DNA of 64,000 nt from NCBI GenBank assembly GCA_963575745.1, contig CAUYUJ010014323.1:1-64000 (forward strand), read 5' to 3'. Numbering within the stretch: position 1 is the first letter of the stretch; every line of letters begins with the position of its first letter. This DNA comes from Prorocentrum cordatum (taxonomy: Eukaryota; Sar; Dinophyceae; Prorocentrales; Prorocentraceae). Shown in pieces: positions 1 through 64,000 of the stretch. The notes below the pieces were generated by a model. That model had not been told where the DNA came from, searched no databases, and saw nothing but the letters and a program-made list of their open reading frames with translations. The translations under genes and the position numbers were made by a program.

Positions 1-805
1 CTTCTCCATCATCCCAAGGACCAGAACCATAATCCGCAATGAGGCCATCTCGTAGAGGACAGCGCCAAGGTCATCTGCACGCGCACGACATATCCCCAGG
101 AAGCGGCGCTCAACGTTGCGTCCTGGATCGGCTAGCATCGGGGAGGGGGCGAAAGCGCACAGGGATCCCGAAAGCCCACGCCCTTGGATAATGCCAGAGC
201 GGATCCAAAATATAATAATATATTGACGCCCGTCGTTAACCACCCCTTCGACGGCCGCATACATCCACGCAGTGAAGGCCAAGATCCCCGCAGGGAGGCC
301 CGAGGACCCCAAGAGCTGGAGCAGGAAGGACTGGGACAGGCTCGGGAAGGCCTGCCCGCAATCGAAGCCGACGAGGATGGGCGATCGACGCACGGCGAGA
401 GGATGCTGGGAGGCGAGGCGGGCATGCACACCCAGCTCTAAAATGTTGTGACACAAATTGCGCCCACGAGCACAGCCCCGCTGGGAGGCAGGGGCAACAG
501 CCTGCACCGCGGGCTCCAGGATCCGATTCATGACCGAGCTCAGGATTTTGACGTCCGTATTCCTCAACCCCAAGACACGAATTTTATCGGGGGCACGAGA
601 GCAAGTCCCCGATGGCTGATCATCTGCATCGGAGCCTTTCGGGAGGAAGGCCTGTAGGGTGACGCTGGCGGAGGCGAACAGAGATTGGCCCTGACAGAGC
701 CAGCCGAACATCCTGGCCAGGTGCTGGGCGCCGGAGTCGCACGCGAGCCAGGCAGCATAAGGGGGGCCATCCACTCCAGGGGCAGAGTGTCGCGCGCTTA
801 AGGAC
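1..805 (-). pseudogene. Reverse transcriptase domain of LINE (partial, open to window edge)
   Basis: One minus-strand frame is open from about 805 to base 1. In order it shows SAPGVDGPPYAAW (RT motif before the fingers), FLPKGSDADDQ, IRVLGLRNTDVKIL, QRGCARGR, motif A as ILVGFDCGQAFPSL, motif B as SGIIQGRGLSGS, and motif C as CRARADDLGAVL. The catalytic aspartates (FD of motif A and ADD of motif C) are present, so the palm could have been active. The usual Lys of motif A (KAFD) is Gln here. The upstream endonuclease frame ends at 620, so reaching this frame needs a shift near 795-810. The domain is truncated by the window, not by a stop. Confidence 0.85.
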
Positions 806-2612
806 CTTCATGAACATATGGGTCAGCGGGCTCTGAATCACGATGTCGGAGGCCTCGGTCAGGAACCTATCGAGGCATTTCTGGGTCATGTCAAACTGGG
901 GCACTTTCCAGGAGAAGACGGGTTTCCAGTAGGCCTCGAGGGCCGCGGCGCTTTCGTGGGCGCCCGTGACAGGGCCCTCGGGCGCGATGATCGCTGACAG
1001 GACAAGCCGCTTAGAGAAGGGGGCCCAGATGGAGGCCTTCCTCTCGAGGGCTCTCAGAAGCGTGGCCGAACTAGGCCTCCATGCCGACGAGGACCCCTCG
1101 GGGGCCCGAGCAGAGGCGGCAGCAGCAATCTCTTTTTCACAGACAAGCCGATGAACCCCATCGGCCGACTGCTCGAAGGTTGGAGCGTGGCGTAGCGAGA
1201 CCGCGGCGCCCTCGACGACCAGCGAGTCGGCGGCGTGCTGGGGGTCCCCGACGAGCTTGGAGGCGAGACCCGCATCTTGCCGGCAGACAGCACGGGCAAC
1301 CCCACGCGCCACCAGCTGCAGCGTCCCAGGAAGGTCAGGCGCGGAGAGAAAGAGGATGTGGCGGGCTTCTCTCGCGGCCTCCTTCATCATGTATTTGTAA
1401 CGCACAGTGGCGATTGGTGGGCCCCACTGCAGCAGGTCGTCTTCACCGTCGGCAAGCATGCACTGGAGCCGTCTCTGGAACGGCACTGAAGTGAATATGC
1501 GCTTCGGGATCGGCCTTCCTGCGGCCTGCCTGGCACCGCGAAGCCGAAGACGAACCGAAAGAGCAGCATGGTCGGAGACTCCCTTGGCGCTGAGGAACTC
1601 GGGGCAGCCGACCGTGGCGATGTCTGTCATAAGCTGGCACATCATCCAACCTGTGGGCGAGCAGCAGAAGCGGTCGATGATGTTGACGGAGGTGGTGAAC
1701 TTGCAGAAGTGGGTCGCAGCCTCAGAGCTCATTTCCATAAGCTTACCCAGCGTAGCTGCCCAAATTGGTGCATGTACCTTGTGATCATGACAATGTTGCG
1801 GCTGCGCGCCACTCGGACGATGAAAGATGAGAGAAGAGTCGTAGCTGTAATTGAGGTCACCCAGCACGACCACAAAATACGACGTGAGATTATCAGCGGC
1901 ATGACGCAGCGCACAACGAATCTGCCCACATACGTGTTGTACCTCACCCTTGGTCAAGCCGTGGTTGTGCACACTGAATATCACCAGTTGTGTCATCCCA
2001 AGTGCTACGTCCACACGCAGCACCCTGCCCTTAATAAGAGGCATCGCACAACTACTGACAGCCGAGGAAGAGAGAGGCGGTAGAATGACAGCGGGGGGGG
2101 CCCCCCCCCCCCCCCCCAGCGCCACGAACCTGATCACCATCAGCACCTTCGCAGAAACTGCTATGGACGACGGCGGTGGCAGAGACCCTGGCGATCAAGT
2201 CATTCAGCTCGAAACGGTCAGCATGAACTTCCTGAAGAGCGATGATGGCACGACCAGGCTGTAATCGCTGCGAATATTTCACTTTGGACGGAGCCTTCGC
2301 GCCGCCAGCTTGAAGGAGGGCACGTGCATTCCACGTCAAGAATTGGAGGCTGGTTGTGATCTCTCCGCCGACCTGCCCCACTGGAAGCACAAACATCTCC
2401 GCGATTTTGCTAAAGACACCACTGCGTAGCCGTTGGGGCAGAAGTGACACAACGTATGGCACTTTGGAGCTCGCGCTTGTCCAGTCCGAGAGCGCGAATC
2501 CCCACGTCGTTCCACGAGATCTCTGGGGGCCCATCACCTGGGCGAGGAGTGAGGCGGATAACGTCCGTGTAGTCTGACTTGAGGGCTCCCCCGCTCGCGG
2601 TCGACGAACCAC
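805..2612 (-). pseudogene. Endonuclease/exonuclease/phosphatase (AP-like) domain of LINE ORF2, frameshifted
   Basis: The target-nicking endonuclease of the LINE. The N-terminal half reads FLTWNARALL and IIALQEVHADRF (2336-2230), matching the metal-binding Asn and Glu motifs of the EEP fold. After a frame change in a G/C homopolymer (2094-2117) it continues with VVLGDLNYSYD (about 1860) and GVSDHAALSVRL (about 1576), the conserved GDxN and SDH motifs. A linker of about 250 residues follows to the RT motifs near 800. All catalytic motif residues are visible, but in two frames, so the gene is broken or mis-sequenced at the homopolymer. Confidence 0.85.
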
Positions 2613-4140
2613 CGCCTCTGTGGGTCAGCCTCCAAGGGCGAGGAGCGCGCCTTCCTGAGCTGCATCTCACATCGAACTTGCTCGGGAGATTTGTCTGGAC
2701 CAAAGTGCAGCCGCGCAGCCTCCGCACCCTGAACAAGGCAATGGAATTCACGCCAGGACCCGTCCGCTTTGAGGTTGCCCAATGCTTTCTGCACGCGGCG
2801 AGAGGCGAGACCAACCGGGCCCGCGAAGGAGATCGCGAACTTTTTAGACGGCAAGGGGGTGGGCGCTTTGATCGAATATGTGTCGCCCTCAGCGAAGTTG
2901 AGCTCACCCATGAAGTTATTGACCGCGTCCCGCACCCCAGCGATGCCCACGAGCTTGTTTGCGACAACAATGACCTGCGTGGGTTCGATCTCCCGATCGA
3001 AGCCAGGGGGTGCAGGAGGGCGAGACGGCAGCTGCCTGTCGATCTCAGTCTGTTGGCGAAGCGCCGGGATATGCTGTTGAAGGTCCTCCAGCCTGGAAGC
3101 ATGTGACTCGATCTCGCGCTCGTTGTGGTCGGCGCGGCGACTGAGGGCGTCCTGCTGCTCCTGGAACTGGCGCTGTAGTTCGTCGAGTTGTGGGCGAACT
3201 GTGACCATGACGTGCTGGTCGATGTCCGTGTGCTGCGTTGAGAGCTGCCGCTGGAAGGTATTGAGGGTGGCCAGGATCGGAGCATTCGATTGCTGAACAG
3301 AGCTCGTGATGGCCGTGGAGACGATGTTATCGAATTCACTTCGTAGCTGTGTGAAGCGAGCAGCAATGTCTGCGTGGTAAAAGGCGCGAGTGAATGCAGC
3401 TTGGCCCTCCTCCTCCGCCCAAGCAGCAGCAGAATCAGTAGCAACGCAGCCAAGAGGCGGCCTCTCCCCCGCCGCGGCGGCGGCACACGGGTCGAAGGGC
3501 GCGGGCGGGGCACCACGGGTGGCGGTGGGGAGCTTGTGGGGCATCTCCTGCGAGGGGAACGTGGGGGCCATCTCGAGCTCCGCCGCCAAGCGAGCACGCT
3601 GCTCAGCGTCCCAAGGGTGAGGTGGCCCATCGAGGTCGGTACTGCGCTGTGCCATGCCTGTGGTGGAGCCAAGGGCGGCGGGGTCAGGGCCACGATGCGA
3701 AACGGCGGCGCCTGCTGGCGGTGGAGCATCTCCTCCTGCGCCCCGAGTGCGGCCAGTACGACGCAGACGGCGAGGAGGTTCAGCAGCAGTACCTGCGGAG
3801 CCATTGGCAGAGGGGCGTGCGCGAGCAGCTCTTCGGGCACCGCGGCTGCCACCGCTGCGGGACGCAGAGCGACGCTGCTCTTCAGAGGAGCTGCCACCAC
3901 CGCTCGAAGCAACATCTGTGTCGGCTTCTCCAGCAGTGTCCATGCGATGAACATGAGGATGAGAGCGATCGCAAGCAGCAGGCCCCATGAGCACGACGTT
4001 CGCTCACACAGGAACGGGAAAGGCCTCCGTTTACCCGTGGTCGCGAGCGTCGGTGCGGTGAGCAATCTCTGCCAGACCACCAGGGGTCTTGCCTGCCGCG
4101 GACTAGCGGTATCCACTTGTTCCTCTGAGGAACTATGCAT
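2410..4140 (-). pseudogene. LINE ORF1-like protein (coiled coil plus possible RNA-binding domain)
   Basis: The minus-strand coding frame changes between two registers. The first ATG (4140) directly abuts the spliced-leader relict and starts MHSSSEEQVDTASPRQ with a possible membrane segment (GLLLAIALILMFIAW). A second register (3994-2534) holds a Ser/Arg/Pro-rich head and a heptad-rich coiled coil (HTDIDQHVMVTVRPQLDELQ and following). A globular segment with KKFAISFAGPVGLASRRVQK and GSWREFHCLV comes next. The tail DYTDVIRLTPRPGDGPPEIS is again in the first register and ends at a stop at 2410. Layouts like this (coiled coil, small folded domain, then EEP-RT) are typical of LINE ORF1. The function of nucleic-acid binding is inferred. 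Confidence 0.6.
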
Positions 4141-4162
4141 CTTGAGCCAAGATGGCTACGGA
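4141..4162 (-). other. Relict dinoflagellate spliced leader, one mismatch
   Basis: Read on the minus strand this is the 22-nt dinoflagellate spliced leader with a single change (CCATCTTGG instead of CCATTTTGG), ending GGCTCAAG. The next base on the minus strand begins the ATG of the LINE ORF1 region. A leader that is added only by trans-splicing, now in genomic DNA at the 5' end of a LINE, means this copy came from a trans-spliced mRNA. No splice-acceptor AG remains between leader and ATG beyond the AAG of the leader itself. Confidence 0.85.
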
Positions 4163-4510
4163 GGAAAAGGAGGAGGAGGAGGAGGAAGAGGAGGAGGAGG
4201 AGGAGGGGAGGAGAGGGAGGAGGAGGGGGAGGGGGGGAGAGGATGAGAGGGAGTAGAGGTAGGAGGAGGAGGAGGAGGCAGGAAGAGGGGAGGGGGGGAG
4301 GAGGGGGGAGGGGTACGAGGGGGGATGACAGGGGGAGAGGAGGGAGGAGGGGGACAGGAGTGGGGAGGTCAGCGAGGGGGGAGGAGGAGGAGGATGAGGA
4401 AAGGAGAAGGAGAGGGAGGAAAGGAGGAGGAGGAGGAGGAGGACGAGGAAGGGGCAGGAGCAGGAGGAGGAAGGCAGGAGGGGGAGGAGGGCGACGGCCG
4501 GGGCGGACGA
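4163..4510. repeat. Purine (GGA/GGAGG) tract
   Basis: About 350 bases of almost pure purine on the plus strand, a degenerate GGA repeat. It gives long Arg/Gly or Pro/Leu open frames in all registers, which are not genes. It marks the 5' insertion flank of the LINE. Confidence 0.8.
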
Positions 4511-4661
4511 GAGGGGGATAGCAAAGGGGGGGGCGTAGAGAATCAGCTCGCACGGCTGGCTTCCCGATGCGTGCAGCAGATGATGTCAGACCTCCCCACA
4601 TTTCCCAATGCCCCCATCCTGCTCGTCCGACGGCAGGCCGGAACAGGAGGGGCCGTGCGAC

Positions 4662-4778
4662 GGCGAGGGCCTCTATCAGCTCGTGGTACAGGCCCTTGGA
4701 GCCGAGGAAGGACGCGGTGCACCGTGCGACGATCATGGAAAGAATGATGACGGGGATCAAAAAGGGGTCCAGGGTGAT
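4662..4778 (-). CDS. CLC chloride channel exon (helix Q/R), duplicate copy 1 (downstream)
   Basis: A 117-bp (39-codon) phase-0 exon. It starts after TTCCTGTGCAG and encodes DPFLIPVIILSMIVARC and then GSKGLYHELIEALA. This matches the C-terminal membrane end of CLC proteins: the LPIMLxxMxAK helix, then PLY/GIYDxxI, with the Tyr that coordinates the central anion. In this downstream copy the base after the exon is a GT donor (GTCGCACGG). The twin at 4870-4986 has a GA donor. One protein cannot sensibly carry both, so they may be alternatives, or one may be a dead duplicate. Confidence 0.7.
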
Positions 4779-4869
4779 CTGCACAGGAAGGGAGCCGGGC
4801 CCCCTCCCCTCCCCCATCATCGATTTCCCTTTTCTTCCCCCTTTTCCTCCTTCATTCCTTCCTTCTTTC

Positions 4870-4986
4870 GGCGAGGGCCTCTATCAGCTCGTGGTACAGG
4901 CCCTTGGAGCCGAGGAAGGACGCGGTGCACCGTGCGACGATCATGGAAAGAATGATGACGGGGATCAAAAAGGGGTCCAGGGTGAT
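4870..4986 (-). CDS. CLC chloride channel exon (helix Q/R), duplicate copy 2 (upstream)
   Basis: Same 39 codons as the copy at 4662-4778, and the first met by a transcript coming from the exon at 33578-33667. Joining is in phase: the previous exon ends VVVLMLE, and this one starts ITLDPFLIPVIIL, matching the continuous CLC stretch LxVIMLExTxxxxxLLPIM. The acceptor is CTGTGCAG; the base pair after the exon is GA (GAAAGAAGG), a donor type accepted by dinoflagellates. The product would be a membrane anion channel or Cl-/H+ exchanger. The CBS domains that usually follow in eukaryotic CLCs were not recognised in the window. Confidence 0.75.
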
Positions 4987-5047
4987 CTGCACAGGAAGGG
5001 AGCCGGGCCCCCTCCCCTCCCCCATCATCGATTTCCCTTTTCTTCCC

Positions 5048-5540
5048 ACTCCCCATCTCAACTCCCATCCATATTTCCCCTCTCCCTCACTGCCCCCCGC
5101 CCCTCTCCTATATTCCATCGCCCCGTCGCCAGTTCCCTTTCCCTCTCCCATTCCCCCTCTTCCCCTGTCCCTATCATTTCGCAACCCTGCTGTGCGAGTC
5201 GCTCGGATCAGCTGGGCCAGTGCCCAGCTGTCGGTCGACCCTGGCCTGGACCGTGGCCAGAGCCGGAATGCCGGGCCGACGCCGGCACGAGGGAAGCCAG
5301 CTCGCGAGCACTCATGCTCGTAATCACTTATGCTGAGACTCTTTTTCAAGTCCTGACTCGCGTGTATCCAGACCCACTCATACTCGGACTTCTTCTTCGT
5401 ACCCAGACCTACGCATACGCAGTTGCTCGAACTCAGCATTGTTCGCACTCCGACTTGTCCGCACCCAGCAGTCATTCGGTCTCAATGTAACTCACAAGCC
5501 AGCTCGCGCATACCCGGACATCGAGACTACAAACTGCCAG
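5048..5540. other. Intron sequence without recognised genes
   Basis: Pyrimidine-rich to 5180, then mixed sequence. Open frames are short and of skewed composition. I see no conserved motif. On the minus strand it lies between the CLC exon at 4870-4986 and the DIRS-like element. Confidence 0.5.
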
Positions 5541-5608
<68 letters not shown>

Positions 5609-5813
5609 GTCTCCTCTCCCAAGGGCCAGTTCTGAACGGCCCTGCGCCAGAAAGAAGGAGCGGGGGCAGGCGGAAGAGAGGGCGGCAGCTATACTATATG
5701 AATGTTTGTATGTATGTATGTATGTATGTATGTATGTATGTATGTATGTATCTATGTATATATATAATTATATATACATATACATATACATATACATATA
5801 TATATATAATTAT
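5541..5813. repeat. Microsatellites: (CA)n, (TA)n, (TATG)n, (TACATA)n
   Basis: (CA)n at 5542-5578 runs into (TA)n to 5605. (TATG)n at 5705-5755 runs into TA/TACATA repeats to 5813. The left end of the DIRS-like element sits exactly at the end of this TA-rich tract, and its right end abuts a similar tacatatata tract, so the element probably entered an AT microsatellite. Confidence 0.9.
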
Positions 5814-5956
5814 GCCATCCCCCCGTGTGCCAATGATTGACAGACGACAATGCTTTTTCTGTGTGGTCTACCCGGCGGAACGGCGAGCTCGACAGGCGAA
5901 GCTGGGAGCCGCACGCACAGCAGCAGCAAGAGCATTAAAGCGAGGCCGAAGGGTTC
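5814..5956 (-). repeat. Split direct repeat B2 (3' end of DIRS-like element)
   Basis: 143-bp unit starting GCCATCCCCCCGTGTGCC on the plus strand and ending GAAGGGTTC. It is nearly identical to 5977-6119. As the outermost unit it is the B2 half of an A1...B1-A2-B2 arrangement. Confidence 0.75.
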
Positions 5957-5976
5957 TTTGAAAAGAGGACAGCTCT
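5957..5976 (-). repeat. Split direct repeat A2
   Basis: TTTGAAAAGAGGACAGCTCT lies between the two 143-bp B units. Its first 15 bases recur at 33446-33460, the opposite end of the element, where they form A1. Confidence 0.7.
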
Positions 5977-6119
5977 GCCATCCCCCCGTGTGCCAATGAT
6001 TGACAGACGACAATGCCTTTTCTGTGTGGTCTACCCGGCGGAACGGCGAGCTCGACAGGCGAAGCTGGGAGCCGCACGCGCAGCAAAAGCACGAGCATTA
6101 AAGCGAGGCCGAAGGGTTC
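5977..6119 (-). repeat. Split direct repeat B1
   Basis: Second 143-bp unit, period 163 from B2, with a handful of differences (for example AATGCCTTTT against AATGCTTTTT). After it the copies diverge at once (AAAAAGGCCC). Confidence 0.75.
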
Positions 6120-6211
6120 AAAAAGGCCCGAGGCCGAAAGGTTGAACTGGCCGAACTTATAGTCACGAAGAACATCTCAAGAATTAGCCTGCAGGGACAA
6201 ATCGGCAGGCT

Positions 6212-6938
6212 TCACCCCCAATGCCCGAGTATGCTTGTTAATGCTATAGCTTCCTCTGCAACTTGGTAGAGGGTGCGCGCCAGCGCTCTGCATAACTTCT
6301 TGGGCTAAGACGCGGCCAGAGCAGTCCACTTACGCCCACTAGCAGGATCGACGCCTTCAAAAATCAGGTGCGGTTTGTTGGTGCGGGAGCACATGCCGGC
6401 TTGGCCGGTGCAGCCAACGTCCAAAGCTGGGTGGTAGCCGGCGCCCCACATAGCCAATCTAGTCCGCTTCCTCCAAGGAGCGTTGAACCGACAAAGATCA
6501 ACAACGTGCACGTGACATTCAGGAAGGCGAAGGAAGAAGGGGGGCGTGCCAGATAATGGAGGAGGAGGGGTTCTCGAGGTAAGCGGGGATCCCGAGGCGC
6601 ACGCACGTTTTAATGACCTTGACGCTGATGTTGAACGTGTTGTTGCCAACCTCTAGCCTGTTGAGCTCCGAGGAGTTGAGGCCGTCGAGCCCCCTGGGGG
6701 CCGCAATGGATCTGAGCGGTTTCCGGAGGGCCCTGGACCACGTAGTACACGGAGTACCTAGCCAGACGCCGACAACGACCCCGCCCCGCAACCACCCGCG
6801 GATAACGCTCCAGAAGCCCGGGTGAAGATGGTTTTCCAGGTACCCGCTGCGAACATCGAGAGACACGGCGGCGTGGCCGGCAGCCCTCAGGGCCGCGCTC
6901 ACATGCCCGTCTCCAGCAAACAGCTCCAAGAAAGCAAA
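6212..6938 (-). pseudogene. DNA methyltransferase-like domain at C-terminus of DIRS-like pol
   Basis: The minus frame begins FAFLELFAGDGHVSAAL, the SAM-binding FxGxG motif, then GVWLGTPCTTWSRA (PC motif resembling motif IV of cytosine-C5 methylases). It continues with PAYLENPSSSIIW (ENP, like the ENV motif), then after a frameshift near 6560 with CRFNAPWRKRTRLAMW and CSRTNKPHLIFEG. A TAG interrupts the final segment near 6310 where a Tyr is expected; the frame then runs KKLCRALARTLYQVAEEA to a stop at 6212-6214. Function (methylation of element or host DNA) is inferred. Classical DIRS elements carry an adenine-type methylase placed before the recombinase, so this position is unusual. Confidence 0.65.
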
Positions 6939-6984
6939 ACGTCGCAGACGGGAGGCGCGGCGTAGCTCGGCAGTGAGCAGACCC

Positions 6985-8240
6985 TTGAGGTGCTCGCCTA
7001 CTTGCCTGCGCCTCGAGAGCCTTGGGCCCTCGACCGGCGCGCCGCGGGCCGGCTCAGGGCCAGGGCGGACACGATGGACTGCAAGGTCCCGGGAGGCAGC
7101 GCCGAGCCGGTGCGCAGCAGCAGCGTCGGGCTGGCCAGCGCCAGGTTCCCGTGGGCGAACACGTCTGGCACCGCTGAGCCCATGGTCTCGAGGAGCCTCG
7201 CGCCCTTCACGCACCGCTTCGCGGAGACGAATGGTCGCCCAGCGCACCCGGAGGCGGACCTGCTCGGCCGACCGCCTCCCGAGGGCCAAGTCCTCCGACG
7301 CTCCGCCGCGCCGCAGCTGGCAAGGGTGCGGCTCGAGCGCGTGGAGGCCGAGGAGGTTCGCCGCGTCGACAAAGGCCTTCCGGCAGCGCGAGAAGCACAG
7401 GTCCATCACGGGCACGTCGGGCCCCGGGGGCCCCAGGTGCGAGCGGATGCACTGCGGGGCGGGGCTCAGCCGCGCGCCCAGGTCCACCGCGACCGCGTCG
7501 TCGCACACCCCGGTCTTCCCCGCCTGCAGCAGGGCCGAGTCGCGAAGCAGGAGGGGCCAGAAGTGGCTAGCTGGCCCGGCAGCTGCAGCCGGAGCGACCA
7601 GGTGCCGACCTCGTACCTGCATGATCCCCTGCGGCCTCAAGTAGCACACGTGGTCCAAGGCCGTGAGCACCGCAGCTAGCTCGGAGCAAGGGCCAGTGGA
7701 TAAGCGCGCCCACGATGGCAACCACCGCCGCCCTGGGGAGCGGCAGCCGCGTGAGCGGAGGCGTTCGCCGCCTCCACCCTCGCGACGCGCGGTGGGGCCG
7801 CGGCAGCAGCGAGGGCCCCGACCGGCCCAGGCCGGGCAGGAAGTGCCCGAGCGCCGCCAGGGTGCCGCTGCCGACGTCCGGCCCCGGGCCCTCCAGGTCG
7901 AGCCCGTTGAAGAAATCTACCAGGTGGTCGTCGAGGGTGCCCGTCGAGCCCCAGCAAGCGGCAGTGGTAGTAGAACTGCTCGAGGAAGCCCCGATAGAGG
8001 GCCACCGTGGCAGGCCGGATCGCCAGGCGCTCCAGCGCGCTCAGGCCCGCCTCCGGCGGCTGACTGCGAACCGCGGCGGCGGCAGTCGACGCGCGGAAGG
8101 CCTTCAGGAAAGTGCCTTCGGCCCGCCTTCCCGGCCGCCAGCAGCCGGCTGCGTTCCGGGCGCGCGCGGGGCACGCGCGCCCGGCGGGCGCGGCGGCGGC
8201 AGCCCCGGTGGCGCACAGCCAGCCTCCCAGGCACGCCATG
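6985..8240 (-). pseudogene. Tyrosine recombinase domain of DIRS-like pol, inactivated
   Basis: The N-terminal SAM-like part reads LSALERLAIRPATVALY and RGFLEQFYYHC (about 8060-7960). The catalytic part has HVCYLRPQGIMQVRGRHLV (first Arg, about 7640), CQLRRGGASEDLA (HxxR-type box, about 7310) and VRWAT (about 7240). The nucleophile box, one frame over, reads SAKRCVKGARLLE: the codon at 7211-7213 is TGC (Cys) where Tyr is required. At least two frameshifts separate these blocks. The enzyme would have inserted the circular cDNA by Arg/Tyr chemistry without target duplication. Confidence 0.75.
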
Positions 8241-8329
8241 CACGGCCTATGCCTCCTGCATCGCTCTGCCCCCGGGCGGGCCGGTAGGATCTGATGCGCC
8301 CGGTGCCAGTAGACCAGCCAAAACGCCCT

Positions 8330-8810
8330 CTGGAAGGCGCGTCACTCACGTTCCTCTCGGTAGGGGCCCAACGAACCACGATGCGACAGCCAGTGGCCAG
8401 GGCCAGGCAGGCGATCTTGGTGAGGGGGGGCTTCAGGAACTTAGAGCGGGCACTGCCTTTGGTGGCCCCCAGGGCCAGGGGCAGGGTATCTACGATGAAC
8501 AGCAAGCAGCGACCCAGGGCCCGTTGGTTGCGAAGAGCGTGCCAGACAGCCAGGACCAGGGCCTCCCACTCCAACGCCAAGATATTAATGCCCGGGGAAA
8601 CCTGGGAGGCCGCGATGTGGGCCCACTTGTCAGGATCCATAAACTCGCCTGGGACTTCGTCGAAAGTGCGGGCGGCCTGCTCAGGGTAGGCGGGGTCATC
8701 CGGGAAGGGCCCCACGGGGTCGAGGCTGAAAGGCGCCGAGAACGCAGCCAGAGCAGCCTCGCGAGGGCGAGTGTGTTCCTCAGCTTTATACCGCCATCGC
8801 TCCGAGCATC
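8330..8810 (-). pseudogene. RNase H domain of DIRS-like pol, C-terminal part
   Basis: Reads from the transposon junction as CSERWRYKAEEHTRPREAAL, then FDEVPGEFMDPDKWAH, INILALEWEALVLAVWHAL (catalytic Glu), LLFIVDTLPLALGATKG (Asp) and RWAPTERNVSDAPSRG (Asp/His-type end box WxPTExNxxDxPSR). The first catalytic Asp is missing here and lies at 30154-30237 beyond the 21.3 kb block, whose end is flush with this fragment at 8810. Confidence 0.85.
8809..8810. other. Target-site duplication TC, left copy
   Basis: TC directly left of the left terminal inverted repeat. The matching TC is at 30154-30155. Counting only one TC brings the two RNase H halves into the same reading frame. Confidence 0.65.
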
Positions 8811-8844
8811 CCTTAACATCTTGCTGTCTTGATTTTTGTGAGAC
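8811..8844 (+). repeat. Left terminal inverted repeat (34 bp)
   Basis: Starts CCTTAACATCTTGCTGTCTT and ends TTTTTGTGAGAC. It pairs with 30120-30153 at 30 of 34 positions; the four differences are all transitions, as expected of old copies. Confidence 0.8.
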
Positions 8845-10160
8845 TTCCCGAAAACGCTCAGTTTTAAATTGCAACGTTGAGAGAAAATCAAGACATCGAA
8901 AAAATGCAACACCATAGTGGTAACTGATGGCTAGCAGTTGACCGTCGCCCAGCAGCTGTTACGGGTGGGAGACAGGATGTAGCGAAGGACGCGCGGGCGC
9001 GCCATTTATCTCCGAAGGTGCGGCGCGCGCCGTGCATAATGGCGTGCACGCCATTATCCTGTGATCCCGTTCTATACATCGATCCTCCACGCGGAGGTTA
9101 TGCATAAATCTCCGCCAAAGGAGATCGACCATTCGGTCGCATTCAACCCGAATAGGGAGAAGGAGTATATATATATATGTATATATATATAACAGCACAT
9201 ACATGGCAAAGGAATCGCCGCCGAACGACGTGCACAGGGGATCCGTTCTTTCTCGATCGCATGCGCAATAGTACTCGGCAGCACGGTGTGGCCCGCGCAC
9301 CTGCTTGAAGCCACCCAGCTCCAAGATAAGCACTAGGTTTCAAATGCTCGTTGAATACCGTGACGCGGAGAAAGGAAACGTGCATGTACTGCGTATGTTT
9401 TTGGAAAAAAAGCGGCCCTACCCTGGGTTACAAGTGCGCGGTCTGTAAACCTCCAGGGAACCCCCAAAGCCCATTGCCGCCAGGACGCGGCACATCACGC
9501 AGGGTTTGCCCTGTCAGCCCACCGGAGGTTCAGCGCACAACGCCTCGTAAACCACGGTAGGGGCGTTTTTTTTTTCTGCCCTTGATGTTTATCATGTGCA
9601 CAGAACGCCGCGTCAACCGCAAGTAGCTAGTCGTCGTGATCACTGCGCACTCATGCACGTCCACTCTGAGAGCCACGCGCGAGCGAGAGGAAACGTGAGC
9701 TGGCAGAGGGGATATTTCCAACGATCGCGACGTGCATCGGCTCGCGCGGCCGACGGTGGGGCCGGGCGCGCCCCGACGGAGGTGCCAGCGAAAAGGGCGG
9801 AGGACGGGGGGATGGGGGGGGGCAGTCGCGGGGGCCCCTGGAAAAGTCACTGGGGTCGAGGCCGAGGGAGGGGGACAAGGAGCAAGAATTGATGATCGAA
9901 ACCGAGTCCACTCGGTTCTCCCGACTTCTAGGCTCGCATGTCAACCTGCGCGGCGATCGTGCGTGCGCGTGTGCTTGAGTGTGCGAATGTGTGTGTGTGT
10001 ATGTGTGTGTTTGTGTGTGTGCGTGCGTGCGTGCGTGCGTCTGCGTGTTTGCGCGTGCGGCGCGCTGCCCCCTCCCCATGCAACAGGCGCACATCATGCT
10101 TGAGATCCAAATGAGCAGGGGAGGAATCAATCATGCGTCTGAGCATGCAGCGGCTGACAC
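8845..10160. other. Left subterminal region of giant transposon, no gene recognised
   Basis: Contains one AAAATCAAGACAT motif (8884-8896) like those at the other end, a perfect 22-bp palindrome (9036-9057), a small ATCTCC...GGAGAT hairpin (9108-9125), TA repeats (9165-9191) and a GT/GCGT tract (9990-10048). Short open frames have no recognisable motif. Confidence 0.5.
9036..9057. repeat. Perfect 22-bp palindrome
   Basis: Each 11-base half, ATAATGGCGTG, is followed by its exact reverse complement. It lies 225 bp inside the left transposon end and could be a protein-binding dyad. Confidence 0.75.
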
Positions 10161-10338
10161 TGACGTCGCATTACAACGTCGGCCCTCTATAGAATACCGT
10201 TGCGGACATCTGACGTCGCATCGCAGCGTCGGCCCTGTGTAGAATGCTGCTGCGGACATATGACGTCGTGAATCTACAGCGTCGGCCCTCCATAGAATAC
10301 TTGCGGACATCCGACGTCGTGATTTTACAGCGCCGGCC
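10161..10338 (+). repeat. Subterminal tandem array, left (50-bp units)
   Basis: Units at 10161-10210, 10211-10260, 10261-10311 and a partial 10312-10338. Each begins TGACGTCG, contains CAGCGTCGGCCCT and TAGAATRC, and ends TGCGGACAT. The same units appear in reverse orientation at 29773-29940. Confidence 0.85.
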
Positions 10339-10436
10339 ATGCCGCGCCCCGCACTCAGATCGACGGGATGGGGTGGGTGAGATTGAACCCGCACTCGATA
10401 GCATCGAGGGCCAGCCTCGGCAGGGCACTGGGGCGA

Positions 10437-10543
10437 GGCCGAAAGGCGTGGATCGATCGGTCGACCGACCCATCGATCGCTCGATCGACCGAGCGATCGA
10501 CACCAGTCGATCGATCGGCCGACCGATCTCACGCCTTTCGGCC
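10437..10543. repeat. Foldback with GATC-rich loop
   Basis: GGCCGAAAGGCGTG at 10437 pairs with CACGCCTTTCGGCC ending at 10543. Pairing continues into GATCGGTCG repeats and leaves a short loop of CGATCGA repeats. Confidence 0.7.
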
Positions 10544-10690
10544 CTCAGGGCGGGACTTCTTCGGTAGCTATGCGGCGCTGCAGTCCGGGAGGGGGCCCCG
10601 CGCCCTGACGAGGCCGTCTGCTTGAAAACTCGAGCTGGGTCGAGGGGGCGGTTCGAGCGGCGATGGGCCCGGAGCTTTTTCGAGGCATCT

Positions 10691-11150
10691 TGCCCCTCCG
10701 CGCGGGCCTCCTGCCCCTCCGCGGGCGCCAGGGGTCGAGAGTGAAAGGGCGAAGAGGGCAAGGCGACGGGCGGGGAAGAGCTGGGGCGATGGGGCAGCGA
10801 GAGGGAAGGGGATCGAGGGCGCAACCGCCCCCCTCTTATGAGGGCCTGCAGGTCGAAAAGGATGTGGTGGATCCAGTCATCGGCCTGACTCAGATATGAT
10901 TGCCCTTCCCTCGGGCCCTCCGCGCGGGCCCCCTGCCTTTCCGCGGGCGCCAGGGGTCGAGAGTGAAAGGGCGAAGTGGGCAAGGCGACGGGCGGGGAAG
11001 AGCTGGGGCGATGGGGCAGCGAGAGGGAAGGGGATCGAGGACGCAACCGCCCCCCTCTTAAGAGGGCCTGCAGGTCCAAAAGGATGTTGTGGATCCAATC
11101 ACCAGCCTGAATCAGATATGATTGCCCTTCCCTCGGGCCCGCGTGCGGCG
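10691..11150. repeat. Tandem repeat, period 222 bp, about two copies
   Basis: The block containing GGGCGCCAGGGGTCGAGAG (anchors at 10724 and 10946) and ending CAGATATGATTGCCCTTCCC is present twice, with a third start at 11119. Copies are well above 90% identical. No coding motif seen. Confidence 0.85.
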
Positions 11151-11279
11151 ACGGGGGCGACGGGGAGGGCGCGGGGGGGCGGGGGCGACGGGGGGCGACG
11201 GATACGCACGTGCGTGTACGTACTTGAGGCGTGCACGCGCGCACGCGTACACGCGCGTGCACGCGGCGCAGAGGGTCCT

Positions 11280-11325
11280 CCCTCTCTCTCTCTCTCTCGC
11301 TCTCTCTCTCTCTCGTCTCTCTCTC

Positions 11326-11362
<37 letters not shown>

Positions 11363-11407
11363 GTCTCTCTCCCTCTCTCTCTCATCTCTCTCTCTCTCTC
11401 TCTCATC

Positions 11408-11475
<68 letters not shown>
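11280..11475. repeat. (CT)n microsatellite
   Basis: About 195 bases of CT dinucleotide with rare breaks, followed by a C homopolymer. Long Ser/Leu or Arg/Glu frames through it are artefacts. Confidence 0.95.
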
Positions 11476-11709
11476 CCCCCCCCCGCGCGCACTTTTTCCG
11501 CCTCGGGCAACCGCCGTGCACTTATCAAGGGAAGCAAGAAAACATGTGGGCCCATGGTGAACTGACTTCGCCACGGCGGCAAGCGCACGATTGGTCCCTT
11601 CATCTATATATGTCCAGTAGAATCTGGGGTTTCCCAGGATCCTGGCGGACTTCACAAGGTGGCAACACATGTGGTGTTTATATGTGCAGTGGCCGCCAGA
11701 AGCCTTCCA

Positions 11710-13442
11710 CTACTGAAGGAATTCCAACATGCGCGCCTCCAGGCCCCTTTGGGGCTGGACAGGCATCTTCCGAGGATTGCGCTCGATAGCCTGGTGAAAC
11801 ATCAACAGGTACCTACACGCGGGTGGGATGAAAACATTAGCACCATGAGCAACCGCTGCAGCATCCTCAGCACAAAAATCGGGGAGCAGGGGCACCAGGT
11901 GCCTTGTCTCGGCAGCCTTGGCGTGGAGCCTCGGCTGGTTCACGTCCCCGAGCATCTTCAGGCTGATCCTGAATATTCTCGACTGTGACCCACGTGCAAA
12001 ATTGGCAGCATTGACAAGGTAGTATGTCTTCATACGGCGCCTCAAGTGAATGAGGTTGCGCACTCTACGAATGATCGCTGTCCGAGCGGCACTGCTTGCA
12101 AAGTTTGCCTCGATGAGGGTCCAGAAGACCGTGGCCACCAGCCTCTGCGCGCAGCCGAGATCGAGCACGTGCATGATATCTAAGCAGATCATCGACACAG
12201 TGAACCCGACGACGCCGAGGATCGCGCCACGAAGTTGATCCCCGCATGGTTATTCACGTTGAAGTAATCAAGCTGGACAGGGCGACCTGGACCGATCAGG
12301 TCCTCCACCTCGCCGAGTTTGTGGGCGCCGGTAGCCGCACCCTTGTGGAGCAGCCTGTACCCCGAAGGTAAGCCGAGCTCAGGGAAATTACACCAGGTGC
12401 CATATCCCCACAACTCGGGATCGTGGCGGCAGCATCTCAGCAAGCGTTTGAACTGTGCCTTCGGAGTAACTGTAATCGTCTTCACCGCTGAGCGCATCAT
12501 TTCGGCGTATTGCACGGGACCCTTGTCTACCCATGGGCAGCTCGCCACTGACAGAGGGAACTCACATAGCCGGTCCTTGTGGCAATTGCATGCCCAGCAA
12601 GGGTGCTCCACGTGATCCCACCGCTTGAATCCACACGCCTGGTGGATCTCTAAAAGATCCGCTCTCATCTCACAGACGGCGGCGCATAGCCCGCCAGCCA
12701 ACGCAAAACCACGTTTAGCCGCGCGGATCTCGTCAGCGAATGGCTTGTCGTCGTGGCCACGGTCGGGAAACATCCCTGTGGACATCACATTGAATGACCA
12801 TACGATGGTTCTCACGATGGCTGCCAGGGTGCGCATCCCTCGGCAGCCGAAATGACACAAGTCGCTCTTTCGAACGATGGCGATTGCGTGGCAGGCCGAG
12901 GTGGCAAAGTTGTTCCACGAAAGCGTGATGAAGCTATCGTTCTTTCTGCGGGGCGCCCCGTCGGAGTAGCACCCCACTGGGAAAGCAAGGTCTCCTTTCA
13001 GCTGCTTGACAGCATGGTTCTCGAAGTGTGGCGGCATGTTCTGAGCGCCCAGGCGGCGAAGATCATAGTCCGAAAGGTTGGCCTCGTAGGTGCTGCTGAA
13101 AGTCTCGTGCGGGAGAGACAAGGGGAACTTGCAGTAGGTGCGCGTCTGGGTGTATGAATCCCACATGGGGGCCTCAGCGGTGTAAAACGCCGCACGGCTG
13201 TTCATTCCAAGCGCTTCCCGAATATGGTGAGTGCGGCGCGCTGAACCTTCAGGGTCACATGCTAAGTCGCCCAGGCCGCGGAGCCCAGCCCTCGCGCAGT
13301 GCCACGCGATTGCACGCACATCCTGTCGGAGAGGGGGGATCGACACCATCCTCGGCCACTCAGTTTTCGAATATTCGGGGGGGGGGGGGGGGGGCTGCTC
13401 CCGACCTGGGTAAAGCTTGCGTGGGTCAGATGTGGGCCCCAA
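11710..13442 (-). pseudogene. DDE-like transposase of giant transposon (Tnp2/CACTA-like?), one frameshift
   Basis: A minus-strand frame from about 13200 reads FPLSLPHETFSSTYEANLS, LAFPVGCYSDGAPRRKNDSF (candidate first catalytic Asp), then KSDLCHFGCRGMRTL, WSFNVMSTGMFPDRGHDD, a CxxC-like HPCWACNCHKDRLC, and HKLGEVEDLIGPGRPVQLD. A one-base shift in the CCCC near 12240 moves to the frame LRGAILGVVGFTVSMICLD-IMHVLDLGCAQRLV (second Asp candidate, like DxMHxxxN of Tnp2). That frame ends at a stop at 11710 after KMPVQPQRGLEARMLEFLQ. It is the only transposase-like gene in the block, and would cut and paste the element. Superfamily is uncertain. Confidence 0.55.
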
Positions 13443-13492
13443 CGACGATCAGCATCGATCGATTGATTCGACCCCCCCCCCCCCCCCCCCCC
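13377..13492. repeat. Poly(G) and poly(C) homopolymers
   Basis: A run of about 18 G at 13377-13394 and about 20 C at 13473-13492, complementary and 80 bp apart, so they could pair. Exact lengths are likely unreliable. Confidence 0.8.
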
Positions 13493-14065
13493 TTGAAAAA
13501 TTACATAGGTGGGACGAGGATGGTAATATGATCCCCCCTTCCCTCCCCTCTCCCAGACATCCTGCGCCGCGACCTTGCCCTCGCCCCACCTGCTGAGCAA
13601 GTGCCCCCGCAACCCTTCCCCGTGCGGGTCCGCGAGCTGCCCTGCATTCTCTGACTTCCTGGCTGCCTCGATGGATACCGATGCTGCTGATGCGCGGGCT
13701 GTCATGGTGGCAGGCGGTCCAAGATCGAAAGATTGTGCAATCGAGGTGTAATCGATTCCAGGGATCCCCAAAAAGCTTGATCGCGACAACGACTACGTAC
13801 ACTTGATGCGGGATATGGCTGGTCAGCGCTAGTTCGAGAGAGCCTGAACCGCTCGAGACCTCCTCGCGCCCTCCCAGAGCGTGCGCCACAATCCTCTTCG
13901 CTATAGAATGCGAGGATGTCTCAGGCGAGGGCGCTGGCCATATCTTCGAGATCGGTTCCAGAAGACACAAGCCAACGCGTGTTATGATACGCCTTGGAAG
14001 TGAGGACCGGCCCTCGACAGCTCCAAACGGCAACAGACCTCACGCGACGACCTGCATGTCCTACA
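13493..14065. other. Region inside transposon without recognised gene
   Basis: Mixed sequence. A minus open frame (14033-13449) has no motif I recognise and ends in the C homopolymer. Confidence 0.4.
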
Positions 14066-14204
14066 ATCGGACTCGGTTGGACAGGGCGCGCGGGAGGACA
14101 CAGTACCTTTCTGAGTGCCACGTTGCCACGGGAATACAGGAAGCATGGGTCGCGAGACGCACGACGCAAAGGCACCCTTGATTTGGCAGGGTCGACCTAC
14201 TCAT
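14066..14204. repeat. Dispersed repeat, copy 1
   Basis: CGGACTCGGTTGGACAGGGC through GGCAGGGTCGACCTACTC is repeated in the same orientation at 21986-22124 with many substitutions. On the minus strand both copies give SRSTLPxQG...NRVRL, so the source may have been coding. Confidence 0.7.
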
Positions 14205-14779
14205 CCGAGCCGCCTGCATTGCCATCTGTCGACCTGAAGGGACATGTCCCGCAGCGTCGAGGAACTCATCTGCATCAGACTGGTCAGGCTGCCCCGACAG
14301 TTCGACTGTAAGCATCAGGCCGTCCTTCCCTTCCCCCCGCGCTGGCTGGCGACAAGGCTCAAGCGTTGCTGCCATTCCCTCGCGCGTCGAACACTCCGAA
14401 GCAGCAAACGTTTGCACGTGCACGCCCCCCCCCCCTTCACCCTCGATCCTCATTTACTTGCCCCCCTCCTCCGTTTCAGCCTTGATCAGCTGCTTCCCCT
14501 GAACCCTATCCCCACCATGTTCTCCTCATCAGCCTCGCCACCGACGGGGCCAGGGCAACTGCGCGCGGTCCAAATATCGGCACCTGTCGTACTATACGCG
14601 TATAGTGCATTCACCGCGTGCGGTTCACCGCGCGCCCCTCGAAATCCTGAGTTCCGAGAAGGGGGATGGACACCAGTCGCATGCTTACACGTTAGCGCAC
14701 ACATCGCGCACATCGCACACACATCGCACAAATCACACACACACATCACACACATCACCCACATCAAGATCTTAAATCC

Positions 14780-14780
<1 letters not shown>

Positions 14781-14838
<58 letters not shown>

Positions 14839-14860
14839 CCCCCCCCCCCCCCGCCCCCCC

Positions 14861-14945
<85 letters not shown>
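14781..14945. repeat. (CA)n microsatellite with internal C run
   Basis: Two CA arrays flank a C-rich stretch (14838-14863), followed by CCCCACC repeats to 15005. Confidence 0.95.
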
Positions 14946-15004
14946 CACACCACCCCACCCCACCCCACCCAACCCACCCACCCCACCCACACCCACCCAC
15001 CCAC

Positions 15005-15590
15005 CCTATACACGCGCGCACGCACACACGCACTCGGAAACCCAGGCGAGGACGACTGGCGCTCCACTGACCCGAAGCGTCTTCCAACGCCCTCGTCGCC
15101 GCGCTCACCGATGCCATCGCTGGGGCAATCAGGCTCCGCAGCCGATTCGCCTCGCGAGGACGGGATCGGAATCGCTGGTTCGAGCGAGGGGGGCAGTGGC
15201 GCCCAAGACTATAGATCGCCCCTGCAGGGGCTGGGGCCCCTCTTTAAAGACGGCGCCCCCGTCTGTCGGCATCGATCCACTTGTCCCCCCCCCCCCCCCC
15301 CCCTCCCCCCCGTCAATTGCGCGAGGGTGCAAACCCAGCGGGCGCCCAACTGATGCGAGGGGGCGCGGCTTGGAGAGGTTAGGTCTATAGGCACTGAAGG
15401 ATTCGAATGCGACCTCGGGGCGGGGCCTCGTCCAAGCCAGCATTGATCTGATCGCAGTCGACCGTCGACCAGGCGCGGCGGGGGGTGGACATCTGTGGCG
15501 CCACGTCCCTACTCATCGACCTCGCCCCTCCTCCTCATACGCCTTCCTCCTCATCCACCTCCTCCTCGAGCCCCCTCCTATCTCATATGT
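15005..15590. other. Region inside transposon without recognised gene
   Basis: Contains a C homopolymer (15285-15310). Open frames are short and biased, and no motif was recognised. Confidence 0.4.
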
Positions 15591-15705
15591 CCTCCTCCTC
15601 CTCCTCCTCCTCCTCCTCCTCCTCCTCTCCTCCTCCCCCTCTTCATATTCCTCCTCCTCCTCCTCCTCTCCTCCCTCCCCACCCCCCCCCCCTCCTCATC
15701 CACAT
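15590..15705. repeat. (TCC)n tract
   Basis: CTCCTC repeats on the plus strand, running into C homopolymers. Confidence 0.9.
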
Positions 15706-16009
15706 CATGTCTTTCTCCCCCGCCCCCCTCCTACTCGGGCGGCGCGAGATCGTCGGGCTGGAGGTTCGATCGGCCCTCGGCCAATTCACCCTTGACTCCG
15801 CAACCTCACAGTGCAAACGCTAGAGAGGGGCGCGGTGGCGGGGCTGACTTGCCCTGGATGCCATCGGTCAATTGGCCCTTGAAATCGCTCAGTTGGTCGA
15901 CCGCTTTGTCGATCTGGGGCGCGAACGGCGAGAGCCACGGCACGTTCATCACCTCCCCTGCGCATTTCTTTTCACGCGCGAGGGGGTCGGCCCGATGAGC
16001 GAGGCCGAA

Positions 16010-16185
16010 TCGACGACGGATTGATCGACGATGTCTGATCGATCATCGATCGATTACATTGCCGACGGATTGGCCCGCGATGGATGGATCGACGGATCGA
16101 TCGACGATGGGTCGGCCGATCCATCGAACGACCCTCGAAGCGGACATCGACGACGAGTCGGTGACCAGATCGATATCGACGATGG
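16010..16185. repeat. CGATCGAT-rich cryptic repeat
   Basis: Dense overlapping TCGATCGA palindromes. Similar GATC-rich islands occur at 10440-10530, 17038-17080 and 24827-24980, all inside the giant transposon. Confidence 0.65.
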
Positions 16186-16837
16186 AACGGTCAAGCTCCC
16201 CCCCGCTCACGTCGACGCCAGTCAATTGCGCGTGCGTCTGCGAGCGCAGACCCAGCAGCGCGCCGTGCTGTGCAGCGCTCTTGTTCGCCATTGCTTTCGT
16301 GGCTGAGGATGCCGAAGCGGCACTCTGCTTCCGATCCTCTGGGCTACGAGAGTGACGAGGAGGATGAGGAGGAGGAGGACGCGGAGGACGAGGAGGAGAG
16401 GAGGAAGGGGAGGAGGAGGGATACCCTGGATAATGAGAAGAGGCGGGGTGGGGCTCGACGAGGGTGACCCCAGGGATATCAAGGGGGGGAAGTCGGATCA
16501 TTCTCCTCCACCTCAGCTTGCTCCCCCACCTCATCTTCGTGGATCCTCCGAGGGACCCGTTAGCACAGCGTGTCTCGAAAGCTGCCCCCCCCCCCCCCCC
16601 CCCCCCTGCGAATGCTCAGTCGCTTCCTCCCCGCTTCCACTGCTCATCCACGTCCTCCTATCTCCACTTCCTCCTCCACCATCTCCTCCGCATCCCCGTC
16701 ACTCCCCAATCGTGGGAGTTGTTCCTTCTCGAAGCTCTCGCACTCGCTGTCTGAGTAGGAGCACTCAGGGTAGGAGTCGCTGTCGACGGTCTTCTTCGCC
16801 TCGCGCATGCAGCGCGATGGGGTGGGTGCGTGGGGGT

Positions 16838-17020
16838 GGGGGGGGGGGGGGGGGGGGGGGGCGGGGGGGGAGGCATGGGGCGGGAGTGGGGGCCGTCGGC
16901 GCTTGCTAGATTGCTCACTCCTCCTCCTCCTCCTCATCTTCTTCCTCCTCCTCCCTCCCCCCCCATCCCCCCCCCCCCCTCCTCGATGATCCTCTGGGGG
17001 GGGGGGGGGGGGGGGGGCGG
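16838..17020. repeat. Poly(G) and TCC tracts
   Basis: G homopolymers at 16838-16870 and 16997-17018 bracket a TCC-rich stretch (16917-16985). Confidence 0.8.
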
Positions 17021-17084
17021 GGGGGCCGAGCCGACCGAGCGATATCGACGTCGCCGATCGATATCGATATCGCCCTAATGCGGC

Positions 17085-18990
17085 CCCCTTTCCAGCTAGC
17101 TGCCCACGAGGAAGTTGGCTCGCAGGCTCGAGGGGGGAGGCACTGGGTGCGCGACGCATGAATGCGCGATCTTAAGATGTAGCAGCTGCGCACCCCTTCC
17201 CTGGCAAGCCTGGGCGCCGCGAACACCCTTGGGGCCCGCCTGGCCCGTGCTCAGCCTCGTCTCCAAGGTCTGCTTCTTCATCTGGGCGGCGGCGGGGGTG
17301 GGCGGGGGGTGGAGCGGGGGCGATGCGAGATTAATATCGTACCGTGGTTCCCTCTCGAACCGTTCTTCCCTCGTATCTTCCTTTCCCACCGCCCTCCCCT
17401 CTCGCGCCGTGCTTCTCCCTCGCACAGTCGTTCCCTCTCGCGCCATCACCCCTGCCGATGGACCCCCCCCCAAAAAAAAAAAAACAAAGCGATTATTGTC
17501 CGCCCTCCCCTCGGAAGGCCTGGCGGCCCTCGCCTTCGAGCGTGCAGCGGCGGTAGAGCGTCTCCTTCGTCTGCGAGTCAACCTCCCCCCCTTCCCCTCC
17601 CCCCCCCCTCCTCCTCCTCCTCCTCCTCATCCTCTTCCCCCTCCCCCTCCTCCTCCTCTGATCTCCTCATTCCTCTCTCCTCCTCATCCCCCCCCCTCCT
17701 CTTCCCCCTCCTCTTCCTCTACTCGCTGTCCTCCTCCAGCCTCGGGGGTTAATTGAGATGTTCATTGAGATGCTCATTGAAAAGGCTTTCTCAACTCGAT
17801 CTCCTTGCTTGCATGCCCCACCCGCCCCACGCAGGTGTGCGTCTTCTTGCGTTTGATGCAGAATGCCTTGATTGTCTCGGCCCGCTGGCACGCCCTGGAC
17901 CGAGCCGATGTTTCGCGACAGGTTGGTTTCCGAAGGAGGTCTGACGAAAAGGGGAACCAGGAAATTCAGAGATCGCATGTGAACAGCGATCCATCACTGT
18001 CTTTCGGCAACTCGTCGGCATCATTCCCCTTGCTCGTGCAAAATGGAACCTTTTTTTTTAAACAAAAAAAAATAGCGCCTGATCCCCGCCCCCGTTTTCT
18101 TGTTCTCCTTCGCCCACCCGCGCTCGGAGAACAAGGCGTCCCAGTTGTGCCATTTTTTTTGCATGTTTCACTGTGTTTTGCTCGTGCGATTCTTGGTGGA
18201 CTCTATTGTGCTCGCAGAAGCTGAAATCACCTCCAGGCCAGAGAGAGGGCCCACAAGGTAAAACATGCGAAACAAGCGAATCACGCGAAACGTGCGAAAC
18301 ATATGCCCCCCTCATGCATCAAGTGCTTTGCAGGGCCATCAAGTGCTTTGCAGGGTCCCCATGCACCAAGTGCTTTGCAGTGTTAGAGGGCCACGGCCCC
18401 AATCGCCGAATGTCTTCCACTGCCTCAGCCAGCGTATCTTGTCCGTCTTGCGAACTCTGGCCCGTTCCCGTTGCACGTCAGCTTTCTCTTGGGCAATGGC
18501 GGCCCTCAAAGCGCGGGCCGGCGCGCCAGCGAACGGGATCCGAAACCAAACTCTAGCGGCACACGGGCTGCGAAACATTGGTCGGCCGATGTTTGCTCAA
18601 CACAGCGGGCGCATGCAGGAGAGGAGGAAGGGCGGCGCGTACATGCTCATCGCAACGGGGCGCGGGATGTCCGCATGCGGGGCGTTCTCGCGTTCGCTGT
18701 TCTCTTTGCGGGGCGCAGCCTTCTTTGCTTTAGCAGCCTTTTTCTCCTCGGGCGTCTGCGCTTGTTTCTTCTTTGGCCCCGTCGCCCCCCCTGCCGTCGA
18801 CGGGCCCGCGCGGGGCATGTGGTTCCGCGACCGCGGCCCACGTCCATGCGAATGCGTTCTGCTCGGCAATGCCCAAGTCGGCTACAAACGATCAAGGCAG
18901 CAACGTCCACGTCAAGACGCATCGCGAGACGCAATATCCAAATCGGCAGCGATCGAAAGAGCAATGTCCAGGTCGGCTCCCGTCATCGCA
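17085..18990. other. Region inside transposon without recognised gene
   Basis: Mixed sequence with CTC tracts at 17600-17735. A triple short repeat of CAAGTGCTTTGCAG lies at 18323-18382, and GCGAAAC repeats at 18267-18300. A plus-strand open frame from 18265 becomes Ser/Leu repeat after 19020. I found no conserved domain. Confidence 0.4.
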
Positions 18991-19037
18991 CACACTCCTC
19001 CTCCTTTTTCCTCCTCCCCCTCCTCGATCCCCTCCTT

Positions 19038-19372
<335 letters not shown>

Positions 19373-19609
19373 CCGCGCGCGCATTTTTCTGTGCAATATA
19401 TAGGTCGGCTGCGCGCCGCCATTTCGCCCGCGCGCGCCTCGCGATTGACCGCGCGCGGCCAGGGGAGTTCCCCGCGGCGCGCGCGTGCGCACATGGGCAA
19501 TGCCCAGGTCGGCAGCGCGCGCGCGCCCGAACTCTCTCGGCAAATTCAATAGCTAGGGGCGCGGGGGGGGAGGGGGGAGCGGGGGGGGGGGCGTGCGTGC
19601 GTGGCGGGC

Positions 19610-19800
19610 CCTATATATAAGCCGAGGCCCTAGACCTAGCTAGGCTAGGCAAATTAGCCCTCAGGCCCCAGCTTCGCCAGGTCCAGGCCTTTAGGCCCAT
19701 AGCCCTATAGCCCCGCGCAGGCCTCCCCTAGGGCCTAGGTAGACCCTAGGCCATATAGGAGCTCGGCCAGGGCCTAGGCCCCAGACCCGAGGCCCGAGGC
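19610..19800. repeat. GGCCTAG-rich cryptic repeat
   Basis: Many overlapping GGCCTAGG, CCCTAGG and TAGGCC words, for example GGCCCTAGACCTAGCTAGGC. No fixed period. Confidence 0.55.
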
Positions 19801-19877
19801 CTCGATCAGGCCCGCGGCGAGGACGCGGGGGTGGGGCTGGGGGGCACTTTGGCCCCCCCCCCCCCCCACCGCACGCT

Positions 19878-20650
19878 TTGAACGAAATTTGAGCAGGGTC
19901 AGGTTTGAACGTTATTTGAACGTTATTTGACCAGGATCATATTTGAACGTTATTTGAACGCTATTTGAACTTTAGTTGAACATTGTTTGAACATTATTTG
20001 AACTGGATCAGATTTGAACGTTATGTGAACGTTATTTGAACGTTATTTGAGCGTTATTTGAGCAGGATCACAGTTGAACATTATTTGAACGTTATTTGAA
20101 CATTATTTGAACGTTGTTTGAACAGGATCATATTCGAACGTTATTTGAACGTTCTTTGAACATGATCACATTTGAACGCTATGTGAACGCTATTTGAACA
20201 TTATTTGACCGTTATTGACCGTATTTTTGAACATTGATTGAACAATACCATAGTTGAACATTAGTTGAACGTTATTTGAACATTATTTGAACCTATTTGA
20301 ACCGGATCACAATTGAACGCGATTGCAACGTTATTTGAACAGGATCATCTGTGAACGTTATTTGAACATTATTTGAACGTTATTTGAATTTGATTATAGT
20401 TGAACGTTATTTGAACGTTTTTTGAACATTATTTGAAAGCTATTTGAACATTATTTGAACGTTATTTGAACAGGATCATGTTTGAACGTTATTTGAACGT
20501 TATTTGACCGTTATTTGAACAGGATCATATGTGAACGTTATTTGAACATTGATTGAACGTTATTTGAACAGGATTCTATGTGAACGTCATTTGAACATTA
20601 TTTGAACGTTATTTGAACGATATTTGAACATTATTTGAACGTTATTTGAG
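19878..20650. repeat. 11-bp minisatellite (ATTTGAACGTT)n
   Basis: About 770 bp built from ATTTGAACGTT and close variants (ATTTGAACATT). Blocks of several units are broken by a CAGGATCATA spacer that recurs roughly ten times. It is an AT-rich island in GC-rich DNA, near the centre of the giant transposon. Confidence 0.95.
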
Positions 20651-21055
20651 CACGACACGGTCGTTCAACTACCTAACTAGCCCCAGGTGCGGGGGGTGCC
20701 CAGGGACGCAGACCGATCGGCCCCGATGCGGCGTCGCCGGGCGCCCGCGATGGTTCTGGGCCGCGGAGCGGTCTCGAGGGGCGCGCAGGGGGCCTGCGCG
20801 ACCTGCCGAGACCATTCCGCGGCGCCAGATTCAACCCCGCGCGCCCGACGCCGTCACGGGGCCCAGCGGCGCGCTCCTGGGCGACATCCCCCGCCCCCAA
20901 AAAGGGCTGCTGGTCGAGATCGGCCATGCGTCGTCGCGCAGAACATGTTTCGCCGAGGTCGGTGCGAGCTTGTCCGCGGCCACGCGGGCGTGCCCAGGAT
21001 GTATACACCTGGGCGGAGCGCTCTCTGCAGGTCTCTCCCTCGTTCCTGGCTTCTC
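20651..21055. other. GC-rich segment without recognised gene
   Basis: Open frames on both strands overlap and show no motif. It lies between the 11-bp minisatellite and a CT tract. Confidence 0.4.
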
Positions 21056-21062
21056 TCTCGCG

Positions 21063-21116
<54 letters not shown>

Positions 21117-21216
21117 TTATCTCTCTCTCTCTCTCTCTCTCTATGTTCCTGTCTCTTGGGGCGTTTGTCCCTCTCTCTCTCTCTATCTCTCTCTCTCTCT
21201 CTTTTTTTTTTTTTTG

Positions 21217-21275
<59 letters not shown>

Positions 21276-21338
21276 CCTTTCCTCTCTCTCTCTCTCTATA
21301 TCTAGCTACTCTCTCTCTCTCTCTAGCTATACTCTCTC

Positions 21339-21371
<33 letters not shown>

Positions 21372-21520
21372 TCTCTCTCTCTCATCCCTCACTCTGCGCG
21401 CGCGCTGATCGAGCGCGCGCGCATGTCAGCATGAGCAAGCGTGCACGTACATCCATCCATACATATATATATATAATATATATATATATATAATATATAT
21501 TATATATATATGTGTGTATC
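21056..21520. repeat. (CT)n and (TA)n microsatellites
   Basis: CT arrays (21056-21390) with a T run at 21202-21215, then TA repeats (21463-21512). Confidence 0.95.
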
Positions 21521-21985
21521 TGTATGTATACATATACCCCTCTCCTCCTCGTCCTCGGTGGCCCCTTGCCTTGAACGTTCCCCATCGATAACATTATTCC
21601 TCTCCTGCGTCTCTCCTCCGTCCTCAGTCCTCCGTGCTTTGCCCTTTCCCTCGACCCTAGCCCTCGATGTATCTTCGATTCTAACTCTCGTCCTCCGTCC
21701 TCCGTGTCTTGCCCCTTCTCCTCGGCCCTCGCTCCTCGATCGGGACCCGCCCCCAGTCCTATCTTCGATCCTAGCTTTCCGCCTCGACCCCCCCTCCCGT
21801 GGAACTCTGCCCCGTCGAGTCGAGGCTCACATGCGCATGCCCCCTTTCGCCTGCGCAGCCGCGGCCTTGGGCGTATACTCGAGGGGGCCAGCGCTGGACT
21901 CGGGCTCGGGCTGTCGGCAATGTCGCGAAACGATGGCAGCGCATATATCGAAACGAGAGATGGTCAGCGGAAGGGGGGCGCGCAG

Positions 21986-22124
21986 TCGGACTCGATTGGA
22001 CGGGGCGCGCGAGAGGGTGCAAGACCCCTCCGAGGGCCACAGCGCCACAATAATGTAGGAATCATGGGTCGCGGGGCACAGGGCGCAAGGGCGCCCTTGA
22101 TCTGGCAGGGTCGACCTACTCTGG
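21986..22124. repeat. Dispersed repeat, copy 2
   Basis: Matches 14066-14204. Minus-strand reading includes SRSTLPDQGRPCALCPATHD, suggesting the parent was a coding sequence. The function is unknown. Confidence 0.7.
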
Positions 22125-22740
22125 GCCGGCAAGGGCCGCGCACTTCCTCCAGAAAGTGGCTCAAGAACGCAAGCCCCTCGCAGCTGCTGCCTCTCGCCTC
22201 CCCGCCCCTTTAACCCATGGGGGCCCGACTGCAGTGGGGCGGTGGCAAATTTCAACGTCAACAACGGGTCGACGACTCGATCGTGCTGCCGAGGAGCACC
22301 CCTGAGCGAAGGCATCGCCACGGCTGGATCCAAGGCCCATCCTCGAAAACAGAAGTGTCGAAACAGGCCATGCAATTGAGCGAGCAACGACATATGTACA
22401 TGCACGCCCTCCGCGGTCTTGAGTGCACGAACGTCCTCGCTCAAACGCCCTCCAGGGGAAGCTAGCCGCGCGCGCGTGCATATGTCGCTGGCCTCTGAAC
22501 AATTGAACGCTCGCCAACACACCGTGCGTGCGCCCGTGCGTACTGAGGCCACTGCGCGCAGCGCGAGGTCGCTCATGTTTGCAACTGGGCACCGAGCAAT
22601 CCGGCCCACGGCCAGGCATGAGCAGGAGTCGCCGTCGCGACGCCGACTGCGCTGCTAGCGGCAACCCTCCCTCGATCGAGGAAGATGTTCTGCTGCGCGC
22701 TATAATGCAAGGTGCCCCGCTCACCTGAAGGCCGTGTGCG
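22125..22740. other. Region inside transposon without recognised gene
   Basis: A plus-strand short frame ends SIEEDVLLRAIMQGAPLT (stop near 22728). No family recognised. Confidence 0.35.
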
Positions 22741-23575
22741 GGGGGAACGAACAGGGTCTTCTCACCCTCCTGATCCTCCTTCCTATACTGATCCTCGAGA
22801 GCAGCCTCTCCTCCTCATCCTCGCCGCTCCCTGGGGCTCCTCGCTCCTGGCCCTCCTGGGCTCAAGCTCTCTCCTCCTCCTCCTCCTCCTCCTCCTCCTC
22901 GCCACTCCCTGGGGCTCCTGGTCTCCTAACCCTCCTAGTCTTCTATGCTAAAGCTCCCTCCTCCTCTTGACGTCCTTGAGGCTCCTCGCCGGCCTCCTGA
23001 CTCTTCCTCGTCCTCGCCCCCCTCCTCCTTCTCTTCCGCCTCTTCCCCCTCCTCTGGTGCCCCGCCCCAGGTGCCAGCTATCATGCTGAAGTATACAACC
23101 TCCTCCTCCTTCTCCTTGCTCCCCCTCCGGCTTCTCGCCCGCGCTCACATACAACCAGCGCTCGCACGCTGACCGTGCCCCCCCCCCCCCCCCCCCCCCC
23201 CCCATCCCGCACGAGGTGGCCTCAAGGATAACATACGATCGCCGTTCATGGCGTCGACGGGGTTCGCGCCGATGTTCACGAGCACCTCCCAGAGCCAGAG
23301 GTCTCCAGAGCGCTCGGGGACAGATGTAGAGAGATAGGTGGTTCCTCCTCATCCTCGCCCTCCTCGTCATCACTCTCCTTCTCCTGATCATTATCGTCCT
23401 CATCCTCATCGTTCTCGTTTCAATTTCTCATCCTCCTCAGTCTTATCCTCCAGGAAACCTGCCTATATCTCCTCTCCTCGTTCCTTCGCCTCGTCATCTT
23501 CCTCCTGTTCCAGAAGGGCGTCGCCTTCTTCGACCTCCTCGTCCTCGATCCCCTTGCCACTCCTCGTCCACCTCC
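22741..23575. repeat. CTCCTC-rich low complexity with poly(C)
   Basis: TCC repeats throughout (GGAGGA on minus) and a C homopolymer at 23178-23203. Frames through it are Glu/Arg-rich on minus or Ser/Pro-rich on plus and not credible as genes, although it abuts the ORF at 23576. Confidence 0.7.
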
Positions 23576-24160
23576 TCATTCGTCGAGCGACTTGAGCACA
23601 TGGATCTTGATCAGCGTCGCGGCGTCCTTGTTGCACGTCTTCAGCCCCAGCAGGTAGTGGAAGATCTGCTCGAGCGCGAACTTCGACAAGTCGGTCCTGG
23701 TCATGTTGTGCTTCTCGAGCTGCCAGGCCTTCCAGTCCTTGTCCGCCGTCTGGATGAGCTGCTTCCACTGGGACGCTTCGTCATCGATGAAGGTCCTGAA
23801 CACGATGCACTGGTAGCCCTCGGAGGCGCGCTCGCGGTACTTCAGCTCGAAGCGGCCCCCCGCGTCGTCTCGGCATTTGTGCACGCCGTTGCCAAGGAAG
23901 TTCGGCTCCTGGCCCCAGTCGACCGGCGGCGTGAGCACGACAGCCGCCCCCTCAGCTGGGGCCGCCTCCTCATCCTCCTCAGCTGGGGCCGCCTCCTCCT
24001 TAGCGGGGTTCTCCTCTGGCGCTGGGGCCTCGTCCTTCTCAGCTGGGTTCTCCTCTGGCGCTGGGGCCTCGCCCTCCCTGTCAGCTGAGTTCTCCTCCGG
24101 CGCCTCCTCCTGAGTCGCAGCCTTGGCCTTCGCGCGCGCCTTCTTCTTCTTCGGCTGCAC
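23576..24160 (-). CDS. Hypothetical protein: basic head, acidic repeats, unknown C-terminal domain
   Basis: A 194-residue frame. It starts MQPKKKKARAKAKAATQ, followed by repeats of EEAPxPEENPAEKDEAPAPE (about residues 18-75). A non-repetitive C-terminal half follows: VDWGQEPNFLGNGVHKCRD, RFELKYRERASEGYQCIVF, SQWKQLIQTADKDWKAWQL and ALEQIFHYLLGLKTCNKD. Balanced composition in the second half suggests a real folded domain, but I do not recognise it. An upstream register (24300-24180) reads KPTTAKGKATGRPKGKAEG, like an AT-hook or histone-tail segment, so the true N-terminus may be an upstream exon. It lies within the giant transposon and may be cargo or a captured host gene. Confidence 0.5.
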   Translation of the reverse strand: MQPKKKKARAKAKAATQEEAPEENSADREGEAPAPEENPAEKDEAPAPEENPAKEEAAPAEEDEEAAPAEGAAVVLTPPVDWGQEPNFLGNGVHKCRDDAGGRFELKYRERASEGYQCIVFRTFIDDEASQWKQLIQTADKDWKAWQLEKHNMTRTDLSKFALEQIFHYLLGLKTCNKDAATLIKIHVLKSLDE

Positions 24161-24327
24161 CAGCTTGGGCGGGGCGCACTCCTCTTGGGCGTCGCCATGC
24201 CCTCCGCCTTGCCCTCCGCCTTGCCCTTCGGCCTGCCCGTCGCCTTGCCTTTCGCCGTGGTCGGCTTGTCCTCAGGCCTCGGGATCGCGCCGATCGACAG
24301 GCTCGGCGGGATCCAGCTGATAGGTTA

Positions 24328-24850
24328 TTCGGGCTCCTCCTTCTTGACCTCCTTCTTGACCTCCTTCTTGATCGCCTTCTTGCGCGCGCGGTGGCCCATG
24401 AGCTCCTTCATGAACGGCATGCTGATACCTCCACCGCTGCTGCTCGACGCAGCTGCGCTGCTCGCAGCCCCCCCGAGCTCCTCCTCGGCCACCCCCATCG
24501 GAGTCATCCGAGTAGAAGCTGTCCGCCTCCGCCCCCTCGCAGTGTTCAACCTCGTCCTGCGGGACCGCCGCCTCCTCGCCGCGCTCGCCCTCGATGGGGG
24601 CAATCGCCTCATCGCCGTCGCCCTCCAGGGGGACAGCCTCCGCCTCCTCGCCGTTATCCTCGCCCTCGATGGGGGCCGTAGCTTCCTCGCCGTCATCCTC
24701 CAGGGGGACCGCCTCCGCCCCCCCGCAGTGTTCGTCCTCTAGGGGGCAGCCGCTTCCTCGCCGTCGGCCAGGGGGACTGCCTCTTCTTCGTCGGGCTCGG
24801 CGGTGCCCTGTCCACTAGCCACGTGCTCGATCTCGAGATCGAGATCGCGG
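24328..24850 (-). pseudogene. Acidic repeat protein fragment, likely upstream part of the same gene
   Basis: On minus, repeats of EAVPLEDDGEEATAPIEG (24740-24560) stay in phase over about 60 residues, then DEVEHCEGAEADSFYSDDSD. After a one-base shift in a G run come GVAEEELGGAAS and GGGISMPFMKELMGHRARKK, with Lys-rich KKEVKKEVKKEEPE before a stop at 24328. The in-phase acidic repeats argue for past coding. Two register changes mean broken copy, introns, or homopolymer error. Confidence 0.4.
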
Positions 24851-24982
24851 TCGAGGTGCCCCTCGATCGAGGTCGGCATCGATCTCGGCCTCGATCTCGA
24901 GATGGAGGTCTCGAGATCGAGATCGACCCGCCCGCGTCCTCCTGGTCGACCTCGATCTCGAGATCGATATCGATGTGCTGTG
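24827..24982. repeat. GATCTCGA-rich palindromic cryptic repeat
   Basis: Overlapping CGATCTCGAGATCG words on both strands, capable of strong self-pairing. Confidence 0.6.
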
Positions 24983-25019
24983 TAGTTACGCTCCTCTTCC
25001 AACCTCTCGAACTCCTTCA

Positions 25020-25612
25020 TCATCCCTCCAACCCCCTCAACTCAACTCCGCCCCCTCCGACCCCTCCTCCCTTCAGCCACCCCCTCCCCCCCCATCCAAC
25101 TCCGCCCTCCTTCCTCGAAACATCGCCCCCTCCTCCCTCCTTCACCTCTGCTCTCTCCTCCAACTCTTTCCTCCTCTCGCCCTCCCCAGCGGCAGGTCCC
25201 CCCCCCCCCATGTCCTCGTCTGGCGCCGCGTGGGCGTCGTGCAAGTACTGCGCGACGACCTCGCCCTCTACGAACTCGACCTCATCCGAGCAGTCGACCG
25301 GCCACCCCTTCTCAACGATCGATCGCTCGACGGTGTTGCGCTGCTTCCCTCTCGCTCCTCTTCCTCATCCCCCCCATCCTCCTCATCCTACGCCTCCTCC
25401 TCCTCATCCTCCTCCTCATCCTCGCCCCCCTCGTTCCGTTTCCTCCTCCTCCTCCTCCTCTTCCTCTTCGATATTCCTCCTCCTCCCCCCCTCGTTCCTC
25501 TTCCTCGTCCTCCTCCGCCTCCTCCTCATCAAGTTAGTATCCTCTTCACGCCTCTTCGAACCTCCTCCTTCTCCCTCTTCCTTCTCCTCCTCGTCCGCCA
25601 CCCTGCCCTGAC
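25020..25612. repeat. CTCCTC low complexity
   Basis: TCC-rich on plus. An intron-like spacer between exon-like islands. Confidence 0.6.
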
Positions 25613-25614
25613 GT

Positions 25615-25765
25615 CGGGTCGATTCCCTCAAGTCCGGCCGGAGTTCGAGTCGACTCCGTCAAATTCGATCGGTCGAGCCGGGCCCCTTCAAGTTCGATCG
25701 GTCGGCTCTCTAAAGTTCGATGTCAAGTTCGAATCGGCTCCCTCAAGTTCGGCCCCTGGCTGCTC
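25615..25765. repeat. Degenerate CAAGTTCGATCGG repeat
   Basis: Five to six imperfect copies of CAAGTTCGAYCGG separated by CTCC-type spacers. Confidence 0.55.
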
Positions 25766-26239
25766 GCGCCGACCCTCTGGTGACCTCTACGCCCATGTCG
25801 CGGCCGTGCTTCCGCTGCCAGCGCGCGAGCCCGATCGCGAACGCGCGGACCTCGAGGAACCTCGCTCGGGGCAGCGGCACTGACGCAGCAAGCGACGAGG
25901 GGGCGCGACGAAACAAGTCAAACGAAACGGGGACGAGACGCAACGATTCGCCTGCAGCGCCACCAGCCCCTGGACCATCTTCATCGAGATCCTCCTGCGC
26001 CCCTGCTAGGGTGACTTACAGCGCGTTCTGGCCTGCGCGGCCCCAGTGCCCACGTCCTTGAAATCTCAATCCGTTCATCTTATCCTGATATCATCCTCTT
26101 CGTCGTCTTCATCCTTATCCTCCTTCATCTTCCTCAGTATCCTTATCTTGCTCCTCAACATATTCCTCCCTCTCCTCCCCCTGATCCGCTTATTCTCCCT
26201 CTTCCCCCCTCCTCATCCTGGTCCTGCTGCCCCCCATCC

Positions 26240-26369
26240 CCTCTCCGAAAATAAGCTGCGGCGGCGTGCTGGCCTGTGGCCCTCCACGACGCCCGCCCTG
26301 GGCAGCTTGCGATGCATTTTTGTTGCACTGCTCCTGGAACTTGGCGCGATAGCGCTTGTCCCAGACGAC
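26240..26369 (-). CDS. Exon-like island (unknown protein)
   Basis: After CGCTGCCGCAG (acceptor-like) the minus strand reads VVWDKRYRAKFQEQCNKNAS, then QAAQGGRRGGPQASTPPQLI. Normal amino-acid composition stands out from the CTCCTC repeats on both sides. Family not recognised. Confidence 0.35.
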
Positions 26370-26904
26370 CTGCGGCAGCGAGGGTCATGGACGGGGGAAG
26401 ACATGCCGACTCAGGGAGGCAACACTTCCTGCTGGCTGTCTCCACCTCCTCGCCTTCCCCTGAGCCGCCCCTCCTCCTGAAGGACCCTGCGCCCCCCAAT
26501 GCCCTCGAGGCCGCCCGCCCTCGACCCTCGCTGTCGCATCCTCCTGCGTCTCCTCCTGCGTTTGGGCGCGGCGTAGATCACCCTCCTCTAGGGTCGAAGC
26601 TCCGAGAGGGGCAACATAGCTTGCTGACTGCCTCCGCTTGGGCCCCCTCCTCTTGCTGCTCCTCTTCGATCTCCTGCCCCCCCCCCCCCTTCCCCCTGCT
26701 CATCCTGCATCGGTCTCCCTGTCTTATCCTCATGCTCTTCCTCGATCCCCCCTGTCTTATCCTCCTGATTCGCTTCCTCTTGGGTGCGTCCTCCTCTGCT
26801 GGCTCCCTGGCCCCCTCCTCCTCATCCTTCTCCTCTTTCTCCTCCGCCCCCTCCTTCTCCTCGGCCTCCTCGAGGCTCATTCTCCTGCAGGGTGCTTCAT
26901 CCTC

Positions 26905-27045
26905 CTATAACTCGAGCCCGTGACCCATGGGGAGCGCAGGCCCGAGGGCCTCCAAATTCTTCTGGCTCGCGCGGCGGCCGTTGCACATTTTAGTTATCTG
27001 TGCGTACGTGGAGCCGAACACCTGGCTGTCGTCGTCATGGGCGCG
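26905..27045 (-). CDS. Exon-like island, possibly terminal (unknown protein)
   Basis: Minus reading: GRAHDDDSQVFGSTYAQITK, then MCNGRRASQKNLEALGPALP and MGHGLEL to a TAG at 26905. The Asp-rich start continues an acidic low-complexity frame from the repeat upstream. Not recognised. Confidence 0.35.
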   Translation of the reverse strand, partial: RAHDDDSQVFGSTYAQITKMCNGRRASQKNLEALGPALPMGHGLEL

Positions 27046-27379
27046 GCCGCACGTGGATCGTCAGCGCCGATCCCCCTCCTCCTCGTCCTCCTCTCCCCCC
27101 CTCCCTCTCCCCCTCGTTCCTCTTCCTCCTCATCCTCATCCTCCCCCTCCTTATTCGCATCACCCCCCCTCCATCATCCCCCTCGCCCCCCCCCCCCCCC
27201 CCCCTTCCGCGCAACATCTTAACCCTCCACCTCCTCCCCTTCTCCACCTCCACCACTCCTCATCCACCTCCTTCTCCTCCACCTCCATCCCATCCCTTCC
27301 CCTTCTCTTCCCTTCTGTTCCCTTCCCTCCATCCTCCCCCCGAGCACCGTCAGCAAGCAACCCCTCCCAAGCGCCGTCA

Positions 27380-27625
27380 GCAAGTCAGGAATGGGCAGAT
27401 TCCCTGACTGGCCCACGTTGTAGACGCCGAAGTGTGGGATCTGCGCGAAGCCTCCAGGTCGGGGAAATCGTCGTCGGCCCCATCGTAGTCGATCGTCTTC
27501 CCCCCTCCTCCTCCCCCGCCCCCCCCCCCCTCCCCCTCCCCTCCTTTTTCTCCCCACCTTCCTCATCATCTGATTATTCCTCCTCTTGTGTGAAGCCTCC
27601 AGGTCGGGGCAGTCGTCGTCGGGAT
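27380..27625 (-). CDS. Exon-like islands with repeated DDDxPDLEAS (unknown protein)
   Basis: Minus reading gives GDPDDDCPDLEASH (about 27600) and TIDYDGADDDFPDLEAS (about 27480), a duplicated acidic motif. An alternative register gives GGFAQIPHFGVYNVGQSGNL and PIPDLLTALGRG. The duplication at DNA level (GCCTCCAGGTCGGGG at 27446 and 27596) spans the repeat-rich spacer between them. Confidence 0.3.
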
Positions 27626-27964
27626 CACCGTGGTCGCTCCCTTCTTCCTCCTCCTCCTCCCTCCACCCCCCCCCCCCCCCCCCCCCCCTCCTCATCCTCC
27701 TCCCCCTCCTCCTCCTCCCCCTCAGCATCATCCTCATATTTCTCCGCACCTTCCTCCTCATCTTGGTCCCCCTCCTCTCGCCTCCTCCTCCCCTCCCATC
27801 TTCTCTTCCTCCTCATCTCCCGCATATTCATCCGTGTTCTCCTCCTGCTCGCTGTCCTCCTCGCATCCCCCTCGCCCGATGTGCTTCGCAGTCCTCTCAC
27901 CCTTATCATCCTATCCTGCTCCTCGCCACATCTGTCATCCTTCTCACCCCCCGCCCCCCCTTCC

Positions 27965-28370
27965 CCGATAGGCCTTCGATCGTGGGCGCGGTGCGGCTGT
28001 CGTCTCGACGGCCCAGCGCCTGGCGATGCGGGGGCTCATCCTTGCACTCCTCCTCCTCATCTGCCTCATCCTCGCCCTCCACCTCCTCCTCCCCGTCCTC
28101 ATCCTCATCCTCATCCCTCCTCCTCATCATCCCCATCCTCATCTTCTCGAGGCCGTCATCGATCCCTCTCCTTCTTCCTCCTCCTCCTCCTCCTCCTCCT
28201 CTTCCTCCTCCTCCTCCTCCTCATCCTCCGCATCCCCCTCCTCGCCCTCCTCATCCCCCCCCCCCGCCCCCTCCTACGCGCGGCCGTGCACGTTGCGCCT
28301 CTGCCGCATCATCCAGCGCGACCTCCTCTAGTGTGATCGTCTTGTCGCGGCGCAGCTTCGGCGTCATCGC
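27965..28370 (-). CDS. Exon-like islands (unknown protein)
   Basis: Minus readings CRAMTPKLRRDKTITLEEVA then LDDAAEAQRARPR (28370-28265), and ECKDEPPHRQALGRRDDSRT then APTIEGLSG (28050-27965). They are separated by GAG-rich low complexity. Together with the other islands they look like exons of an acidic nuclear-type protein, but the chain cannot be assembled with confidence. Confidence 0.3.
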
Positions 28371-28554
28371 CCGGCAGCGGAACGAGGGGGCGAGGGGGCA
28401 GAGGGGGGGGGGGGGGCAGGGCCACACCGGCGGGCGAAGATGAGAAGCACGAGGCGGAGGAGGACGGCGGAGGAGGAGGAGGGGGGGAGGAGGAGGGGGG
28501 GGGGGCGAAGGAGGAGGATAAGGAGAGGAGGGTAACCGAACTAGAGGAGGAGGA

Positions 28555-29010
28555 TGAGGAGGAGGAGGAGGAGGAGGAGGAGGAGGAGGGGTGGCCTTGA
28601 CCAAAACCATGTGGGAGGCCTACTTCTTCACGAATCGCCTGCGCGCCCATGCTGCGAATTTCTTGACTATGTTTTTTGCCAGCGTGCGGCCCAAGGATGC
28701 CCGACATCACCATCGGCTCGGGGGGCCCCTAGAGGAGGAAACCAGGTGATCGAGGAGGGGGAGGAGGAGGAGGAAGGGACCCGAGGGATATGCAAACTTT
28801 CTGGGAGAGGTTCTGACGCGCCCGGCCGCCGCATGGGGATCGGGGGAAATGAAGGAGGCCCTCAGGCGGATCAGTTAGAGAATGAGCAGAAGGGGAAGCC
28901 TCGAGAGGAGGAGGAGGAGGAGGAGGAGGAGGATCGGGATAATGATCACACTGAGGAGGAGGAGGAGGAGGAGGAGGAGGAGGAGGAGGAGGAGGAGGGG
29001 GGGAGAAGGA
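28555..29010. repeat. (GAG)n tracts with a short unique segment
   Basis: GAG repeats at 28555-28590 and 28903-29000. Between them lies about 150 bp of unique sequence that could code on either strand (plus: TMWEAYFFTNRLRAHAANFL), not recognised. Confidence 0.6.
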
Positions 29011-29313
29011 TCAGGAATATCAGGAGGATCATGATCAGGCGGATCAGAAGGGGGGCCAGCAAGAGGATCAAGGAGGAGAAGCGGTGTCCTCAGGCTTTAA
29101 CTCTGGGACGCCCGCGGCGTCGCACGCCTCGTCGAGCCGCCGCGCTATCTCGACCATCGCCTCGAGGAGAGCTGCGATCGATCGATGGCACGGCGGTCAA
29201 CGAGGCGTGCGTCCTTGCCCGCAAGTCCCCCTCCTGTCCCCATTCGCTCCCTGCCCTGAATTCCCCCTCAAGTTCTCCTGAAGCTCCCTGCCCACGAGTC
29301 CTCGAGCTCCCTG

Positions 29314-29318
<5 letters not shown>
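29011..29318. other. Region inside transposon without recognised gene
   Basis: Mixed sequence, followed by a CT tract that leads into the gap. Confidence 0.4.
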
Positions 29319-29354
<36 letters not shown>

Positions 29355-29475
29355 NNNNNNNNNNNNNNNNNNNNNNNNNNNNNNNNNNNNNNNNNNNNNN
29401 NNNNNNNNNNNNNNNNNNNNNNNNNNNNNNNNNNNNNNNNNNNNNNNNNNNNNNCTCCTCCTCCTCCTCCTCCCC
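29319..29475. other. CT microsatellite, 100-N scaffold gap, TCC tract
   Basis: 29355-29454 are exactly 100 N, a conventional gap of unknown size. It sits between (CT)n (29319-29354) and (TCC)n (29455-29475), a place where assembly commonly breaks. Confidence 0.95.
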
Positions 29476-29772
29476 CTCCCCCTCGAGGATCCTCTCGACC
29501 CTCTGCGGGCCCCGCCCCCGCGCCTTCGCTCGGCGGCGGGCCGCGCGGGCGCGCTCGCGGGGCTGGCCGCGCGGTGCGCGCTGGCCCTGAGCCATGCGGC
29601 GATCGATCCTCCTCTCCCTCCTCCTCGCCCTCCTCCTCCTCCGCCTCCTCCTCCTCCTCCTCTTGAGTTCCTCCTCCTTCCTCCTCCTCCTCCTCCTCCC
29701 CCTCCTCCTCTCCCTCCTTCTCCTCCTCCCGCTCCCCCCTTCGACTTCCTCCCTGCCCTCGACGAGCCCCCC

Positions 29773-29940
29773 CTCCGACGCTGTAAAATCGCGACGTCGG
29801 ATGTCAGCAACAGCATTTTATGAAGCCCGCCGCCGTAAATGTAGATCGATGTTCGCAGCAGTATATTCCATACAGGGCCGACGCTGTATAATGCGACGTC
29901 AGCTCTGTGTCCACAGCAGTTTCCATAGAGGGCCGACGCG
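29773..29940 (-). repeat. Subterminal tandem array, right (inverted relative to left)
   Basis: Reading the minus strand from 29940: CGTCGGCCCTCTATGGAA, then TGACGTCGCATTATACAGCG with CTGCTGCGAACAT, then a diverged unit and CGACGTCGCGATTTTACAGC. These are the same roughly 50-bp units as 10161-10338, in opposite orientation. Confidence 0.8.
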
Positions 29941-30003
29941 GGGGAGAGGGGGGATATTTTTTTTCGAAGGGGGGGGCCTGGCAATCCGACAGAAAACAAA
30001 ACA

Positions 30004-30112
30004 TATACGCGGAAACCAAGACGTATACGCGATAATCAAGACATGTACGCGAAAATCAAGACATGCGCACATCATGCCTAAAAATCAAGACTTCGCTGAA
30101 AAAACCAAGTCA
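30004..30112. repeat. Right subterminal short repeats AAAATCAAGACATG
   Basis: About five copies of AAATCAAGACATG or AAACCAAGACG, spaced about 20-30 bp, between ACGCG words. The same core lies inside both terminal inverted repeats and once at 8884. Confidence 0.75.
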
Positions 30113-30119
30113 AGAGGCC

Positions 30120-30153
30120 GTCTCACAAAAACCAAGACAACAAAATGTCAAGG
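30120..30153 (-). repeat. Right terminal inverted repeat (34 bp)
   Basis: GTCTCACAAAAACCAAGACA to ATGTCAAGG, the reverse complement of 8811-8844 apart from four transitions. The outer end abuts TC (30154-30155) and the RNase H reading frame of the DIRS-like element. Confidence 0.8.
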
Positions 30154-31812
30154 TCTGCCGATCGCGCCCGCTGTCTCGCAGGAGGTCCGCCGGACAGCGA
30201 CGCCGAAGCCAGAAGGGGGCGCGTCGGAGGCGTGAACGCGCCCGGCTGCGCGGTGGACAGTGGGAGGACACATCGGAGCCTCCACAGCTCCCGCCTGGCG
30301 CCAGGCCAGAGAGCAGTAACTTCCCTGTCCGCCCGCTCGATAAACGCATGCACGTCACCCAGGAAACTCAAAGCTTCTCGACGCAATAGGGCGGCCCAGG
30401 TTATGTTCCCCACCACGACCTGAAGGAGAGATCCGCTAGCGCGGCCGCGCTGGGGGATCTCTTCTATGGCGAGGCGCAGCCTCCAAAGGCCACGGCGCTT
30501 GATAGATGACCTGGCCCCCGAATTCAAGTCTAATCCCAGGAAGGCCGAGTCTGACGAGGCGGGTTCCAGCTCGTGAACCACGAGGCCCTTGCGTTCCAGG
30601 GGCGAGCGAATTCGGGAAACCGTCGAGTCCACGATAACCAGGCCCTGGCCGAAAACAACGAAGTTGTCGACATAACCAGCCACGCGGACCCCAGAGACAT
30701 CGTCGAGCGGGGAGGCGGGGCTGCCGCCCACGACGAGGCGCGACCCATCGATGCCAGAGTCGCCCAGCGAATTCAGCAGTGCGGACTGGGCGATGCGCAT
30801 GGCCCAGCTCCGGCCCATCGGCAGGATCGTGAGCGCAGGCTCCAGCATGGTCCCGGGGCCCACCTTCTGGCCTTCAACCTCGGTCAGCCCGGCAACTCCG
30901 GCATCGATGGGGGGGGGGGGCGGGGCAAAAAAATCCTGAAGCTCTGCCGGGAGGGCCATTCTGCAAAAGTAATTGTCTACGTCGCCCGACCCCGCGCAAA
31001 GACCTCCGCCTCAGGGGGCTCCAGGGGGCCCGGGGCCGAAGCGGTGGAAGGGCGGGTGGCAGGAGGGGTTTGATAAAGCAAGTGGCGACGCGAGAGTCGA
31101 AGACGAGCCTGAACTTTCCAATTTTTTTCGCAGCGCAGAATGCCAACTTCACTATGGCGGCCCGCAGCGAGCTTCCAGGAGGCCACCCCCCGGTCGACCA
31201 ACCTCCGGACGAAGGCAGCGCGACGAGCAGGAGACGACCCCAGGAGCGGATCAACATACGGGCCGAACGGACAAGCTTCTCGAATTAAGCTATGCGCCCC
31301 GGCCTCCAAAAGCGACAGGGCGGGCACCTTCAACTGGCAAGGAAACGAAGTCCTGGGAGCACGGTCGCCTAGGTGGTCCCCAGAGAGTCGCACAAACAAC
31401 TAGAGGCGCAGAGCTCGCTGAGGGCTTCCGCGCCGGAGGGGAGATCGGCCGGCTGGGGCCCCGCGGCGTGGAACTGCTCAGCAACGTGCTGAAGGGCGAG
31501 CTTCTGGCGCAGGTTAGGATTCGCAGAGCGGCCACCAGGGGCCAAGCCGTAAGCACTGCTGAGGGAAGCAATGGCGTCGCTGGCCCAATCAGTCGAGAAC
31601 CTGGCCTGGCGGCGGCGCCGGGTGACGCTTCTACTCGCCTGCGAGGAGCTGGCAGCGCGGGCAGAACGGGATGGGGAGGAAGGGGAGAGGAAAGATACCT
31701 CTGGCACGGGCAGAGGCAGCCTCATCACTGAACGTTCCCGGGCGCGAGGCAGAGCACGGAGAGGGCGGAAAGTTAATGTTGCCTGGCGCCGGGGCCCTTG
31801 AACCAGCGCCAA
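30154..31812 (-). pseudogene. DIRS-like pol: N-terminal region, reverse transcriptase, start of RNase H
   Basis: Minus-strand blocks in order: STDWASDAIASLSSAYGLA (N-terminal, about 31590), LIREACPFGPYVDPLLGSS, KFRLVFDSRVATCFIKPLL (RT entry, about 31116), SGDVDNYFCRMALPAELQD (motif A with Asp, about 30990), LTILPMGRSWAMRIAQSAL (motif B region), GYVDNFVVFG (motif C with YVDN, about 30660), SDSAFLGLDLNSG, ITWAALLRREALSFLGDVH (thumb), and VHASDAPPSGFGVAVRR then AIGR (start of RNase H with its first Asp). The frame stops flush at the transposon. At least three register changes occur, so it is a pseudogene. YVDN replaces the YxDD box, a variation found in DIRS-type RTs. Confidence 0.8.
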
Positions 31813-31821
31813 GGATCTCCA

Positions 31822-32959
31822 TCATCCCTGCTCCTTGTCTTCTTTTCTGTTTCTCTTGTCCTTATTGTTGCGGTTGCGATTGGCAGTCCGCTCTTCACGC
31901 GCCTTGCGGCGCTCTTTCATAACCGAAACCTCCTTGGCTAGTTCTTGCGCAACCCAGTCCTGAAGGTCAGGTGAGACGCGCGCGATCCCTCGGACGAGGT
32001 CGGAGCCGAGGAGGAGATACGAGTCGACCGCCTCCTCTGGCCCTGCGAGGCGGTCCCGGTGGCGCTCCTCTTGCACTCGAAGAGACCGCCCAAGCATCTC
32101 GAACGAGGCTATCTCCGTGATGCTGATCTGATCATAGCAGGCGGCCGTTCCCGAAAGCCATGCACACGCGAAGATGTTCCTCCACGCCTGCCTCGGAGCC
32201 GTTCAACATGGCCTCCGCCTTCAAGCGGTTGGAGCGGGCGACGGGTGAGCCCCCGTTGGCGACGATGAACTTGCATGCCAATAAGAGGGTCCGTGGACCG
32301 CGTACCGGCCATTCGTGGAAAGGGGTGGCCGTCATCATGCACACAGCGAGCCGAAACTCACGGAAGCGCACCCCTTGCATGTCCTGGCCGATCGGGTGGA
32401 TCCTCCAGTCGACGGCGGCAGCTCCTGCGCCAGGCGCTGGGCCTGCCATCGGCCCGGGGGCGGCGGCCGCGCCCGCGGCAGCCGCAGGCATGAAGGCGAC
32501 GGGGGGCGGGCCGGCGGCTGCGGCGGCAGGCGCTGCGGCCGCGGGGCTCCCCGCGGCGGGCACCAGCACTCCCGCGGGGCCCACGACCGCCGCGGCGGCC
32601 GGCGCGGCAACCGCGGCTGGCGCGCCCAGGGCGCCAGGAGGCCCCCCGGGCCCCCCGATGGCTGCCGCGAGGGCGGCCAGCCCTCCCGCAGCCGCGGGCG
32701 GCGCCGCAGGCCCAGCGACAGGCGGCTGGAAGACCACCACCCGCTCGTGCCACACGACGGGCTCGGGGATGTTGTACCGGACAACGAAGGAGTCGCCCTC
32801 ATCCAGCTTGCCCTCTGCCACCGCGATGCCAACGCCAGCAGCCGGCGGCCTGCCTCCTGTGCTCATGATGTCAGTTGGGTTGCTGGTGTCCTCCTCGTAG
32901 TCGTCGTCGTCGGGGGTCAGGTTGGTGTAGACCCCCAGACCGGCCGCAGCTGCGGCCAT
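31822..32959 (-). pseudogene. Gag-like ORF of DIRS-like element, one frameshift
   Basis: Minus strand from 32959: MAAAAAGLGVYTNLTPDDDD, acidic, then FVVRYNIPEPVVWHERVVVF. A long Ala/Pro/Gly linker is followed by VRFREFRLAVCMMTATPFHE, WPVRGPRTLLLACKFIVANG and EEHLRVCMAFGNG. Near 32145 the frame shifts to YDQISITEIASFEMLGRSLR, VQEERHRDRL, LLLGSDLVRGIARVSPDLQD and KERRKAREERTANRNRNNKD, stopping at 31822. The layout (WPVRGPR block, YDQ block, basic KERRKAREER tail) recurs in the second DIRS-like element (52.1-51.7 kb), supporting a structural gag role. It is not a database-verified family. Confidence 0.65.
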
Positions 32960-32961
32960 GT

Positions 32962-33440
32962 CTACAACGTCGGATCAGCGGCCAGCGCCCGCTTCTTCAA
33001 CGCGAGCGCCTCGAACTGCTGGCGGGCCTGGTTGGCGATGGGGTCATGCACCGAAGCCGCAGTCCCCGCAAGAGAGGGAGACGGTGCGGCTGCAGCAGGG
33101 CCCCACCGGGCCCCTGCAAGGGGCTGACGTCCGAAGATGAAGTCCACCACGAGCAGCACGAACCACCTGAGCCAGCCGCCGAGCGTGAAACCCACGGCAT
33201 CCTGCTTGATCACGTCGCCGCAGTTCACGGCCGGGCAGGACGGGCAGTCACAGTTGACCACGGGCCTGCAGTCGGGGCAGTTGGCGCGGCTGGCCCAGGA
33301 CACGAGCACGGCCGAGGAGGCGGATGTAAACGAGTTTAGGACTCCCTCGAAGAGATCCTTCGAACCCCAAAACAAGGGCATGGGGGCGGAGAGCTTGAGC
33401 CAGAACCCAAGTACGGCACACTCGTCAGCTGGCTGTTGCT
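32962..33440 (-). CDS. Cys-rich membrane ORF at 5' end of DIRS-like element
   Basis: The minus frame reads LFWGSKDLFEGVLNSFTSAS, SAVLVSWASRANCPDCRPVV, NCDCPSCPAVNCGDVIKQDA, VGFTLGGWLRWFVLLVVDFI (one membrane helix), ending NQARQQFEALALKKRALAAD and a stop at 32962, three bases from the gag-like ATG. The frame stays open upstream into AT microsatellite (33534) but only from about 33440 is it inside the element. Paired CPxC motifs followed by a single helix suggest a membrane-anchored small protein of the element. Function unknown. Confidence 0.5.
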
Positions 33441-33445
33441 TAATC

Positions 33446-33460
33446 TTTGAAAAGAGGACA
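33446..33460 (-). repeat. Split direct repeat A1 (5' end of DIRS-like element)
   Basis: TTTGAAAAGAGGACA, identical to the first 15 bases of A2 (5957-5971), then TACGTACATATATAGAGAG of the host flank. It sets the right boundary of the element. Confidence 0.65.
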
Positions 33461-33577
33461 TACGTACATATATAGAGAGAGAGAGAGATATACAGATATA
33501 TACACACACGTATGAGGATCTCCACGTCGAACACTGTGACACCCCTGCTGCATGCAAGACGAGGAGCAGCAGGGGTC
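33461..33577. other. Start of CLC intron with AT/AG microsatellite
   Basis: ACATATATAGAGAGAGAG and TACACACACG repeats between the exon end and the DIRS-like element. The intron begins GACCCC, a GA donor. Confidence 0.6.
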
Positions 33578-33667
33578 CTCGAGCATCAAGACCACGACGA
33601 AGAACATCAGGGACCCGCTGCCGCTGAGGAATGCCGCAGCCCCACACATCGCGAGCACACCCGCGTC
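33578..33667 (-). CDS. CLC chloride channel exon (helix O/P)
   Basis: A 90-bp exon, exactly 30 codons in phase 0: DAGVLAMCGAAAFLSGSGSL, then MFFVVVLMLE. This matches the CLC segment DPGxYAxxGAAAxLxGxxRxTxSLxVIxLE between the selectivity loop and helix Q. It is flanked by GGAG|GAC at the acceptor side and CTCGAG|GACCCC at the donor side, so donor and acceptor both sit in a GAG|GAC repeat. The next exon is 28.6 kb away because the intron holds the DIRS-like element. The usual Arg of GxxR is Ser here. Confidence 0.75.
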
Positions 33668-33871
33668 CTCCACCCGTGCGCCGCGTGTCCGGCGCACCGA
33701 CGGAGGAGGGGTGTTGGAGGAAGGGGCGGCGGCGAGATCATCAGAAACGCAAGCCAGAATGTGCCCTAAGCGAGAACTGCTCGAGCTCCTCGGGTCAGCG
33801 AAGTAAGGGTGTTTCGCAGGTGTGGGTGGTCGTAAATCTCTCGGCGCTCAGACCGGATGTACAGTGGAGGC
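33668..33871. other. Intron sequence, nothing recognised
   Basis: No motif, repeat or credible frame was seen apart from the flanking acceptor of the CLC exon. Confidence 0.4.
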
Positions 33872-34046
33872 CAGTCCACAAGAAACCTTCCACAAGAAAC
33901 CCAACTCTGAGACCCCAGGGCGTCCACTGATTTTTGGTGTGGGAACGTCATGCCTTCCAAAGCAAAACCATCGAAACCCAAGAAACCCAGGGCACCCTGG
34001 AGGCAAGCAGGGCGTTTCTTGTCATAGGCCCCCAATGTATCCCTGA
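33872..34046. repeat. Dispersed repeat D, copy 1
   Basis: CCACAAGAAACCTTCCACAA, GAGACCCCAGGGCGTCCA and CACCCTGGAGGCAAGCAGGG recur in the same order and orientation at 42286-42459, roughly 80-85% alike by eye. Confidence 0.8.
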
Positions 34047-34730
34047 GGCCAGGAAGCGCGCAATCACGAAAAAGTCAGGGAGGGATTCTAGAGGGAGGGC
34101 CAGCAGGCAGCCGCGTGTGCCACCCGAGGATGGGAACACGTGCTAAAACAATATCATGCCCGGGCAGGCCTTACCCTGTTTTTTTTTGGGGGGGGAAGTG
34201 AAGGGGGAAGAGGGAGAGGCGTAGGCTCACCCGAAGAAGGGGCAGAGGCGGGCCAGCAAGCAGGGGCAGGGGGCGAGAGCGGCATCCCTCCCTTCCCAAA
34301 AGCACCACACATCAGCGCATCACCGAGCTAGGCTTGCGAAGCGTGAGCAAGGGTAGGAGGAGGAGGAGGAGGAGGAGGAGGAGGAAGAGGAGCAGGAGGA
34401 GGAGGAGAAGGAGGAGAAGGAGGACCACAATAAACCGAAGCTGCAAAAGCGATGCTGCGAAATACCTGTCCGTCCCACGTCCCCTTCTCTTGCGCCCGTT
34501 CAAATTTTTGTTCCTAGCAAGAAACGCCCCCCCACCCCCCCTTGAGAGACCAGCAAATTTGGGCCTGCCATTTTGGCGAGGGCCCCGCTTTGAAGACGTA
34601 ACGCCTTGCATCTTAGCGGGACGCAATGAAGAACGCGAAAGATAATTGTCAAACAAGTCAGAGAGGTGCCCAGCGAGATCCCCATTTCGAACAATTACCG
34701 CCACCAGAAGTGCAACAATATCGCAACTCC
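34047..34730. other. Intron sequence with GGA repeat, no gene recognised
   Basis: GGA repeats at 34345-34423. Short frames on both strands carry no motif. CCATTTTGGC at 34568 resembles the core of the spliced leader but lacks the rest. Confidence 0.45.
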
Positions 34731-35450
34731 GCGACCGGTGTCATCAAATCAAAAAGAACTGCCTCAAACTACAACTCCACGCTGAAAAAAAACCTGCCAT
34801 GGATCCGTGCAGTGGTACGTGCGTTGACGCTTCGGGTTTTTACACGCAGCGAAAGCTCAGGCGAGAACTCAATGGCGAAAACAAGAAAATCCCCGATCCG
34901 AGTAAGCGCTGCATTAAAGAACGGCTGCGCGCAGCGCTCAGGCGAAAGCCCTATGATGAAGAAGGCCAATGCTCAATCCTTGAAGCGGATGCAAGATTTT
35001 GACCTGAATGCCCGCGGCGGAAAAAAAAACAGCATCCCCACTTTGAGCAGGAACGACCCTCCATCCACAAATTTATTGCGAATTGATAAAGCGCATTTGC
35101 GCGGCGGCAGGGCGAGACCACAAGCTTGGACGTCACCCCCCTTCCATCCCTGAAGCACTGCAAACTGTTACGGCAAATTCGAGCGGCGCTACGAAGAGAA
35201 CAACCTTTTGAAAACGTCCCCTTCCATCAGTGAAAGAGCAGCGAACGTTTAAGACGAATGTGCGCGGCGCGAAAGGGAAACCACATTGTAAACATCACTC
35301 CCCCTTCCATCCGTGAGACGGTTGCATGTGCGCGGCGCTAAGGCGAGAGCCACATGTTGAAACAATATACCTTCCATTCGTGAGGTTGGTGCGAACTTTT
35401 CCAGAGAATGCGTGCGGTGGTGAAGCGATAACCACCTGACCCCCACGCTT
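34731..35450. repeat. Degenerate tandem array, units about 70-90 bp
   Basis: Repeating landmarks in fixed order: TGCGCGGCGC, AGGCGAGAGCCACA, then CCTTCCATCCGTGA, then GCGAAC...GAATG. Best copies start at 35093, 35183, 35262, 35330 and 35412, with older ones back to about 34925 and perhaps 34731. Divergence is high, so the array is old. Confidence 0.7.
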
Positions 35451-36060
35451 GTCCCTCGTCCCCCAACCCCCCTCCCCCCTCTTCTCCACCCCTCCGTCTT
35501 CATCCTTCCTCGACGCATTCCCCCCCATCCCGCTTATTCTTCCCGCCCTCTCTTCCCAACTGTTGCTCACGTCCTACGAATCCCCAGTCATTCCCTCCCT
35601 TCCTTCTGCTGCTCCTCCTCATCCTCCTCCTCCTCAACTTCCTCTTGCTCCTCCGCATCCTCACAATCACCTTCATCATCCCCCTATTTTCAACCTCCTC
35701 ATCGTGGGTGGGCCGCTTGTGGCCATCGAAACGAACTCCTCCCATCTACTCTCCACCCCCCCTCCTCTCACCCGCCTTCCTACTTCTCCCCCGTATCTGT
35801 CCTCACTCCTTCACCCCTGATTATCCCTTCGCTGTCTCCCCCCCTCCTTCCTCCCCATCCATCCTCCTCTCCAACCCCCATCCTCGGCCATCTTTTCCCA
35901 CTCATTATCATCCTCCTTCTCCTCCTCCTCCTACTCCTACTCCCTCTCCTCCTCCTCCTCCTCCTCCTTCTTCCTCCTTCTTCTTCTCCCCCTCCTCCTC
36001 CTCCTCCTCCTCCTCCTCCTCCTCCTCCTCCTCCTCCTCCTCCTCCTCCTCCCTCCTGCA
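35451..36060. repeat. Pyrimidine-rich, ending in (TCC)n
   Basis: C/T-rich throughout, with a clean (TCC)n run at 35995-36052. Confidence 0.85.
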
Positions 36061-36079
36061 ACCATGAGACGAATCAAAA

Positions 36080-36200
36080 CCCTACACGCGCGCGCACGTA
36101 CACCCGTTCTGATCACCACGAACTCCACGACGGACAGGTAGCACAGCGCCAGGAGGATGGCGGGCACCTTCACCACGTCCAGAGTGCCGCTTGGCCAGCC
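36080..36200 (-). CDS. Exon-like segment with one membrane helix (unknown)
   Basis: Minus reading: GWPSGTLDVVKVPAILLALC, then YLSVVEFVVIRTG before a GT (GTGTACG). The hydrophobic stretch fits one transmembrane helix. It lies between two CLC exons on the same strand but does not match the CLC segment expected there, so gene membership is unclear. Confidence 0.35.
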
Positions 36201-36214
36201 GCCGCGAACGCCGG

Positions 36215-38395
36215 CTCAGCCCGCCGCCGCCTCGCGGAGGGCAGCTGCGCCAGCCGTTAAATTTCCCCCGAAGCTCGCGCGCAGCTGCCGGGCCGTCGCG
36301 CCGACAGCTCGGGTTCCCCGGCGCCGCGCCAGGGCGCTCGCCACCGCGGCGCTGCCATCATCCTCCCCCAGCTCCTGGGCGAGGTCCCGCGCCGGCAGCC
36401 GCAAATGGCGCAAAGCGGCTCTGCTGTGAGGGCTAAAATGGGGACGGACCACGGCGCCCCCCGCCAGGTAGCGGCGCCGCATATCGGCTTCAGCCTTCAG
36501 CCTCAGCGTCAATGGCGCCATCCATTTGGGCCGTTGCCGCGAGGTGCTCGGCGTCGCCCAGCACGTCGTGCCCGAAGGTGGCGTCCGCGAATAAGCGCGG
36601 ACATCCGGGCGCGATCCAGAATGGACTCCTTGCGGTCGGTCTGCAGAGGCGGCCCGCGCCCGCTTCGTGGCCCCGCGGGCGGGTCGAGCGTCGTGCTTCG
36701 CGCGTTGCAAGGGGCGCAGCGCCATCTCTATTGGCCCTGCGCAAGGGCGGGATCCTGGCGCGCGGCGCGGTAGCCGCACTCGCTGTGGATGCGCCCGCGC
36801 GCATCTTCCAAGGCCCAGCTGGGCGCCGCCGCGCCGCCGCCGCGTGCGCGCCGGTATAAGTGTGGCGCGCTTTGGAGAACAGGGCCCCCCCGCGCTGCTG
36901 GCCGGCTCGCGGGCCCGCGCGAACGCGGCTCTGGCGGCGGGCGCCGAGTGGCGCGCTGTTTTGGCCCATCAGGGCGCGCGGCGCGGCGCGGCGCCGTGCC
37001 CCCCCGAAAATTTGGCCCGCGGCCCCCGGACAAGTCAGCCGCCGCCCGGCCGGCCGCGAGCGGGCCGCCGCAAGAGCTCAAGCTCGCCCGCTCCTCCAGG
37101 CTGGAATCGCCCCGCAAGGCTGCTAAGTGTTTTCCGGCCCAACCGCTTTGCAAGGCAGCTTCTGCGGCTCGCGAGGTTCGATGGCGAAGTCGCGCCAAGG
37201 TGGCGGGGCGCGCTCGGCCCCAACTCCCAGGGCGGCCGCGGCGGCTGCCGGCCGCGGCGCGGCTGTCGACACTGGCGCGCGGGCTGCTCGGCCAGCGGCG
37301 GCGCTGGCGGCTGCGCCGGCGGCGCGGCCACCGCTCCTGCTGGCGGCGGCGCGCTCGAGACGGCGCTGGCGGCTCGGCAGACAGCAGCCGGCGGGGGGGC
37401 GTTCTGGCACGGGGGCCTCCTAAGCCCACCCTGGTCCTATCCTAGATCGCCGCGAGGCTCTGCGCCCAGGAGCTCACCCTGGCCGCCGAGGCTATCTCCT
37501 CTTGGCCCGGGGCCCTAGGCGCGGGGGCAGCCGGCGCGGCGGCCGGTTCGAAGGTCTCAGCGGGCCCCTGCAGGCGGAGCAGGCGCAGGCAAGCAAAGAC
37601 CGCCTCGCCGTGGGCGGCAGCCGCGGCCATGATGCGGTCGGGCGGCGAGGCGCGGGGCAGGCGCGTGATTTTCCCCGCCCAGCAGCAGCGCAGCCGGAAC
37701 GCCCAGGCCTGCGCCGCGTCCGAATGGGGCGAGGCCTCTGCGGGAAGGTCTGCCAGCCTTTGCCCAAGAAGTTCGCGGCCCGGGCCGCCGCGCCATTGCA
37801 ATAATCCCCAGCGTAGCTGGGCGCCCAAGGCGAAGCTGCGCCCGTCGTCCTCGCCGGGCAGGTCGAGCGGCCGCCCGCCCCCAGCGGCGCCCCCGCCGGC
37901 GTCGGGCCGGCAGGGCGCCGGCGCGGCTCCAGCCGCGCTGCCAGGCAAGGCGAGTGGGCGAACTAGGCCTGCGTTTTCCTCGTCTCCAGCTCGGGGCCTA
38001 TCCGCCCGAGCGCCGCTTGCGCCGCGGGGAGTGCCTGCGCTGCGAGCGCCGCGGGCACCGAAGCGATGGCGTCGTCGAGGTCGGCCAATGCGCGCGCGTC
38101 GTCGGCCGACAGCCCCGCGGCCGCAGCCGCCGCGCCTAGGTCGCCCTCGAGCCGTCGCAGCGCTGGCTTCGCTGCGCGAACGCGCCAGCGGGCCCCGCTG
38201 GCCCACCCCGCCAACAGCGCGCGCCGCGCGGCATTCCCCGCGGCCCCGCCGCCCCAGCAGAAGCGCCTGGAAATCCGTTTGCAAAAAAGCTCCGCGCTCC
38301 TCCAAGTGGCGCAAACAGGCCGCGCGGCGAACCGACCCGCCGGCGTGCCGGGCGCCTCTGCGCGAAGAGAAGCTGAGAGAACAAGCCCCGACATA
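36215..38395 (-). CDS. GC-rich coding-like region, hypothetical protein(s)
   Basis: Minus-strand segments with helix-like Ala/Arg/Leu composition: HDVLGDAEHLAATAQMDGAI (36570), VVRPHFSPHSRAALRHLRLP (36430), RSFALGAQLRWGLLQWRGGP (37830), SDAAQAWAFRLRCCWAGKIT (37700) and ARALADLDDAIASVPAALAA (38080). They lie in several registers (36779-36216, 37429-36728, 38314-37442, 38394-37963). Extreme GC opens all frames, so true exons cannot be told from shadows. No family recognised. Confidence 0.25.
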
Positions 38396-38620
38396 TTCTG
38401 ATCACGACGGTAACGACGACGACGACGACGATGCCTCTAAGCTTGCCTGGCACAAGTCCTGACGGGCTGTGCGCAAGGAGAAGCTCAGTTTACAAACCCT
38501 GCAATATTCTGATTACGACCACGGCGACGACGACGACGACGCCGACTCTAAGCTTGCTTGTCACGAGCCCCGAAGGGTTCTGCGCAGGGAGGAGCTGAGA
38601 TTATGAGCCCCGACAGGGCG
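38350..38620. repeat. Tandem repeat, about 110 bp, 2.5 copies, with (GAC)n core
   Basis: Units start near 38350, 38463 and 38573. Shared words: CTGCGC, GAGAAGCT, CCCGACATATTCTGATYACG, (GAC)n, TCTAAGCTTGC. Confidence 0.8.
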
Positions 38621-39750
38621 AGAAGGAGGAGGAGTAGGCGGGAAAGGCAACTCGGAACGCCATCCCCAGAACGCCACTTGAGAGTCCCCCGCTATCGAAG
38701 ATCGACGGTTTCTCTGTGCGGGGGCTGGGAGCTTTGACAAACTATGGCCAGCCCTCAGTGGCCCTGACAATGAGTTTGTCTCTTTGGACGAGGGTTCGAA
38801 GCTGGTAAAGGTACCACTGCAGTCATGGAGTCCTGGACAACTTTGCTGAATAGTCCTGCGTAATCCCCTCCCTCTGCTTTCCTCCGCCTCCCTCCGCGCC
38901 TTCCCGAATGTCCGGCGAGAGCACTGGGCATGTATTCTTCCTCACTGAAGCCCGCTCACGACCGCTCAATTCTCTGGCCACTCCTGCGGTATGTCGAACT
39001 CGCGATCGTGGAGGACGCGCAGGACTGGCTCCAGCTCCTTCTCATTTGGCAATTCATGATTTTACCGGCTTCAGCACCGTCCATCTCGCGAAAACGGCGC
39101 GGAGCCAATCACAGAGGCGATAAGGGGAAGGGGAACGAGATGCGGAATGAGTACGACGAAGAGTGACCATGCGTGAGAAGCCAGAACGAGGAGGCCAAGC
39201 GCGAGGTGAAGACAGGAAGACAACCAGGACGCAAGGAGGGCATGAACGGCATGAACGTCAGAACAACACGGTCCGCATCCGCCTGTGCTGTAGCGCCAAA
39301 GCGCGTCATAGTTTAGCCGACCTCATCTTCTCCCTTCAATCGCCATCATCATATCGTCTTGCATCCCACGCCAACGCTGACGTCGTTGCTCGGCAAATAA
39401 AATCTAAGTCTTTACCTTGACTGAGCTGGGGCCCAGAAGAAAGCCTCCCTCATCGACCTGTCCGCATAGTAGGGCGCGGGGCGTATGGAACAACCTCGCA
39501 AAAAAGACACTCAGGGGAATGAGCTCGCCTCTTCCTCCCGGCTAGCATCCATGCCACCCGCTTCGCAAGAGACCCTCCAGCGACCCCCGCCTCCAGGAGC
39601 TCCCACGATCCTGCCGACTCCTGCCTCAGCGCCTCTTGAGACCTGAGCCCGAGAAGGATGCGATGCAGTAGACCGAATGCCTGCAATATACTTGCGTAGC
39701 TGCTGCATGCGCCTCATTTCTTTGACGCGTTGGAACCGAAATAGGAACGG
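38621..39750. other. Intron or intergenic sequence, no gene recognised
   Basis: Open frames are under 120 residues on both strands and lack known motifs. Confidence 0.4.
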
Positions 39751-39751
39751 A

Positions 39752-40033
39752 TCAGGATATTGGCGTGGCGTCGTGCAGCTTTGCCGAACGGCTAGTAAAG
39801 CGCTCCGCGAGAACAGGTGCCAGGAAAACAGCACGGCCAGCCTGGATGTGCTTAGCACACTGCAGAAAGGCAGGGGGGCTCATGAGGTCCTTGCTCTCAA
39901 GCTGGGTCTCCCTCATATGCAGCAACGTACACTTATTGTTCGAGACGACGGAGGAGCAAACTGGATGCACAACGAAAAACATGCTACTGCATAGTAACTG
40001 AAAAATCAGCACGGCAGCAGCAGGAGCGAACAT
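39752..40033 (-). CDS. Small ORF with signal-like N-terminus (weak)
   Basis: 93 residues beginning MFAPAAAVLIFQLLCSSMFF, a hydrophobic start like a signal peptide or membrane anchor, then mixed sequence to AERFTSRSAKLHDATPIS. The start sits next to a CAG repeat (40040-40125). No family recognised; it may be chance. Confidence 0.2.
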   Translation of the reverse strand: MFAPAAAVLIFQLLCSSMFFVVHPVCSSVVSNNKCTLLHMRETQLESKDLMSPPAFLQCAKHIQAGRAVFLAPVLAERFTSRSAKLHDATPIS

Positions 40034-40039
40034 GCGTAG

Positions 40040-40125
40040 CAGCTTCTAGACCAAAAGGAAGAGCAGCAGCATCGTTGCCGCTGCAGCAGCAGGAGCAACA
40101 GGAGCAGAAGTAACAGGAGCAGCGG
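40040..40125. repeat. CAG/GCAGGA trinucleotide repeat
   Basis: Imperfect AGCAGCAGCAGGAGCAACAG repeats on the plus strand. Confidence 0.8.
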
Positions 40126-40437
40126 AAACATGGCTCCTTTATCCATGGAATGGCCGGCCGGTTGGGGAACCATCCCTTGCTGGCTGCGATCCACCAGATG
40201 CCAGACAACCTGCCCACAGCGCCTTGGGAAGTTTGGGATGCAAGGGAAGACTTGGTCAAACACGCCTTCAGCTTCCACCTACTCCGCCATGCCTCTTTAC
40301 CCTGCCTTCCCAGCCCCTCACCGTTCACTCTGATCTCTCACCTCCCTCCCTCACCCCTTCTCCTTCGTACCTAGAGCTCCCTCCCCCTTAAGATGCTCAT
40401 TCTTGGGACCTTCCTGGAGCCACTCGCTCCACTCATG

Positions 40438-40515
40438 CGTCGATGCTGCGTCGAACGTCCGTCGACTTGAGTCGAACTTCAGTCGAACCTGAGTCGGACT
40501 AGAGTCGAACATATT
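40438..40515. repeat. Short degenerate repeat (GAGTCGAAC)n
   Basis: About six copies of AGTCGAAC or GTCGAAC spaced about 11-12 bp (CTTGAGTCGAACTTCAGTCG and following). Confidence 0.65.
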
Positions 40516-41020
40516 CGTTAAGCGGCCCCAATGAAGGTCCCCAAACGAACATCTTACCCTCTCTGTCTCTCCCTTGTTCGCACCATCGCGGATGCGATCT
40601 CCCTTGTGAATGCACGGGGGAAGCGCAAGGACTGGGACGAAGCAACAGGCCCCCGACCACAAGCCGCTCAGAAAACTTTCCCTGGGCCTCTCCCTTGGTC
40701 CATCTTGGATCGCTCCTTGAGCCGAGCACAACCGTGTCGACGAGGGGGGCACCCGAAGGTCGGAAAACCAGGAACACGAGGAGAAGCAGAAGGAGGAGGA
40801 AGGGAGGAGCAGGAGGGGAGCAAACTCGGCTCGGGAAGGGCCCACAAATCCTCCTGGAGGTCCATCCTGGCCAACGTTTCGAGCTGCGCCTGGCCGCGGC
40901 GGGCGAGAACCTCCAGGAACACCCCCAAAGCCTTCGAAGCGAAGATGTCGCCGACCTCGTTGTCGTCGTCGGCAGACCGGGCGAGGACGGGACGAACACG
41001 ACGAAGCTCGACTGGTGAGC

Positions 41021-41125
41021 CCCCCCTATAATGGCGCCTCCGATGATCATCATGGGCAGCACCAGGCCAGCGGGGACCCAGGCGCCGCTGGTCGCTGCCG
41101 CCAGGACGAGACCCACGGACCCCCG
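41021..41125 (-). CDS. CLC chloride channel exon (GxFxP-like selectivity segment)
   Basis: Minus reading: VGLVLAAATSGAWVPAGLVL, then PMMIIGGAIIGG. This matches the CLC helix M-N loop, where G[IL]F[VA]P lines the anion site, followed by the xLxxPMLLxGAxxGR helix. Here the box is GAWVP, with Trp for the usual Phe. Boundaries are approximate: coding may begin after the CCCGCGGGGGTCC stretch and end near the CTCACC. It is upstream of the exon at 33578-33667 on the same strand, in the order expected of a CLC gene. At least one intervening exon was not found. Confidence 0.6.
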
Positions 41126-41214
41126 CGGGGGGGAGAACGGCGAAGGAAAAGAGAAGTGGGGTTTGAAAGTACATTGTCCTTGTTTGGCCTCCAGAAGCAT
41201 CTGGAGACCTCCAG

Positions 41215-41300
41215 AGGAGGAGGATGAGGAGGAGGAGAGGGAGGAGAGGGAGGAGAGGGAGGAGGGAGAGGAGGGAGAGGAGGGAGAAAAGGGGTAGGGG
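41215..41300. repeat. (GGA)n tract
   Basis: GAGGAGGATGAGGAGGAG and GAGGGAGAGGAGG repeats, in the intron just upstream of the CLC exon. Confidence 0.85.
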
Positions 41301-41686
41301 TAGGGGGAGGAAGGGAAGGAGGGAGAAGTGGTGGAGGAGGCTGGGGAGGTGGTGGGAGACACGAGGATGGGGGAGGGGAGGAGACGAGGGGCATAGGTCG
41401 TGTTTCCAGGCGGCGACACCACATCCGCCCAACTGACGACGCCCCAGGCGCGGGAGGTCATACTGCAAGACCGCACTACCACGGATAGGTATACCTATTC
41501 TTCAGACGGGTCTCCATCCTTAGAAGAAAAAGAAGAGGACGAAGAAGCAACGGTTTGAACGTGAAGTGTCGGGGCTCCACACGGATCTCTTGAATTGGAG
41601 CTGGATGCCCCTTGCGGCGCCTCTGGCGACGCCCCTGGCGCGCTTCGCGGGTGAGGGAGGGGGCTTCAGCGCCGATCCCAGAAATC

Positions 41687-41750
41687 CGCGCGGACCGCGT
41701 TAAGAAGACGATGAAGTAGGACGGCGTTGAACTCAGATTGGGCTTCCACC
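41687..41750. repeat. Dispersed repeat E, copy 1
   Basis: AAATCCGCGCGGACCGCGTT, then GAAGTAGGACGGCGTTGAA. It matches 44931-45010 with small indels. Confidence 0.75.
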
Positions 41751-42285
41751 CGGTCCCTGGGATGGGAAGGAGAAGGAATGATCCCTCGGTTCTTGCAACA
41801 GGAACCAAGGGATCCAAAGACACGTTCTTTCAGCGAACGACAGGCATGGCTAAGTCGTGTTATCTCATTCGAAGCAAAAGTCAAGGTCTCCAAAGTGGGG
41901 TCCGAGTTGACGGGGTCCGAGGATCGAGCCGCATTTTTGATGCATCGGCGATGCGGCTCGATGTGGGGCCCGATTTTCTCCACGCCGATGTCGCCATTGC
42001 ATCGCCAATGCGGCGCGATCCTCCGACGCCATCTACTCGGACCCTACTTGGGAGGCCTCGGAAAAGTCCATCCTCCGTGCTCCCTCGTCGCCGCTTCGGA
42101 GCCGCTTGGGACGCGTCAGGACATTCTAGTACTCGTGCCTCTGTTGGAGACGCGCGTCCGACCTAGGCATGTTGTATAAACTCTTGGAGTAGTATATCGC
42201 TTCCCGAGCGGCATGGCCAAAAAGCGCCCGCCGCGGAGCTAAAACTGAGGGAGGCCGACGCGCATGTTGCATGAGCACAGCGAGG
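41751..42285. other. No gene recognised
   Basis: Unique-looking sequence with overlapping short frames and no motif. Confidence 0.4.
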
Positions 42286-42459
42286 GCCCGACCACAAGAG
42301 ACCTTCCACAAGAAACCCAACCCTGAGACCCCAGGGCGTCCATGGAATTTTTGGCGTGGGCACGTCACGCCTTCCACGGCAAAGGCATCGGGGCCCAAGA
42401 AACCCGGGGCGCCCTGGAGGCAAGCAGGGTGTTTCTTGGCATGGGCCTCCACTGTATGA
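42286..42459. repeat. Dispersed repeat D, copy 2
   Basis: Same repeat as 33872-34046 (CCCAAGAAACCCGGGGCGCC, GGAGGCAAGCAGGGTG). The retrocopy described below begins two bases after it. Confidence 0.8.
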
Positions 42460-42461
42460 GC

Positions 42462-42475
42462 ATGGTGGGGGCATT
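42462..42475. other. Target-site duplication, left copy
   Basis: ATGGTGGGGGCATT, identical to 43922-43935, on the two sides of the retrocopy. Confidence 0.85.
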
Positions 42476-43921
42476 TTTTTTATATCTGTAGGCCCTGCGC
42501 GCGCAGGGGGTTCATGCATGCATTCAGGAAGAGGGGGCGGCAGGCCGAGGCTACCCGCGCGCCCACACGGCCGCCAGCTGCGCCTCCAGGTCCATTAGGA
42601 GGGCTGACGTCGCGCCTCGGAGCTCGTCCGATGCCGACCGCCATTGGCCCGAGGCCTTCTCGGGCGCGGTCGGGCTCGGCCCCGAGTGGCGCTCCCGCTG
42701 GTCATCCGCCGAGAGGTCCGCGCAGGCGCCCTGCTCAGCCACGGCCTCTGCAGCAACCACACTGCTGTTCGTGCCCTCGGACGCCTGCGGCAGGACCTCG
42801 CCACCAGCAGCCTCGGACAGCCCGATGGGCTCCGAGGTGCCTGCAGTGCCGCCGCTCAGGGCGGCCTCCTGGGCGAACCCGCCGCGGGCCCGCGCGCCGC
42901 TGCCGTGCACCAGCGCCGTGCCCCCAGCAGCGGCATACAGCGCGTCGAACTCCGCGATGCCAGCAGCGTTCACCTCCGCGTCGTGCGGCTTCTCGAACTC
43001 GCCGCGACCCTGGGACTGCGACTTCGGTGGGCTGAATCCACCTGTCCCAGGGCCGGGCTCCGCCGCGGCGGCGTACCTGGAGTCGGCCTCGCCGCCGAGC
43101 TCCGCCGCCAGATCAGCCATCAGCTGGTTCAGGTCGTCCTGGACGCCGAAGGCCTCGTTCGCCGACACGAAGACCTCCTCCACGAAGGCGTCGTGGAGCT
43201 CGGCTAGGTCGCGGGCGCGGGCGGCCGCAGCGCCCTGGGGGCCACCGAGCTGCGGCCCGCCGCTCCCGCCGTCGGCGGCCTCCAGCTCCGCGTCGATGCC
43301 GTCGGTCTGCGCGTGCTGGCAACCCTCGCCGAGAAGCGCCTCCTGCATGGGGGCGGCGTAGGCGATGAGGTCCGCCAGCAGCTGGTTGGCGTCGTGCGGC
43401 GTGTGGGGCACGCCGCCGCCGGGCGCGCCAGCGCCGATGGGGCCGAGGGGGACGAAGGGAGGCGCATCCGCCCTCAGCGCGCCATCGGCCGCCGCGCGCC
43501 GCTCCAGCCGGGGTCCCCGCTGCGCAGAACGTAGCTCCGCCGCGCTGGCCGCCACGATGTCCATGCCCTGCGCCTCGGCATGGAGGGCGACGTTGCGGCG
43601 CAGGCGCTCGAGCCAGGATGGGGTCCACCCTCCCAGCGTGGCCTGCAGCGCGGGAGCATCGCCTGCAGCCTATGGGCCACCTCGTCATCCCCGATGACCG
43701 CGCCCAAGGCCTGCTCCGCGGCCTCCAGACGGGCCCGAGTCCTCCCCAACTCGCCCGTCAGCCGCCGCACGGCGTTGTCGGCGGACCACTTAGCCCACTG
43801 CCGTCCCGCAGCACGCTGGGCCGCCGAACGCATTGGCGCGCACTCCGCGCCATCCCGCGCCATCCTGGGTCCCACGCGCCCGAAAGCGGGCGGGCCTGGC
43901 CTTGAGCCAAAATGGCTACGG
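42476..43921 (-). mobile_element. Retrocopy of a spliced-leader mRNA (processed retrogene)
   Basis: Minus strand from 43922: perfect spliced leader, short GC-rich 5' UTR, an open frame of about 430 codons with one frameshift, a 3' UTR with a CCCTGCGCGCGCAGGG palindrome (about 42492-42510), and eight A (T at 42474-42481). It is flanked by a 14-bp direct repeat (42462-42475 and 43922-43935). Leader, A tail, absence of introns and target duplication together show LINE-type reverse transcription of a mature trans-spliced mRNA. It is in the same orientation as the CLC exons. Confidence 0.9.
42551..43863 (-). pseudogene. Hypothetical protein encoded by the retrocopy, one frameshift
   Basis: From the ATG at 43863: MARDGAECAPMRSAAQRAAG, WAKWSADNAVRRLTGELGRT, then RLEAAEQALGAVIGDDEVAH and RLQAMLP (coiled-coil-like). 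Near 43640 the frame slips to LQATLGGWTPSWLERLRRNV and ALHAEAQGMDIVAASAAELR. It then runs without stop through LLADLIAYAAPMQEALLGEG, ELHDAFVEEVFVSANEAFGV, FEKPHDAEVNAAGIAEFDAL and MDLEAQLAAVWARG to 42551. Helical, Ala/Glu-rich, no known domain. One slip in 430 codons suggests youth or a single sequence error. Confidence 0.65.
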
Positions 43922-43922
43922 A
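43901..43922 (-). other. Relict dinoflagellate spliced leader, perfect match
   Basis: The minus strand carries the complete 22-nt leader (core GCCATTTTGGCTCAAG) without mismatch, followed by GCCAGGCCCGCCC. The first leader base coincides with the first base of the target duplication, so its origin is ambiguous. Confidence 0.95.
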
Positions 43923-43935
43923 TGGTGGGGGCATT
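43922..43935. other. Target-site duplication, right copy
   Basis: ATGGTGGGGGCATT directly after the leader, continuing GAATAAGG in the host. Confidence 0.85.
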
Positions 43936-43957
43936 GAATAAGGAACCCTCAGATAAG

Positions 43958-44060
43958 GAATCCAGGGTCTGGAGGCCGGTGGAACTCCAATCGTGGATCG
44001 GCCATGGATATCACCGCCGCCCTCGTTGGATAAGGAATCCTCCAGGGTCTGGCGCATCCT
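43958..44060. repeat. Dispersed repeat F, copy 1
   Basis: CCAGGGTCTGGAG, GGAACTCCAATCGTGGATCG, GGCCATGGATATCACCGCC and AAGGAATCCTCCAGGGTCTG. It matches 63716-63826. The CCAGGGTCT word occurs at both ends of each copy. Confidence 0.8.
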
Positions 44061-44930
44061 GGGCGCAGTCCTTAACCAACGCCTCCTCCGAATGCTTGGG
44101 TGGTGCCGACAGCTGACCCGAGCCGTGCTTCCGCAGCCCGCGAGCCTGCGGACGCCCCGCGGGGATGCCGACGCTGGGCTCTCCCTGCGCTCGTACGTAC
44201 ATGGGGCCCAAGGGGGGACACAGCCACTTGGGCGATTTCGGAAACCTTGAACACCAGAAACGTTTTCGTGTCTTGGGGCGCAATGTTCACTTCCCGCCAC
44301 CTTCCGCCGCCCTGCAGCCGGCTTCCGCCCGCCGGCGGAGGCGGCCTCGTTTTACTTCCGCCGCCCTTCCGCCGCCTTCCACCGAAGGAGAGATGACAAC
44401 TCCTTCTATTCGCGAAGGCAAGGCCCTTTTTGGAACGCCCCGCGTCGACACAAACTCCAGGATTTCCTATACTTTTTCATCTGTCCTGGAAGGACTTCTA
44501 CCCCTCCGTTCCCCATACTCGGTGGCAACTCATCGGAGCCTCCCATACCATCTCGCTGGCTCTTGCGAACCGACGCTCGTCGACGCCAGATCGGCGTTGA
44601 GCTAAATCGGCGCTGCATCATCGACTACCAGACGCGAATCGACGGCAGCGTACTCTGAAAACGGAACTGCGAGGGGACACGAGGCCCCCACGTTCGGCGA
44701 CCGAACCCGTGAGCGTGCTCGTACGCTTCTGCTCCCGCCGGCCTCCGCCGCACCTCCGCCGGCCGATGGGCGGGAGATCGGCCCCTCGACTCCTCGAGGA
44801 GGGGCGGCCTTCCTGCGGCGCCCCGCCTGGAAATGTCGCGCCGAGCCTACCGTCGAGGTGCTACCAGAAGGAACGCCAAAATCAGGAACGAGGCCCCTTG
44901 TTGGCCCCAGAGGCGCCTAGGTGTACGAGG
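44061..44930. other. No gene recognised
   Basis: Contains CTTCCGCCGCC repeats (44290-44390). Frames are short and unremarkable. Confidence 0.4.
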
Positions 44931-45010
44931 AAATCCGCGCGGACCTCGTTCAGAAGACGAGTGAAGAAACATGAAGTAGGACGGCGTTGAAATCAGAATA
45001 GGCTTCTGTG
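44931..45010. repeat. Dispersed repeat E, copy 2
   Basis: AAATCCGCGCGGACCTCGTT, then ATGAAGTAGGACGGCGTTGA. It matches 41687-41750, with about 12 extra bases (GTGAAGAAAC) in this copy. Confidence 0.75.
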
Positions 45011-45489
45011 CACGAGGAGTGACAGAGGAACAGCGATGCAAGAGCTTTCAAGGAACAGCGAACCCCTTCCGAACCCGACCTGGTCCTCATTTCAGCCCAA
45101 TGGCTGCACAATGGCACGCCAGAAACGGGTGCGGTGCCCAGGGGCAAACGTGGTCCAAAACCAGGGGCGCCCGCGGTTGGGCAGGCAACGTGTTAACCTC
45201 AAACAAGTAAAGTCCGCGAAAACGCCGACAGCGAGCCCTCTTCCAAAAAGGGCAGGAACTGCTGTCGGTCTTCGTCCCCATTCTTCCCGTACCTTCTTCG
45301 ATCGTACAGACCACAGGGCACCCTGGCCGCCTCCCCGCAGTGGCTCCCGTCTGCGCAGTCCCCCAGCCAGACGCGCCGCGCCGCCCGAGGCTGCCAGGAA
45401 CGGGCGGGAGAGAAGGAGGCCTGCAAGACGAGCGGGTGATGGGGAGGCGACTGTCGAGCGACGTCAGCTGACCACCTCACCGATCAAAC

Positions 45490-45605
45490 TGGGGGGTCCC
45501 ATAACGGTGCAGTGATGGACCGTGCGGCGGTGATAGACCGCGCGGTGACCTCGAAATCCCCGAAGACCTCACCACACGGTCCGTCACCGCACTTTTTTGG
45601 GACCC
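45490..45605. repeat. Imperfect inverted repeat with GGGTCCC ends
   Basis: Left arm GGGTCCCATAACGGTGCAGTG, ATGGACCGTGCGG; right arm CACACGGTCCGTCACCGCAC, then TTTTTTGGGACCC. Pairing is good at CACGGTCC, TCAC, GCAC and GGGACC. Size and ends resemble a small MITE. Confidence 0.5.
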
Positions 45606-45831
45606 TGGAGGCACCAATCGCTTGAGATCTACGGAGAGCGACCCGAGTCCGAAAACCGCGCGGTCACCCCGAAACCCAACGACTCACCGCACGGTGTGGT
45701 CACCGCACCGCTTGGGGGTCCCGACCCAAGGCCACTCCGATCCTGGGCCCGGGGTGGGCCTGGCCATGTTCGGTGGGGTGGTCAGCCGACGTCAGCCGAA
45801 GCTGGCAGCGAAGAGCTCGGCGGCGACGATG

Positions 45832-45947
45832 GGGGCGAATAGCCCAGGGGGGAGCAAGTCGTGTATCCAGGAGCGCCAATGGTCTATGCCTTCGGCGAAG
45901 CTGCCGTGCGAATGCGTGAAACGCCCGCCCCTGGGCTATTCGTCCCC
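45832..45947. repeat. Inverted repeat, 19-20 bp arms
   Basis: GGGGCGAATAGCCCAGGGG (45832-45850) and CCCCTGGGCTATTCGTCCCC (45928-45947), loop 77 bp. Confidence 0.8.
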
Positions 45948-46470
45948 GTCGTCGCCTCCGAAGGGCGGCGGGAACGCCGCTGTCGTGATATGGCGGAAGG
46001 GCATCGGGAAGGACTCAGGGCGTGACCGCGGACGCGCAGTGGTACTGGTGCCAGGGCGTGCGGAGGGAGGCAGAATGCCCTGGGCGCGTGCGCCTCCCCT
46101 GTCCACTGCTCGCGCCGGTAGGGATCGGCAACAGCCGTCTGCATATCCAAACAGGTAGATGCCGAGTTCCCACGAGGGCAACACGTGAGGAGAGCCATGC
46201 GTCAGGAGGTTCCTCACCACCGACCTGTCTCAGTAGCAACGGGGTGGAGGACGATGGAATGCCTCCCCCTGCACGCTGCGGAGGTGAGAAGAGGCAGGCG
46301 GACGTAAAACGGCAAGGGAGACGCTGTGGGTGGAGTAATGGTTCAGCGCGCCAAAAAGAAGAGGCAGAGAGAGAGAGAGAGAACAAAAACGTCGAAGTCC
46401 GCGGACGCCAGGGTGTGAGAGACGGTCAGGCGCCGATCAGAACAAGCGGTGGGCTGGACCAGAAGCTGAT
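45948..46470. other. No gene recognised
   Basis: Minus fragments such as ELGIYLFGYADGCCRSLPA (about 46160) look protein-like but cannot be tied to a gene. An AG repeat lies at 46366-46382. Confidence 0.35.
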
Positions 46471-46529
46471 ACAGGCACGAAGCGGACGAGTCAAAGGCGA
46501 GAAGAAAAGACAAAGACAGAACCCGACCA

Positions 46530-46660
46530 GACCGTGTAGGTCGGCGAGGGAGTGCTGGAGGAATACAGGCAGTTGCACGAGCAGCGGAACCACCAGCGCG
46601 AGGGGGAAGGCCATGTAGAAGCCGGCGAACACCAGTATGTTTGAGGACAAAGGATGGCGC
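46530..46660 (-). CDS. Exon-like segment with one hydrophobic helix (weak)
   Basis: Minus reading: NILVFAGFYMAFPLALVVPL, then LVQLPVFLQHSLADLHGLVG. One membrane helix. Not recognised, and could be part of the CLC or another membrane protein. Confidence 0.25.
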
Positions 46661-47088
46661 CAATATGTGGCTCCAAAGATGAGCCAGACTTGGAAAGGAA
46701 GCCCTTAGTGCCACATGGCTGGAAGTCCAGGTGCGCACCGTGGAAACAGAAGACTCCAGCAAAACTTCGGCTGAGAGAAGCTGGCCTTGTCAAGGAACAC
46801 GCCAGAACAATAACAAGCAACAAGCAACACACATAACAACACAACACGTCAAACAACAACACCAACAATAACAAGCCAGCAAACAACTTGTCGAAAAGCA
46901 GGCGCGAGCAGGATGAAAGCGGGGCTGAAAGTCCCACCAGCCCTCCGGGCGTGGGTGATCTAACGATGTGGTTCTCTTCTTTTCCCAAATCGTTCTTCCC
47001 TTCGGGGAGGGCCCCCATCCCCTCCCAGAGGATTTGTTTGGGGCCGCGAAGGGTTCGAACGTCTAAGACGGCTTCGACGAAACAGGTA
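46661..47088. other. No gene recognised; AAC-rich low complexity
   Basis: ACAACAACAACACC repeats at 46805-46885. Frames through it are Leu/Val-rich artefacts on minus. Confidence 0.45.
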
Positions 47089-47592
<504 letters not shown>

Positions 47593-47605
<13 letters not shown>

Positions 47606-47790
47606 AAAACCGCGGCGGAGTTGAGAAACGCTGAAGCGTGCCAAAACAAGCTCACGACTGGATTCTCCACTGCCAACGGTATTCTCAGGCGATGAAGCAG
47701 CCGAAACAGCTTCAGCATTCTGAGCACCGCGCGGACGTCGTTATCTGAAAAAAGCATGGCGGGCGACGGGACCCCCTGCGGCTCGGCCAA
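47593..47790 (-). pseudogene. Methyltransferase-like remnant of second DIRS-like element
   Basis: Minus reading [20 protein letters not shown] keeps the ENP motif and the SxxW that follows it in the first element (LENPSSSIIWHAP). The SAM-binding start is not readable. Confidence 0.5.
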
Positions 47791-48029
47791 AGATCACATC
47801 GCGTGAGGTCGACGGAGGAGGACGCGCTAAGGTCCCAGAGTCGAGCGCGGATGCCATAGCGCCCTGCAGCCCTGCCCACCCCTCCGGTGCCCCCGTGCAG
47901 GTCCGATCGGTACGGCGTCGAATCGGACGCACTGACTTCGGGGCGACGGGCGGCGCGATGACCGAGAGCTCTATCCGGCCGCGCCAAAGGTCCTCGAGAC
48001 GGCATTCGCACGTCTTCGCGTGTGTCGAC

Positions 48030-48776
48030 ATGGACTCGCGCAATTCGTCGACGCTCTCTACGTTCTTGGCCTTGCTGTCGCGCCGGAGCACGCTCATGTC
48101 GGCCTTCCACCTCCCGTGTGCTTTGATCTCCGGTCGCGCGCGGTGCTCCAGAGCGGCGTCGATGCTGGCGCTAGAGTACCTTACCTGATAAGGCGCTGCC
48201 TTGATGCCAAGCCGTTCGCGCGCTATGAGAAATCGCTTGAGATACGCCGCAAAGGTGCAATTGAATGTCGGGTCCCTCGGGTTGCCCTGCCTGAGCGCCG
48301 CCGCGAGAGTGCTCGTGCATGAGGCCCAGCGGCAGCTGAGGTCGATGCTCTCGTCGGTGGCATATGTCTCGGACGCACCCCCGCGCTCTCGTCAGATGGC
48401 GGAGCAGATCCACGAGGCAGAGAGTCCGCTTGCGGGAGCCAGCAGGTCTTCCTCCAGCAGCTTCAGCGGCTCCGAGGGTCGCTTGGGCGCCACCGGCATG
48501 AGCGGGGCGCAGAGGGCCACGCCCCAGAAACTGCCGCGGCACATCTCCCACGGAATAGCCGCCCAGATGCTCGAGGGCAGGGGGCGCCGAGGGCGAGGGG
48601 GGCAGCGGCGCAGCCACGCCTGCCGGGGTTCGTCGGCAGCGGGGAAGATGGAGGCCACCACGCCTCCCGAACTCTGGAACGAAGTGCTCCAGGCCCGCCG
48701 CCAACATCCCCCCCTTGCTAACGTTCTCCCCATTGCAGGGGAGATCCTGTAGGAGCCGCGCCACTGACGCATCCAC
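48030..48776 (-). pseudogene. Tyrosine recombinase of second DIRS-like element
   Basis: Minus fragments: AWLRRCPPRPRRPLPSSIWA, AIPWEMCRGSFWGVALCAP, AFCxAY-type linker, then LLEEDLLAPASGL. The catalytic end reads YQVRYSSASIDAALEHRARP, EIKAHGRWKADMSVLRRDSK: the RYSSAS Arg box and GRW box are present, but the nucleophile position of the usual RYxK box reads RDSK. Inactive as read. Confidence 0.6.
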
Positions 48777-49359
48777 CTCGGCAGCCTCTTCGAGCGGCTA
48801 GCCTTGGCCTTTGGTGCCCTACCTTCAGGCCGCGACCAACTCGCGGCGAAGGACCTCGGCGCGCCCGTGAACCGCCGCCGACCCCAAGGGGGAGAACCCC
48901 GGCCCAGCGAGACGCTTGGGCTCGACCGTGTGAAGCGCCCTCTTCGGCCGAGGCGGTGGAAAGCTCACCTTGTCCGAGCCGGTCGGACAAGGGCCTCCTC
49001 TGTGACCGAAGTGGCGTCGCTGTTCCAGCCCTCCTTCGCGTCGTCGCCCTCCGACGCGACCTCGAGGGGACCTGTCTCCTTCTCGTTGGAGGGGCGCTGC
49101 AGCCCCTCAGCCACCGCCGAGTACGGCACCAACTGCCGAGCCGGCGCTGGGGCCGTCGGCGTCTGGCAGGAGCTGCCCGAAAAAGGCCCCTGTCCGCGCC
49201 GGAGTCGGAGCTAGCGCGCTGGCAGCCGCAGGCGCCAGCCTCCGCGCCCGGTTTTTCCCCCTCGCCAGCGTGGCCCGCACCTGGCGGCCCGGCGTCCACG
49301 CCCAGCTTGGGAAAGGCGCCCAGTCTCGAACTTGGACCAAGCGCGGCCGCGCAGAACAG

Positions 49360-49720
49360 ACGAGAGGGCACGTCGGCGGCGTTCCACTCCGAAGATATCC
49401 ACCGCAAATGAGCTCGCAGTCCAAGGCAGAGATACCAAGCACTCATCTTTCGGATGCACATAAGGGCCCGAAATTATTGGGTGCGCCCCCGTTCGAAAAT
49501 AGGGCACATCCCCATATTATCAATCGAGAAGAGCACTCGACAGTCGGCCAACTGATACTCGCTGACCAGCGCCTGAACACCCAAAACCAGGGCACGGGAT
49601 TCCAGAGCACATGTATCCTTTCGCCATGAAGCCTCCAGGAGCGAGCCTGCCGGAAGTGCATGCCAGCATCCATCGCCTAGAACTTCATGGGGGGCCACGC
49701 TAAAGCCCGAGTCGGTCTCG
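49360..49720 (-). pseudogene. RNase H of second DIRS-like element
   Basis: Minus fragments RVLFSIDNMGMCPIFERG (Asp box, about 49540) and LRAHLRWISSEWNAADVPSR (end box W[IV]xSExNxADxPSR, about 49390). They are in different registers. Confidence 0.7.
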
Positions 49721-49970
49721 CATTGATGCCCCTGCTGCTGTCCGTCGCAGAATTCTGAAAGTTTTGGGAGCCCTCGGGCCCGGCAGGTGTCCCAAGGCGA
49801 GGGATTCCGCCCAAGAGATGGTCCCGGCCCGAAGCCCCTGGAAACTTTCTGAACCGACCGCGCTCAAGGGCACGGCCCACTTCGGCCGCGCTTTCAGCGC
49901 CCCAGAAACTCACCGCCGCCCCAGGCCTCTCTTCCGACGCGTCTGTCGAGACGACCGCGGGGGCCCAGGG

Positions 49971-50823
49971 TTAGCTCAAGGGCGAGTCCATGAGGAAAAG
50001 CAGGGAGGCAGTGTCCCACGGAGGCGGGGCAGTGTCCCACAGAGGCGCCGGGTCGAGGTTGTGCTTGTTGATGAACCCGCAGATGCTCCTAGAGATGCTC
50101 ATCATGCCGCAATCCAGCAGCGCGCGGAAGGTGGGGTGGCCCAGGAGAGCCTCCCAAATTCGACCATGTAGCTTCCGACAGCGCAGCGCGAAAGGACACC
50201 CTGACGAACCTTCGAGCCCGGCCGCGGAGAGACAGACGGGTGCCCCGCTGAGGTCCAGCTGAATACCCAAGGCCTTTGCGCGCGACTGGGTGGCCTCGCG
50301 CTCGCGCGCGCTCAGACCCACGTCCTCGAACACCGAAGCTGCGGCGCACAGGTCCCTCTCTGTCTCCGCAGGGTCTGGCTCTAGGACCCCAAAGCAATCC
50401 ACAAATGCGCAGTGGCACTTGCCAGACCAAGACGGGGGCTCTCCAGGGCTGCCCGATGCGAGGGTGCAGATGCCAGGCCGACCGCGATCCTGAAGAATCG
50501 TGAACTGTGAAATTCGTAGCACCATCCGCATGCTTTGTTTCCCAGCCTGCCAGCAAGGCACAGGGCCGCGAGAACCCCATCGGCAGCGCGCCCCAACAGA
50601 CGTCCACTGCAAGCCGCTCGCCGTCTACTGCATGACCAATCGCCCCTAGCTCCCCGGCGGTGACCCGCCCCAAACCGAAATGGCTAGCGAGACCGAGTGG
50701 AAGCCGAGAGCGATGGAAGGCGCCCTTCACGTCTGCAAGCCCAATGGAAAGCTGGAGGGACTGAGCGAGCTCGGGAGTGAGAGACTCGTGGCCCCGACGG
50801 GAGGCAACCTTAACCCTGGCCAT
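49971..50823 (-). pseudogene. Reverse transcriptase of second DIRS-like element
   Basis: Minus: LSIGLADVKGAFHRSRLPLG (motif A, Asp present), LAVDVCWGALPMGFSRPCAL (motif B region with ALPMGFS). After a frame change come CHCAFVDCFGVLEPDPAETE (motif C, FVDC instead of YVDN/YxDD), LCAAASVFEDVGLSAREREA, AKALGIQLDLSG and RSICGFINKHN. The second Asp of motif C is Cys, so catalysis is doubtful. Confidence 0.75.
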
Positions 50824-51085
50824 TGCTTCGCGAGAGCAACGGTGGGCACCTGTGGGATCGGCGAACCTCCTATTGGCTATTCGGGCATGGATGCTGAGGC
50901 GGCTTCGGGTTTCCCCGTCTTCTTCGCGAACAACGCACCGACCCTCTCGCGAGCGGGCCCAGCAAGTAAAACCACTACCAGACCGATGCGATGGAGGGCA
51001 CGGAGCAGCTGCAAAAACTCACGGTGGCCGAGGGCAAGCACAGGACCCCGGCGAAGGCTAATCGGCGGAACCAACTCTTGTCGCT

Positions 51086-51583
51086 TTAAAAATCAAGGCG
51101 CGAGCGCAGCATGCGCTCATAGTTTTGCCCAAGGCACTGGTTCGCGTGGCGCCCCGCAACCTTGCGCGCCACGGGCGCTCCTTCGAGACTGTCTGGGAGG
51201 CTCGCCTCCGCGGCGCCGGAGATGCTGGCTAGGTGATGTCCGCCGAGCTCGGTGTCATAGACGGCTCGGCCGTGAGTCACCAATCGCCCCCGGACTCGCG
51301 CGTGCACTCCAGCCTGCCCAGGGCGCGTCGCTGGCCCATGCCGCGGGCGATGACGATTTCTTGTCTTCACGGCAGCGTTGGCGCCTGCATTCGCCATCCT
51401 GATGCGCCCTCGCAGCCGGGTCGCCTGGCGGCCTTGCCCCTGCGGAAATTTCGGGGGCGGCTGCGGCGGGATCGGGGAGAGGGGCAGCATGGGGGCGCGA
51501 CGAGCGCCATCGCCATAGCCAGCAGACGCGCAGTCTTGGCCATCAGCGGCGGCACGACCAGGCCCACCGCTGGCAGGGGGCAC
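51086..51583 (-). pseudogene. Pol N-terminal region of second DIRS-like element
   Basis: A 165-residue minus frame, Pro/Arg-rich at first, then GRLVTHGRAVYDTELGGHHL, ASISGAAEASLPDSLEGAPV and CLGQNYERMLRSRLDF. Position between gag and RT supports the call; there is no motif of its own. Confidence 0.4.
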
Positions 51584-51745
51584 CGCCGCCCCTGCCCCGA
51601 CCCGGAGGGAGCGAGCATCTGCTTGTCGCCGCCGTCGGCGCCGCCCTGGCCTGGCTGTCCCTGGCCACGGCCACCCCCCTTGCCCCCGCGACCTGGGCCT
51701 GCGCCTGGCCCGCGGCCGAGGTCGCGCTGACCCTGGCCAGGCCCG

Positions 51746-52080
51746 TCAGCGCCGCCAGCAGCCCCGTCGGCTCCGGCAGGGTGCACCGCGAGCACGCAGC
51801 CACAAATTCTCTATCTCGAGCTCCTCCTTGGCGCGGCGGCGGGCGCGGGCGCGCGCGTCTCGGGCGGCGCCGCCGAAGAGGCCGTTGCCGACGGGGCGAA
51901 GTGCTTCGCGCCTCTCAGTTGGCACGGACTGGGACCCCCGTCGCATGCGCCTCTATCGCCCGGCGCACGCGGCGACTCGCCGCCTCGACGTGCGCCAGGA
52001 GCGGGCCGTTCACCTGGTCGTAGGTCCCACTCAGGCGCAAGACGCCCGTCAGCAGCTTCGAGAGAGCGCGCCCACAGGGC
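51746..52080 (-). pseudogene. Gag-like C-terminal part of second DIRS-like element
   Basis: Minus: SKLLTGVLRLSGTYDQVNGP, LLAHVEAASRRVRRAIEAHA (YDQ block), then SQSVPTERREALRPVGNGLF and RRRAKEELEIENLWLRARG. The YDQ block and the basic tail parallel the first element (YDQISIT... and KERRKAREER). Confidence 0.55.
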
Positions 52081-52109
52081 CCGAGCAAAAGGGAGGGGGG
52101 GCTAGGCTC

Positions 52110-52560
52110 AAGCTGCCCCCCACCCCCTCCCTTGAGCCGCTCTTGTTGGAAGCACCCCCCTCGCCCCTTTGTTTTGGGGGGGGGGGGGGGGGGGGGGCTC
52201 CCCCCCCCGGAAGCTACCCCCCTCCCCCCTTTTCCAAAGGAGGAGGCGGATGCTTGAGCTACCCCCTCGCCCCTACCTTGGCGCCGCCCTGCTGGAAGCT
52301 GCCCCCCCCCCCCCCCCTCCCCCCCCTGTGCAAGGAGGGGGGAAGGGGGTGGGGGGTGGCTTGGAAGCCACCCCCCTCGGCCGCCCCGGAAGCTATCCCC
52401 CCCCCCCGCCCCCCTTTCCAAATGGAGGGGGCGCCCAAGCTCCCCCCCCCCCCCCCTCGGAGCCGCCCTGCTGGAAGCCCCCCCCTCCCCTTCTTTGTGC
52501 CAAAGGGGGTGGGGAGTGGGGTGCTTGGAAGCCCCCTCTCTTTGGCCCCCTTGAGACTCT
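52110..52560. repeat. C/G-rich diverged tandem repeat with TGGAAGC core
   Basis: About five to six units carrying TGGAAGCYRCCCCCC, with GAGCCGCCCTGC and CCTTTCCAAA words, broken by G and C homopolymers (52180-52200, 52301-52326). Many local inverted pairs, such as GGCTTGGAAGCCACCCCCC. Confidence 0.7.
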
Positions 52561-53446
52561 CCTCGGCCGTCTGGGGGGCCTGCGTGGCCCTCGCTGGGCC
52601 CCTTCGAGCTCTTCCTGTAGCCATCTTGAGCCGAAGACCAGGGACCCCCCCGATGCTGCAAGCGCCCGAGGCATTGCTGAGGTGCTTCGATGCTCTTGGC
52701 CTCCCCGGGCGGCCTCCCGGCCTTCCCTCGAGCGCCCCAAGGGCCTCTCGGGGCCCCCGTGGCGCCCCTCGGGGGCTCGCAGCTGGGCCGCCGCGGGCGC
52801 GTCTCGAGGCAGTGCGGGGCCGCCCGGGCAGCCCCGGTGGCCTGCCTGCTCCAGCCCGGGCTCCTCGGAGGGCTCTGGGGCGCGCGGGGCCGCCCCGAGG
52901 CGGGGCGCGCGGGCTCGGGCGGGCCCGCGCGGCCGAGGCAGGCGTGGGGGAGCTGCAGCGTGGCCCTCGCTCGGGCGCGCGCGCGTCTTTCTCTCGGGGG
53001 AGGACGGAGCTCCTACCCTGACATGTCGACTAGCGAATCTGCCGTTTTCGGTTCGCGAGGGGGCGTCGCGGCCGTCGCGCGCGCGGGCCCGGGCCCGTCG
53101 GTTTCGGTCGTAGGCCGTTTTCGCTAGAAGGGCGGCATGCTAAATGGAGGTTTGTCCACAGCCGATTTTCGGCGAGGGCCGTGGGGGAGCTTCCTGGGGC
53201 ATCCCCCCATCAGGCGCGCGCGGACTCGGAGCATGCACGAGGAGTGGGCGTCCGAGCCATGGCAAGTTAGGCGGCTTGCAGAAGCCTTAAAATACGGCCC
53301 TCGGCATGGTACGGTCGAGTTTGTTTAGCGCGTCGGCCCTGCCAAGTCAGGGGCATCGCGTGCCATGTCCTCTGCGCCCTTGGGGCAAGGAGTGCGTTCT
53401 CGGAAGAGTCTCGCGTCAGTGGCGAGCCCGCGGTGCAAGTGGGGGC
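52561..53446. other. No gene recognised, very GC-rich
   Basis: Gly/Pro/Arg/Ala frames are open on several registers on both strands. None shows a domain. Confidence 0.4.
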
Positions 53447-53573
53447 GGGCAGGCCTTCTCAGGAGGCGGCGGGATTCCTCAGAAGCTCAAGCCTTCTCCA
53501 AAGCCACAGGCGGATTTTCAGAAGATGCGAGGGCTTCTGACAGGCCCCGCCGCCTTCTGAGAAGGCCTGCCCC
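53447..53573. repeat. 127-nt imperfect foldback (hairpin precursor-like)
   Basis: Left arm starts GGGCAGGCCTTCTCAGGAGG; right arm ends CCTTCTGAGAAGGCCTGCCC. The arms pair for about 54 positions with roughly ten mismatches around a loop of about 20 nt (AAAGCCACAGGCGGATTTTC). Confidence 0.8.
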
Positions 53574-53784
53574 CTCTGACTTCTTCCCTGGGCTCGCCGC
53601 CGATTGCGTGCTCTTCCTGGGCCCCTCTCCAATCAGAGTCGACTGTGCCCGGGGGCGAAGTACGCGGATTTGAATCCACGCTGGTTTCGAGAGCACGCGC
53701 TGCGCGAACACTCGTAAAATCAGGCTGGTCTCGCGAACCGGGGGTGCGCATTCACGCACGCGGCTGCGCGCGCGCGTCCTTCGG

Positions 53785-53900
53785 GGAGGGGGGGGGGGGG
53801 GGGGAGGATGAGGAGGAGAGGAGGAGGAGGAGGAGGAGGAGGGGGAGGGGAGGAGGAGGAGGAGGAGGAGGAGGAGGAGGAGGGGGGGCAGAGTGGAGGA
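53785..53900. repeat. Poly(G) and (GGA)n tract
   Basis: A G run at 53787-53804 followed by GAGGAGGAGG repeats. Confidence 0.9.
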
Positions 53901-54790
53901 GGGGGGGGGGCAGCGAAGCAACAGCATCGCGCGCGCGGGCGAGTGGCCCGCCGTGCTCGCGTGCGGATGACGGGCGCCCGCCCGCTCCCCACCCTTCCTC
54001 TGCCCTCGCTCGGGGGCGGAGGGGGGGGGGATGACGGAGACGATGGCGATGGCGATGGCGATGCTTGTTGGACGCTGAACTGATTGTCATTGTCGTCGTC
54101 GTCATAATCCAAGTCGGATCGGCCGCCCGCGAGAGTGCAGCAGCCAGGGGAGCGTCGCGCCATGCGAGCGCGGCAGTCCGACTCGCCCAGCATGCGGGCT
54201 CATCGCGCGGAGGGGATGGGGGAGGGTGAAGGGGGGGGGTAGGGGGGCACAGAGGGGTAATAACAGCAGGGATAATGAGATAAAGCGGGCTGCCATGGGA
54301 GTGCAAATCTTTGGGTGGGCGGGGTGGGGGGGGGGGGGGGGGGGGGGCGGGGCGCGGGGCAGCGGGGAGCCTGGCGGCGTCCCTCTGGTGGTGTTGGCCC
54401 CTCCTTTGGCTCGGGACATCCCTGATCCCCAGCTCGGGGAGGCGTCGTGGGTCCCCTCGCTGGAGGTAGCCTCCCTGGCGGCGTTGGCGGCGCTTCTCCT
54501 TCCACCGATCCAGGGTCGAGGAGCGAGGATCAAAATTCGGGGAAGCTCGAGGCTCGAGGTCGCCTGCCTGGCTCGGGGCTCGGGGCCCGAGGCCTAAAGG
54601 GAAGCCCCTCCGCCGCGCCCGGGCCTCCGAAACTCCCCGGGCAGCCCCCGGGGCCGCCCCGGAGGCCGGCCCCGCCGGGGGGAAGAGATCGCAGAAGGGT
54701 TTTCCTAAGGAGGCCCCCTACAAACCTCTGGGAGGCTTCCTCCAGCTGAGGGGAAGCATCCGGGAGACCCCCCCTCCCCCTCCCGGAGGT
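53901..54790. other. No gene recognised
   Basis: GC-rich sequence with a G homopolymer at 54327-54347 and GATGGC repeats at 54040-54060. Frames are artefacts of composition. Confidence 0.4.
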
Positions 54791-54990
54791 CGGCCGGGGC
54801 GGGCCCCGGGGCCAAGACCTCCAACGTCTTGGAAAAATCAAAGCGGAAGGGTTTGGAGATTTTCCGCCTCCGGCCCTGGGGGGGGAGAGACCGGCCGGGG
54901 CGAGCCCCGGGGCCGAGACCTCCGACGTCTTGCAAAAAAATCGAAGCGGAAGCTTTTGGATATGTTCGGCCTCCAGAGGCCCTCAGCGGG
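54791..54990. repeat. Tandem repeat, about 101 bp, two copies
   Basis: CGGCCGGGGCGGGCCCCGGG, AGACCTCCAACGTCTTG, AAATCAAAGCGGAAG recur 101 bp later as CCGGCCGGGGCGAGCCCCGG, AGACCTCCGACGTCTTG, AAATCGAAGCGGAAG. Confidence 0.8.
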
Positions 54991-55000
54991 CCCCGGGGCG

Positions 55001-55103
55001 CTGTTATCTGCTCGAGTGTCCGTTAACGCGTATTTCCCAAACCCTCGATGCCCGCCCTCTTCGTCTTCGATCGTACCCCTTTGGGGGGTATACTTTTCTT
55101 CCC
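55001..55103. repeat. Composite repeat head, copy 1
   Basis: TATCTGCTCGAGTGTCC, TTTCCCAAACCCTCGATGCC, CGCCCTCTTCGTCTTCGATC, as at 56661-56770 and 63181-63300. Confidence 0.8.
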
Positions 55104-55247
55104 TGCAGACTGGGCCCCGGCAAGCGGCGGGGCGGCCGCGGACCGTCGGCCTGGCCAGCGGCAGCGCTGATCGGCGGCAGCCCGACCCCAAGAGGGACGG
55201 ACAGGAGACCGACCGCGACGACGACGACGACGACGTCGACGAGCGAA

Positions 55248-55311
<64 letters not shown>
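55248..55311. repeat. (AG)n microsatellite
   Basis: About 60 bases of AG between the head and the 21-bp minisatellite. Confidence 0.95.
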
Positions 55312-55314
<3 letters not shown>

Positions 55315-55339
55315 CAGCACGGCCACGAAGGGCACGAAG

Positions 55340-56190
55340 TAGGTCACGAAAGGCGACAGCGGGGACACGAAGGGAATGCGTATGGGGCCACGGAAAATGC
55401 GAACGAGCGGGGGCCACGAAGGGCAGATAATGCGGGGCCACAGAAAGCAATGACGGGGCCACCGAAGGTAGCAACTGGGCCTCGTAGGACAGCCAGGGGG
55501 CCACAAAGGGCAACAACGGGGCCACGAATGGCATGCACATGGGGCCACGACGGCCGCGAACGAGCGGGGGCCGCGAAGGGCACGCGTATATTGGGCCGCG
55601 GAGGGCAAGGACGGGGCCACTGAGGGCAGCAACGGGGCCACGAAGGGCAGCGAGGGGGCCACGAAGAGTGCGAACGAGCGGGGGCCACGAAGGGCATACA
55701 TATATGGGGCCACGAAGGGCAGCAAGGGGGCCACGAAGGGCTGCAAAGGGGCCACGAAAAGGCAGCGAGGGGGCCGCGAAGGGCTGCAACGGGGCCACGA
55801 AGGGAAGCGAGGGGGCCACGAAGGGCTGCAACGGGGCCACGAAGGGGAGCGATGGAGCCACGAAGGGCTGCAACGGGGCCACGAAGGGCAGCGAGGGAGC
55901 CACGAGAGGCTGCAACGGGGCCACGAAGGGCAGCCAAGGAGCCACGAGAGGCTGCAACGGGGCCACGAAGGGCGGCGAGGGGGCCACGAAGGGCTGCAAC
56001 GGGGCCACGAAGGGGAACGATGGGGCCACGAAGGGCAGCAAGGGGGCCACGAAGGGCAGCGAGGGGGCCACGAAGGGTTGCAACGGGGCCACGAAGGGCA
56101 GCGAGGGGGCCACGAAGGGCTGCAACGGATCCACGAAGGGCAGCGAGGGGGCAACGATGGGCTGCAACGGGGCCACGAAGGGCAGCGATC
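55340..56190. repeat. 21-bp minisatellite, array 1
   Basis: About 40 units of GGGGCCACGAAGGGC plus AGCGAG or TGCAAC. The period is a multiple of three, so every register stays open (for example VAPLQPF on minus, ATKGCNG on plus). The long frames (55533-56201 plus; 56515-55004 minus) are consequences of this. Confidence 0.95.
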
Positions 56191-56194
56191 CCGA

Positions 56195-56660
56195 TTCCTG
56201 AATAAATCTGCGAGGGAGTCCTGAGCGTGAGCGCGACTTCTGGGTGCCTGAATGTCGGGGGCGCGGCGCTTGAGTCAATTGCGGGAGGTTCCAACGCAAT
56301 GGCGTCATTCTTGCATTAATTGCAAGCAAGTCTCCAGCGAGAGTGCGACTCCAGAGCGCCCAGAAAGCGATTTCTGAATACAACGTAAGGAGGTCCCAGG
56401 CGAGAGCGCGATTCCTGAACAAAATGAAAGGAACTCTCGGGCGGGAGCGGGGGTCCTGGCTAAATTGTGAGGAGATCTCAAACGGGAGCCGTTGCTGTTG
56501 TAATCCAGGGACCAAGAAACCAGTTTGAGGAGGAAGTCTTTCCCTGATAAAAAGCAGGGTGCGAGCGCCGGGAGGGGCACTTCAATTGCAAAATGCAGTG
56601 TGCACCAGAGGAGGGGATCAACAATACTTTTTCTTCAATAGTGGGAGTTCAACAATCATT
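56195..56660. repeat. Composite repeat tail, copy 1 (about 42-bp units)
   Basis: Units with GCGCGATTCCTGAAYAAAAT and GGAGRTCTCARRCGGGAGC, ending GGGGATCAACAATACTTTTT. It is homologous to 62720-63110. Confidence 0.8.
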
Positions 56661-56770
56661 TTAAGACTGTTCGCTCTTATCTGCTCGCGCGCACCTCACC
56701 ACGTATATCCCAAACCTCCGATGCCCGCCCTCGTCGTCTTCGATCGTGCTCCCTCTGCGGGGCACATCTC
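56661..56770. repeat. Composite repeat head, copy 2
   Basis: TTAAGACTGTTCGCTCTTAT, CTGCTCGCGCGCACC, TATCCCAAACCTCCGATGCC. Confidence 0.85.
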
Positions 56771-56829
56771 CCTAACCTGCCACGTGCATTGGGCGCGCCC
56801 CTCAAAGAGCAAGAGGAATGAGGAAGGAG

Positions 56830-56835
56830 AGAAAA

Positions 56836-56878
<43 letters not shown>

Positions 56879-56923
56879 CAGAAAGAGAGAGGCATGTATA
56901 TATATATATATAGAGAGAGAGAG

Positions 56924-57020
<97 letters not shown>

Positions 57021-57110
57021 GAGAGAGAAAGAAAGAGAGAGAGAGATATTGTTGTTATACATATATATATGTATATATATATGTATATATAAATATAAAA
57101 AAAAAACAAA
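56830..57110. repeat. (AG)n, poly(A), (TA)n tracts
   Basis: AG arrays at 56832-56875 and 56913-56970, poly(A) at 56972-57019 (about 48 A), TATA repeats to 57090. Confidence 0.95.
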
Positions 57111-57124
57111 AAACACGAGGAGGA

Positions 57125-57790
57125 AAGGAGCTACAATGGGCAGCGATGGGGGCCACTGAGGGCAGCAGCGGGGCCACGACGGGCGCCAATGGAGCCACTG
57201 AAGGCATTGACGGGGCCACAGAGGGCAGCAAGGGGGCCACGAAGGGCTGCGCTGGGGCCACAAGGGCAGCAACGGGGTCACTGAGGGCACGAGCGACTGG
57301 GGGCCGCCAAAGGCAGCGTCTGGGCCACTGAGGGCAGCAGCGGGGCCACAATGGGCAGCGGTGGGGGGGGCGCACTGGGGCTACGCTGGGGCCACGAAGG
57401 GCAGCAATGGGGCCACTGAAGGCACGGGTGACTGGGGGCCACGAAGGGCGAACATATGGGCCACAGAAAGCAACGAGGGGGCCACATTGGGCAGCAGGGG
57501 GGGAGGCACACGGGGCTACACTGGGGCCACGAAGGGCAGCAATGGGGCCACTGAGGGCACGGGCGACTGGGGGCCACGGAGGGCGAACGCATGGGCCACA
57601 AAGGGCAGCGATGGGGGCCACTGAGGGTAGCAGCGGGGCCACGAAGGGCAGCAATGGGGCCACTAAGGGCACGAGCGACTGGGGGGCCACGACGGGCGTA
57701 TATATGGGCCACAAGGGACTACGCCCGGGCCACGAAGGGCAGCAATGGGGCCACTGAGGGCACGAGCGTTTGGGTGCTGGAAGCAAGTGG
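57125..57790. repeat. 21-bp minisatellite, array 2
   Basis: GGGGCCACTGAGGGCAGCA and GGGGGCCACGAAGGGCG variants, with inserts GCACGAGCGACTGGGG and TATATATGGGCC at intervals of about 130-160 bp. Confidence 0.9.
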
Positions 57791-57835
57791 CGGAGCAACT
57801 GAAACCGCCCCAGTTGCAAATGGGACTGCCCCGGT

Positions 57836-60540
57836 GGCGCAGAGGGGGCCGGAGGCGGGCGGAGCAACTGAGAAGGGTGGGCGGAGCAACTGGGCCAGCA
57901 ACTGACCCAGACTGCCCCGCACTGCCCCATGCCCAGACTGCCCTGCCTCAGACTGCCCCAGAGTGCCCCAACTGCCCCACACTGCCCCGGGCTGCCCCAA
58001 CTGCCCCACATTGCCCCGACTGCCCCAGACTGCCCCAGACTGCCCCAACTGCCCCGCGCTGCCCCAACTGCCGCAGACTGCCGCAGACTGCCCCAACTGC
58101 CCCAAACTGCCCCAACTGCTCCAAACTGCCCCAACTGCCCCAGACTGCCCCAGACTGCCCCAACTGCTCCAGGCTGCCCCCAACTGCCCCAGACTGCCCC
58201 AACTGCCCCAACTGCTCCAGACTGCCCCAGGCTGTCCCGGACTTCCCCAGACTGCCCCAGACTGCCCCAACTGCCTTAACTGCCCCAGACTGCCCCAGAC
58301 TGCCCCAGACTGTCCCGGACTGCCCCAGACTGCCCCAACTGCCCCAACTGCCCCAACTGCCAAGGGGGCCGGAAGCGGGCGGAGCAACTGAGACGGGTGG
58401 GCGGAGCAACTGGGCCAGCAACTGACCCAGACTGCCCCAGACTGCCCCAGACTGCCCAAAACTGTCCCAGGCTGCCCCAACTGCCCCGGACTGCCCCAGA
58501 CTGCCCCAACTGCCCCAGACTGCCCCGACTGCCCCAGACTGCCCCAGAGTGCCCCAACTGCCCCACACTGCTCCAGACTGCCCCAACTGCCCCAGACCGC
58601 CCCCGCTGCCCCAGACTGTCCACACTGCCCCAGACTGCCCCAGCTGCCCCAGACTGCCCCAGACTGCCCCAACTGCTCCAGACTGCCCCAACTGCCCCAG
58701 ACTGCCCCAACTGCCCCAGACTGCCCCAGATGTCCCAGACTGCTCCAACTGCCCCAGACTGCCCCAACTGCCCCAGACTGCCCCAACTGCCCCAGACTGC
58801 CCCGACTGCCCCAGACTGCCCCAACTGCCCCAGACTGTCCCAACTGCCACTGACTGCCCCAACTGCTCCAGATTGCCACAACTGCTTCAGACTGTCTCAA
58901 CTGCCCCAGACTGCCTCAGACTGCCCCAACTGCTCCAGACTGCTCCAACTTACCCAGACTGCCCCAACTGCCCCAGCCCCAGACTGCCCCAGACTGCCCC
59001 AACTGCCCCAAACTGCCCCAACTGCGCCAGACTGCCCCAGACTGCCCCAGACTTCCCAAAACTGTCCCAGACTGCCCCGACGCCCCCACAGCCCCAACTG
59101 CCGCAGACTGCCGCAGACTTGCCCCAGACTGCCCCAACTGCCCCAAACTGTCCCAACTACTCCAAACTGCCTCAACTGCCCCAGACTGCCCCAGACTGCC
59201 CCAACTGCCCCAGACTGCCCCAGACTGCCCCAACTGCTCCAACTGCCTCAGACTGCCCCAGACTGTCCCAGACTGCCCCAGACTGCCCCAGACTGCCCCA
59301 ACTGCCCTAACTGCCCCAGACTGCCCCAGACTGCCCCAAACTTTCCCAGACTGCCCCAGACTGCCCCAACTGCCAAGGGGGCCGGAAGCGGGCGGAGCAA
59401 TTTAGACGGGTGGGCGGAGCAACTGGGCGGAGCAACTGGGCCAGCAACTGACCCAACTGCCCCAGACTGCCCCGACTGCCCCAGACTGCCCCACACTGCC
59501 CCAGACTGCCCCGACTGCCCCAGACTGCCCCAGACTGCCCCAGCTGCCCCAGACTGCCCCGACTGCCCCAGACTGCCCCAACTGCCCCACACTGCCCCAA
59601 CTACCCCAGACTGCTCCAAGTGCTCCAGACTGCCCCAGACCGCCCCAACTGCCCCAGACTGTCCACACTGCCCCAGACTGCTCCTGACTGCCCCAGACTG
59701 CCCCAACTGCCCTAGACTGCCCCAGACTGCCCCAGCTGCCCCAGACTGCTCCAGACTGCCCCAGACTGCCCCAGACTGCCCCAACTGCTCCAGACCGCCC
59801 CACACTGCCCAAAACTGCCCCAACTGCCCCAGACTGCCCCAACGGCCCCAGACTGCCCCAACTGCCCCAGATTGCCCCAACTGCTTCAGACTGCCTCAAC
59901 TGCCCCAGATTGCCCCAGACTGCCCCATACAGCCCCAACTGCTCCAACTGCCCCAGACTGCTCCAATTGCCCCTGGCTGCCCCAACTGCCCCAGACTGCC
60001 CCAGACTGCCCCAAACTGCCACAACTGCTCCAACTGCCTCAGACTGCCCCAACTGCCCCAGACTGCCCCAGACTGCCCCAGACTGTCCCAGACTGCCCCA
60101 ACGGCCCCAGGCTGCCCCAACTGCCCCAGCCTGCCCCAGCTGCCCCAGACTGCCCCTGACTGCCCCTGACTGCCCCTGACTGCGGCAGACTGCTCCAACT
60201 GCCCCAGATTGCCCCACACTGCCCCAGACTGCCCCAACTGCCCCAGACTGTCCCAGACAGCCCTGGTGGCGCAGAAGGGGCCGGAGGCGGGCGGAGCAAC
60301 TGGGCCAACAACTGGGCCAACTGCCCAATACTGCCCCAGACTGCCCCAGACTGCCCCGGCTGCCCCAGACTGCCCCGCACTGCCCCAGACTGCCCCAGAC
60401 TGCCCCAACTGCCGCAGACTGCCCCAAACTGCCCCAGATTGTCCAACTGCTTCAGACTGCCCCAACTGCCCCAGACTGCCCCAACCTGCCCCAGACTGCC
60501 CCAACTGCCCCAGACTGCCCCCGACTGCCCACAAGGGGCC
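57836..60540. repeat. CTGCCCCA-type satellite, 2.6 kb, with higher-order spacer
   Basis: Alternating CTGCCCCAGA (10 bp) and CTGCCCCAA (9 bp) words. A 70-80 bp spacer (GGGGGCCGGARGCGGGCGGA, GCAACTGGGCCAGCAACTGA) recurs at 57845, 58363, 59376 and 60278. Very long frames on both strands (up to 590 codons, 58397-60169 plus) are repeat artefacts. Confidence 0.95.
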
Positions 60541-60663
60541 CAACAAGAGACCAAGAGGGCAGAGGGCCCCACGAGAATGGGTGGGGGGGGGGCAAGAATG
60601 CGCCAAGACGGCTCGAAGAGTGCCCCAAGAGGGTCCAAGAAGGCCCGGAGAGGGCCAAGGAAG
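60541..60663. other. Spacer, nothing recognised
   Basis: AAGAG-rich joining segment (GTGCCCCAAGAGGGTCCAAG) between two repeat types. Confidence 0.5.
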
Positions 60664-61190
60664 CACTTAGATGTCACACTTGGTCTTTAGTCGAACACCT
60701 TCTAGATTGCAGACCCACAGAGTTCGTCTTAGGGCTCTCTTGGCGCCGTCATGGGGCCCTGTTGGGGGCTGCCTTGGGGCCCTAAAAAGGGTCCAAGAAG
60801 GGCTGCGAGGGCTCCAAGTGGGGCCCAAGGGAGCACTGAGATGACTCACCTGGTCTCTAGTCAAACACCTTTTTGACTAGAGACCCACAGAATTCGTCTT
60901 GGGGCCCTCTTGGAGCCCTCTTGGAGCCGTCTCGGGGCACTCTTGGGGTTGCCTGGGGCCTTACGAGGGGTCCGAAAAGGCTCTGGGAGGGGCCCAAAAG
61001 GGGCCATAGGAAGCACTTAGATGGCTCACGTGGTATCTAATCAAACACCTTTTTGACTAGAGACCCACAGCGTTGGTCTTGGGGCCTTCTTGGAAGCGTC
61101 TTGGGGCCCTGTTGAGGCTGTCTTGGGCCCTACCAGGGGTCCAAGAAAGCCCGAGAGGGCTCCAAGTGGGGCCCCGAGAGGACAATGCCA
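60664..61190. repeat. Hairpin-containing tandem repeat, three units of about 170-180 bp
   Basis: Unit starts: GCACTTAGATGTCACACTTG (60664), GCACTGAGATGACTCACC (60833), GCACTTAGATGGCTCACG (61012). Each carries an inverted pair. In the middle unit GGTCTCTAGTCAA and TTGACTAGAGACC pair perfectly over 13 bp around a short T-rich loop. Confidence 0.85.
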
Positions 61191-61404
61191 AGCGTCGGGA
61201 AACAATCCCAAGCCATCAGCGTGTTCATGTTATCTTTGCTGCCGAAATCTCGCCAGGTATGGCGAAGCATCAATCTTCTTCCATACCCGAAAACGAACTA
61301 GTCAACGAACCTTTCATCCCGAGGTACGAAAGGGGGTACACGACGAGGTTCAAACCTCGAGCCTCTAGGTTAACCTTCGGAGGGCATCTTCATCGCCACG
61401 GCTG

Positions 61405-61615
61405 GGCAGCACAAGAACCAGCAACACCAGCAGCAGGACCAGCAGCAGTAGCAGCACCACCACCGTCAACAGAAACAATGGCACCAGCAGCAGGACCAGC
61501 AGCAGCACCAACAGCGCAAGAACCAACACCATCAGCAGCACCAGCAGCAGAAGCACCACCACCACCAACAGCACCAGCAACAGCAACAGCACCAACAGCA
61601 GCACCCACACCCTTC
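61405..61615. repeat. CAG/CAC trinucleotide-hexanucleotide repeat
   Basis: CAGCAGCACCAACAGC-type repeats. The plus frame through it (from 61073) is Ala/Pro-rich and not credible as a gene. Confidence 0.9.
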
Positions 61616-61635
61616 GCTACCAGAGATCTCCCAAT

Positions 61636-62045
61636 TCACCGTTGTTGCCCGCGCTGTTTCACTATGTACGTCTCTTCCGCCGTCCCGGAAGAGATCGCCC
61701 GCCGGCGCCCCTCCTCCAACTGCTCCTCCCGCTCCTCCTCATGCTCCTCCTTGCGAACGAGGTGTAACGGCCGCCGCCCTGCCGACGACCGATCGAAGAC
61801 TCCCCCTTCCTCCTTCTCCACCGCCGGGGACGGCCTCCACAGGCCGGAATCGAGATACAGGGGCTTCAATATACCTAATCCGATGGGCTTGAACTGGGCC
61901 ACAATGCCGCCCCAGAGGCTTCCAAGACGGTCCGCGAGGGCCTCCCGAGGGGGCCCCACGATGGCCGCCACCACGGGCCTGCAAAGGACCCTCCACCAGG
62001 GAACCCTTGAGGGGTCCACGGGAAACCGCGGGCCACGAGCAACCC
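61636..62045 (-). CDS. Exon-like segment, acidic coiled coil (unknown)
   Basis: Minus frame with ordinary composition between repeats: REALADRLGSLWGGIVAQFK, PIGLGILKPLYLDSGLWRPS, EGGVFDRSSAGRRPLHLVRK, EEHEEEREEQLEEGRRRAIS and AEETYIVKQRGQQR to a stop at 61636. Looks like a real coding stretch. No family recognised, upstream part lost in a GGA tract (62125-62070). Confidence 0.35.
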
Positions 62046-62067
62046 CACCAGTGTTTGGTCCAGGCCT

Positions 62068-62130
62068 AATCCTCCTCCTCCTCCTCCTCCTCCTCCTCCT
62101 CCTCCTCCTCCTCCTCCTCCTCCATCTCCT
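62068..62130. repeat. (CTC)n tract
   Basis: About 60 bases of CTC trinucleotide. Confidence 0.95.
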
Positions 62131-62314
62131 CCTCTCCCTTCCACTCCTCCGCCTCCTCCCCCTACTCCCCGCCTCCGCCCTTCGCCGCTTGGGTTCAGTT
62201 GCTCCGCCGCTCCTCCGCTTGGTTTCAGTTGCTCCGCCGCTGAGTTTCAGTTGCTCCGCGGCATCGGTCCTGTTGCTCCGCTGGGGTAAGCCGGCCGACG
62301 AAGAGCGACAATTT

Positions 62315-62695
62315 AGGCCACCAAGGGCAGCGAGGGGGCCACAGAGGGCAGCGGGGGGGAGGCACACGGGGCTACACTGGGGCCACGAAGGGCAGCAATG
62401 GGGCCACTGAGGGCACGAGCGACTGGGGGCCACGAAGGGCGTATATATGGGCCACAAAGGGCAGCGAGGGGGCCACTGAGGGCAGCAGCGGGGCCAAGAA
62501 GAGCAGCAATGGGGCCACTGAGGGCACGAGCGACTGGGGGCCACGACGGGCGTAAAGGGCAGCGAGGGGCCACTGAGGGCAGCATGGGGACCACGAAGGG
62601 CAGCGACTGGGCCACAAGGGGAGGTGCCACGAAGGGCAGCAATGAGGCACAAAGGACGCGAGCGAGCATGGGGCACGAAGGGCATGACCCTGACG
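62315..62695. repeat. 21-bp minisatellite, array 3
   Basis: Same words as array 2 (GGGGCCACTGAGGGCA, GCACGAGCGACTGGGGG, GGGCGTATATATGGGCC). Confidence 0.9.
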
Positions 62696-62719
62696 GGCGG
62701 GCCGAGCGGGCGGATCGAT

Positions 62720-63104
62720 CGTGAATTTTGCGTGATAAGCCAAGAAATTTCCAGCGAGAGAGCGATTCCTAAGTAAATTTGAAAAAGTCCCCAGCGAACG
62801 CGCGATTCCTGAAATGGCAAGAGCGCGGCGCCTGAGTAAAATCCGAGGAAGTCTCAGGCGGGAGCGCGAGTCTTGAGTAAATTGCGATGAAATCTCAAGC
62901 GGGAGCGGGGGAGCGGAGCAAATTTCGAGGAAGAATCAAGCGGGAGCCGTTGTTGTTGCAATCTGGGGGCCAGGGGCACAATTTGAGAAGGAATATATTT
63001 TCTGATGCAAAAAACATGGTGCGAGCTCCGGGAGAGGCACTCAATGAAAAAATGCACCGGAGTGGGGGGATCAACAATACTTATTCTTCAGTAGTGAGAG
63101 TTCA

Positions 63105-63110
<6 letters not shown>
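62720..63110. repeat. Composite repeat tail, copy 2
   Basis: Units CTGAGTAAAATCCGAGGAAG, TCTCAGGCGGGAGCGCGAG, TTGAGTAAATTGCGATGAAA, ending GGGGGGATCAACAATACTTA. Homologous to 56195-56660. Confidence 0.85.
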
Positions 63111-63139
<29 letters not shown>

Positions 63140-63178
63140 AACGATGACGACGAGCACGACGACGAGGACGACAACAAC
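63105..63178. repeat. (GAC)n microsatellite
   Basis: CGACGACGACGACGACG run. Absent from the equivalent place in copy 1 (56655), so it expanded after duplication. Confidence 0.9.
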
Positions 63179-63180
63179 AA

Positions 63181-63300
63181 TCATTTTAAGACTGTTCGCT
63201 CTTATCTGCTCGCGTGCCATTCGAAACGTGTATCCCAAACCCCCAATACCCGCCCTCTTCGTCTTCCATCGCACCCCCTTATGGGTATATCTTTCCAACA
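63181..63300. repeat. Composite repeat head, copy 3
   Basis: TCATTTTAAGACTGTTCGCT, CTTATCTGCTCGCGTGCC, TATCCCAAACCCCCAATACC. Confidence 0.85.
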
Positions 63301-63715
63301 ACACCAGCAAGAATGATAAAACACATGGTCGCGAGACCTGGGAGCCTCGCACCGTGCGCCGCGTGGCTCTGGGGCCCGAAGACCGCCCCTGGAGGCCGAA
63401 ATCGAAGAAAAGTGCAGGGCATCGAGCAAAGCAAACAAAACAAAAAAAACAAACAACATCGCCAGGAGACCCTGGGAGCATCGCATCTGTGCCCCGCGTG
63501 CAGCGCCAACCGCCCACGGGCTCGAGCTGCGGTCACGCAGCCGAAGAGAGAGAGAGAGAGAGAGAGAGAGTGAGCGCATCGGGCCCCGGGCCTGGGCGTC
63601 GTGAGGAGCAGCGCCGCGGACGGGCTGTACTGGCGGCCAGGGAGCACCGCTCTCTCAGGCAGGGGTCGAGGGTCGAGGACACGGCGAGGGCCTTGGATAA
63701 AGGGGCCTCTGCCCA
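63301..63715. other. No gene recognised; short AG microsatellite
   Basis: AG repeats at 63545-63571. Frames are short. Confidence 0.4.
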
Positions 63716-63826
63716 GTGAAGCCAGGGTCTAGAAACTGGTGAACTCCAACCGTGCACTGGCCATGGATGTCACCGCAGCCCTCATCAGAGAAGGAATCCT
63801 CCAGGGTCTGAAGCCTCCTGGGCATC
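63716..63826. repeat. Dispersed repeat F, copy 2
   Basis: GCCAGGGTCTAGAAACTGG, GGCCATGGATGTCACCGCAG, GAAGGAATCCTCCAGGGTCT, as at 43958-44060. Confidence 0.8.
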
Positions 63827-64000
63827 CTGAAGCAATGCCCCCATCGTAGGGGGGGGGGGCCGGCTCAGGGGGGAACCATCAAGCTGGAATCGGCGATACA
63901 TCGCCGATAGATCGACGGTAGGCCAGCGTTAGCAGAAGATCACGTTCCTGGGCGGGGTGGGCTATCGGGCCCTAGTGGCAATCCATGGGCGACCGGGGTC
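63827..64000. other. Window end, nothing recognised
   Basis: Short G homopolymer (63849-63858) and unique-looking sequence. Confidence 0.4.

Follow-up and report, generated by a model that had tools for sequence, protein, structure and literature searches.

A DIRS-like retrotransposon of the dinoflagellate Prorocentrum cordatum is split within its RNase H by a block of about 21 kb, which raises the question of what this block is and how it came there. We analysed a stretch of 64,000 nucleotides (hereafter, the window) that forms the beginning of contig C13474 in the searched assembly (4.13 Gb, 21,875 contigs); the published P. cordatum assembly is described as having 4.15 Gb, 59.7% G+C and 22,724 scaffolds (PMC10666404). 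Very probably, the block is a single insertion of a giant cut-and-paste CMCT (CACTA-Mirage-Chapaev-Transib/RAG1) transposon into a decayed DIRS-like retrotransposon. The sequence evidence that supports this reading comprises the ends of the block, a 2-bp duplication, unbroken sites, further copies flanked by other sequence, and a transposase gene that is conserved and has the CMCT residues.

Insertion site and footprint

A sequence-only reading of this DNA had proposed that 34-bp inverted repeats close the block, that TC adjoins each of them and that the two halves of pol share a frame once a single TC is allowed, giving an insertion with an exact footprint. The repeats (TIRs) are identical at 30 of 34 positions; when 399 pairs of stretches were drawn at random from the window, the top 34-mer reached 22/34. 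TC was read in both flanks, and the flanks joined with a single TC (...HASDAPPSGFGVAVRRTSCETAGAIGR|CSERWRYKAEEHTRPREAALA...) were translated in one frame. The element measures 21.3 kb as assembled, or about 21.8 kb if its gap is sized as in contig C2990, and its termini, read across copies, are CCC..GGG (Table 1).

Since a protein search with the joined RNase H peptide gave no match, unbroken sites were obtained by DNA searches of the same genome, using the right flank to find DIRS relatives. Besides the window, 26 rows were returned, including one 42-bp piece inside another; three of them (C19889, C13611 and C21321) start no more than 2 bases after the insertion point, and the left flank matches these three at 85-89%. 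In two of the three paralogs the left flank joins the right one directly via one TC, and the unbroken sites read TIGRCSERWRYK in C19889 and AVGRCSERWRYE in C13611; C21321 has a 25-bp deletion reaching up to the insertion site. The uninterrupted DIRS copies that the sequence-only reading had suggested looking for therefore exist, and these sites, together with the copies that have other flanks, support its account of the insertion and the footprint. By the unbroken site, the duplication (TSD) at the window locus is 2 bp long.

The dinucleotide to the left of the element is TC in six of 11 readable copies, window included, and TT, AA, GG, CT and CC in one copy each; where both ends of a copy are available, the pairs are TC/TC (two copies) and TC/GC (one copy). 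A strict choice of TC targets was thus rejected, and TC is a preference at most.

Table 1 Features of the window (positions are those of the whole stretch)
Feature	Position	Strand	Basis or remark
Giant DNA transposon, CMCT type	8811..30153	.	TIRs, TSD, unbroken sites, independent copies
TSD TC, left copy	8809..8810	.	Flank reading, joined frame, unbroken sites
TSD TC, right copy	30154..30155	.	Flank reading, joined frame, unbroken sites
Left TIR	8811..8844	+	Other readable copies start CCCTGACAT, part of which the end-finding pattern itself required
Right TIR	30120..30153	-	TIR alignment, ends of other copies
Left subterminal tandem repeats of ~50 bp	10160..10336	+	Inverted relative to the right set
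Right subterminal repeats, counterpart of the left set	29775..29938	-	Alignment
20-bp subterminal direct repeats with CAAGAC	29992..30064	+	Also in C2990 and C9558
100-N assembly gap inside the element	29355..29454	.	0.7 kb from the right end
Probable transposase exon 1, 48 codons	13562..13705	-	MTARASAASVS...GLRGHLLSRWGEGKVAAQ; splice ends inferred by eye, N-terminus of P0001 compared
Main transposase exon, broken	11509..13325	-	Homologs P0001-P0010
Candidate second gene, ORF2	23579..24271	-	231 codons; collinear longer frame elsewhere
Upstream part of interrupted DIRS-like pol, presumably reverse transcriptase and RNase H start by their motifs	30154..31010	-	Paralogs
Downstream part of interrupted RNase H	8107..8808	-	Joined frame, unbroken sites
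Rest of DIRS-like element	6519..8040	-	Stretches that we take, from their motifs, to be tyrosine-recombinase-like and methyltransferase-like

Copies elsewhere in the genome

BLAST searches of the same genome placed the left 190 bp of the element at no fewer than 16 sites and the right 194 bp at no fewer than six, the window included in each; these are minimum numbers, and direct comparison was needed to reveal the right end in C4625. Apart from the window, C17877 and C3537, there were 13 left-end matches; 10 of these ends were readable, and those in C1692, C21299 and C21321 were unreadable with the pattern used. The window's flank was absent from all 10 by BLAST, and by eye no flank was common to any two of them; C3537 shares its flank with C9558. 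The search for copies with new flanks, also suggested by the sequence-only reading, thus agreed with its proposal. The opposite outcome that it had named, a DIRS flank inside the repeated unit, occurs once, in C17877, and is absent from the 10 other readable copies. Positions 1-15706 of C17877 correspond to the same locus, DIRS flank included (two main pieces at 98.7% and 97.5%, a third at 88.5%), and the match ends inside the element, at the contig end; in appearance this is a case of two contig ends that overlap and were left unmerged.

Contiguous full copies are present in C9558 and C4625 (21,324 and 21,338 bp). Both are collinear with the window end to end and contain the whole element in stretches free of N, C9558 being about 67-87% alike to the window within matching pieces. 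These lengths establish a DNA transposon of over 20 kb, as had been claimed; the description as far larger than usual is justified, yet with a 20.5-kb CACTA element already on record (PMC2613891) about 21 kb is exceptional, not unprecedented. The copy in C2990 is free of N from the matching interior to the right end and bridges the place of the window's gap with about 0.55 kb. Three more copies have pieces of at least 370 bp that are 81-95% alike to the window: C4758, with two insertions (about 6.6 kb; about 5 kb), C19309, with 5 kb of N inside, and C13339, with a 20.1-kb insertion. This is a real family of giant CMCT-type DNA transposons.

Transposase

The probable first exon of the transposase gene lies some 210-240 bp upstream of the main exon. 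In the window the main exon is damaged at two places, its frame changing between 12225 and 12213 and a stop standing at 11710-11712; in C9558 and C4625 it is open over 605 codons. Homolog P0003, from P. cordatum itself, matches at 76% over 35% of the query. Values of dN/dS between subfamilies are 0.14-0.29, by which measure of sequence change the transposase is under purifying selection between subfamilies; the window versus C19309, which belong to one subfamily, gave 1.0-1.25, and C9558 versus C4625 gave 0.62 on 12 changes. These values fit the expectation for an enzyme that is preserved as long as its elements are mobile and degenerates once they have inserted. Pfam scans of the window ORFs, of P0001-P0003 and of the C9558 and C13339 ORFs were uninformative; distant relatives can escape detection in such scans.

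The aligned proteins have the pattern D, D, C(2)C, H, H(3-4)H, E, which is that of the CMCT clade. The putative D, D and E residues are kept in 10 of 11, 12 of 12 and 7 of 7 aligned rows, respectively (G replaces the first D in homolog P0004), C(2)C in 12/12 and MH in 11/12, and H649, H650 and H654 in 7/7 each. Both C(2)C and H(3-4)H are described as a feature of the CMCT clade (PMC12730594).

The spacing of these residues is almost as in RAG1. A predicted model of the transposase could be aligned with RAG1 over about 400 residues and has a RAG1-like core fold. Foldseek alone, against the PDB and viral sets, gave nothing at E <= 0.001, and a profile search of PDB sequences gave no RAG1 match and one weak, unrelated match. 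The first AlphaFold model, built on 12 rows with P0001 first, was poor (pLDDT 55.8, pTM 0.30). We consider the transposase a sequence-divergent protein with the layout of RAG1 and, by prediction, a RAG1-like fold. The modelled fold, and near-equal distances between the residues D, D, C(2)C, H..H and E, liken it to Transib, RAG1 and ProtoRAG, whereas no sequence-level match to RAG1 was obtained in the PDB. The TSD here is 2 bp, against 5 bp in Transib and ProtoRAG, whose elements are also far smaller.

Internal organisation

CAAGAC occurs five times within 170 bp near the right end, where 0.08 occurrences are expected (P 2e-8). The left and right sets of longer subterminal repeats align with 76% identity over 170 columns (E 3e-24). 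At the place of ORF2, C9558 and C4625 have open frames of 526 and 524 aa; the comparison gave about 30% identity over a low-complexity stretch with the complexity filter off. Across subfamilies the dN/dS of ORF2 is 0.84, and the 22 changes between C9558 and C4625 gave 1.99; conservation of ORF2 appears weak and is unproven. Much of the remaining interior is of low complexity and pyrimidine-rich on the plus strand.

Affiliation and alternative explanations

A diverged classical EnSpm/CACTA element would be a narrower version of the CMCT reading, overlapping with it in probability, and we consider it unlikely, although by some distance the most serious of the alternatives. The soybean element Tgmt*, reported as a 20.5-kb CACTA transposon with TIRs, subterminal motifs and two functions (PMC2613891), resembles the window element in giant size, TIRs, reiterated subterminal motifs, a short TSD and a transposase with perhaps a second gene; C(2)C, H(3-4)H and DDE residues, a feature of the clade, are likewise in common with EnSpm/CACTA. 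However, Tgmt* is described with 13-bp CACTA TIRs and a 3-bp TSD, whereas here the TIRs are 34 bp long, the ends are CCCTGACAT and not CAC..GTG/CACTA, the TSD is 2 bp, and Pfam scans of the window, C9558 and P0001-P0003 proteins, which can miss distant relatives, gave no Tnp2 (PF02992) match. Because of its CCC..GGG termini and 2-bp TSD the element was not filed as EnSpm/CACTA; termini and TSD length set it apart from that group, and its residues and TSD probably place it in CMCT. Fungal CMCT lineages Plavaka and ESTA share the CMCT residues, and PlavakaA also has a 2-bp TSD, but the termini given for Plavaka are TGT..ACA or CATCA..TGATG, and ESTA has TA TSDs where varied dinucleotides are found here (PMC12730594).

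The other explanations fare worse. Scaffolding across the 100-N gap, which lies close to the right end, could have put unrelated sequence between two DIRS fragments, but such an artefact is highly improbable given the TC footprint with its in-frame unbroken sites, the N-free passage of C2990 from matching interior through the right end, and the entire elements without N in C9558 and C4625. Just as improbable is that the locus was copied by segmental duplication, or that the block travelled with the DIRS sequence on either side of it: C17877 does repeat the locus with its flank, yet it starts inside the element and reads as a contig-end overlap, and the 10 other readable copies do not have the window's flank. 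A TIR-bounded protist element of about 20 kb could also be of Polinton/Maverick-like or other viral derivation; against this speak the 2-bp TSD and the transposase with a RAG1-like predicted fold, and capsid, polymerase B and integrase were unmatched in the ORFs scanned, a minority of all frames (six of the block and two of C9558). We give a viral origin very little weight.

The element looks like a CMCT transposon, with the CMCT residue and TSD features, and probably works like one. An element-encoded DDE transposase would bind the TIRs, and probably the subterminal repeats too, excise the whole element and insert it into target DNA at positions staggered by 2 bp (here TC); should the broken window copy move again, the enzyme would act in trans. 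Our guess for the product of ORF2, by analogy with plant CACTA elements, is an accessory DNA-binding protein.

Dinoflagellates have very large genomes and, to our knowledge, cut-and-paste DNA transposons of about 21 kb are rare. With about 21 kb moved in each event, copies that differ in age and some transposase frames open, the family represents a testable contribution to such genomes, and a transposase of RAG1 layout but divergent sequence is useful for studying the origin of RAG enzymes. As a tentative proposal, on balance somewhat doubtful, a dinoflagellate lineage of giant (21-kb) cut-and-paste transposons may be a superfamily-level branch of its own among RAG1/Transib/CMC enzymes, marked by CCC..GGG termini and a footprint of 2 bp, and may have carried 21-kb blocks around a 4-Gb genome so recently that open transposase copies persist. 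Among the matches listed from the open-licence PMC literature, as excerpted there, none concerned a CMCT, CACTA or RAG1-like transposon in dinoflagellates, and the available excerpts of three dinoflagellate papers (PMC10666404, PMC11453091 and PMC7789003) name no such element. The nearest report in these excerpts is a 119-bp EnSpm6_SB match in one fosmid read of Alexandrium ostenfeldii (PMC3229502); EnSpm-5_CCri matches are reported for sea-anemone transcripts (PMC6505742).

The interrupted retrotransposon

The DIRS pol has a further frame change between its reverse-transcriptase and RNase H parts, and Pfam gave no match for the two DIRS ORFs scanned (7679-8341 and 6522-7916). The order of pol with RNase H, followed by recombinase-like and methyltransferase-like stretches, is like that described for SymbioDIRS, a dinoflagellate DIRS (PMC5890265); in contrast to SymbioDIRS, the interrupted element, which is the target of the insertion and not the block itself, has broken frames.

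Insertions within other copies of the transposon

The copy of the ~21-kb transposon on C13339, another contig of the same assembly, has its transposase gene interrupted by a 20.1-kb insertion, on both sides of which lies the 9-bp repeat ATCCCACCC; by eye, the ends of this insertion are similar and inverted. Its open frames encode 1567, 926 and 613 aa, and no significant Pfam match was found for these three frames. The insertion perhaps represents a second giant DNA transposon family that landed in the first.

Two further insertions reside in the copy on contig C4758. The 6.6-kb one is bounded, as judged by eye, by the short inverted ends CCTAACAGC and GCTGTTAGG, and its open frames contain repeated GASQPA-like peptides; the other is located further along the element.

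Repeats and contig overlap

Within the transposon itself, the window carries a tandem duplication, at the place of which contig C9558 has one matching unit, and a TTTGAACGTTA array that has a match in the C4758 copy, too. Outside the element, two tandem duplications look recent, the three 21-bp arrays are mutually related, and the ACTGCCCCAG array harbours an open frame of 629 codons. The window contig and C17877, which repeats the locus with its DIRS-like flank and ends inside the element, were left unmerged despite their overlap, likely a case of assembly redundancy.

Insertions, repeats and contig overlap by position
Feature	Position	Details
Insertion	C13339:247101-267234	20.1 kb
Insertion	C4758:130152-136744	6.6 kb, at window 18098-18101
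Insertion	C4758 copy, near window 23.1-23.4 kb	~5 kb
Tandem duplication	window 10694-11140	222 bp
TTTGAACGTTA array	window 19904-20649	62 copies
Tandem duplication	window 4661-5047	208 bp, 100% matches
Tandem duplication	window 5813-6119	163 bp, 96% matches
21-bp arrays	window 55409-56188, 57139-57768, 62316-62662	e.g. GGGGCCACGAAGGGCAGCAAC
ACTGCCCCAG array	window 57901-60530	10-bp unit, 2.6 kb
Open frame	window 58280-60169	629 codons
Contig overlap	window 1-16187, C17877:1-15706	~16 kb, 88-99% by pieces
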